From Flammeovirgaceae bacterium BBD 1991-12 (GTDB lineage: Bacteria; Bacteroidota; Bacteroidia; Cytophagales; Cyclobacteriaceae): DNA of 35,956 nucleotides. Of this stretch, positions 1 through 35,956 are shown one piece after another (the first letter of the stretch is position 1; each line of letters opens with the position of its first letter). The notes beneath the pieces were generated by a model that was given only the letters and a program-made list of their open reading frames with translations, ran no database searches and was not told where the DNA came from. The position numbers and the translations under genes were made by a program. The stretch covers positions 1-35,956 of the forward strand of contig LYSV01000061.1 of assembly GCA_001657315.1 (NCBI GenBank), read 5' to 3'.

Positions 1-92
1 ATCAGTAGTATCAGGCCGGTGATTACCAGAGATATGACGAACAATGAGTTGCTCAATGCCTTTCGTTTCTTCTCAGTTTCCTGCCAGTTCAT
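1..92 (-). CDS. N-terminal part of an unknown membrane protein (runs off left edge)
   Basis: An ATG on the minus strand at 92-90 opens a frame that stays open to the window edge, about 30 residues. It starts MNWQETEKKRKALSNSLFV and continues into a hydrophobic stretch (VISLVITGLILL). A short charged cytoplasmic head followed by a transmembrane helix is what is seen. An A/G-rich AGGAAAAA sequence lies just upstream of the ATG. The gene begins 47 bases after the stop of the GH2 glycosidase on the same strand, so it could be cotranscribed with it. Too little is present to name a family. Confidence 0.5.
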   Translation of the reverse strand, partial: MNWQETEKKRKALSNSLFVISLVITGLILL

Positions 93-139
93 GTTTTTCC
101 TACTTTTCAACTTTCTTGTCACGTTAATGGACCAGGTCA

Positions 140-2614
140 CTAAATTGGCTTTTTGGAGGGCCTGATCTCCATCTTCACCTTACTTTCCTTCAGTCCGTCC
201 GAGGTGACCTTCAGTTCGAGCTCGCCGGCAGTACCCGTGGCCTGAATGATCGCAAGGCATTTTCCATGGAAAGCCTTTCTGTAACTCACCTTGTGTGGGC
301 TCAGATCCAATATATCCCCGTTTTCCACCCCAATGAGCTTTCCCGGGCCGTCGACTTCAAAGTTCAGCAAACTACCAGCATCAGGTACGGCCACCCCGTT
401 CTTATCTACAATCGTTATTTCTGCATGAACCACATCCTTATGATTGGCTGAAAGTATGGTTCTGTCCGTAGCAATGTCGATGGTATAGGGTTCCCCTGCC
501 GTTCGGTAGGTCTGGGTAGCCATTATTTTACCTTCTGTTTTAGCCACAACTTTCAACTCCCCACTGCTGTAAGGCACCTTCCAGATGATCCTTAATGCAT
601 CGGTCATCGGCTTTTCACCCAGAGATTCTCCATTCAGGAACAGCTCTGCCGATCCGCAATTGGTATATACGACCACAGGGATCTCCACCCCCTCCATACC
701 GGGATGGGTCCAGTGCGGAAGCATATGCACCATAGGCCTGTCCGACCATATACTCTGATACAGATAATAATTGTCCGTCGGGAATCCCGCGAGGTCGATC
801 ACTCCGAAATTCATGGTCCTGGCGGGCCAGTCGAAGGATTCGCCAAGATAGTCGAACCCTGTCCAGCGGAAGGAACCCAGGAAATATGTCAGGTCTTTTG
901 TTTCTCTCCAGTAATCACGAATACTCATGCGTACGATGGAATTGTCATAGGATGAATGATACATGGGGTCAATACCTTCAAACAGCTCCTCATCCGTCAG
1001 ATCTTCTACAAGAAAGATCCTTTTGGCTATCCCGCTAAAGGGCTTGCCTCTCTCCCACGGAGCCGGATAATCCCTTCGCCTGTACTGCGTTTTGGTGCGA
1101 TAGACCCCCCTTGTCTGCAGTCCGTGAGTGATTTCAGTCCCCACTATGGGTTTGGTCGGGTTTTCCTCATGAAAATGCTTCAACCCGTTCCTGTATTCTC
1201 CATGACCATTGAACCCTGCAAGGTCTACGGCCGGCCCATTGTATCCTCTTCCCTGTGTTACCGGCCGGGTACTGTCCAGTTTTTTTACAAAGTCTACCAG
1301 CTTGCGCTGTGTAGCGTTCGTATACTTCTTTACTTCATTGCCTATGCTCCAGATGATCACACTGGGGTGGTTACGATCCCTTTTTATGAACGCTTCGAGG
1401 TCTCTGTCCCACCATTCCTCAAAATCCAGCCCGTAGTCAAAAGCCGCCTTTTCCGTTTCCCATCCGTCAAATGCCTCATCCATCACCATAAAGCCCATGG
1501 AATCACACATGGCATAAAACTCAGGGGCAAAGGGATTATGGGACGTACGGATAGCGTTGCATCCCATATCTTTGAGTATCTTCAGTCTTCTATGTAAAAC
1601 ATCCACGGGCACCGCAGCGCCTACGGGACCAGCATCGTGATGATTGCAGACTCCCTTCAGGATGGTTTTTTCGTCGTTGAGTAAAAAACCTTCTTCGGCA
1701 CTGAAGACAATGGTCCGCACCCCGAAGGAAGACCTGTATTCATCCCATACCTTTCCTCCGGAGGCAATGGTAACGGTCAGGTAGTACAGGTTAGGATCGT
1801 CCGGTGACCAGAGCAAAGGGTCCGGAAGTTCCAGTGTCGTTTGCGTTTGGGTTTTCCCTTGTATAAGTTCCACCTTCATGGAATTTTCTGCCTGGCGGTG
1901 CCCCTTCTGATCCGTTATTTTGCAAACAATCTGCACCTCGTCTACTTCAGGGATCTCGTTGACCACTTCCAGATCGACTGCCACTTGTGCTGATCTCGTA
2001 TCCACTTCGGGGCTGCGTATAAACAGGCCTCCGTCAGGAATATATAGCTGCCCTGTGACAGTAAGCCTTACATGCCGGTAAATCCCTGATCCTGTATACC
2101 ATCTGCCGCTCGGCACTTTGGAATGATCAACACGTACGGCCACCACATTCTTACCCTTGTGAAGATGAGGGGTCAGGTCGTAGGAAAAGCCTATGTATCC
2201 ATTGGGTCTGGTGCCCAGCTCAACACCGTTGATCCAAACGGTAGAATTACAATATACACCATCAAATTCTATGATCACCCGCTTATCCTGCCACTCAGGC
2301 TCCCATTCAAAGTGCCGGCGGTACCACCCGATACCGGCGGGAAGAAATCCTCCGGCTCTGCCTGCCGGATTCAGGCTATCGTATTCCCCTTCGATACTCC
2401 AGTCGTGAGGGAGGTTCAGCGTCCTCCAGTCCTCATCCGGATAGTCCGAGAGGGAAGCTTCGGGAAAATCTCCCAGGTGAAACTTCCAATCGAGGTCAAA
2501 GTCGTAGGAATAGCGACTTTTCTGCTCACTCACCGGCATAGGATTTACAGAACAGCCTGCCAGGGTAGCTATTAAAATAACCAACATACAGGGGTTTGTG
2601 CAGTGTTTTATCAT
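140..2614 (-). CDS. Glycoside hydrolase family 2 lipoprotein (beta-galactosidase-like)
   Basis: 824-residue exo-glycosidase of GH2. The N-terminus is a lipoprotein signal with lipobox LAGC (Cys21), so the enzyme is probably membrane anchored and faces the periplasm or cell surface. Domain order: sugar-binding jelly-roll domain (about 38-190), immunoglobulin-like domain (about 195-300), TIM barrel (about 305-600), then C-terminal beta domains of the DUF4982 type (about 610-700) and an Ig/invasin-like domain (about 705-815). The barrel carries the GH2 signature region around residues 350-380 (CNAIRTSHNP, then MDEAFDGW). Glu427 in SIGNEV is the expected acid/base and Glu494 in IVGTEITHG the expected nucleophile. 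The length fits Bacteroidota PUL enzymes of this type. The substrate could be a beta-galactoside, beta-glucuronide or other beta-linked sugar; the sequence does not decide. Its likely PUL partners, the SusC/D genes and sensor regulator, lie about 16 kb away on the same strand. Confidence 0.92.
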   Translation of the reverse strand: MIKHCTNPCMLVILIATLAGCSVNPMPVSEQKSRYSYDFDLDWKFHLGDFPEASLSDYPDEDWRTLNLPHDWSIEGEYDSLNPAGRAGGFLPAGIGWYRRHFEWEPEWQDKRVIIEFDGVYCNSTVWINGVELGTRPNGYIGFSYDLTPHLHKGKNVVAVRVDHSKVPSGRWYTGSGIYRHVRLTVTGQLYIPDGGLFIRSPEVDTRSAQVAVDLEVVNEIPEVDEVQIVCKITDQKGHRQAENSMKVELIQGKTQTQTTLELPDPLLWSPDDPNLYYLTVTIASGGKVWDEYRSSFGVRTIVFSAEEGFLLNDEKTILKGVCNHHDAGPVGAAVPVDVLHRRLKILKDMGCNAIRTSHNPFAPEFYAMCDSMGFMVMDEAFDGWETEKAAFDYGLDFEEWWDRDLEAFIKRDRNHPSVIIWSIGNEVKKYTNATQRKLVDFVKKLDSTRPVTQGRGYNGPAVDLAGFNGHGEYRNGLKHFHEENPTKPIVGTEITHGLQTRGVYRTKTQYRRRDYPAPWERGKPFSGIAKRIFLVEDLTDEELFEGIDPMYHSSYDNSIVRMSIRDYWRETKDLTYFLGSFRWTGFDYLGESFDWPARTMNFGVIDLAGFPTDNYYLYQSIWSDRPMVHMLPHWTHPGMEGVEIPVVVYTNCGSAELFLNGESLGEKPMTDALRIIWKVPYSSGELKVVAKTEGKIMATQTYRTAGEPYTIDIATDRTILSANHKDVVHAEITIVDKNGVAVPDAGSLLNFEVDGPGKLIGVENGDILDLSPHKVSYRKAFHGKCLAIIQATGTAGELELKVTSDGLKESKVKMEIRPSKKPI

Positions 2615-3392
2615 ACTGACGGTTTTAAATATTGCCTGATCTAAAGGAACACCAAATTTTAATGATGACAGGGGGGGATATTAAGACGTGTTAAGGGGTA
2701 AATTGTGTATTGTATTTATAAAAGTACTATTGAAAAAAGGTGTTGTACAATTTGCTTATAAGTTTTGATTATAATAAAATTCAAATATTCAAGTCACTGG
2801 CATCCGGGAAAAATGTGTCTATGAGTTTGAGTATGCGATCATATGATGACTATTTATCCGAAGTAATGATAAAATTATCACCTTAAAGCTCTAAACCCTG
2901 GCTGTTTCCAACTTTTTCAGTTTCTTTCTCAAACTACTCACCGAAAGACAAGGAGGAACTGAAATAAATATATGCACAAAGTCCTTCAGTACATGGCCTT
3001 TGATATTCTCTGATCACTTTCTTTGTATAATTGTTTATGCAGAACACACCTGAGATGGGCAATTTCTCCGGTTATCATGAATCTTCTATATTTTTTATCC
3101 ATTCCAAATGGTACTTAAGATCTTAAAATTTAGTCAAAAAAAATTTCACCTGAAGGCGAATTTCTCCCATCCCATATAGGACATCATACTGCTAGTAATG
3201 GTTTTTGGAGCACCATAAATCTCTATCATACGCATTCTCTAAAGCTTTCTATGATTATCTTACAGGCATTATCCTTACCCAGGTTGAATTTCAATATTCA
3301 GTTGTGAAGAATGGTTGTACCACTCGTATGCAAACCCTTTATGAATACGTAGTTGATGCCTTTCAACTAAACTGGCTTAAAAGAAAAGATGC
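2615..3392. other. 778-bp A/T-rich intergenic region without a convincing gene
   Basis: This stretch separates the GH2 gene from the end of the exporter/modification operon. It is A/T-rich and full of stops on both strands. The first ~100 bases next to 2614 should hold the GH2 promoter, but I could not pick out a clear -33/-7 pair. A plus-strand frame of 63 codons (3205-3396) overlaps the end of the upstream gene by four bases, has no recognisable motif and looks like chance or a decayed remnant. No clear terminator hairpin with a T-run was found after the gene ending at 3393. Confidence 0.5.
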
Positions 3393-4892
3393 CTAGGTAT
3401 TTACATGTGAAGCATCAACTTCATCCTGAAGTATAAGCTTGGCATACTTATCCAGGTTGTGAGCATGTGTCGTTTTAACCTTGGGGACTTCATTACCCCT
3501 GAAATGATGAAATCGTAGAAGATTAGGATTAACCACCTCTAATCGTCCATCCCGGTACATTGGGCTAATCTCGTGAACCGTTGGATGCCATTGGGTTACG
3601 CGACTAGTACGAGCAATGATTTTACGATTAAAATTAACTAATCCATAATGGCTTACAATTGATTTCATCGCCACGGCTTTGTTACTTTCCCATCGATCTT
3701 CGAATACTTTCTGCAGGAGTTCAATGGCCGACGTATCCTGGTTAATATTTTCAAGACCGTGTAAATCCCCTACGATCAACTCATCAATATCGAAAAAGCC
3801 TATCCAGTCGACATATTCTCTTGCTATGGGCAATACTTGCATAGATACTGAGACCTGGTCAGCGGAAACCCCAGTTTCGGTTGGCGTAACTGGTATTAAT
3901 GAAATATGTACTTCATACTTATTTCTACAATGATCAAGTATTTGATGTAGTTTGTCTATTACCTCTTCATTGCTAAGGTCAACATTATAATTAGCTCCAG
4001 GCTTTTTTGTCCAGGTTTTCGTTTGATGATTACCAAATTGGGCATCATACACAAAATCACCATGATTACAAATCCAGAAATGGCTGATACCCAGGGAAGC
4101 ATGATGTTCAATCCATTCTTCTATGTGATCCAGTTCCATCCTGGGATAGATTAAAGTCATTAAACCTATCAACCTCTTTATGTTTTTTGTTAGATCACTT
4201 TTTACTATATTCTTATAGCCATAACTACACAATAGCCTATGAACAGAACCAGAACTTTCTATTAAATCAACTAGTTTTTTATTCAATCCCTTATTCTTTC
4301 GACGCACAACCCTGAGGGTTTTGATAACATTTCCACCATCTCCAAATCCCCATTTCCATTGATATCCATCGGGTTTTTGATAGCTATCAACCCCCGAGGT
4401 ATCCGTAGTACCTAAAAATCCAAAGATTTTTCCCGTGATTTTTAGAGGTGATTGTATTAAATCCTCGTACCTAGTCAAGTGAACATTTTCTGCATGGAGA
4501 TCAATATTTTCTAATATTGAAGCATAAGTTGCTACCCAATAATCCAATAACCGCTGTTCATCATACCAATGAATGTTAAGAAAATGATTTTCCAGGTTCA
4601 TTTTGTGTAAAGACAGGATAGTGTCGTATGGCTTTCTAATTAAAACTATGATCCTGGAACCCGGTTGAAACTGGAAATGGGGATATGTTAAGTTAGAATA
4701 ATTTCTTGGTCTTTTGATCAAGACCATATCTTCCCTGGTTAAGGACACCACCTCGTCTACTAATTGAACAGGAATTTCCGGGAGGTCTGTTATTTCTTCC
4801 TTTGTAGATAGCAATGATTTTAATAGGGTAGATCCTGCACGCATACTTGAAAGTAAATAAATATATTTCTTAGGGCTAGTTGTGATTGCCAT
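3393..4892 (-). CDS. Sulfotransferase-glycosyltransferase fusion protein
   Basis: 499-residue two-domain protein. Residues ~8-235 look like a PAPS-dependent sulfotransferase: a 5'-phosphosulfate loop at 15-28 (SSMRAGSTLLKSLL), a 3'-phosphate motif at 86-98 (RKPYDTILSLHKM), and RYEDLIQSP at 141-149, all typical of the family. Residues ~240-470 look like a GT92/GT2-type glycosyltransferase of the DUF23 kind: RMELDHIEEWIEHHASLGI (251-269), then an acidic metal-binding motif FFDIDEL (366-372). It is the last gene of the exporter operon and overlaps the LanC-like gene upstream by 17 bases, which suggests translational coupling. The natural inference is that it adds a sugar and a sulfate to the exported peptide or its glycan. 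A role in surface polysaccharide or lipid decoration cannot be excluded. Domain calls are firm; the acceptor is unknown. Confidence 0.8.
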   Translation of the reverse strand: MAITTSPKKYIYLLSSMRAGSTLLKSLLSTKEEITDLPEIPVQLVDEVVSLTREDMVLIKRPRNYSNLTYPHFQFQPGSRIIVLIRKPYDTILSLHKMNLENHFLNIHWYDEQRLLDYWVATYASILENIDLHAENVHLTRYEDLIQSPLKITGKIFGFLGTTDTSGVDSYQKPDGYQWKWGFGDGGNVIKTLRVVRRKNKGLNKKLVDLIESSGSVHRLLCSYGYKNIVKSDLTKNIKRLIGLMTLIYPRMELDHIEEWIEHHASLGISHFWICNHGDFVYDAQFGNHQTKTWTKKPGANYNVDLSNEEVIDKLHQILDHCRNKYEVHISLIPVTPTETGVSADQVSVSMQVLPIAREYVDWIGFFDIDELIVGDLHGLENINQDTSAIELLQKVFEDRWESNKAVAMKSIVSHYGLVNFNRKIIARTSRVTQWHPTVHEISPMYRDGRLEVVNPNLLRFHHFRGNEVPKVKTTHAHNLDKYAKLILQDEVDASHVNT

Positions 4893-5943
4893 AGGTCTTA
4901 AGGCTTTTAGGGCTTACTATTGATTTTGCAAGTATGAAACCAGGGATTCCATTTAACAATCCTAAATGGTGTATTAAACAAACTCTTTCTGCCTCAAAGT
5001 CATTTTTAGTATTTTTCATTGATTGAGACGCTTGTTCCAGCCAATACAACGCCTGTTTTCGCATGTTTAAGTCCTGGCTATTTTTAAAGATCATATGATA
5101 TAACAAAGCAATGCCGGATGCCCCATCAATGCCATACCTTTCATTTAGATCATTTTTAACTTCTTTTAAATCATACACATTAGGAGCGTCTATATCTAAG
5201 AGTAAGGGTATTCCGGTTTTAAAACAAAAATATTTCGAAACCAACCAAAGTAATAGTCGTGAAGAGGCTCTCATGGAACCTTTATTATTTGCCGCAGTTA
5301 CAAGCTTCCTCGCAATAGCTGTAGCATTTTTAATACATACTTTTCCTGTTATACATTCTGCCATCAAAAATATTAATACAGGCAAATCCCAGGAAAATGA
5401 AAATTCCTTAGGTTCATCAATATCAAAATTAAGTTGTCCAAGTAGCTGTTCGATATGTTTAATTGTCTTTTCAAGACAGTACTTGTTGGTTATTGTGAAA
5501 AAATGTTCATCATGAGCATTGTTGCACTTGATCCTACTTAAAAAATAAAAACCATACCCGGACATCCCACTCATTAGTCCCAGTTCACCCGGTTTTTTGT
5601 AGACCAGGGATAACATATACTTTTTATCAACATCAATCAATAAATCATCTGCATCCCCCTCTACAAACTTTTGTTGCAAAGCGTATTCTAGCCCCCACCC
5701 GATACCTCCTAAACCATCTGAAAAATCTAAAGTGAGATTTTTGGAGATATTCCTGAAAACATCATCAATCAGGCTATCACCCAGAATAGTCGCATTTGTA
5801 CATGAAATCAAAGACTCAAAATGATACATGGCCAAGCAGACACCCATTTTCCCATTCATTAGACCTACTGACTGCATCTTCGACAGCTCCTGTTTCAGGA
5901 CCCGGATGCACCAACCTAATAGTTCATCTTCGCCTTTTTCCAT
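4876..5943 (-). CDS. LanC-like protein 1 (lanthionine cyclase fold, zinc ligands not seen)
   Basis: 355 residues with the repeated GxxG turns of the LanC alpha/alpha toroid: LMNGKMG (28-34), DGLGGIGWG (76-84), GLMSGMSGYG (122-131), GIDGASG (271-277) and LLNGIPGF (329-336). True LanC cyclases bind zinc through one Cys and a later Cys-His pair (WCxG and CHG motifs). Neither motif can be found here: the expected CHG area reads IDGASG. No dehydratase (LanB or LanM) gene is present in the window to supply dehydroamino acids. I therefore call it LanC-like and do not predict lanthionine formation. It sits between a glycosyltransferase (37-base gap) and the sulfotransferase fusion (17-base overlap), so it may bind or position the precursor for those enzymes; that is inference. 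A paralogue lies at 15956-16999. Confidence 0.8.
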   Translation of the reverse strand: MEKGEDELLGWCIRVLKQELSKMQSVGLMNGKMGVCLAMYHFESLISCTNATILGDSLIDDVFRNISKNLTLDFSDGLGGIGWGLEYALQQKFVEGDADDLLIDVDKKYMLSLVYKKPGELGLMSGMSGYGFYFLSRIKCNNAHDEHFFTITNKYCLEKTIKHIEQLLGQLNFDIDEPKEFSFSWDLPVLIFLMAECITGKVCIKNATAIARKLVTAANNKGSMRASSRLLLWLVSKYFCFKTGIPLLLDIDAPNVYDLKEVKNDLNERYGIDGASGIALLYHMIFKNSQDLNMRKQALYWLEQASQSMKNTKNDFEAERVCLIHHLGLLNGIPGFILAKSIVSPKSLKTYGNHN

Positions 5944-5980
5944 GATGATTAGGCACTACTTTAAACACGCTGAAGAAAGG

Positions 5981-6760
5981 CTATTTCCAATTCCTTATTT
6001 CTCGTTTTATTTCATCACTTGACATCATGGCTAAGCGTGTAAGTTCTTCCTGTTTCATTGCTGCCTCTTGCCGGGAATGAAACCTGCTATTACTTCCCCT
6101 TTTATGAGTAAGGTGATACATATTGCCGTCCACTCTTTCCAATTTATATCCGAGATTATTCCACCTGTTAACACGTTCACCATCCTCTCTCCCCCAACCG
6201 TAAAAAAATTCGTTTTCCGCCCCAGATGCAAGATAGGTTTTTCGATGGGCAAAAAAGCCTCCGCCCACTGGGTCAGGGCCATACAGTTCATTCATTTTCA
6301 TTTCGTTCTCTTTAAGCATTTTAATACTCTGCGTCTTTAAGTAAAGCTCTTTTATTATTACAGTGGTGTCAAGAAATTTATCTTTATAAGGAAGGACAAA
6401 GTCTGCCTTTTTTGCCCTTATAAGATTCACGGCTTCCTCAATTTGGTGCTGAGCAACCAAGACATCGCTATCCCATACACCTACGATGGTAGAATTTGTA
6501 CTTCTCAATAACTGGTTGATATAATACGTACGATAAAAAACCGGGTCATAATCTTGTATGAAAGTGTATGTAACGTAGGCTGGCAACAGCTTAGATAACA
6601 ATTGATTATTGTAACCCGTAGCTTCGAGCACATGGATATTGGTATCGAAAAACCGGTTAATGAATTTGATCACCTCCAGTAGATTTTCCAACCGTCCGAT
6701 TGAATCAACCCTTAAAGGAATTAGGAAGGCAACATCCTGCAGGTTTGATTTTGTATTCAT
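5981..6760 (-). CDS. GT2-like glycosyltransferase with a galactosyltransferase-type C-terminal domain
   Basis: 259-residue GT-A fold glycosyltransferase. The N-terminal half starts with AFLIPLRVDSIGRLENL (11-27), typical of GT2 proteins, and has the metal-binding DSD motif in VWDSDVLV (95-102). The C-terminal half carries GGGFFAHR (166-173) and FFYGWGREDGE (185-195), the pattern of the Glyco_transf_7C (galactosyltransferase C-terminal) domain, in which GWGxED forms part of the acceptor/catalytic site. There is no signal peptide or membrane helix, so it should act in the cytoplasm. It lies 22 bases after the HlyD gene and 37 bases before LanC-like 1 in the same operon. By analogy with SunS in the sublancin cluster, it may glycosylate the precursor peptides; the donor sugar and acceptor residue cannot be read from the sequence. 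Confidence 0.8.
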   Translation of the reverse strand: MNTKSNLQDVAFLIPLRVDSIGRLENLLEVIKFINRFFDTNIHVLEATGYNNQLLSKLLPAYVTYTFIQDYDPVFYRTYYINQLLRSTNSTIVGVWDSDVLVAQHQIEEAVNLIRAKKADFVLPYKDKFLDTTVIIKELYLKTQSIKMLKENEMKMNELYGPDPVGGGFFAHRKTYLASGAENEFFYGWGREDGERVNRWNNLGYKLERVDGNMYHLTHKRGSNSRFHSRQEAAMKQEELTRLAMMSSDEIKREIRNWK

Positions 6761-6782
6761 GATAGAGGGCTTCTTTTATCAA

Positions 6783-8081
6783 TTAGTTATTGAAAAGGGC
6801 TCGAAGCGGGTTTATAAATTTGTAAACTAATCTGGTATTCTCGGTAATAATATCTGCGGTACCATCCATTTGCTGAATGAACTTTAATTTCTCTTTGTAT
6901 GAAGATTCCATGCCTTTCACCAATTCAATTTCAGCAATATACCCTTCTTCAGCTGGTACTAATGACACCGTCTTAACATGACCGTTGAGAACACCATATT
7001 CCATATATGGAAACCCTGAAAGTTTAATATTCACTTTTTGCCCTGCCTCAACTTTTCCCAGGTTTGAAGAAGATACAAATGCCCTGGCTATGATAATCGT
7101 CTCTTCCCTGGGGACAACCGTGGCAAGACGCTCACTTGCTTCGATCACTTGATTTTCACTCCAGTAATTGGTCATGGTGATTTTACCTTTTATAGGAGAA
7201 GTTAATACATGGCTTGCAAACCATTCATCCGTTTGTGTTTGAAGAGATGTAAACGCTTCGTCTAAAGTGTTCCGGAAAGTATTCAAATCATTTTCCCGTT
7301 TTAGCTTAAGTTCCAAAAGGCTTTCCTTTAATTGTAATAAAGTGTTTTCTGTATCCCTTATTGATGCTTCAAAGGATAATAACGAAGATTTCCGGGCAAG
7401 AAAGGCCTGCAAAGAACGTTCATAGTCCGTTTTAATGACACCATAACCTCCCATAAAATAAATCGCAGAATCCTGTAAATAAATGTCTTTGGCTAAATCA
7501 AATTCCTCCTTTTTCAATTCCCATTGCTTGAGCACTAAGTCATATTGTTCTTCATGGTTAAGTATCCTGCTTTCAAGCAAATTGATTTTCTTGTCGATCA
7601 GGTCTTGTCTCAAATAATAGCTAAGGTCACGATATGTTTTTTGAAAATTGAGGTATGTATTTTGTAATACACCCAAAGAGAGGTTATTTGGTAAATCAAT
7701 ACTTTTAACCTCTTTTTGCCAATTCCTTTCCAAGTCTACCAGTATATTATTCAATAATTCCAGGTGGTTATAGTTAGCAGCATTTTCAAGCAACGCAATG
7801 ACTGTGCCTGGTTCTACATCTTGCCCATCGGAGACATACCATTGATCGATCCTACCTCCTTTTTTAGAAATTACTGGAGCCGGGGGGTTAATTGTAGTTA
7901 AAATGAAAGGTGAAGAAACTACAACAGGATACTTGAAAAAGTAACTACCTACAGCTATGGAAAGAAATATAAAAAAGAAAAAAGTAATCCCCCAGCGAAC
8001 AATCCATGATGGTATATATCCCATGATCTCCTGTACTTCTTCGCTATGCGTTTCCAGTTTTATTTTTTGTCCAATTGCCAT
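6783..8081 (-). CDS. HlyD-family membrane fusion protein of the peptide exporter
   Basis: 432-residue periplasmic adaptor. A short cytoplasmic head is followed by one transmembrane helix (about 27-48) and a biotinyl/lipoyl-like half-domain (about 70-100: GGRIDQWYVSDGQDVEPG). A long coiled-coil hairpin spans about 105-285, then the second lipoyl half (around 290-310) and a beta-barrel region up to about 400. This is the standard layout of adaptors that partner type 1 or C39 ABC exporters. It starts 21 bases after the ABC transporter stop, so the two form the inner-membrane export unit. No TolC-like outer membrane protein is encoded in the window, so one elsewhere in the genome is presumably used. 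Confidence 0.9.
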   Translation of the reverse strand: MAIGQKIKLETHSEEVQEIMGYIPSWIVRWGITFFFFIFLSIAVGSYFFKYPVVVSSPFILTTINPPAPVISKKGGRIDQWYVSDGQDVEPGTVIALLENAANYNHLELLNNILVDLERNWQKEVKSIDLPNNLSLGVLQNTYLNFQKTYRDLSYYLRQDLIDKKINLLESRILNHEEQYDLVLKQWELKKEEFDLAKDIYLQDSAIYFMGGYGVIKTDYERSLQAFLARKSSLLSFEASIRDTENTLLQLKESLLELKLKRENDLNTFRNTLDEAFTSLQTQTDEWFASHVLTSPIKGKITMTNYWSENQVIEASERLATVVPREETIIIARAFVSSSNLGKVEAGQKVNIKLSGFPYMEYGVLNGHVKTVSLVPAEEGYIAEIELVKGMESSYKEKLKFIQQMDGTADIITENTRLVYKFINPLRALFNN

Positions 8082-8102
8082 GATCCCATCACTAAACCAG
8101 GC

Positions 8103-10412
8103 TTAACATTGACCGGTTTGATTATTTTTTTCATTTATCTCATTCTTAAAACAAACAGACTTTAAGCCTACTTCTTCCGTTTTTGTTCTCTCCAATTCTA
8201 ACTGGTCTTTCACCAATTGATAGTATTTTCCCTTAGCAGCTACCAGGTCATTATGTGATCCTCTTTCTGCAATTTTACCTTGGTGTAATACTACTACCTG
8301 GTCAGCATTCTTAATCGTACTTAACCTATGTGCAATAACAAGTACAGTACGATTTTCAAAAAATGACTGTAGGTTTTGCATAATGACTCGTTCGTTTTTC
8401 GCATCCAGTGAATTGGTAGCCTCATCGAAAAAAAGGTAATCCGGATTTTTATATACAGCACGCGCGATCAAAACCCGCTGCTTTTGGCCACTACTTAAAC
8501 CATGCCCCTCACTACCTATCTTTGTATTTATCCCTAAGGGTAATGAATCGATGAATTCCTTGATATTTGCTATTTCAATGGCCATCCCTAATTTTTCCAT
8601 ATCTGGAACCTCATCTACAATTGCTATATTATTGGCGATACTATCGGAAAAGATATATCCTTCCTGCATTACCACGCCGCATTTACTTCTCCATGCGCTC
8701 GGGCTGTATTTGTTAAAAGGGATTCCATTGATCTCAATCTTACCGGTAACTAATTGATAAAATCCCAACAGCAGTTTAACAAGAGTAGTCTTTCCACTTC
8801 CACTCATACCAACAATTGCTGTAACTTTATTTGGCGGAATTTCCAAGTCTATGCCATCCAGTACCTTTTCAGAATGAGGGCCCTCGTATTGAAATGTCAA
8901 ATCTTTAATGGATAATACTTTATCTTTAGGAATATGTCTTATCTTGTTGTCTCCGTATCCCTCCTCATCTTCCTTGTCATGAATTTCTCCTAGTCTTTCC
9001 AGGCTTATTTTGGCATCCTGGGCAGACTGGGTAAACCCGATGAATTGTTGAATTGGTGCATTTAACTGGCCAATGATATATTGCATGGCCATCATCATTC
9101 CTAAAGTCATATTACCTTCTACTACGCCCCTGGCAGCTAAGTAAGAAATTGCTATGTTCTTTACCTGGTCAATTAGTGTTGAGCCTATTTGCTGATTTTG
9201 ATTTAACATCAAGCCTTTTACCCTTACCTTGAATAATTGTGCCTGTATTCGCTCCCATTCCCAGCGCTTCTGCTTTTCGCAATTATTAAGTTTGATTTCT
9301 TGCATTCCATTTACTAGCTGTACTAAGTTGCCTTGGTTAGCAGAGGACTGTTGAAATCGCTTGTAATCCAGCTCCCGCCTTCTCTTAAGAAATAATAAGA
9401 TCCAAAGGATATATAGAACACTACCTAAATAAAATATCCCTAATATACCAGTATGATAACTGGCCATTATGAATGTGTACATTACCAGCGTGAATATGGA
9501 AAACACAATATTGATCAGTGAGCCTGTTAAGAAGGACTGGATCCGTTTATGATCGCCAATACGCTGCATGATGTCCCCGACCTGTTTTACATCAAAAAAG
9601 GATATGGGAAGCTTCATGAGTTTTGCAAGAAAGCCAGCAATTAAAGAGATGCTCACTCTTGAGGTTACATGGAGCATTACCCAACTACGGATCAACCCAT
9701 TGGCAGCCTGACCGAAAGTGAGTACTACCTGCGCTACCAGTACCATTATTATGAATGTAAGGTCGCTATTCCCGATACCATAGTCTACAATAGACTGGGT
9801 TAGGAAAGGAAAAGCAAGACTAAGTAATGTACCCGTAAGTGTGGCTATCACCAATTGAATGAGAAACTTTGTGTAAGGTGTCAAATAGCCCAGTAAGTAT
9901 ATGAACCTAAGCCTACCTTTTCCTTCATCCTCTTCTTGATAAAACCTGGGGGTTGTTTCGAATAAAAGTGCTACCCCATTATAAGTATCCTGTTCTTTGT
10001 ACTTCAGCCAGGGTTTGAGGAATTCTTCCCGGGTATAGGAAATGAGGCCATGAGCGGGGTCAGAAACATGGATTACATCCTCTTTAATACTTTTACCAAA
10101 TGAAAAAAAGGAACTTCGCCTTTTTTGTATTTTGAAAACAACTACAAAGTGCTGTTTTTTCCAATGGACGATACAGGGCAATGGCACCTCGTCACGTAAT
10201 TGTTCCCAAGTAAGTTTGACTCCCTGTGTGTGAAATCCGATACTTTCCGCCGCTTCGCTTATACCCAGGAGAGAAACACCTAAGCGGGTAATATAGCATC
10301 GGTCACGTAAAAAAGCCAGGTTATAATTCTTACCAAAATGCTTAGCAATGATCCGTAGGCACGTAGGACCACAATCCATTTTATCCAATTGCTTGTAATG
10401 AGGGAATTTCAA
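8103..10412 (-). CDS. C39 peptidase-containing ABC transporter (PCAT) for double-glycine peptides
   Basis: 769-residue bacteriocin-type exporter. Residues 1-150 are a C39 cysteine protease: QLDKMDCGPTCL with catalytic Cys14, His88 in KKQHFVVVF and Asp118 in VSDPAHG. Six-helix transmembrane domain at about 165-460. Nucleotide-binding domain at about 495-740 with Walker A GMSGSGKT (535-542), signature LSSGQ (639-643), Walker B YLFFDE (659-664) and H-loop His695. All key residues are intact, so it should cleave leaders after the Gly-Gly pair while exporting the core. The GG-leader precursors at 11352-11573, 13645-13908 and 17451-17705 are the obvious substrates. It is the first gene of a five-gene minus-strand operon. 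A 20-bp motif shared with the precursor genes lies 107 bases upstream of its ATG. Confidence 0.95.
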   Translation of the reverse strand: MKFPHYKQLDKMDCGPTCLRIIAKHFGKNYNLAFLRDRCYITRLGVSLLGISEAAESIGFHTQGVKLTWEQLRDEVPLPCIVHWKKQHFVVVFKIQKRRSSFFSFGKSIKEDVIHVSDPAHGLISYTREEFLKPWLKYKEQDTYNGVALLFETTPRFYQEEDEGKGRLRFIYLLGYLTPYTKFLIQLVIATLTGTLLSLAFPFLTQSIVDYGIGNSDLTFIIMVLVAQVVLTFGQAANGLIRSWVMLHVTSRVSISLIAGFLAKLMKLPISFFDVKQVGDIMQRIGDHKRIQSFLTGSLINIVFSIFTLVMYTFIMASYHTGILGIFYLGSVLYILWILLFLKRRRELDYKRFQQSSANQGNLVQLVNGMQEIKLNNCEKQKRWEWERIQAQLFKVRVKGLMLNQNQQIGSTLIDQVKNIAISYLAARGVVEGNMTLGMMMAMQYIIGQLNAPIQQFIGFTQSAQDAKISLERLGEIHDKEDEEGYGDNKIRHIPKDKVLSIKDLTFQYEGPHSEKVLDGIDLEIPPNKVTAIVGMSGSGKTTLVKLLLGFYQLVTGKIEINGIPFNKYSPSAWRSKCGVVMQEGYIFSDSIANNIAIVDEVPDMEKLGMAIEIANIKEFIDSLPLGINTKIGSEGHGLSSGQKQRVLIARAVYKNPDYLFFDEATNSLDAKNERVIMQNLQSFFENRTVLVIAHRLSTIKNADQVVVLHQGKIAERGSHNDLVAAKGKYYQLVKDQLELERTKTEEVGLKSVCFKNEINEKNNQTGQC

Positions 10413-10519
10413 AGAGGTTTGATTTTGATACGTTGAGTTTCACAAGCATATATAGGTTTCAACTCTCCCGTATATTTCTTTTAGTGCACTACCTAAACAG
10501 CTAACCAAGTTAATAAGCT

Positions 10520-10539
10520 GTGATATATTATTTTTATAC
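10520..10539 (-). promoter_or_regulatory. Shared A/T-rich regulatory motif upstream of the exporter operon
   Basis: On the minus strand it reads GTATAAAAATAATATATCAC. It nearly matches the sites before precursor a (GTGTAAAAATAATATACTGG), precursor b (GCATAAAAATAGTATACCAG) and precursor c (GTATAATAATAATATACCAG). The proximal end is 107 bases from the exporter ATG, close to the spacing for precursors a (104) and c (97). It is probably an operator or part of a promoter that coordinates exporter and precursor expression. Confidence 0.55.
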
Positions 10540-10575
10540 TGATATTTTTTACTAGAAATTTTTGAATCCACCCTA

Positions 10576-10713
10576 TTAACTCAAAGAGTGAGCATATAGG
10601 TTCAACGCTCTTTGCTTAATATGTTTACTCCCAATAAAAAAACTGAATAACCCATACACCCAGGCCAAGGTATACGTTGTATCAACAGAGGGAATAGTGC
10701 TACGATCCTGCCA
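10576..10713 (-). pseudogene. Possible remnant of an unidentified gene
   Basis: An open frame of 45 codons bounded by an in-frame TGA and ending at TAA. It has no plausible start codon. Its translation (WQDRSTIPSVDTTYTLAW near the start, then YGLFSFFIG) looks protein-like, with a hydrophobic middle and a basic KHIKQRALNLY tail. I do not recognise the family; a degraded transposase or membrane protein are both possible. It lies beside two inverted repeats, which weakly favours a decayed mobile element. Confidence 0.2.
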
Positions 10714-10751
10714 TCATCAATAGAGTCTTGCTCGAAATTATTATGATAGTA

Positions 10752-10775
10752 ACGCTAAGTCAAGGAACTTAGCGT
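10752..10775. repeat. Perfect inverted repeat (9-bp arms, 6-base loop)
   Basis: Arms ACGCTAAGT and ACTTAGCGT around CAAGGA. It lies 131 bases after the end of the 134-residue exported protein gene and could act as a terminator for that minus-strand transcript, but no T-run follows it on that strand. It may instead be part of a decayed element. Confidence 0.45.
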
Positions 10776-10792
10776 CAAGCAGGCCTTGTTCA

Positions 10793-10810
10793 CCGGCTTG
10801 CAAAAGCCGG
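10793..10810. repeat. Perfect inverted repeat (7-bp arms, GCAA loop)
   Basis: Arms CCGGCTT and AAGCCGG around a GCAA tetraloop, a stable RNA hairpin if transcribed. It lies 17 bases from the preceding repeat. Tandem hairpins downstream of the gene ending at 10906 are compatible with a terminator or a mobile-element end; neither is proven. Confidence 0.45.
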
Positions 10811-10905
10811 ACCTAATATAAACGTTCTTACTCATTTAGGGTCTTGGGAAAAAAGCCTGGGACCACGAAACTAAACCTTACGAAGCAACATTGAACCATT
10901 TTATT

Positions 10906-11310
10906 CTATTCAAATTCTTTAAGATATACTTGTTTTTGGAGAATCCTCATTCCGGTACTACTTTCGTGCCATCGCAAGCGCTTATACAAGACTTTAGATT
11001 TATCGATGATTTTTTCCAAAGCCCCAGGTAAAATGGCATAGGTCTTATTCCCGATAATAATTTCAAGATATACTGAATCTGCTCTATTAATAAATGACCG
11101 TGGTATTACATCTTTTCTACCTAAGGAGATAAAAGATTGATCTTTTTTATAGGTAAAAATCGGCATAACATAATCAAAAATACTCTCATAATGATTTCCC
11201 TTGAAATCATTATGAGAGTATAATCTCTTAAAATTAATACTATCCTCCTGCCCAAATGTCTGTAAAGAAATAAATAAGCAAAGTATGGTATACATCAGAA
11301 AAACTTTCAT
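10906..11310 (-). CDS. Exported protein of unknown function following precursor a
   Basis: 134 residues from the chosen ATG. An upstream in-frame ATG at 11340 would add ten residues, but the start at 11310 gives a clean signal peptide (MKVFLMYTILCLFISLQTFG, then QEDS), with a Lys directly before the hydrophobic core. The mature part is about 114 residues, mixed alpha/beta in character, with no cysteine and no motif I recognise. It begins 41 bases after the stop of precursor a on the same strand. The same arrangement, a precursor followed by a small exported protein, recurs at the other three precursor loci. It may be an immunity protein, a chaperone or a partner of the mature peptide; all of these are inference. 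Confidence 0.7.
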   Translation of the reverse strand: MKVFLMYTILCLFISLQTFGQEDSINFKRLYSHNDFKGNHYESIFDYVMPIFTYKKDQSFISLGRKDVIPRSFINRADSVYLEIIIGNKTYAILPGALEKIIDKSKVLYKRLRWHESSTGMRILQKQVYLKEFE

Positions 11311-11351
11311 AATCAGCTTAATTAAATCACAGGAATACATTTCTGTTTATC

Positions 11352-11573
11352 TCAAGCCCAGCAACCGTCCTGAACACCCTGAATCGTACATGGCGAGCCA
11401 TCATCAGGTACTCCATCAGTGCAATAACTGCACAAGGCCCAATGAGTTTGTCCATCAACGCAACTGGACAGCCAACATGAAGTATCTCCCCCACTTCCTC
11501 CTCTAAAATCGAGCAACTCTTCCCTGTTTAATAATTTTTCAGGCATTAGTTTAAGTTTTTTTAAGCTTTTCAT
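11352..11573 (-). CDS. Double-glycine leader precursor peptide a (6 core cysteines)
   Basis: 73 residues. The leader MKSLKKLKLMPEKLLNREEL continues LDFRGG, with the Gly-Gly pair at 25-26 (a second GG at 28-29), the cleavage site expected for the C39 exporter at 8103-10412. The leader is clearly related to those of precursors b and c (KLKL, then EKLL or KVL, then ELL/DLL/ELI before the GG). The core of about 47 residues has six cysteines (33, 38, 48, 51, 62, 71) and three tryptophans. An even cysteine number and the VKOR-thioredoxin gene nearby suggest disulfides. Ser and Thr residues near the cysteines are possible glycosylation sites. The leader resembles the Bacteroidota natural-product precursor group with GG sites. 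The shared regulatory motif lies 104 bases upstream. Confidence 0.88.
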   Translation of the reverse strand: MKSLKKLKLMPEKLLNREELLDFRGGSGGDTSCWLSSCVDGQTHWALCSYCTDGVPDDGSPCTIQGVQDGCWA

Positions 11574-11633
11574 CCCAATGACATTTTTATTTGTGCCTAC
11601 TCTCTTCGGTTTTCGGCTTCTCCGAATGATATT

Positions 11634-11783
11634 TTAATGCATGCGTTTTGGTACATCACTTTTAAAGGTAAAAATCGCCAGTATATTATTTTTACACTCA
11701 TAAGTTCCCGGGGTTCCTGTAGTTTTTCTCCGGACCAAGTCATCCATTTTTCCAAGCCTTTTCATGTATTTAATGATATCCAT
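11634..11783 (-). pseudogene. Truncated copy of the small HTH regulator gene
   Basis: A 49-codon frame starting MDIIKYMKRLGKMDDLVRRK, then TTGTPG. These 26 residues match the start of the 101-residue HTH protein at 13971-14276 at 19 positions. After TGTPG the reading frame leaves the homology and runs straight through the regulatory motif that, in the intact copy, lies at the end of the gene. The helix-turn-helix itself is therefore lost, consistent with an internal deletion joining codon 26 to the tail and the promoter of the following precursor gene. It sits directly upstream of precursor a, just as the intact gene precedes precursor b. The product, if made, should not bind DNA in the same way. 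Confidence 0.7.
11678..11697 (-). promoter_or_regulatory. Shared A/T-rich regulatory motif upstream of precursor a
   Basis: On the minus strand it reads GTGTAAAAATAATATACTGG, 104 bases before the precursor a ATG. It agrees with the sites at 10520, 13958 and 17334 over most positions. It lies inside the 3' part of the truncated HTH frame. Confidence 0.55.
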
Positions 11784-11838
11784 AAGTTAAGATTAAGTGT
11801 CCAGCAGGTATAACTATGACTAATTAAAAAAGGGGGCG

Positions 11839-11855
11839 GGTATATTTTTTATACC
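11839..11855 (-). promoter_or_regulatory. Palindromic GGTATA-N5-TATACC site upstream of the truncated HTH gene
   Basis: A perfect 6-bp inverted repeat (GGTATA/TATACC) around a 5-base A/T spacer, 55 bases before the ATG of the truncated HTH gene. The same half-sites with a 7-base spacer form the motif at 17334-17352 before precursor c. It is probably a version of the same operator with shorter spacing, and it suggests that the HTH gene copy was under the same control. Confidence 0.4.
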
Positions 11856-11966
11856 AAAAGAGCTTCTTGCATATTCCTTGTACCGTTATTGAATAATGTT
11901 AAGCTTCTTTAAGCTAACACTTCATCTCATAACTGATTTTTATACTACAAGAGAATCGATGATTAT

Positions 11967-12692
11967 CTACCTGAACTCACCTATTCCTAAACATTCATCA
12001 ATATCTATTTTGACAAATTTAGACTCAAAAAATTTCACCCCATCTTTAGATTTTGTAATAGAAAAGGGAATTAAAAAATTGTTTACTTTTTTGTAATCAC
12101 TTGCTTGAGTAATTATACCATTATCTTGTTTAATATAATTAAGCAGGTAAGAGGCTTGATCAAAATATAAGAAAACAAAAGATTTACCAGGTAGCTTAAC
12201 CCTAATTTCATGAAAGTAACACTCGTCAATCTTTTTCTCACCCACCAACTTAATTGATTTACCTTCATTGATATACCGCTCTGCAAGAATCGGATAAAAT
12301 TCAAATTTAACCGGCTTGAGATTTAACGTAGTGTAATGGTTTGCAAAATTCAACGATGTTGAGTCTTCAATGGAATAAAATGTCGCTATTAGCGTCTCAT
12401 CTTTATACACTTCAGTTTTGTGATAGCCTGGCCAACATCTATATATTCTATGGATAGAATGATTACTTTGGCCGGGTAATGGTATTACATAATTACGTGG
12501 GCTATTCTCATAGTAAGATTCAATTTCCAGGTAAGCCGCTTTTACAGCCCTGATAGAATCGATATGAACAGTACTAAAATAGTTGTTAACAATCTTTTCC
12601 ACCTCTTGGCAAAGAATGTCATTAAAAGGAAAGCATAATATAACCGATACTAAGATACCTATGTTCGATTTTATATTATGCTTAACCTTCAT
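11967..12692 (-). CDS. Exported LolA-like (outer-membrane lipoprotein-sorting-like) protein
   Basis: 241 residues from the ATG at 12692. A longer in-frame start at 12755 would overlap the Cys-rich ORF at 12707-12871 and place a non-signal sequence in front, so I reject it. Signal peptide at about 1-29 (hydrophobic GILVSVILCFPF, then DILCQ). The C-terminal half has the pattern of LolA/LppX-like half-barrels: VGEKKIDECYFHEIRVKLPG, then FLYFDQASYLLNYI and DYKKVNNFLIPFSI. Such folds bind lipids or hydrophobic ligands in the periplasm. It starts 14 bases after the stop of the Cys-rich small ORF, so the two are almost certainly cotranscribed. A role in carrying or neutralising the partner peptide would fit but is inference. 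Confidence 0.65.
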   Translation of the reverse strand: MKVKHNIKSNIGILVSVILCFPFNDILCQEVEKIVNNYFSTVHIDSIRAVKAAYLEIESYYENSPRNYVIPLPGQSNHSIHRIYRCWPGYHKTEVYKDETLIATFYSIEDSTSLNFANHYTTLNLKPVKFEFYPILAERYINEGKSIKLVGEKKIDECYFHEIRVKLPGKSFVFLYFDQASYLLNYIKQDNGIITQASDYKKVNNFLIPFSITKSKDGVKFFESKFVKIDIDECLGIGEFR

Positions 12693-12706
12693 GAAAACAA
12701 AATTCA

Positions 12707-12871
12707 TCAGCAACCAAACTGGCTGCAACCATAACCATCCATGCATTGATTGCATTGGCTAATGACACATTCTACATAGCAAACACTATCACCGCCACAG
12801 GAAATTTCACAAGCGATTTCTGCGGAATCACAACATGTGCAACGACTACATCTGTTAACAAGCTTCAGCAT
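12707..12871 (-). CDS. Cys-rich small ORF, candidate fourth precursor peptide (d)
   Basis: 54 codons from ATG to TGA, with 12 cysteines (8, 11, 13, 14, 21, 25, 31, 35, 40, 43, 49, 54). A Gly-Gly pair at 26-27 (EISCGGDSV) lies at the same distance from the start as in precursors a, b and c. If cut there, the core of 27 residues would contain six cysteines. The N-terminal part (MLKLVNRCSRCTCC) lacks most of the conserved leader pattern and contains six cysteines of its own, so this may be a divergent or partly decayed precursor. An in-frame TGA two codons upstream excludes a longer reading frame. It lies 14 bases before an exported protein gene, the arrangement seen at the other precursor loci. 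No copy of the shared motif was found directly upstream. Confidence 0.5.
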   Translation of the reverse strand: MLKLVNRCSRCTCCDSAEIACEISCGGDSVCYVECVISQCNQCMDGYGCSQFGC

Positions 12872-13159
12872 AACTCAATTAGACCGAAATCCTTAGCTTA
12901 ATAGCATTGTGAAATCCCTTCGGGGGAATCTACTTGGTTGGGAAACAAAAACGAACAAACTTTCCAATTCACGTTTGGCGAGTGAGCAAATCCCTGTTTG
13001 CGCTCCTATCCACCCCACTGGCGGACAGTATGACAACAAAGGAGGTTATTTTCGTTGTTTGATAGCTGAACAGCAACACATGATTATGCTAATTGTGGAA
13101 GAGCTATCTCAACGATACATTCTCACTATTAAACCCTTCTGGAGAGGTGTAGGTGAATG
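12872..13159. other. 288-bp intergenic region with no convincing gene
   Basis: Lies between the 108-residue exported protein gene and the Cys-rich small ORF. A plus-strand frame crosses it and continues antisense through the neighbouring gene; it has no recognisable domain. Base composition is somewhat more G/C-rich than the flanks. I see no clear promoter for the Cys-rich ORF and no copy of the shared 20-bp motif. Confidence 0.4.
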
Positions 13160-13486
13160 TCATTCTTTTTTTGTTATAATTATCAATGATTTAATTCTAT
13201 CACCTATAATCTTTTGTATTGTGTCTGGATTTTCAATTATTCTAATACTTCTGTCATCTGCCTCAACTTTGTTTCTAAATTCATGTGGGTTAACCATATT
13301 ATAGAGGCTGTCCCCGTCAATAATCAGGACTTCCAAAGAAGGCGACCCCACCAGAATATCTTTAAAATGTTGATATTCTACATTATGATATACGCTGATG
13401 GAACTATCTGGTTTTATTGTATCATGCTGGGCATATACCGTAAAAAAGAGAGGCATCATAAACAGAAGCAATATATTCTTTTTCAT
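13160..13486 (-). CDS. Small exported protein following precursor b (TonB-plug-like fragment)
   Basis: 108 residues. Signal peptide MKKNILLLFMMPLFFTVYA with cleavage near residue 19-20. The mature 88 residues contain SLEVLIIDGDSLYNM (about 50-64) and end GDRIKSLIIITKKE. This echoes two landmarks of TonB-dependent receptor plug domains in Bacteroidota: the PLIVIDG strand and the terminal GVIIITTK strand. It has no barrel, so it cannot be a receptor by itself; the resemblance may mean a mini-domain that mimics or binds a plug. It begins 158 bases after the stop of precursor b on the same strand. Function unknown. A decoy that protects the producer's receptors from the peptide would be a testable idea. 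Confidence 0.6.
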   Translation of the reverse strand: MKKNILLLFMMPLFFTVYAQHDTIKPDSSISVYHNVEYQHFKDILVGSPSLEVLIIDGDSLYNMVNPHEFRNKVEADDRSIRIIENPDTIQKIIGDRIKSLIIITKKE

Positions 13487-13644
13487 TTTTATTGTTGAGT
13501 ACGAAGGCCAAAATTAAAAACTGTAACCAGACTATTTGATTCCTTTTTTAAAAACCTTCAAATAATCTGGAAACTATCTCTTGAAATCCAAAAAAGCCAT
13601 TTCATTTAAACCCAGACCTCAATTTTAAAGAAGTATTTTAACTA

Positions 13645-13908
13645 TCATGTCCAAATGCCACTTCCACATATTGGGGGATTAAGGATAGCATTTGTTCCAG
13701 AGGCAGGAACAAATAGAGTATTGCAACTATTATCTGTATATAGTGTACCATAATAATGACAACCCGTATCGTGACCATAGCCATAATATCCTGTTTGTAT
13801 GTTCAGGCAAACACTGCCACTACCAACGCTGCCACCTCTATAATCTAGTAGGTCTGTCTCTTTCAATAGTTTTTCAGGCTTTAATTTTAGTCTACCAAGT
13901 TTTTTCAT
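13645..13908 (-). CDS. Double-glycine leader precursor peptide b (4 core cysteines)
   Basis: 87 residues. The leader MKKLGRLKLKPEKLLKETDL is followed by LDYRGG with Gly-Gly at 25-26, matching the leader of precursor a at most positions. The core of 61 residues is rich in Gly, Tyr, Ser, Thr and Asn and has four cysteines (34, 50, 62, 81). The even number suggests two disulfides, and the many Ser/Thr are possible sugar acceptors. It follows the HTH regulator gene by 62 bases, after LanC-like 2 and the VKOR-thioredoxin gene in the same direction. The shared regulatory motif is 49 bases upstream of the ATG and overlaps the end of the HTH gene, so the precursor can be transcribed both from its own promoter and by read-through. 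Confidence 0.85.
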   Translation of the reverse strand: MKKLGRLKLKPEKLLKETDLLDYRGGSVGSGSVCLNIQTGYYGYGHDTGCHYYGTLYTDNSCNTLFVPASGTNAILNPPICGSGIWT

Positions 13909-13957
13909 TTTACTGTTTTTTGAGATTATCTAATACCGTATCTAACTTAAAAACCGC

Positions 13958-13977
13958 TGGTATACTATTTTTATGCT
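13958..13977 (-). promoter_or_regulatory. Shared A/T-rich regulatory motif upstream of precursor b
   Basis: On the minus strand it reads AGCATAAAAATAGTATACCA, overlapping the last codons of the HTH regulator gene. The following bases (GCGGTTTTTAAG) also resemble the sequence after the precursor a site (CGATTTTTACC), so the similarity is longer than the 20-bp core. It is 49 bases from the precursor b ATG. Confidence 0.55.
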
Positions 13978-14276
13978 AAAAGAACTTTACATATTTTTTC
14001 AAGACTTTTTTTATTGATTTGCACCAATTCTTCTTCGTCTAATTTTTTCATTTCATAACCTACCTTCAACCTGCACGGGAATAAATAACAGTAACTTTTC
14101 CGATCATAATTATACTCCAATGGAGCATTCATTTCCTTGAGCATCTGGATATATTTTAGTAAGGAGATACGAGATAGCCCCATTTTATTCGCAAACTCCC
14201 CAGGGGTACCTGTTGCTTTCCTACGTATCAGGTCATCCATTTTTTTGATCCTATCCAAATACTTGATAATATTCAT
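13971..14276 (-). CDS. Small winged-helix regulator of the peptide island
   Basis: 101 residues. Residues ~1-65 form a winged helix-turn-helix of the HTH_11 kind: helix TPGEFANKMG (24-33), recognition helix around SRISLLKYIQMLKEM (35-49), and a wing with two strands around LEYNYDRKSYCYLF (53-66). The C-terminal third is a charged helix (KKLDEEELVQINKKSLEKI). It starts 11 bases after the VKOR-thioredoxin stop and precedes precursor b. A truncated paralogue precedes precursor a. The obvious candidate target is the 20-bp A/T-rich motif found at four island promoters, including the one inside the end of this gene, which would allow autoregulation. Whether it activates or represses cannot be told. 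Confidence 0.75.
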   Translation of the reverse strand: MNIIKYLDRIKKMDDLIRRKATGTPGEFANKMGLSRISLLKYIQMLKEMNAPLEYNYDRKSYCYLFPCRLKVGYEMKKLDEEELVQINKKSLEKICKVLLA

Positions 14277-14287
14277 AGCAGTAGTAT

Positions 14288-15874
14288 TTATTCCGCTTTC
14301 AATTCATCAATGAAGTAATCCAGTTCAGAAAACTGGTACTCTTTCGGAAACCTGTAACCATTTACGAATAAGGCAGGAGTAGCTTTTGTCTTTGCAGTTT
14401 TGAATAATTCACGATGCGTATTTTGTAAACTTTTGAAAACTTTATCATTGCTATCTTTTTCTTCACTCTCGTCATATATCATATGCTTAAGTCTCCTTCT
14501 ATTGTACCAGGTCTCCAACAACCTGATAGCCCCTTTGTATTTTTTTTCTTTAAATAACCGGACCATTTGGATCACAAAAACTTTATCATCATTCCTCAAA
14601 GAAAATACCAAATGGGTCTTTACCTGCTCCTGCTCAAATAACCACTTGAGTTCATTGAACGCCTTTTGGCAAGGAAAGCAGTGTAAACTAAGAAAAGCAC
14701 ACACCGCCACTTTAGCTTCCTCCTTTCCAATAGTGAAGATTTCATTTGAAATATCCCAGTTATTCTTCTTCCCCTTATAAAGCAAACTGGTAAATATCTT
14801 CGGGTTCCTTTTAAGCTTTAAATAGCTTAACCTCTCTTGATAAGCCCTTTTCTTGCTATTGGCATAAATCTTATAGGTGGCGAAAGCGAAAGTTATGACC
14901 AGGCCTATACTTATGTACTTTAACAAAGCCAAACCTGTAAGATCAAAGGACCAACCAGCGGTAATATATAATACCGCTTCAGCCACAAAAACAACCTGTA
15001 CACCCACGCATAAAGTACACCACATTTTTACGATACCTATTTGGTAGTACAGGGAAAATACCACATATCCTAAAGCACACAAAGCTATAATGGTCATTAA
15101 TCCAAATTCACTGCTATCCCGAATGGATACCATCATTAAAAGGCCTGTAAAGAAATAAATCAGCCCTACATCGCTCCAGTGAATCCAGCCAAATACCTTT
15201 GCGGCGTCAGTTCTTAATAGAGAATTACAATCCGTCTTTTTGTTAATATTGCACAACGTATCTGCCAAACTTATATTGATATTTAAATCCTTCAATACCA
15301 ATAAAAAGGACAAGCTCAACCCTACCAGTTTTGTGAACAGTAATCCAATAAATATGACCGTAATGTTCGAAAAAGTTTTAAGTTTTAAAATTGAGTAAAC
15401 TATAAAAAACACAATAGCTAAGCCTCCTAAATATGGCAGCGCTTTATGCAACCATTCAACCTGCCTCTTTTTAGAATAATCCGATTCAACAACTTTTTCA
15501 CCAGGGTTGATGAATACCGAAACCCCACTATACTTTTCAAAAAATTCGTTTTCCTGAAGCAGTTTAGGCCTACCGGGCGAATCAAAATATTTTACAGGAG
15601 TGTCTTTTGTAAGCTTAGGAACGAATACTAGTTTTTCATTGCCATCATTTAAGTGTGCGATAAAAGGAGCTTCTGCCTGGACGAGACCATCTTTATCTAT
15701 CTGCACCGGGTAGTTATCAATTTTCCACTTGCTAAAAAAATCACAAACACTCTTTAAGGTGGGATAATGGGGGTGTGACAGCAAGTTTTCTGTAACTGTG
15801 TTTCCTGAGATTGACAGTCCGTAGTAATAAACAGCCTTTTTTACTACCGCAATTGTATTATCATATTGGTTCAT
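14288..15874 (-). CDS. C39-like / VKOR / thioredoxin fusion, thiol-disulfide oxidoreductase
   Basis: 528 residues. Residues 1-125 look like a C39 peptidase-like domain without the catalytic DCGxxC motif, as often seen in front of Bacteroidota VKOR proteins; it may bind leaders rather than cut. A VKOR integral membrane domain follows (about 148-335, multiple helices) with the loop pair Cys208/Cys216 (CNINKKTDC) and active-site pair Cys286-Cys289 (WCTLC). A thioredoxin/DsbA-like domain closes the protein (about 375-525) with Cys399-Cys402 (CFPC), a helical insertion and cis-Pro500 in ATPALFVNGY. VKOR would pass electrons from the thioredoxin domain to quinone, so the protein can form disulfides in exported Cys-rich peptides. 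This fits the even cysteine counts of the precursors. It lies between LanC-like 2 (81-base gap) and the HTH gene (11-base gap). Confidence 0.88.
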   Translation of the reverse strand: MNQYDNTIAVVKKAVYYYGLSISGNTVTENLLSHPHYPTLKSVCDFFSKWKIDNYPVQIDKDGLVQAEAPFIAHLNDGNEKLVFVPKLTKDTPVKYFDSPGRPKLLQENEFFEKYSGVSVFINPGEKVVESDYSKKRQVEWLHKALPYLGGLAIVFFIVYSILKLKTFSNITVIFIGLLFTKLVGLSLSFLLVLKDLNINISLADTLCNINKKTDCNSLLRTDAAKVFGWIHWSDVGLIYFFTGLLMMVSIRDSSEFGLMTIIALCALGYVVFSLYYQIGIVKMWCTLCVGVQVVFVAEAVLYITAGWSFDLTGLALLKYISIGLVITFAFATYKIYANSKKRAYQERLSYLKLKRNPKIFTSLLYKGKKNNWDISNEIFTIGKEEAKVAVCAFLSLHCFPCQKAFNELKWLFEQEQVKTHLVFSLRNDDKVFVIQMVRLFKEKKYKGAIRLLETWYNRRRLKHMIYDESEEKDSNDKVFKSLQNTHRELFKTAKTKATPALFVNGYRFPKEYQFSELDYFIDELKAE

Positions 15875-15955
15875 TCGAATGTAGTTTTAAAGAGGGTGAA
15901 GAATGTGAGTTGTTTTACTATGGTTTGAAAATCAAACTATTTTAATGCTTGATAA

Positions 15956-16999
15956 TTACGGATCTGCAAGGCCAAGCATTGAATACCCTACTCCGGCAAT
16001 ACCTTCATATAAACCCAATCTCTTTGGATGGAACTTTCCTTCCGATGAAATATCTTGCCACAAGCTAGATTGTAAAATTCGGTGGCCAGCTTTACAGGAG
16101 ATCATCTTGCTTTTTTTATTGGTTTTACCTGCCTGCTTTAAATACAAAATAATACCACCCAACCCATTGGAAACCCATATGCTTTTACCTGGAAATTCTG
16201 ATAATAATTGCCTCTCATTAATGTGGTTTTGCAACAGGACGGCGTGTTGCTCCCATTGAGCGCAATCCATTTCCTTAGCAATCATCATCATTACTATCGA
16301 CAAATAGAGCCTATTGCTTGTATTGAGAGGAAAAATGGAAAAGGCTATTTTTGAAAGCCTTTCAAGTGTTATATCTATTTTACGATCATAAAACCTCAAT
16401 TTTCTGAATTCGACCAAAAGCACAAACAACAAGGGAAGCGGCCAATCAATCCTAAATCCTACAGGTTCCTTAAAAAGGTCGTTTTTACGCTCCATTGTAT
16501 TGTAGATTTGGTTGATATGATCTATAGCTAACCGCTTAAGCATAAAATCTCGATTTGTCATATTTTCAAATTCTTTATCTTGCAGTCGAGAAAGGAGATA
16601 AAACCCATAGCCAAGGAGACCTTCGTGCAAATCTATAGGCAGTTCCTTGCGGTCTGCCAGGAATTTGAAGACCTTATCATCAAGTTCATAAATGATGTCA
16701 TCAGTTTCCGCCTCTATAAAACGATTTTTTACTAAGTATTTAATACCCCAGGCAATCCCCGCAAGTCCACTCTCAAAGTCCAGTGGCAGGACATTATCTT
16801 CGGCCTTCTCCCATATCGTATCTATTAGCAATTCGGCATGGTCCCTATACAAGATCTTTCCTGTTTTTTTATATAAGTGAAAGAGATAAATGCTGATCCC
16901 CATTTTTCCATGTAGAAGTCCAGGGTTATCCATACAAGGGCTTTGTTCTAGTATGACGTCAGTAATTACCGATTGTACTAGCTTAAAGTCCAAACTCAT
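15956..16999 (-). CDS. LanC-like protein 2 (zinc ligands not seen)
   Basis: 347 residues, paralogue of the protein at 4876-5943. GxxG turns: LLHGKMG (28-34), ESGLAGIAWG (76-85), HEGLLGYGFYLLSRL (125-139), SNGLGGI (277-283) and YEGIAGVGY (331-339). The third is nearly the same as in LanC-like 1 (SGYGFYFLSRI). The WCxG and CHG motifs that hold the zinc in active LanC cyclases are absent. It is the first gene of the second minus-strand operon, followed by the VKOR-thioredoxin fusion, the HTH regulator and precursor b. Two different LanC-like proteins in one island may serve different precursors or form a complex with the glycosyltransferases; I cannot decide. A weak copy of the regulatory motif lies about 220 bases upstream. 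Confidence 0.8.
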   Translation of the reverse strand: MSLDFKLVQSVITDVILEQSPCMDNPGLLHGKMGISIYLFHLYKKTGKILYRDHAELLIDTIWEKAEDNVLPLDFESGLAGIAWGIKYLVKNRFIEAETDDIIYELDDKVFKFLADRKELPIDLHEGLLGYGFYLLSRLQDKEFENMTNRDFMLKRLAIDHINQIYNTMERKNDLFKEPVGFRIDWPLPLLFVLLVEFRKLRFYDRKIDITLERLSKIAFSIFPLNTSNRLYLSIVMMMIAKEMDCAQWEQHAVLLQNHINERQLLSEFPGKSIWVSNGLGGIILYLKQAGKTNKKSKMISCKAGHRILQSSLWQDISSEGKFHPKRLGLYEGIAGVGYSMLGLADP

Positions 17000-17060
17000 T
17001 CAATTTTAATGTAATGAAAAAATATCCACCTAAGGTTTATAAGTATAAGGAGTTATACAG

Positions 17061-17098
17061 ACAAGCTGCCTGGTACTTCCCTGCTAAGAGTAGCTTGT
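17061..17098. repeat. Inverted repeat in the LanC-like 2 upstream leader
   Basis: Arms ACAAGCTGC and GTAGCTTGT pair over nine positions (one G-T) around a 20-base loop. Part of the sequence (AAGCTGCC, TGTATACGGGCTT) recurs in shortened form at 18485-18510, on the other side of the precursor c/metalloprotease pair. Confidence 0.35.
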
Positions 17099-17333
17099 AT
17101 ACGGGCTTACTTCATATCCATTTTAGAATGGAAAACTAAGATAAAGAAATCAAAATGCCCGGGGGTATTTTGATCATAACCAAGGGATAAATTAGTTTTT
17201 TAAAAAAAATATTTTTTTAATACCAATTGACTATCAATGTGTTATCCTGTATTTTCTTATATTAATTTTAAGTCATAAAGATTGCCCATTCGAACCAGGA
17301 AAGGAACCCAATAAATTAACACGATGTCAAACC

Positions 17334-17353
17334 GGTATAATAATAATATACCA
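17334..17353 (+). promoter_or_regulatory. Shared A/T-rich regulatory motif upstream of precursor c
   Basis: Reads GGTATAATAATAATATACCA on the plus strand. It is a perfect inverted repeat of GGTATA and TATACC around seven A/T bases, the best palindrome of the set. The proximal end is 97 bases from the precursor c ATG. The motif keeps the same orientation relative to its gene although the gene is on the opposite strand from the others, which supports a real regulatory role. Confidence 0.6.
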
Positions 17354-17450
17354 GTAGTACTTAATTTGGTCATAATTTATCAAAGATATTCAATGGGGTA
17401 ATGGGCTTGTTGACCATACTTGAATTTAATTTAAACTACATTATAGTAAA

Positions 17451-17705
17451 ATGACAAAAACACTAAGTAAACTAAAGCTTTCGCAAGCCAAAGTATTGAA
17501 AAAAGAGGAACTTATTAATTTCCAAGGCGGATCATCCAATTCTCCATGCCCTACCGATGAATGTATGGAGTGTTTAGGAACATGCTGGGGTGATGTTGCC
17601 ACTGACTGCGATGATCTTTATGACCCCTTAGACCAGTCAGCACGTGATGCCTGTGTTGAATCTGGTGAGAATTGGTGTGTTGACTTTTGTAGTTCTGGAT
17701 TGTAG
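17451..17705 (+). CDS. Double-glycine leader precursor peptide c (8 core cysteines)
   Basis: 84 residues. The leader MTKTLSKLKLSQAKVLKKEE continues LINFQGG with Gly-Gly at 26-27. It shares the SKLKL/KKLKL, VL/LL and EEL-I/L-NF/DF pattern with precursors a and b, so the same exporter should process it. The core of 57 residues is acidic (many Asp/Glu) and has eight cysteines (33, 38, 41, 45, 53, 68, 76, 80), possibly four disulfides. It is the only precursor on the plus strand and is followed after 125 bases by an exported archaemetzincin-like protease, on the same strand. Its composition differs from a and b, so the island probably makes a set of unlike peptides through one export and modification machinery. 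Confidence 0.85.
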   Translation: MTKTLSKLKLSQAKVLKKEELINFQGGSSNSPCPTDECMECLGTCWGDVATDCDDLYDPLDQSARDACVESGENWCVDFCSSGL

Positions 17706-17830
17706 TAGTATACCCGCTAAGGCTATGTAGAAGCAGCATTTTCAAAGTATTTCTTTTAATTCAAGGACTGAACGAAGTTATTAAGAGCCTCTTAGTATGT
17801 ATTCTCATGTTTCACCGAAAACAGGCTTAG

Positions 17831-18460
17831 ATGAACCTGGGTAAGGGTATTGTCTTACTTATTTTTTTCTGCTACCCTGTAACAAAGGCACCTCCACAGC
17901 TGTCACGTATCCAAGTGACTGTCATAAGCCTTCATGGTGTGAGTATGAAAGAGAAGATTATCGTAAAAGAAGGCCTGGAAAGCTATTACCCAGGAGAGGT
18001 AATCTTCAAGGAATTACCATTAACGAACGGAACCGTGCAGAGTATGTTAAACGAAGAAGTGATCTATGCCAAGCCACTATTGGATACGTTAAAAAAACAT
18101 TCCTTACCTTCAACATGGTCAAAAACGATTCTATTGACCGATAAGAAGCTTACAGTGTCAAAACTTCCTTTTGAATACAGCATGAAATATTTAGTAAGGG
18201 GATTTGCTGAGTCAGTGCCAGGGAACCTAGCCATTATATCCACCTATAAACTAAAACATGAACAGTCAGAAAACGCCCCATATCATAAGCTTTTAATTAA
18301 AACTGCAAGACATGAAATGGGTCATTTGATTGGCCTTCATCATTGTAATGAAACAGGTTGCCTGATGAATACCGGGGGATTTAATAATAACGTACAATTC
18401 CTTGATCTTGATTACAAGATAGGTGCAAAATGTCAAAATCTGCTGGATAGCATATATTAA
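17831..18460 (+). CDS. Exported archaemetzincin-like metalloprotease (peptidase M54 type)
   Basis: 209 residues. The N-terminus has a short hydrophobic segment (GIVLLIFFCYPV) after a Lys and is probably a signal peptide or anchor. Residues 161-179 read HEMGHLIGLHHCNETGCLM, an exact match to the archaelysin signature HExxHxxGxxHCxxxxCxM: zinc ligands His161, His165 and His171, catalytic Glu162, and structural-site Cys172 and Cys177. Known archaemetzincins complete the second zinc site with a CxxC near the C-terminus. Here only Cys201 (GAKCQNLL) remains, so that site may be altered. The gene follows precursor c on the same strand and takes the place that other exported proteins have after precursors a, b and d. 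It could mature or degrade peptide c, or act with it on prey; all of these are inference. Confidence 0.85.
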   Translation: MNLGKGIVLLIFFCYPVTKAPPQLSRIQVTVISLHGVSMKEKIIVKEGLESYYPGEVIFKELPLTNGTVQSMLNEEVIYAKPLLDTLKKHSLPSTWSKTILLTDKKLTVSKLPFEYSMKYLVRGFAESVPGNLAIISTYKLKHEQSENAPYHKLLIKTARHEMGHLIGLHHCNETGCLMNTGGFNNNVQFLDLDYKIGAKCQNLLDSIY

Positions 18461-18558
18461 CTCTTAGTTGCCACTCCCCAAAAAAGCTGCCTGTACAACG
18501 GGCTTCTACGGCTATGAGAGTTGTTATCGTTAAACATTATCAATTGATACCCTCCTCC
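18461..18558. other. Convergent intergenic region with a possible terminator hairpin
   Basis: Lies between the ends of the plus-strand metalloprotease gene and the minus-strand sensor regulator. GCCTGT and ACGGGC (18490-18504) can form a short hairpin with a 3-base loop and one wobble pair. An A-run precedes it on the plus strand, which would be a T-run for transcription from the minus strand. It could therefore serve as a terminator for the regulator transcript. Confidence 0.3.
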
Positions 18559-21500
18559 TCACTCTTTGACATTTACCATCTCATTTTCTTGGTAATCACT
18601 AGGATTACAACTATACTGCTCCCTAAACTTCTCCCGAAAATATTTCAGGTCATTGATGCCTACACTATAGGCCACTTCCGATACGTTCAACTCTCCGGCC
18701 CGGAGCAGCTCTGCAGATCTCTTTAGCCTGATATCCCGGATGAACTGCACGGCGGACCTGCCGGTAAGCTCTTTTATTCTTTTGTAACAGGCAGACTGAC
18801 TCATTCCCATTTCCCTTACCATCATCTGCACGGAGAAATTATCGTTCGTAAGATTGTCCATGACGAGGCCGGTGATCTCATCGAGGAATTTCTGCTCCGC
18901 ATTAGGTAATACAGCTTCGGCAACAGGCTGTAAGCGGATATGGGCCTCATAGTAGCGCTTAAAGTTTTCCCGGGTGGCCAGTATGCTGGCTACCTTGGCC
19001 ATCAGTATTCGGACATTGAACGGTTTGGTGATGTAGTCATGAGCTCCCGTACCTATCCCTTCCAGCTCATAGACTGTGGCAGTCCTTGCCGTAAGCAAAA
19101 TAACCGGGATAAAGGAAAGGTCCGGGTCCTGCTTTATCACTGAAAGCATTTCAAGGCCATCCATCTCTGGCATCATTACATCGCTGATGATGAGATCCGG
19201 TAAATGATGTCGTGCTTTTTCCAGGCCCTGCTTTCCGTCAGCGGCACAGACCACCCGGTAATGTCGCCGGAGATGGTCACCCAGGTAGGTAAGCACATCC
19301 CTGTTGTCCTCTACAATAAGGATACACTGTTTTACATTGGCAATTGAAGATTCATTTTCATGCTCCATAGCCTGCGGTTCTACTTCTACCGAAGGATAGT
19401 GAACACGATCGTCACTATCCCTGAAATCCTTTAAAAGCAGCGATCTGTCAAAATGGGTATTGCCAAATGGTACTTTTACGATAAATTCAGAGCCCTTACC
19501 CCGCGTACTTTTCACCCTGATCTCTCCCTTGTGCAGATCAATGATCCCTTTCACCAGTGCAAGGCCGATACCGGTGCCATGAATGGATAGTGTGTCGAGA
19601 CCTCCTACCTGATAAAACCGATCAAATATCCTTCCTGCATCCTCTTTTGACATGCCTATTCCGCTGTCTTTGATCCTGATCTCAAGATAGTGGTTGACGA
19701 GTCTGTCTTTTCCCTTTACCTTTTCAAAAACCGCCTCTTTTATATCATCCCCTACAGACTTCATTTGTATATCAACCTTGCCACCGGCTTTTGTATATTT
19801 AAAAGCATTGGATATCAGATTGGTCAATACGATCTCAAATTTATCCCTGTCAAAGGTCAGACGGATAGGTTCAGTGCCTACCTGAAAATTATACCGGATC
19901 TCCTTTTCATGGGCCATGTGCTGAAAGACCAGACAGATCTCCTGGGCAAATTTTACGAAGTTTCCATCCGCCACCTGCAGTGTCATATTGCCGCTTTCCA
20001 TTTTTCTGAAGTTGAGTAGCTGATTGGTCAGCGCCAGCAGACGGTTCACGTTCTTCTGGATAAGGGTTAGTTTTTCCGAAAATCCATTCACTCCAGGGCC
20101 CTCTTCAATGATCTCCTCCAGCGGGCCATGGATAAGGGTGAGAGGCGTACGGATCTCATGCGATATATTGGTAAAGAATCGTATTTTTTGCTTATTCAGA
20201 TCCTTTTCCTTTTCGGCCAGTACCAGATCGTGCCGCAGGGCAGACTGGCGCCTCATTAAGAAACCGTACAGGTACAATAGTCCCAGGGTGAGTAGGGAAT
20301 ATGCCAAAAATGCCCACCACGTAGCCCACCATGGCGGCAACACGGTGATCATAAGGGTGCGGCCTTCACTCCATTTACCATCGCTGTTGGATACTTTTGC
20401 TTCAAACTCATACGTACCTGCCCGGAGGTTGGAAAAGGTGACACGACGCTGGTCTGCGTTTTGATAGACCCAGTCCTGGCTATAGCCTTTCAGCCTGTAG
20501 GCATACTTGTTCTGACCAGGATTGGCATAATGCAACCCGAGCAGGTCTATTGTAAATTCATTCTCAGCAGCCTTTAGGGTAATGGAAGAAAGAAAGTTGA
20601 GTTTTTTGGGGAGCAGTATGCGCTTATTTATTTTTTCCCCAACATTTACAGACTGGTTGAAGATCTTCAGATCATCAAAAATTATCCTGGGGCTATGTGG
20701 ATTGGGGGTGATCTCTTCCGGATCAAAATAATTGAGCCCATTGATGCCGCCCAGGTACAACAGTCCCTTATCATTTTTGAATGCTGCTCCTATTTTGAAG
20801 GAATTGGACTGCAGTCCGTCATTTACATCATAAACTACAAAGCTGCTGTCTGCCGGATCAAACCGTACGAGCCCTTTTCCTCCTATCCATAGTTTTCCTG
20901 AATTGTCCTCCAGCAGGGACTCTATATCATTATCAGCAAGTCCGTCTTTCTCCGTGATACGCTGAAATACCATACCTCCGGAAGTTTCAACGGCTTTATT
21001 CAGTCCTCCTCCAATAGTGCCCACCCAAAGAGTATTCGTGCTGGTCCTTAAAACAGGCCATACATAATCGGAGCTTATCGACGACCTGTCCGCAGCACTG
21101 AACCGATAGTTTTCCACAGAGATCTGTGAAACCTCAGGAAACGAAAGTTTTAACAACCCGGCATCCCTTGTCCCCAGCCACATCACATGAGGATCTCCGG
21201 GATCAGAATAGACGTATGTGAGATTATTGGTAGGCAGATAGTTGTCCTGGTTGAGGTAGGCCAGCACCTTTTTTGTTGTTCTATCCATCAGCGTCACGCC
21301 CTGATCAAAAGTAGCTATCCACAATCTTCCAAAAGTATCTTCACCAATACCTATTACCTTCTCACTGGAAAGCCCCTGTTTCTCCTGGCTATGGAACTCC
21401 TGTATAGTCCCGTTATTCCGCAAAAGTCGGAGGCCATTGAAGCGTGTTCCGATCCAAAACTGCCCGGCATGATCCCTGTGCAGTGCTGAGATATGTCGCT

Positions 21501-22614
21501 CGGGTTCATAAACGGTGACTTCTTCTGCCTTGCTGATCCTGGCCAGTCCATGCCGGGTACCAACCCAGAGTTGATCATGATCTTCATGGATTGCCGTGAC
21601 GTAATTATCCGGAATTGCCTTGTTCGCGCTGTTGATAACCCGGAATGGTTTGGCCCTCAGGTCAATAAAATGAGCACCTCCTCCGGAAGTACCTATCCAC
21701 AGCACATCGAAGGAATCTATCATGAGGTCATTTACTCTACCGGTACTGAGTTGGTTGGATGCAGTATACGTGTATCCGAGGGCGTATTTCCCGTCCTGCT
21801 GTCTTTGCAACTGCATTACACCTCCGTCATATACCCCAATCCATATGTTTTTATGATAATCTGTGACGATATCACTGATAGGCCGGTCTTTCCACGAGAA
21901 CAGTTCTTTCCACTCCCTGCTATCGGAAAGACTGAACAATCCACGATCAGTGGCTACCATCAGGGCATCCTCCAGTATGCCCATGGAATAGGCAGACCTG
22001 AAAAGGCCTGTTTGAACCCTGCTGATCTTTCCTGTGCTGATCTCAAGCTGCCATAGTCCATGAGCCATAGTGCCTATCCATATCTTTCCGTCGAAGGCCA
22101 GAATTTCCAATACGTTGAGCTCCAATGGCACCAGAAAGCCGGAGATATGATACCCGTCATCACTCCAGGTTATTTTATTCAGGCCACCACGGTTTGTCAA
22201 ACACCATATATTACCTTCGCTATCTTCCACCACCTGTCCGATCCTTTCGTTTTTACCATTCCCCAGCGATACATGGTAAAAACGACCGGTCTCCGGCTCA
22301 TGGTACGATATGAAATTCTTCTCTGTGGCAATCCAGATCCTGTTCCGGGAATCGCAAAACAGGTCCTTCATCCGGTTGTTTGGCAGGCTGAGGCTATCCT
22401 CAAAATCATGCTTGAAGGCCTTAAAGGCGTAACCGTCATACCGGTTCAGTCCATTATTGGTACCCAGCCAGATAACGCCGGATGTATCCTGTACGACGGC
22501 CACTACATCACTATGCGTAAGACCGTCATTTACAGACAGGTGATTCAGGGTGTACTGGGAAAATGCAGAATGCGCTGTAACCTGAAGACAGAAAAGCCAT
22601 ATGACATACCGCAT
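18559..22614 (-). CDS. Hybrid two-component system sensor regulator of the PUL (propeller-HK-REC-AraC)
   Basis: 1351 residues from the ATG at 22614. An upstream in-frame ATG at 22728 would add 38 residues ahead of an obvious signal peptide (MRYVIWLFCLQVTAHSAFSQ), so the shorter start is preferred. Domain order: periplasmic two-component-regulator propeller repeats (about 22-640, many WIGT-type blades), Y_Y_Y domain (about 690-757), transmembrane helix (about 762-785), HisKA with His819 in ISHEIRTP, HATPase (N936, DSGIG at 983-987, GTGIGLAL at 1013-1020), receiver (about 1097-1205, phospho-acceptor Asp1145 in ISDVMMPEMDG, Lys1197), and a C-terminal AraC HTH (about 1257-1345). All catalytic residues are present. 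Proteins of this layout sense a glycan breakdown product in the periplasm and activate the neighbouring SusC/SusD operon. Confidence 0.95.
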   Translation of the reverse strand: MRYVIWLFCLQVTAHSAFSQYTLNHLSVNDGLTHSDVVAVVQDTSGVIWLGTNNGLNRYDGYAFKAFKHDFEDSLSLPNNRMKDLFCDSRNRIWIATEKNFISYHEPETGRFYHVSLGNGKNERIGQVVEDSEGNIWCLTNRGGLNKITWSDDGYHISGFLVPLELNVLEILAFDGKIWIGTMAHGLWQLEISTGKISRVQTGLFRSAYSMGILEDALMVATDRGLFSLSDSREWKELFSWKDRPISDIVTDYHKNIWIGVYDGGVMQLQRQQDGKYALGYTYTASNQLSTGRVNDLMIDSFDVLWIGTSGGGAHFIDLRAKPFRVINSANKAIPDNYVTAIHEDHDQLWVGTRHGLARISKAEEVTVYEPERHISALHRDHAGQFWIGTRFNGLRLLRNNGTIQEFHSQEKQGLSSEKVIGIGEDTFGRLWIATFDQGVTLMDRTTKKVLAYLNQDNYLPTNNLTYVYSDPGDPHVMWLGTRDAGLLKLSFPEVSQISVENYRFSAADRSSISSDYVWPVLRTSTNTLWVGTIGGGLNKAVETSGGMVFQRITEKDGLADNDIESLLEDNSGKLWIGGKGLVRFDPADSSFVVYDVNDGLQSNSFKIGAAFKNDKGLLYLGGINGLNYFDPEEITPNPHSPRIIFDDLKIFNQSVNVGEKINKRILLPKKLNFLSSITLKAAENEFTIDLLGLHYANPGQNKYAYRLKGYSQDWVYQNADQRRVTFSNLRAGTYEFEAKVSNSDGKWSEGRTLMITVLPPWWATWWAFLAYSLLTLGLLYLYGFLMRRQSALRHDLVLAEKEKDLNKQKIRFFTNISHEIRTPLTLIHGPLEEIIEEGPGVNGFSEKLTLIQKNVNRLLALTNQLLNFRKMESGNMTLQVADGNFVKFAQEICLVFQHMAHEKEIRYNFQVGTEPIRLTFDRDKFEIVLTNLISNAFKYTKAGGKVDIQMKSVGDDIKEAVFEKVKGKDRLVNHYLEIRIKDSGIGMSKEDAGRIFDRFYQVGGLDTLSIHGTGIGLALVKGIIDLHKGEIRVKSTRGKGSEFIVKVPFGNTHFDRSLLLKDFRDSDDRVHYPSVEVEPQAMEHENESSIANVKQCILIVEDNRDVLTYLGDHLRRHYRVVCAADGKQGLEKARHHLPDLIISDVMMPEMDGLEMLSVIKQDPDLSFIPVILLTARTATVYELEGIGTGAHDYITKPFNVRILMAKVASILATRENFKRYYEAHIRLQPVAEAVLPNAEQKFLDEITGLVMDNLTNDNFSVQMMVREMGMSQSACYKRIKELTGRSAVQFIRDIRLKRSAELLRAGELNVSEVAYSVGINDLKYFREKFREQYSCNPSDYQENEMVNVKE

Positions 22615-22800
22615 TAACGGGCAGTAATTCCTCAGGACCCACCTCCTGCATATATTGAACAGGTCATTCCATTCATTCAGACTATTGTATTGTGCACATC
22701 TCATCCATTTCAGCCACTTATCCATCAAAACTGAAACATAACTTAGTCATTCCCAGAGGAAAAAGCAATCCGAAGATCAGGTCCTGCTACCTTCTGTGGA

Positions 22801-23733
22801 CTACAGGTTGAACTGATTGACTCCGTCAACTACCCTGTTCCTGAAGTCAAGCGTATCTCTGGCTGTATGCATGATGTCGTTAACTTCAAAGGTATAGTTA
22901 AGTATCACCTTCCTTGCTGTCCTGTCAAACCTTGATCCTCCATCATTCGTAACCGGTGTTGCCCCGGGAAAGCTGAAAATATCAATAGCATCATCAGCAC
23001 CAATGGCTATCTTCATTTTATCGCCTGACTGCCTGGATTCCCCTATACCATTGACAATCAGAGTGTCCGGTGCATACATGGTCAGTTCAATGATATCATC
23101 TATACCAGCAGGATACGTAACGGGTTCAAGAGGATCACCATTTTCCGTGCGGTCGATCCGCCCGTGCTGCACATAGTTTCCGAAGAGCTGGTTGATATAG
23201 GAGAAGGAGATGGTGGCAGTGGTCAGGTCGGCCAATATCGAATCCGCTCCAATAACTTCTTCCAACCGGAAACTCAGCGCATAGTTATGCCCCAGGGAAG
23301 CGGGATCCGACAGAAAAGTGGCCGAATCAGCCTTTATATACACAAATCCCTGCACTTTGCCGGCGGGTATGATTATGGTATTGCCGGCAGGCTGCCCATC
23401 GGTGCCTTCAAGCCTGTAGTGACTTTCCGGCAACACAGTATACCCTGCCTCTGCAGTAGCTGCGGGATCCAATGAAAAAGTGACTTCAACATCCCTGTCG
23501 TTGGATAATCTTCCTCCCAGCACGATGCCCACACCTATGCGCATCCCCTCATCCATGATGAACGTACGTGCTATTTCAGCCTTGGGCAGATAGACCGCTG
23601 TATATTCAAACTCGTTTTCAACAAAATCATCATAGCCACAGGAAGCCAGCAGGGCTCCCATAATGAGCAGGATGATCATAAATATTCTGTGATTACTGTA
23701 AAGCATGTCTTTAACTTCTTGATACTTCATCAT
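22801..23733 (-). CDS. DUF1735/DUF4361-type surface lipoprotein of the PUL
   Basis: 310 residues. Lipoprotein signal with lipobox LLASC (Cys32) after a hydrophobic helix. The frame also has an internal ATG at codon 10 that would still leave a complete signal, so the exact start is uncertain. Residues ~38-170 resemble DUF1735 (adhesin-like beta domain with VEVTFSLDP and IIIPAGKVQGFVYI). The C-terminal part (~175-305, FGNYVQHGRIDRT onward) resembles DUF4361. Proteins of this type follow SusC/SusD genes and are thought to bind glycan at the cell surface. It lies 92 bases after the SusD gene on the same strand. The ligand is unknown. Confidence 0.75.
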   Translation of the reverse strand: MMKYQEVKDMLYSNHRIFMIILLIMGALLASCGYDDFVENEFEYTAVYLPKAEIARTFIMDEGMRIGVGIVLGGRLSNDRDVEVTFSLDPAATAEAGYTVLPESHYRLEGTDGQPAGNTIIIPAGKVQGFVYIKADSATFLSDPASLGHNYALSFRLEEVIGADSILADLTTATISFSYINQLFGNYVQHGRIDRTENGDPLEPVTYPAGIDDIIELTMYAPDTLIVNGIGESRQSGDKMKIAIGADDAIDIFSFPGATPVTNDGGSRFDRTARKVILNYTFEVNDIMHTARDTLDFRNRVVDGVNQFNL

Positions 23734-23825
23734 TTAATTTTCAGTGTTGTTATTGAGTCATTCAGTATAAGGTCATTAAGGTGTTCGCAAACCTGATAAC
23801 TCAGGAACCAATAACTTAATAACAT

Positions 23826-25568
23826 CTACCATCCCTGGTTCTGCTCCAGGTTAACGTTCAACAACAGCTCTTCATAGGGCAGCGGCAGATAATGGTTCTT
23901 TTCTTCAAAAACACGATCTTCCACACTGATCTCCTCATAGCTGAAGGTATCATTGTCGTTTCTAATGATCTTCATCCCCCGTACATTGTCCATGGTATCA
24001 ATGACCTTCCATCTCCTCAGGTCGTGGAACCGCTCGCCTGAAAAGCATAGCTCGATCCGACGCTCATTCCTTATCAATTCCCTGAAGTCATCCTCGGATA
24101 AGGATACTGCATCCAGGTAAGGGTCCGGACTGATGCCCGCACGCTGCCGGACAAGGCTCAGTGCCTCCTGGGCAGAAAAGGTCATTCCCGGGGGTATGGT
24201 ACCGGGCTGGCCATAGGCTTCGTTGGCAGCTTCAGCATAGATCAGGTACATTTCTGTCAGTCCCAGCTGTACGTAAACCTTTGGCAGATTGGTAACAGCA
24301 TCATTGACTGAAGGATCAAAATCAAGGTCGGTCAGAAATCTTTTAAGATAATACCCTGTTCGGGTACCTACATCGGGGATAAAGCCACCGAAGTAGTCTC
24401 TCCCACCTTCAAAGATCTCCAGAGTGTCGTAGCTCAGGCAACCGGAAGAATTGTCAAAGCAGTGATCACCGTTAAAGAAAATGAACCTGTTGAACCGTGG
24501 GTCCCTGTTGTTATAGGGGTTATCCGGATCAAAGCCGCTTTCCACAGCACTAATGGGATAACCGTTGGCTGCCGGGAATGCATCGATCAGATTTTGTGAC
24601 GGATTCACCTCACCCCCACCAAAAAGTGTAGGAGGGTAAAGCCTGCGCTCCAGATTGTTGTTCTGCCTGAAACTTCTCAGCCTCCAGATATGATCCGGAT
24701 TGTCCTCCCTTCTGAAATCATAAGGTTGAAGGGCGCTAAGCCCTCCGTTTTGCAGGATCACCTCATGAGCCAGCCGTGCTGCCCGTTCCCATTTGCTCAC
24801 GTCATTCGTGGGATTGAAGGCGGGACTTGCCGCAAAAAGGGCCACTTTAGCCTTAAGTGCATGTGCTGCCAGGCCACTGGCCCTCCCTGTTTCCGTCACG
24901 CTATAGCCAGGATTGCTGTTGCCTTCTCCTGAATAGATCAGTGGCAGGTATTGAATGGCGGTATCCAGGTCCACCATGATACGGTCCACACATCGTTCAA
25001 AGGATGCCCTTGACAGGTTGGCGTATTCATGAGGCTCAAGAATACGGTTGATAATAGGAAAGCCAAGCATATCGCCTGTAACAGCGGATGGTCCCCCATA
25101 GGTCCTCAATAGCTCCCACTGAGCCCAGGCTTTCAGGAAATGGGCCTCACCGAAATACCGTCGGATCGTCCGTGCGTTCTCCAGGGAGTCCTGGGGAGCA
25201 GGTTTGAAGGGAAGCCCAGTGTTGTGAACCTCCTCTATGTACTGGATCACCTGCCGGATGTTGTTGTACGATTGCTTCCACACATTTCCGAAAGGATTGT
25301 CCGTAGGCCCCCAAAACCCGGTAGCCAGGTGATGGGGTGAACTGCTGTTCACAGCATTGTCCGTCAGGTATTCTATGGAAAAGTCATCAAAATAGTTAAA
25401 GGCATAGTCTGAATAAATATCATTGATCAATCCCCTCGACTGCTCCCTGAAGTCGATTACTTCCTCAGTCTTCAAAGTCTGTATTTCATCTTCCAGGAAA
25501 TCCTCACAGGCGGTAATGTGGATGGTGACCAGAAGGATCATGGTGAGTTGTTTATATAAATGTTTCAT
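23826..25568 (-). CDS. SusD/RagB family glycan-binding lipoprotein (pair 1)
   Basis: 580 residues from the ATG at 25568. The frame is open back to 25613, but that start would overlap the preceding SusC gene, while the chosen one begins 25 bases after its stop and gives a proper lipoprotein signal (MKHLYKQLTMILLVTIHITA, then Cys21). N-terminal TPR-like SusD domain (EDFLEDEIQTLKTEEVIDF, later AHFLKAWAQWELLRTYGG) and C-terminal SusD_RagB region with RNERRIELCFSGERFHDLRRW near residues 515-535, a hallmark of the family. It ends in the usual aromatic/polar tail (QNQGW). It caps the SusC barrel outside the cell and captures oligosaccharide for import. Confidence 0.92.
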   Translation of the reverse strand: MKHLYKQLTMILLVTIHITACEDFLEDEIQTLKTEEVIDFREQSRGLINDIYSDYAFNYFDDFSIEYLTDNAVNSSSPHHLATGFWGPTDNPFGNVWKQSYNNIRQVIQYIEEVHNTGLPFKPAPQDSLENARTIRRYFGEAHFLKAWAQWELLRTYGGPSAVTGDMLGFPIINRILEPHEYANLSRASFERCVDRIMVDLDTAIQYLPLIYSGEGNSNPGYSVTETGRASGLAAHALKAKVALFAASPAFNPTNDVSKWERAARLAHEVILQNGGLSALQPYDFRREDNPDHIWRLRSFRQNNNLERRLYPPTLFGGGEVNPSQNLIDAFPAANGYPISAVESGFDPDNPYNNRDPRFNRFIFFNGDHCFDNSSGCLSYDTLEIFEGGRDYFGGFIPDVGTRTGYYLKRFLTDLDFDPSVNDAVTNLPKVYVQLGLTEMYLIYAEAANEAYGQPGTIPPGMTFSAQEALSLVRQRAGISPDPYLDAVSLSEDDFRELIRNERRIELCFSGERFHDLRRWKVIDTMDNVRGMKIIRNDNDTFSYEEISVEDRVFEEKNHYLPLPYEELLLNVNLEQNQGW

Positions 25569-25593
25569 ATAACTTCGGTTTAGCGGTGTTGTA

Positions 25594-28476
25594 TTAAAAA
25601 CTGACAGAAGCACCGACGGTGAAATTCCTCATCATAGGATACTCGAACAGACCAGACCGTGTGTCCTCAGGGTCCAGGTCTTTCATTTTACTGAAAAGCG
25701 CCAGGTTACTGCCTCTGAGAAATACCTTGACATCGTCCACCCTGATACCGGATATCAATGACCTGGGAAGCGAATACCCCAGCTCTGCAAAGGATATCCG
25801 GAAGTAATCACCCTTTACCAGCCAGTAATCGGAGGTGCGGAAGTTATTGTCATTGACCGTGGCACTCAGCCTTGGATTGGGATTTCCATTGGGCAGATCC
25901 TCGTTCACACTACCATAATAGGTCCCCAGGCCTGAATGCCGGTAATACGAAATGTTTGACAGATTTATATCATAGCCTGCTGTGCCTGTGCCTACTACAT
26001 CAAGGTTAAAGCCGCGGTAGCTTGCCCCCAGACTTATACCATAATTCACTCTGGGACTGTTGTTCCCGATCTCTACCTGATCCCGGGCATCAATAACGTT
26101 GTCCCCATTTTGGTCAATATACCGGATATCACCGACCTGCACATCTCCAAACTGCGGCAGGGCATCACCAATATTCTCAGCGGTAAAAAGTCCGTCGCTC
26201 TCAAAGCCCATAATGATATCGTCAGGACGTCCTACAGTCAGGCGGTAAGTTTCAGGATGTTGTACTTCCGCCACCTTTTTCAGGATCTTTTTATTGTACC
26301 CCACATTAACACCAGCATAGTATTTGAAATCACCCAGCCGTGCATCGTAGCTAAGAGCAGCATTTAATCCTTCACTTCTTCTTTCGGTATAGTTGATGAA
26401 CGGAAGATAGGCGTCATTCCCCAGGGCATCGGAAAAGAGCTCCCCGGCCTGTGTCACCTGATCACTGATGTAGATATTGAAGTAGTTCAGCGTAAGTGAA
26501 AGCCTGCCGAGCAGTCTTACGTCCATTCCGGCAAAAAGCTGATCATAGATCACCCAGTCTATATCCGGGTTGCTGGTCTGGCTGACCCTGAATCCAAATT
26601 CATTTTGACGCGTATCTGCTATTCCTGTGTAAAGGGTGCTGTTGTTCCTACCACCCGCCCATGTGTCCAGGTACAGAAAGGTGGATGCAGTATATTCGGT
26701 ACCGATCTGACCGAACGAACCCCGGATCTTGAGGAAATCAATAATATTATTGTCCTTCAGGAAACTTTCTTCAGAAGCTACCCATGCTGCACCAACGGTA
26801 GGGAACAGTCTTGTCCTGTTATCTCCTATGAATTTAGAACTACTACTGGAGTTCAGATTGGCATAAAGAATGTACTTGTCCCGGTAAGCATAGGAGGCAT
26901 TCAGGTTGAAGGTCAGATTACGCACATCCGGTTCGCTGGAGGAGCGTGTAGGAATATAATACAGCAGGTGACTCAGATTGACATTCAGCTTGTCCGAACC
27001 GATCAGCTTCGAGTAGCTGAGACTTCCACCATAGGTAAAGTTCCTTGCTACGCCGGAGCTGGTCCTGCCCACGTCCAGCTGTCTGAATTCCACTGTATTT
27101 ACTCTCAGGGCCAGAGAGTCGCTTCCGTTTTGATCGGTGAGGGTTTCCAGGGTGAAGGTGCCTGGGGTGTTGTTAGCCTGCAATGACTGAGAATTAAAAG
27201 TTCTGAGCAGCAGGTAGGTCTGGTAGTTTAACCCGGGCACAGATTCGCTGAAATCAAAATCAAAACCGAAATCAAAGAACATATTGGCATCATAATCCGT
27301 GCGGGTACCCCCTGCTTCCAGTTCTGACAAAACGTTCGTCTTGAATTGATTGCTTACAATATAAGCTGTATCACCAAATATGAGGGGAAATGCACTGGCC
27401 GGTGTAGTAGTGATCCATTCAAACATCTGGTTGGCACCTATTACCGGGCGATCATTCTCACCAAACCTGCCGTAAACACTGGCATGTGTGGAAATGAGGT
27501 CGCTCAGCCTGGCCCTGATCTTCGTCCTGAAGGTGATGTCTCTGCCATTGATCCGGCGGCCTGCCTTTTCAAGGCCTTTCCAGTCATTGTACCCGACAAA
27601 TGCACTGTAAACGGTATTGTTGGTACCCCCAAAAACACCCAACGAAGCAAAATTCGATGGCGCTGAGCTTTTAACAAACTCATTCATGTAGTCTACATCA
27701 GGAAGCAGAACCGGGTCGGCAGTACCATTCTGCCACGCGTCCAGTTCCTCCTGGCTATAAATATCTCCAAAGCCATCGTTTCTGGCTGCCTGGTTAATAA
27801 CGTTGGCGTATTCATAGGCATTCAAAAGCTCAGGCAGGCGGGTAGGCTGGTTGATACCATACTGGTAGTTCACCTCCACCACAGCTTTTTCCGTATTGCC
27901 GCTTTTGGTGATCACGTAGATCAGGCCATTGTCACCCAGGATACCCATTAAGGAGTTGAAGGTGGCGTCACTCAGCACCAGCACTTCTTCCACTTCCCTC
28001 AGATCCACCTGAAGTCCTCTTGGCTGCCCGTCGATCAGAATGAAAGGAGTACCTCCGTTCAGAATATACGAATAGCCACCGTCACTGCTGGGAGTATTGG
28101 TACCACGGATGATCCGCAGCCCGGGTACCCGACCTCTCAACGCTTCTGACAGGTTGTTTCCCGGGGTTTTTCTGAGTTCGTCACCGGACACCCTGAAAAC
28201 GGAGCCTGTGGTCTGGCTCAGATTAAAGGTACCAAAAGGTGTTTTCAAAACCCTGTCACCGCCCACCCCGCCAAGCCGGGAAGTGTCCTGCGCCAGAGAC
28301 TGATCCGTGGCGGGCGCCAATGCAGGAGCACCAGGGTATGTGCGGGAGGATGCCAGCGTGGCATCCGGCATATTTTCCTTGTTCTCATTTACCTGTCCAT
28401 AGATGTTGCCCAGTATAAACAGGCTGAAACCGATGGCACAGGTGCAGATTCCTATTGAAGTAAAATTTGATCTCAT
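25594..28476 (-). CDS. SusC/RagA family TonB-dependent transporter (pair 1)
   Basis: 960 residues. N-terminal signal region (hydrophobic IGICTCAIGFSLFILG, then NIYGQ). A plug domain spans about 90-195 (GNNLSEALRGRVPGLRI, FILIDGQPRG, then GLIYVITKSG). A 22-strand barrel occupies the rest, ending in the terminal Phe of VGASVSF. Unlike the second SusC of this locus, it has no carboxypeptidase-D-like domain after the signal; a 55-residue low-complexity linker takes its place. The catalytic term does not apply; it imports glycan fragments using TonB energy. It lies 46 bases after SusD pair 2 and directly before SusD pair 1 in a tandem C-D-C-D operon. Confidence 0.93.
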   Translation of the reverse strand: MRSNFTSIGICTCAIGFSLFILGNIYGQVNENKENMPDATLASSRTYPGAPALAPATDQSLAQDTSRLGGVGGDRVLKTPFGTFNLSQTTGSVFRVSGDELRKTPGNNLSEALRGRVPGLRIIRGTNTPSSDGGYSYILNGGTPFILIDGQPRGLQVDLREVEEVLVLSDATFNSLMGILGDNGLIYVITKSGNTEKAVVEVNYQYGINQPTRLPELLNAYEYANVINQAARNDGFGDIYSQEELDAWQNGTADPVLLPDVDYMNEFVKSSAPSNFASLGVFGGTNNTVYSAFVGYNDWKGLEKAGRRINGRDITFRTKIRARLSDLISTHASVYGRFGENDRPVIGANQMFEWITTTPASAFPLIFGDTAYIVSNQFKTNVLSELEAGGTRTDYDANMFFDFGFDFDFSESVPGLNYQTYLLLRTFNSQSLQANNTPGTFTLETLTDQNGSDSLALRVNTVEFRQLDVGRTSSGVARNFTYGGSLSYSKLIGSDKLNVNLSHLLYYIPTRSSSEPDVRNLTFNLNASYAYRDKYILYANLNSSSSSKFIGDNRTRLFPTVGAAWVASEESFLKDNNIIDFLKIRGSFGQIGTEYTASTFLYLDTWAGGRNNSTLYTGIADTRQNEFGFRVSQTSNPDIDWVIYDQLFAGMDVRLLGRLSLTLNYFNIYISDQVTQAGELFSDALGNDAYLPFINYTERRSEGLNAALSYDARLGDFKYYAGVNVGYNKKILKKVAEVQHPETYRLTVGRPDDIIMGFESDGLFTAENIGDALPQFGDVQVGDIRYIDQNGDNVIDARDQVEIGNNSPRVNYGISLGASYRGFNLDVVGTGTAGYDINLSNISYYRHSGLGTYYGSVNEDLPNGNPNPRLSATVNDNNFRTSDYWLVKGDYFRISFAELGYSLPRSLISGIRVDDVKVFLRGSNLALFSKMKDLDPEDTRSGLFEYPMMRNFTVGASVSF

Positions 28477-28522
28477 GTGTAAATGTTTATGGTCACATTG
28501 ATGTACAGTTCACTGGTCTGAT

Positions 28523-30436
28523 CTACCAACCGGGGGTTTGCCTGAAGGAAGGAACGGCTGCAATTTCACTGGAAGGGATAGGCCACCAGTAGTTCCGTTC
28601 GTTGAAAGTCTTACGCAGATTAGCCTGCTCTTCAATGACAAAGCTGAATCCTGTGGGATAGGTAGCAGAAGGCCCACCCTGCCAGCGCATGACCAGGAAC
28701 TCTACTTTTGTCTGTTCTTCCAGATGGGCTATCTTCCAACGGCGCAGGTCATCATAACGATGTCCCTCAAAGCACAGCTCTACGGCCCTTTCTGTCTGTA
28801 TCCGCTCCCGCAACGTTTCCCTCGAACCGGTATAGAGAGGATTGACATCCGGCATGCCTACACGGTTGCGCACCTGGTTCACTGCTTCCAGCGCTGTGAG
28901 GGAAGCCCCTGGCGCCGTACCGGTGGGGCCAAAGGCCTCATTGGCCGCTTCAGCGTAGTTCAGATAGATCTCCGCCAGCCTGAAATGAATGTTATTCACA
29001 TAAAAATCAAATAAACCATTATTCCCAGATTGCCAGAATGCGCCATTTGGCACCCACTTACGAATCCTTAGTCCCGTAAGATTCATTATCCTCCACAGGC
29101 GCGATGTCGGGGTGGCGGGATCATGCAGGTCGAGCCCTCTTCTTCCGTCTTCATTTACCAGGGCAAGGTCGGCAAACCCTGTATTGTTAATGGCCCCTAC
29201 AGTGTGCTGCCAGGGTACTCCGTCAAACAGTACGGCATTGTAAAAACGCGGGTCCCTGTTGATAAAAGGGTTCTGAGGATTGTACGATGGGTCATCTTCA
29301 ATGTCCAGCCCATTTTTCGTTTCAAAATGTGCAATAAAATTTGCAAGAGTGCCAATATTCATGGGGCTTGTATTCCCCTTTATGATATCGAACCCCACAG
29401 TGAGGCTCAGGCGGGGGACAGGGTTCAAATAAGAACTGCCTGGCAGATCAAACAATGAATTCAGCTCCATAAAAATGACCTCCTGCGGAATGACCTTGGC
29501 CGTACCCGGTCCCACGAACATATTGCGGTATGGGGCCAGCTGTACGGGTTCTGACACGAAAAGGTCTGCGCCTCCCTCATCTACGTCCATGTTAATGGCG
29601 TCGCTGGCATCGATAAGCTGAAACAGGCCGGTGGTATTGGCATGATCGATCATATCCCATGCCGCTGAGGCGGCAGCCTCCCATAATTCCTGACTTCCTG
29701 AGGTATTGGCAAGAGGACTGGCGGCAAACAGGGTGATCCTGGACCTGAGCGCCAGGGCAGCACCTTTGGTAGGTCTTCCATATCCACCTGAATTCCATGA
29801 GGTGGGGAGCAAATCTATGGCCATGTCCAGGTCTGCCAGCATGTTGGTCACATTGTTCTCATATGCATCCCTCTCCCGGTCAAATGAAGCATTCAGGTCA
29901 AGGTTCGTTTTCAGATATACCAGCCCCCCATGGCGCTTGGTCATAAGGTGGTAAAAGTAAGCCCTTAGAAAGTAGGCCTGCCCCAGCAGTCCGTTGATCT
30001 CTTCCTGAGTGCCGTTCTGTATCTGGTCAGCTTTTTCAATGAGCGTATTAACAGTTCTTATACCTTTCCACCCTTCGTAGTAGCGGTCTACAAAGTAGGG
30101 GGTGGTCTGAGCCTGTGAAGGTCTGTTCATCAGGCTCAGATAATCGCCCTGTGCATAAATACTGTAGGTTTCGGGTACATTCAGCCCAAGCCTGCCAGGG
30201 TATCCTTCGCCGGACATGGTCAGGCCCGGCAGCCAGTCGGACCGGTGATCCCTGGCGCTGGTTTCCGAGATCAAACGCGTGTAGGCGCCGTCAAGGAAAT
30301 CACTGGCCAACTGGATATCGGAAAATACATCCTCCTGCTGAAGCCCTTCAAATTCCTCCACTTTATCCAGGTAGTCCTCGCATCCGGAGAGCATCCAGAA
30401 AAAGGTTAGCACTATGCTGTAAACTATCTTTTTCAT
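28523..30436 (-). CDS. SusD/RagB family glycan-binding lipoprotein (pair 2)
   Basis: 637 residues. Lipoprotein signal MKKIVYSIVLTFFWMLSGC (Cys19). N-terminal SusD-like region with DYLDKVEEFEGLQQEDVFSD and the TPR motif LLGQAYFLRAYFYHLMTKRH. The C-terminal RagB/SusD region has RIQTERAVELCFEGHRYDDL near residues 555-575, the family hallmark. It ends in RQTPGW. It lies 17 bases after its SusC partner. Its sequence is quite different from the other SusD of the locus, so the two pairs probably import different fragments of the same or related glycans. Confidence 0.93.
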   Translation of the reverse strand: MKKIVYSIVLTFFWMLSGCEDYLDKVEEFEGLQQEDVFSDIQLASDFLDGAYTRLISETSARDHRSDWLPGLTMSGEGYPGRLGLNVPETYSIYAQGDYLSLMNRPSQAQTTPYFVDRYYEGWKGIRTVNTLIEKADQIQNGTQEEINGLLGQAYFLRAYFYHLMTKRHGGLVYLKTNLDLNASFDRERDAYENNVTNMLADLDMAIDLLPTSWNSGGYGRPTKGAALALRSRITLFAASPLANTSGSQELWEAAASAAWDMIDHANTTGLFQLIDASDAINMDVDEGGADLFVSEPVQLAPYRNMFVGPGTAKVIPQEVIFMELNSLFDLPGSSYLNPVPRLSLTVGFDIIKGNTSPMNIGTLANFIAHFETKNGLDIEDDPSYNPQNPFINRDPRFYNAVLFDGVPWQHTVGAINNTGFADLALVNEDGRRGLDLHDPATPTSRLWRIMNLTGLRIRKWVPNGAFWQSGNNGLFDFYVNNIHFRLAEIYLNYAEAANEAFGPTGTAPGASLTALEAVNQVRNRVGMPDVNPLYTGSRETLRERIQTERAVELCFEGHRYDDLRRWKIAHLEEQTKVEFLVMRWQGGPSATYPTGFSFVIEEQANLRKTFNERNYWWPIPSSEIAAVPSFRQTPGW

Positions 30437-30453
30437 GTTGATAAAAATTAATG

Positions 30454-33400
30454 TTAGAATGATGCCCTCACACCGAAGTTGATACGCCGGACTATAGGAT
30501 ACAAGCTACCGGCAGAATTCCCCTCCGGATCGCCGAAATCGATCTCAGATATGGCAAAAACATTGTTGCCGTTGGCATACAGGGTCAGATTACTGATATT
30601 CCTCACCTTATCCATGTTGAAATCATAGCTGACATTCAGGCTTCTCAGCTTGAAATAGTCAAGGTCTATGACCCTGGCCGTGTGCGGTGCAAACAGATTG
30701 GGGTTATTCTCAGCATGAAGGGCAGGGTACGCTGCGTTGGGATTATCCGGTGTCCAGTAATTCAATTGCTCCGGCCGGCCGGCAGCTTCTCCTCCGGGTA
30801 AGGCATAGGCAAGGTTTTCCCTAATAAGCCCTTCGTGTCCAAAGACACCATTGAAAGCTGCATTGACGGATACTCCTTTATAAGAGACTGAGAATCTGAA
30901 GGTATAGCTGTTCCTGGGTGAGTTAGGCAGATCAAATCTTACCTGATCTTCATTTTCGTTACCTATCACCGTTCCGTTGGCGTTATAGTCGATGTAGCGG
31001 TAATCGCCCAGGCCCGGGTTACCGGCAAACTCCGGGTAATTTACTACTTCATCTATATTCTGAAAATAACCGTCAGCCTGTAACAGGGGGGTCACACCGC
31101 GCGGTTTACCACTGGCCCGGGCATACTCAGGAGTTCCGGCGCCATCGGCAACACTGGTTACCACCCGGTTTTCATTGAATCCGTAAAAGCCACCAATGGA
31201 ATATTTGAAGCCGCCCGGCAGGGTGTTCCGGTAGGTTACCTCCAGTTCCCATCCGTGACTTTTTGATTCGTCAAGGTTGGCAAAGGGAAGCTGGGCAATA
31301 GATCCTACGTAACTTGGTACTGCGGCAGAAGGCCGACGGATCAGATCTTCCCTCCTGTCATCAAAAAATTCTACATTACCGGTTATTTTATCATCCAGTA
31401 AACCAAATTCAACACCAAAGTTCTGTTTGGTTACGATAGCCCATGACAGGGTGGTATTTCCAATCTGATCTTCGCCTATTACACTAAGAGGAATATCAAA
31501 ATCCTCTCCAAAATAATATCTCGTTCGTTCCCTGCCTCCCAGGTAGTCATAAAAGCTGAGGTACTGCCAGCGGGCAAACTGATCCGGATTCCGGCTTACC
31601 CTCAGGCCTGTCTTCTGACCTGTCTGGCCAAACGAATACCTTATCTTGAAATTGCTAAGAAAGGGGAGATTATCTTTTACAAACTTTTCGTTGGCAGGAT
31701 TATAGCCAACCGCGAAGGACGGGAAGAACTGAAATCTTTCACCACGGGCAAAGGTCTCATCACCATTGTAGGAACCACTTACCTCCGCAAAGTAGCGATA
31801 GTCATAGTTATAGGTAGCACGACCTACCCAGTCCTCATTGAATGAAGGGAAGCTGGTAGCTATGGTCCTTTTCAGCCGGCTGAAAAGGGCCATTCCCGTA
31901 ACATTGTGATCACCAAATTCATTTTTATAAATAAGCTGTCCGCGGAAGTAGGTATTTTCCTGATTACTGTTCAGGCTCTCACTGTTCAGATTATGCTCTA
32001 TGGGACGGGCATAGTTGCGCCCCTCAAAAGAGAACCATGAGCCATCTCTCTCAAGGATGTAGGTGTCAATGCGTGGGTGCAAAACACCATTCCATGTGGT
32101 GGACTCCGAGCTTCTGTAATCCGTAATAAAGTTATACTTCCCTATCAGCGTAAGGCCCTTTACTAAAAAATCCAGTTTTTGCCTGAGCTCAAAGTCGGTG
32201 GTGAATACGGTCTTGTATCGTCGGACCACTCCCTGGTTGTTGATATCCGCGAACAGATTGGATCCGGCACCAAACCTCGGTTCCGCCAATCCCGGGTACA
32301 GTTCGTCAGGGTACTCCTCCATGACCTCAGCAGGATAAAGAGGCACCACACCCCCTGGCGCAGCAGAGTAGAGTCCGCCAAAGATCCTGGGCAGATTTAG
32401 AGGATTATTGCCCTGTATCCGTGGCTGGCTTCTGTCCTCAAAGCGGCTGTGCACGCTGGTTTTTAATGTGGTGGTTTTGGTAAGCTTAAAATCCAGATTG
32501 GCACGGAAGGAATATCGTTTGAAGTCAAACTCGGGATCGTAATTGTAGAATTTGGCAGTTTTTACAATATCCCCCTCTTCCAGAAAACCTACCGAGGCGA
32601 AGTACTTTACGAATTTGTTTCCTCCACGCAGCCCTACGTTATGGTTATGACTGGCCACGGATTTTTTTACCATAAGGTCAAACCAGTCTGTATCAGGATA
32701 CAAATAGGGCAGGTCTCCGTCACGCCAGTGCGCGAGGTCTGCCTCACTGGAATATCCGGCATTGTACGCCTGATCATTAAGTATCCCTACATTCAATGCA
32801 GACTGGGCGTCAAATGCACCGAGCACCTCCGGAGTGGTGGTTGGGGTTTTAATGGTATATTCGGAAGTGAGCGTGATCTTAGGCCTGCCGGTCTGCCCTC
32901 TTTTTGTTGTTATAATGATCACACCATTGGCTCCCCGGATACCATATACCGCAGTAGCTGCACCATCCTTGAGAATGCTGATATTTTCTACGTCGCGGGT
33001 ATCGATGTTGGCAAAACCACCTACTATTTCAACACCATCCACGAGGATAAGAGGATCCGCATTACCACGGATAAAGATCTGGCCATCTTCAATACCCGGC
33101 TGTCCTGACTCTATTACTACATTCAGCCCAGGAGATATGCCACTAAGCGCATTGGCAAGATTGGGCGAGCCCACTTTTTGAATATCCTCACTTTTGATCT
33201 GATCTATGGCGCTGAGTACACTTTCCTTTTTCTGCTCGCCATAGCCGACCACCACTACTTCCGTCAGGCTGATGATGCTCAGGGTCATGGAGAGATCTAT
33301 GCGAGACCGGGCATTCACCGGGATCTCCTCAGTAGTGTAGCCTACAAACGAAAAAATGAGTGTGGCGTTGGGGTCTGCCTTAATACGGTAATTACCATCA

Positions 33401-33558
33401 ACATCAGTAATGCCGCCATTCTGGGTGCCTTTTTCAATTACAGTGACCCCTGGCAGAGGCTCCCCGTTCTCATCGTTTACAACTCCATTGACCACAGTTT
33501 GTGCCATGGAGTAGCATGAAATGGCAATAAAAAACAGTAGTAAGTTAAAGTGCTTCAT
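30454..33558 (-). CDS. SusC/RagA family TonB-dependent transporter (pair 2)
   Basis: 1034 residues. Signal peptide (MKHFNLLLFFIAISCYSMAQ), then a carboxypeptidase-D-like regulatory domain (about 22-95: VNGVVNDENGEPLPGVTV, then DGNYRI). A TonB-box-like segment TEVVVVGYG follows (about 98-107), then a plug domain (about 115-225, with PLILVDGVEI and GVIIITTKRG). The remaining residues form the outer membrane barrel, ending in VRASF. This is the canonical layout. It is the first gene of the PUL operon and is preceded by a 484-bp intergenic region that should hold the promoter controlled by the hybrid sensor regulator at 18559-22614. Confidence 0.95.
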   Translation of the reverse strand: MKHFNLLLFFIAISCYSMAQTVVNGVVNDENGEPLPGVTVIEKGTQNGGITDVDGNYRIKADPNATLIFSFVGYTTEEIPVNARSRIDLSMTLSIISLTEVVVVGYGEQKKESVLSAIDQIKSEDIQKVGSPNLANALSGISPGLNVVIESGQPGIEDGQIFIRGNADPLILVDGVEIVGGFANIDTRDVENISILKDGAATAVYGIRGANGVIIITTKRGQTGRPKITLTSEYTIKTPTTTPEVLGAFDAQSALNVGILNDQAYNAGYSSEADLAHWRDGDLPYLYPDTDWFDLMVKKSVASHNHNVGLRGGNKFVKYFASVGFLEEGDIVKTAKFYNYDPEFDFKRYSFRANLDFKLTKTTTLKTSVHSRFEDRSQPRIQGNNPLNLPRIFGGLYSAAPGGVVPLYPAEVMEEYPDELYPGLAEPRFGAGSNLFADINNQGVVRRYKTVFTTDFELRQKLDFLVKGLTLIGKYNFITDYRSSESTTWNGVLHPRIDTYILERDGSWFSFEGRNYARPIEHNLNSESLNSNQENTYFRGQLIYKNEFGDHNVTGMALFSRLKRTIATSFPSFNEDWVGRATYNYDYRYFAEVSGSYNGDETFARGERFQFFPSFAVGYNPANEKFVKDNLPFLSNFKIRYSFGQTGQKTGLRVSRNPDQFARWQYLSFYDYLGGRERTRYYFGEDFDIPLSVIGEDQIGNTTLSWAIVTKQNFGVEFGLLDDKITGNVEFFDDRREDLIRRPSAAVPSYVGSIAQLPFANLDESKSHGWELEVTYRNTLPGGFKYSIGGFYGFNENRVVTSVADGAGTPEYARASGKPRGVTPLLQADGYFQNIDEVVNYPEFAGNPGLGDYRYIDYNANGTVIGNENEDQVRFDLPNSPRNSYTFRFSVSYKGVSVNAAFNGVFGHEGLIRENLAYALPGGEAAGRPEQLNYWTPDNPNAAYPALHAENNPNLFAPHTARVIDLDYFKLRSLNVSYDFNMDKVRNISNLTLYANGNNVFAISEIDFGDPEGNSAGSLYPIVRRINFGVRASF

Positions 33559-34042
33559 ATAGTACAGTTTTATTTGAATTTATTGCTCGGACCTGTCGAA
33601 ATAGTTGATGATCACAATATTCCGACCTGGCACTGATCGAAATTTCATATAATTCCATTTCTCTACGAATGGGTAAATTCACTTTACACACGGGGTAATC
33701 TCGTAATGCAACGTTCAGAGCCGCTCACAACGCCACAGGGCTGTTATTCCTGTACTTTTGGCATTTAACTACTCATGTTGCTGTCAGATGAATCTGTATA
33801 TGAGCTGAATTGGGTGGTCAATCCTGAAGTTTTCCGTAGGCTGCCTGAAGAACTTCCTGGACTGGCTGAATAATGATCCAAGTTTAGCATTTGTTAATTC
33901 CTTCTAAGCTGGCGGATCGGATTGCATTTCTCTTTGCAAGTAGCTCGTCAACTTATGGCGATTTAATATCTGTTATCAGCTTTATTTTCTATATTTACGT
34001 AGTTTTTGTATTTTTTCTTCAAATAGAATATTGAAACAGGAA
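33559..34042. other. 484-bp divergent intergenic region with the PUL and defence promoters
   Basis: Lies between the minus-strand SusC gene and the plus-strand ATPase gene. A TATATTTAC sequence at 33990-33998 could be the -7 element (TAnnTTTG type) of the ATPase promoter; this is weak. A 32-codon plus-strand frame at 33775-33873 (starting MLLSDESVYELNWVV) reads like protein but has no recognisable family and no clear ribosome binding site. It may be a remnant. No repeat or tRNA was found at this junction between the PUL and the defence genes. Confidence 0.4.
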
Positions 34043-35326
34043 ATGCTTCTAGAATTTAAAGTCAAAAACTTCCGTTCAATTAAAGACTGGCAAAGCTTTT
34101 CTATGTTGGCGGAAAACAAAGTAAAGGAATTGAAAGAATCCATAATTGAAAGGTCTGGATACAGTTTCCTTCCTTCGGCAATTGTTTATGGACGCAATGC
34201 TTCTGGAAAAAGTAATTTATTAGAAGCTTTTAGAGCTTTTCAGTTCCTGGTTTTCCAGTCTGCGGAATTCAAAAACAGACAGAGAATTCCTCCTTATGAA
34301 CCATACCGATTATGCTCAAATAATACAAATGAACCAATAGAGTTATCAGTCTCCTTTCTAGGAGAAGATAACATTAGATATGTTTACTCTATAGGTTTTA
34401 CGGAGTTCGAAATTGAATACGAAAACCTTATTTTCTATCCAAAGTCTCAACCTGCAACTCTTTTTAACAGAGTCAAAAATCAAAAGACGGTTTATGGGGA
34501 ATATTTAATAGGCAGGAAAAAGGATATAGAAGATCTGTTGTATCCAAATCAATTATTTTTATCAAAAGTGGGTACAGAAAAAAACGAACAGCTTAAGATC
34601 CCCTTTGCTTTTTTTTCCGAACAAATGTTCGCTTCAACAATTCACGATACAGATTATGACAATGCTCTAATCCAGGTATTTACCAGTAAAATGGGAAGAA
34701 GCGATATTCCCTATTTTAAGGAGAACATCGATAAATTAATGAAGGTAGCGGACACTGGTATTGATAGAATAATCGTTCGGGAAGAGGAAATGGATGAATC
34801 TTTATTACCGGAAGATATGAATCCAGATGAAAAACGAGAATTAATAGAAAAATACAAATATAAAGTCAGGACGGTTCATAAGATTTTTGATAAAAACAAA
34901 GTTTCCGGAGAAGTGGAATTTAGGTTATTGGATGAGTCAACAGGTACAATCAAACTTTTGGCAGTTGGTGGTCTTATTCTCGAAGCTTTGTCTGATGGAA
35001 AAGTTTTGATAATAGATGAATTGGATAAAAGTCTTCACCCAAAGCTTACAAAGGCTTTGATTAACCTCTTTCATAACAAAAAAACAAATCCAAATAATGC
35101 GCAATTAATATTTGCCACGCATGATGTCTCATTGTTAAATAATGAATTATTTAGAAGGGATCAGGTTTGGTTTGCAGAAAAAGAATATGAAGGGTGTAGC
35201 CATTATTATTCCATCTCGGATATAGCAGGTGTCAGATCGAATATTCCATACGAAAAATGGTATATGTCTGGAAGGTTTGGTGCAATGCCTGTGATTAACG
35301 ATTACGAGCTAGACTTTCAATATTAA
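34043..35326 (+). CDS. AAA/ABC-type ATPase of an AbiL-like defence pair (AbiLi/RloA-like)
   Basis: 427 residues from the ATG at 34043. A TTG four codons upstream is also in frame, but the ATG has AGGAA just before it and begins the typical MLLEFKVKNFRSIK motif. Walker A GRNASGKS at 50-57 is followed by NLLEAF. The helical insertion (about 65-290) is typical of the AAA_15/AAA_21 group. A loose signature region surrounds LLAVGG, with Walker B VLIIDELD (321-328) and the His-loop LIFATHD (355-361). The C-terminal part (YEKWYMSGRFGAMP) matches the family end. The gene is coupled to an RloB gene by a one-base overlap. By analogy with AbiLi/AbiLii, the pair should act in abortive infection or phage sensing. 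The trigger is unknown. Confidence 0.85.
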   Translation: MLLEFKVKNFRSIKDWQSFSMLAENKVKELKESIIERSGYSFLPSAIVYGRNASGKSNLLEAFRAFQFLVFQSAEFKNRQRIPPYEPYRLCSNNTNEPIELSVSFLGEDNIRYVYSIGFTEFEIEYENLIFYPKSQPATLFNRVKNQKTVYGEYLIGRKKDIEDLLYPNQLFLSKVGTEKNEQLKIPFAFFSEQMFASTIHDTDYDNALIQVFTSKMGRSDIPYFKENIDKLMKVADTGIDRIIVREEEMDESLLPEDMNPDEKRELIEKYKYKVRTVHKIFDKNKVSGEVEFRLLDESTGTIKLLAVGGLILEALSDGKVLIIDELDKSLHPKLTKALINLFHNKKTNPNNAQLIFATHDVSLLNNELFRRDQVWFAEKEYEGCSHYYSISDIAGVRSNIPYEKWYMSGRFGAMPVINDYELDFQY

Positions 35327-35919
35327 TGGGAAAGGGACGTGGAAAACGAGATGTTAAAGTAAAATTCAACAAACACGGACTGATACTATGTGAAGGTGAG
35401 ACTGAAGAAAACTATTTCAAGGGACTTATAAGTCAGGAAAAATATCGCAGAAGGTTTGCTTCTATTAGTGTTGAAATTTTTAAACCAAAAGATCACTCGC
35501 CGACAGGACTGATCAAACATGCGAAAAAGTTGATAAAACAAGCAAAACAAGATCGAAATGACTATGACTTTGTTTGGGTAGTTTTTGATAGAGATGGGCA
35601 TCATGGAATTCCGGATGCATTTGAATGGGCCAGAACAAACAAGCCAGTTATTAAGGTAGCACTTACAAGTCCATGCTTTGAATTCTTTATATTGTTGCAT
35701 TTTGAAAAAACCTCACGTCCATTTGCGAAATGTGACGATGTAATTTCTCACATCAAAAAGTCTGGTTATATTCCTGGGTACGAAAAAGCCTCGAATTTAT
35801 TCAAGGTGCTGGAGAGCGTAAAAGAAGTTGGTCTGACCAATAGCAAATGGCTTAGGAAGCAAAATTGGCTATTTCGGTCTAATGGTGCCAGTGATTTCGG
35901 TGATATGGTGCCACTTTGA
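35326..35919 (+). CDS. RloB-family protein of an AbiL-like defence pair (AbiLii-like)
   Basis: 197 residues. The ATG shares its A with the TAA of the ATPase gene (TAATG), so translation is coupled. A Toprim-like fold is indicated by LILCEGETEENYF (19-31, with Glu24 and Glu26), VFDRDGH (87-92 region, Asp88 and Asp90) and SPCFEFFILLHF (115-126). These are the conserved blocks of the RloB domain, an OLD-type Toprim nuclease relative. The length (usual range roughly 190-230) and the ending FRSNGASDFGDM, which corresponds to the NPSTNV block of the family, suggest it is complete. It is likely the nuclease or effector of the system, controlled by the ATPase. Confidence 0.85.
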   Translation: MGKGRGKRDVKVKFNKHGLILCEGETEENYFKGLISQEKYRRRFASISVEIFKPKDHSPTGLIKHAKKLIKQAKQDRNDYDFVWVVFDRDGHHGIPDAFEWARTNKPVIKVALTSPCFEFFILLHFEKTSRPFAKCDDVISHIKKSGYIPGYEKASNLFKVLESVKEVGLTNSKWLRKQNWLFRSNGASDFGDMVPL

Positions 35920-35956
35920 GACAGGTGTAATTTGTCAATAATTTTTCAAAGTTCTT

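What the first reader, a model, noticed from the sequence alone, without database searches (positions are those of the whole stretch)
3393..18460. Glycocin-like peptide island with added LanC-like proteins and a sulfotransferase
The gene set (GG-leader Cys-rich precursors, C39 ABC exporter with HlyD adaptor, cytoplasmic glycosyltransferase, thiol oxidoreductase) matches the logic of the sublancin glycocin cluster. It differs by carrying two LanC-like proteins, a sulfotransferase-glycosyltransferase fusion and a VKOR-thioredoxin fusion, and by having several unrelated cores served by one machinery. There is no LanB, LanM, radical SAM or YcaO gene. The product class would be disulfide-rich glycosylated, perhaps sulfated, peptides from Bacteroidota. 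I know of no described system with this combination, but I could not search for one.
Basis: partly seen in the sequence, partly recalled or inferred. Interest (0 to 1): 0.85.

Follow-up and report, generated by a model that had tools for sequence, protein, structure and literature searches.

The report
Sugar-decorated peptide factory without lanthionine enzymes
A Bacteroidota genome carries a gene island that appears to make small, secreted, cysteine-rich peptides that are cross-linked by disulfides and decorated with sugars, using a relative of the lanthionine-forming enzyme that has lost its active site and seems to have been re-used as a helper for sugar- and sulfate-adding enzymes.

Summary
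The island is real: C39 peptidase-exporter, HlyD, glycosyltransferase (GT), two LanC-like proteins, sulfotransferase-GT fusion, VKOR-thioredoxin fusion, three intact GG-leader Cys-rich precursors and one that lost its leader. It fails membership tests for glycocins and lanthipeptides. The GT matches no NCBIfam family; its fold is nearest chondroitin polymerase and polypeptide GalNAc-transferases. The LanC-like proteins keep the LanC fold, but 0 of 55 aligned (the two here included) keep the zinc cysteines. Of 79 loci chosen by the GT alone, 55 have a LanC-like gene within 300 bp on the same strand. LanC-like domains also occur fused to sulfotransferases and glycosyltransferases, so I read them as docking modules for glycan tailoring, not cyclases. 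Precursors of GT-bearing loci without radical SAM mostly start with Ser after GG (36/55); those of GT-lacking sister clusters with Tyr (17/25; Ser 1/25). This nominates Ser1 as sugar site, though clade history could explain it. Precursors are paired with secreted partners and inherited with them (28/45; shuffled mean 0.74). Zinc-less LanC beside GTs was reported in Bacteroidales in 2023 and set aside; I found fusions, residue swap and pairing in no paper searched. All chemistry is inferred.

The parts
3393..4892 (-). Sulfotransferase-glycosyltransferase fusion (499 aa); accessory tailoring enzyme
   Evidence: Pfam; only strong hit among 196 family genomes is the window's own
4876..5943 (-). 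LanC-like protein 1, no zinc ligands; its end overlaps the start of the ST-GT gene by 17 bases
   Evidence: Pfam; zinc columns; tree pairs it with Fulvivirga L073, where it also lies beside the GT
5981..6760 (-). GT-A glycosyltransferase (Glyco_transf_7C), DxD and GWGxED motifs present; proposed peptide glycosyltransferase
   Evidence: Pfam; alignments; AF2 model pLDDT 94.3; Foldseek
6783..8081 (-). HlyD-type membrane fusion protein
   Evidence: Pfam
8103..10412 (-). C39 peptidase-containing ABC exporter (PCAT), catalytic Cys/His/Asp present
   Evidence: Pfam; catalytic columns
10906..11340 (-). Secreted partner of precursor 1 (144 aa, no Pfam family at the cut-off)
   Evidence: N-terminal hydrophobic segment and position right behind precursor 1
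11352..11573 (-). Precursor 1, GG leader, Cys-rich core starting with Ser
11634..11783 (-). Truncated duplicate of the small regulator-like gene (remnant)
   Evidence: ORF, compared by eye with 13971-14276
11967..12755 (-). Secreted partner of precursor 2 (262 aa)
   Evidence: homologue follows the homologous precursor in L055 (26% over 218 aa, E 2e-12)
12707..12871 (-). Precursor 2 core without a leader (decayed)
   Evidence: L055:10115-10372 is an intact relative, 54% over 48 aa
13160..13486 (-). Secreted partner of precursor 3 (108 aa, no Pfam family)
13645..13908 (-). Precursor 3, GG leader, core starting with Ser
13971..14276 (-). Small protein (101 aa), helix-turn-helix-like by eye, possible local regulator
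   Evidence: no Pfam or NCBIfam match at E<=0.01; homologue beside VKOR in L052, L054, L055 and L057
14288..15874 (-). Dead C39-like domain + VKOR + thioredoxin: proposed leader-recruited disulfide-forming enzyme
   Evidence: Pfam; of 28 homologues (this one included) 28 lack the C39 Cys, 27 have a CxxC in the VKOR part, 28 in the Trx part
15956..16999 (-). LanC-like protein 2, LanC fold, no zinc ligands
   Evidence: AF2 model pLDDT 93.6; Foldseek
17451..17705 (+). Precursor 4, GG leader, core starting with Ser
   Evidence: 41% over 86 aa to L055:2729-2977
17831..18460 (+). Secreted M54-type metallopeptidase, partner of precursor 4
   Evidence: Pfam; M54 homologue follows the precursor-4 homologue in L055

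Best explanation
The island makes secreted, disulfide-rich, glycosylated peptides. (1) Precursors with GG leaders are made in the cytoplasm. (2) The GT-A glycosyltransferase puts the first sugar on the core; the most likely acceptor is the Ser right after the GG in clusters of this type. (3) The LanC-like proteins keep the LanC barrel but have lost the zinc site; they do not form lanthionines but hold or present the peptide to the sugar- and sulfate-adding enzymes. (4) Here the ST-GT fusion extends and sulfates the glycan. (5) The VKOR-thioredoxin protein, tethered to the leader by its dead C39 domain, drives disulfide formation, and the PCAT/HlyD pair cuts behind GG and exports. (6) Each precursor comes with its own secreted partner, inherited with it like toxin and immunity protein. 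Shown by sequence: the parts, the loss of the zinc site, the linkage and fusions, the residue difference, the co-inheritance. Inferred: every chemical step and all biological roles. My odds per step: export 0.95, disulfides 0.85, peptide glycosylation 0.75, LanC-like not a cyclase 0.8, LanC-like as docking module 0.5, Ser1 as acceptor 0.4, sulfation here 0.45, partner as immunity protein 0.45.
For: Linkage: 79 loci found with the GT alone; 67 have a LanC-like gene, 55 within 300 bp on the same strand. In 196 family genomes the 11 with a strong GT hit (E<1e-30) all also have a LanC2 hit. Zinc: 0 of 55 LanC-like rows have Cys in either zinc-Cys column, 49 have Trp/Tyr for the catalytic His; of 7 ordinary LanCs from the same family 5 have the full triad. 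Fold: LanC2 model matches MadC, LanCL1, GCR2, NisC (E 3e-7 to 6e-6); glycoside hydrolases come from E 0.048 on. Fusions: Sulfotransfer_4-LanC (L059, same place as L085; LANC_like 32.9 bits); GT11-LanC (L128:7067-8704) and DUF3405-DUF707-LanC (L097:2-2167), both below Pfam's LANC_like cut-off but 95 and 55 bits by my LanC profile; GT2-partial LanC-GT7C-Sulfotransfer_2 (L128:8726-11425) and partial LanC-GT7C (L137:9389-10750), 44 and 31 bits, not seen by Pfam. Donor hint: UDP-galactopyranose mutase next to the GT in L052. Site: Ser+1 36/55 in GT+ loci without rSAM, 1/25 in GT- sister clusters; Tyr+1 3/55 and 17/25; of 15 GT+ cores listed with a GT- homologue, 11 are Ser against another residue, 8 of these against Tyr. 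DUF6734 sits directly behind HlyD in L182, L185, L189, L192. Pairing: 28 of 45, permutation mean 0.74, max 6 in 2000.
Against: No chemistry is shown. Ser+1 is not universal: 3/13 in GT+ loci with radical SAM, and 19/55 other GT+ precursors have another residue; leaders also differ between the two sets (IYGG, KITGG), so the difference could follow protease or leader evolution, and rows are not independent. DUF6734 has no match in three of the nine GT- genomes (those of L184, L191, L193), two of which still have Tyr starts. Missing zinc ligands do not prove a dead cyclase: class III LanKC cyclases are zinc-less and active (recalled), and LanKC is the best NCBIfam part-match here. A LanB-type gene on contig C100 could act in trans. 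12 of 79 GT loci show no LanC-like gene; some contigs are short, but L101, L105 and L135 are full 20-kb loci. In L063 the GT-LanC pair stands beside peptides with signal-peptide-like, non-GG leaders, so the LanC domain cannot simply read the GG leader. 17 of 45 core mates do not share the best partner mate.
Confidence: 0.5

Rival explanations
1. The LanC-like proteins are active zinc-less cyclases of a lanthipeptide-like pathway, with dehydration done by an unrecognised enzyme or by the LanB on contig C100.
For: LanC fold; best NCBIfam part-match is class III LanKC, whose cyclase is zinc-less (recalled); a LanB-type gene exists elsewhere in the genome.
Against: No dehydratase, kinase or lyase match in the island ORFs scanned; none among the seven neighbour-family representatives scanned, of twelve families seen in 4 or more of the 79 loci (the other five were not scanned); catalytic His column is Trp/Tyr in 49 of 55; half-length copies and fusions to sugar and sulfate transferases; a disulfide-type VKOR-Trx in 29 of 79 loci.
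Confidence: 0.12
2. The GT and LanC-like genes decorate cell-surface glycans and merely neighbour a peptide export cluster.
For: LanC-like proteins in Bacteroidales were judged endoglucanase-like and near CAZymes (PMC10352776); the GT model is nearest a polysaccharide polymerase; 36 of 79 GT loci show no PCAT, some because the contig ends.
Against: LanC-like and GT follow PCAT-HlyD directly in Algoriphagus, Cyclobacterium and Pleomorphovibrio loci; the fold search puts LanC far ahead of glycoside hydrolases; the first core residue tracks presence of the GT.
Confidence: 0.15
3. Ser versus Tyr at position +1 reflects exporter-protease preference or clade history, not a modification site; the sugar sits elsewhere, for example on Cys as in sublancin.
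For: Leaders differ with the residue; Ser+1 is rare in rSAM-type GT loci (3/13).
Against: Homologous cores carry Ser in GT+ and Tyr in GT- loci (8 of the 15 best pairs listed).
Confidence: 0.45
4. The paired secreted proteins are receptors, carriers or processing factors (signalling or nutrient capture) rather than immunity proteins.
For: Several are 6-bladed propeller proteins (PF17170) or DUF4221 lipoprotein-like proteins, and one is a metallopeptidase (M54); no killing activity is known.
Against: One-to-one co-inheritance with the core (28 of 45) is what toxin-immunity pairs show; it would also fit ligand and receptor.
Confidence: 0.45

Closest known systems
Glycocins (sublancin, glycocin F)
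   Same: GG leader, C39 exporter, cytoplasmic GT, thiol oxidoreductase, Cys-rich core
   Different: GT has no NCBIfam match and folds like chondroitin polymerase / polypeptide GalNAc-transferases; LanC-like companion; VKOR-Trx instead of the glycocin thiol-disulfide proteins (recalled); diverse cores with secreted partners
Bacteroidales GG-peptide radical SAM systems (TIGR04149 precursors, TIGR04148 rSAM, TIGR04150 pseudo-rSAM, TIGR04157 GT)
   Same: related leaders (weak TIGR04149 matches); the same GT-LanC pair occurs in loci with these rSAM families
   Different: no rSAM here but VKOR-Trx: VKOR in 29, rSAM or pseudo-rSAM in 14, both in 1, neither in 37 of 79 loci
Bacteroidales BGC3-5 of PMC10352776 (passages and section 3.2 read)
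   Same: LanC-like proteins without the zinc motif, glycosyltransferase in BGC3, precursors followed by putative signalling proteins in BGC5
   Different: there with rSAM, and judged endoglucanase-like; sulfotransferase and VKOR occur nowhere in the main text; fusions and precursor-partner inheritance not in the parts I read
Unclassified LanC clusters of PMC7268733 (passages and one section read)
   Same: LanC-like proteins near ABC transporters and proteases without lanthipeptide dehydratases, suggested as an uncharacterised RiPP class
   Different: not analysed further in the parts I read
Class I LanC / class III LanKC / LanCL
   Same: fold
   Different: zinc triad and catalytic His lost; no dehydratase in the island

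Membership tests
Glycocin | SunS-family peptide glycosyltransferase | tested here: not met
   no NCBIfam match at E<=1 for the GT (existence of a SunS model there is recalled); SunS not among the 10 PDB sequence hits nor the 50 listed Foldseek hits
Glycocin | GG-leader precursor with C39 exporter | tested here: met
Glycocin | sugar attached to the peptide | not testable with these tools
   needs mass spectrometry
Lanthipeptide | dehydratase (LanB, LanM, kinase/lyase) with the cyclase | tested here: not met
   none among the island ORFs scanned; a LanB-type gene is on another contig
Lanthipeptide | LanC zinc triad | tested here: not met
   0 of 55 rows, the window's two included; controls 5 of 7
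LanC fold superfamily | alpha/alpha toroid of LanC type | tested here: met
   Foldseek E 3e-7 to MadC, 6e-6 to NisC for the LanC2 model; LanC1 not modelled
GG-Bacteroidales rSAM RiPP (TIGR04149) | precursor above model cut-off | tested here: not met
   11.5, 14.0 and 15.5 bits against 25
GG-Bacteroidales rSAM RiPP (TIGR04149) | radical SAM maturase in the cluster | tested here: not met
   no Pfam match among the island ORFs scanned
Toxin-immunity pair | partner inherited with the peptide | tested here: met
   28 of 45 best core mates are best partner mates; permutation max 6 in 2000
Toxin-immunity pair | peptide kills and partner protects | not testable with these tools
   needs bench work

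The most novel reading that the evidence does not exclude
Zinc-less LanC-like domains are a docking module for peptide-glycan tailoring across Bacteroidota: they have given up lanthionine chemistry and, alone or fused to glycosyl- and sulfotransferases, bring the peptide to these enzymes. Together with the GT7C-type enzyme they define a class of sulfatable, N-terminally O-glycosylated, disulfide-knotted peptides, gut species included, each encoded as a precursor-partner cassette on shared machinery.
Probability: 0.33. Interest if true: 0.88.

Novelty: new variant of a known kind. Interest (0 to 1): 0.72.

Why it matters
It would explain a noticed puzzle, LanC-like genes without dehydratases in Bacteroidota (PMC7268733, PMC10352776), by a change of role from cyclase to docking module. 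It turns a vague 'orphan LanC' annotation into testable claims: which enzyme adds the sugar, at which residue, and which secreted protein belongs to which peptide. Adjacent GT-LanC pairs are also found in Bacteroides fragilis, Parabacteroides distasonis, Paraprevotella clara and Segatella copri genomes, so an unstudied group of glycopeptides may be made in the gut.

Tried and rejected
Viral contigs: the GT query found nothing. PDB sequence search with LanC2 gave no hit. The 'endoglucanase-like' reading was tested by fold search of LanC2 and rejected. The idea that the LanC domain reads the GG leader was dropped as a general rule because in L063 the GT-LanC pair stands beside peptides with signal-peptide-like leaders; my notes also name L061, L062 and L065, but L061 shows no such peptide in the listing, the contig of L062 holds a GG precursor too (L087:807-1064), and L065 has no GT hit and a broken LanC. 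I first took these peptides for NVEALA peptides; Pfam gave no match. Sulfation as a core feature was rejected. Exclusion between DUF6734 and the GT at genome level (14 and 11 of 196 genomes, no overlap) means little, as only 0.8 shared genomes would be expected.

Rows dropped: seven loci that repeat genomes already held, plus L114 (same strain as L117), were left out of the precursor counts. In the GT- set L187, L188 and L190 were left out (L190 is from a GT-bearing genome; L187 has one Ser+1 precursor with a broken VKOR and no GT; L188 gave none), and two precursors whose GG could not be placed (one each in L184 and L193); one counted Tyr row (L184) is a 15-residue core without Cys. The signal-peptide test is a simple hydrophobicity rule (threshold 1.9, 1.6), not SignalP; the window's precursor 3 counted as having no downstream gene, although its partner ORF is there, presumably because an overlapping ORF hid it. 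PADLOC gave nothing for five island proteins.

Paper searches: ten used. The statement that fusions, residue difference and pairing are not in print rests on these, on an open-access library only, and on reading parts of three papers. [quoted passage not shown]

Full report
What is there. The window is a whole contig (C44) of an 8.6 Mb genome in 282 contigs. Precursors 1, 3 and 4 have clear GG leaders; precursor 2 is a core without a leader, whose intact relative is in L055. Four secreted-type proteins lie directly behind the four precursors (10906-11340, 11967-12755, 13160-13486, 17831-18460). The rest of the window looks like a carbohydrate-use locus (GH2-type enzyme, SusC/SusD-type pairs, hybrid sensor; read from the ORFs by eye, not scanned) with an AbiL-like pair at one end.

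Relatives. In 196 genomes of the same family the GT has a strong hit (E<1e-30) in 11 (18 at E<=0.001), and all 11 also have a hit to LanC2. Regions fetched around them show the same core in several: PCAT, HlyD, GT, LanC-like, VKOR-Trx, the small 101-aa protein and GG precursors. A scan of one genome per species for the GT matched 118 stretches, of which 97 encode relatives; the best 80 were kept, 79 distinct loci. By record title they are Bacteroidota, with Balneolota (L074, L091), one unnamed bacterium (L138) and one archaeal MAG contig (L109) that is probably mis-binned. 67 of 79 hold a LanC-like gene; in 55 it lies within 300 bp of a GT on the same strand, in 62 within 3 kb. Of 46 full-length neighbours 25 overlap the GT reading frame (frames taken from the first start codon). 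Many loci end at contig ends, so absences are weak.

The LanC-like proteins. I aligned 55 of them (46 within 300 bp of a GT and 320-400 aa long, the two of the window, seven more from fetched clusters) with seven ordinary LanCs from the same family. None of the 55 has Cys in either zinc-Cys column; the loop that carries the first Cys is missing; the catalytic His column is Trp or Tyr in 49 and His in one. Of the seven controls all keep the catalytic His and the second Cys, and five the full triad. In a maximum-likelihood tree the seven ordinary LanCs lie on one side of a branch with 100/100 support. The predicted structure of LanC2 (mean pLDDT 93.6) is a LanC barrel: best matches MadC, LanCL1, GCR2, NisC, then LanM and LanKC enzymes; glycoside hydrolases begin at E 0.048. 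So this is a LanC fold without its known active site. The 2023 Bacteroidales survey saw the same loss of the zinc motif and thought the proteins more similar to endoglucanases; the fold comparison speaks against that, for LanC2 at least.

Fusions. Some long ORFs in these loci join a LanC-like domain to other enzymes. Surest: a sulfotransferase (PF17784, E 5e-23) with LANC_like above cut-off in Cyclobacterium (L059, same place as L085). Next: a GT11 domain with a LanC-like domain in Parabacteroides faecis (L128:7067-8704) and DUF3405-DUF707 with one in Paraprevotella clara (L097), where Pfam sees LANC_like below its cut-off (16.3 and 21.8 bits against 23.2) and my LanC profile gives 95 and 55 bits. 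Weakest: partial LanC-like stretches in a GT2-GT7C-sulfotransferase (PF03567) protein of 899 aa (L128:8726-11425) and in a GT7C protein of Parabacteroides massiliensis (L137), 44 and 31 bits by my profile, nothing by Pfam. Free-standing LanC-like ORFs of about 200 aa also occur; the one I looked at against the profile, L128:11454-12071, keeps the N-terminal 140 residues and lacks most of the part that holds the zinc site in LanC. Domains that are fused to different transferases and have lost their active site are best read as docking or presenting modules. This is inference.

The glycosyltransferase. Asp99, Gly188, Trp189 and Asp193 are invariant and Asp97 and Glu192 nearly so in 31 aligned GTs. 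The model (pLDDT 94.3) is closest to chondroitin polymerase and to polypeptide GalNAc-transferases; by sequence the best solved relative is beta-1,4-galactosyltransferase 7, weakly (E 0.009). In L052 a UDP-galactopyranose mutase gene and another GT follow it, and one sister cluster (L186) also has such a mutase, so the sugar may be a galactose. Other loci add an FkbM-type methyltransferase (L061) or a family whose representatives match DUF707/DUF3405 (15 of 79 loci).

Oxidation. The VKOR-Trx protein has at its N-terminus a C39-like domain that lacks the catalytic Cys in 28 of 28 homologues of full length; 20 of 33 exporters were used as controls and all 20 keep Cys, His and Asp; a CxxC is found in the VKOR part of 27 and in the thioredoxin part of 28. 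A dead C39 domain is an obvious way to hold a GG leader near the oxidase (inference). VKOR occurs in 29 of 79 GT loci, rSAM or pseudo-rSAM (representatives match TIGR04148 and TIGR04150) in 14, both in one (L111), neither in 37: they look like alternatives.

A natural experiment on the acceptor. A TIGR04149 search in 148 genomes led to sister clusters in nine genomes that have no GT and no LanC2 hit: L182-L186, L189, L191-L193. They share VKOR, PCAT, HlyD, precursors and partner proteins in most cases, but directly behind HlyD lies a DUF6734 protein in L182, L185, L189 and L192; in the genome of L186 one follows a UDP-galactopyranose mutase, in that of L183 one lies just outside the fetched stretch, and the genomes of L184, L191 and L193 have none. 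Their cores start with Tyr in 17 of 25 and with Ser in 1 of 25. In GT+ loci without rSAM 36 of 55 start with Ser and 3 with Tyr; in GT+ loci with rSAM or pseudo-rSAM 3 of 13 start with Ser. Of the 15 GT+ cores listed with a homologous GT- core, 11 have Ser against another residue, 8 of them against Tyr; the other four start with Tyr, Gly, Ala and Met. The best pair (L190 of Cyclobacterium, L186) scores 178. Rows share ancestry, leaders change too, and Fisher's p (1e-7) takes no account of that. I read this as a lead that Ser1 is the sugar site, at about 0.4.

Paired partners. Of 68 precursor candidates in GT loci, 53 have a gene within 400 bp behind them, and 41 of these 53 carry a hydrophobic N-terminus, against 193 of 592 next-genes in the same loci. 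With the twelve fetched loci L182-L193 added there are 96 precursors: 16 without a downstream gene, 11 whose neighbour lacks the signal, 69 pairs. Of 45 precursors with a homologous core in another locus, 28 have their best core mate and best partner mate in the same cassette; shuffling gives 0.74 on average and never more than 6 in 2000. Among 49 core-homologous pairs 71% have partners alike at 150 bits or more, among 2247 other pairs 1.8%. So peptide and partner tend to travel together, across both kinds of cluster. The partners are of many kinds: 6-bladed propellers (PF17170), DUF4221, M54 metallopeptidase, a GH2-like protein (L052), a PNGase F-II N-domain protein (L130), several without any family. 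The pattern is that of toxin and immunity protein or ligand and receptor; the sequence cannot tell which.

What is known. The Walker 2020 survey had 3052 unclassified LanC-like proteins; after setting aside likely unrelated ones and contig ends, 1392 remained, and a number of these lie in clusters that the authors thought might make an uncharacterised RiPP class (section read). The 2023 Bacteroidales survey described zinc-less LanC with rSAM, and in one cluster a GT, and set the LanCs aside. I found no paper in the searched library that links the LanC-like domain to the GT by fusion, points to the residue after GG, or shows the precursor-partner inheritance (searches listed in Tried and rejected). 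Novelty is therefore a new variant of a known kind (glycosylated, GG-leader RiPPs), with a possibly new role for the LanC fold.

Noticed in passing
window 34031-35919: Two-gene unit matching AbiL abortive-infection proteins (AbiLi E 2e-90, AbiLii E 2e-20).
   Followed up: no
window 12707-12871 and 11634-11783: Decay inside the island: a precursor core without leader and a truncated duplicate of the small regulator-like gene.
   Followed up: partly
L005:10661-12132 and 13799-14125 (contig C49 of the same genome): A second zinc-less LanC-like gene directly before a long GG-leader peptide with no Cys in its core, followed by a cut-off PCAT gene.
   Followed up: partly
L007:5568-7553 and L150 (contig C100 of the same genome): A separate LanB-type gene (962-aa frame) some 4-5 kb from a 661-aa LanC-like protein (PF05147 E 5e-49); a different lanthipeptide-like cluster whose LanC also shows degenerate zinc motifs by eye.
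   Followed up: no
L057:8427-9251: An insertion with a transposase-like ORF (by eye) splits the HlyD gene of this cluster.
   Followed up: no
L109: A contig binned as Methanomethylovorans (archaeon) carries a Bacteroidota-type GT-LanC cluster; probably mis-binned.
   Followed up: no
L063:4303-9769: GT-LanC pair beside two Cys-containing peptides with hydrophobic, signal-peptide-like leaders, the first followed by a TolB-like propeller protein, no PCAT seen in the 18-kb stretch: the same enzymes may serve a second export route.
   Followed up: partly
L182, L185, L189, L192: DUF6734 proteins with an extra C-terminal part hold the place of LanC-GT behind HlyD; DUF6734 may be a peptide-modifying enzyme acting on Tyr1.
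   Followed up: partly
L130:9847-14909: Bacteroides timonensis: four similar GG precursors, each followed by its own secreted-type protein of 272-293 aa; the one tested has a PNGase F-II N-domain.
   Followed up: no
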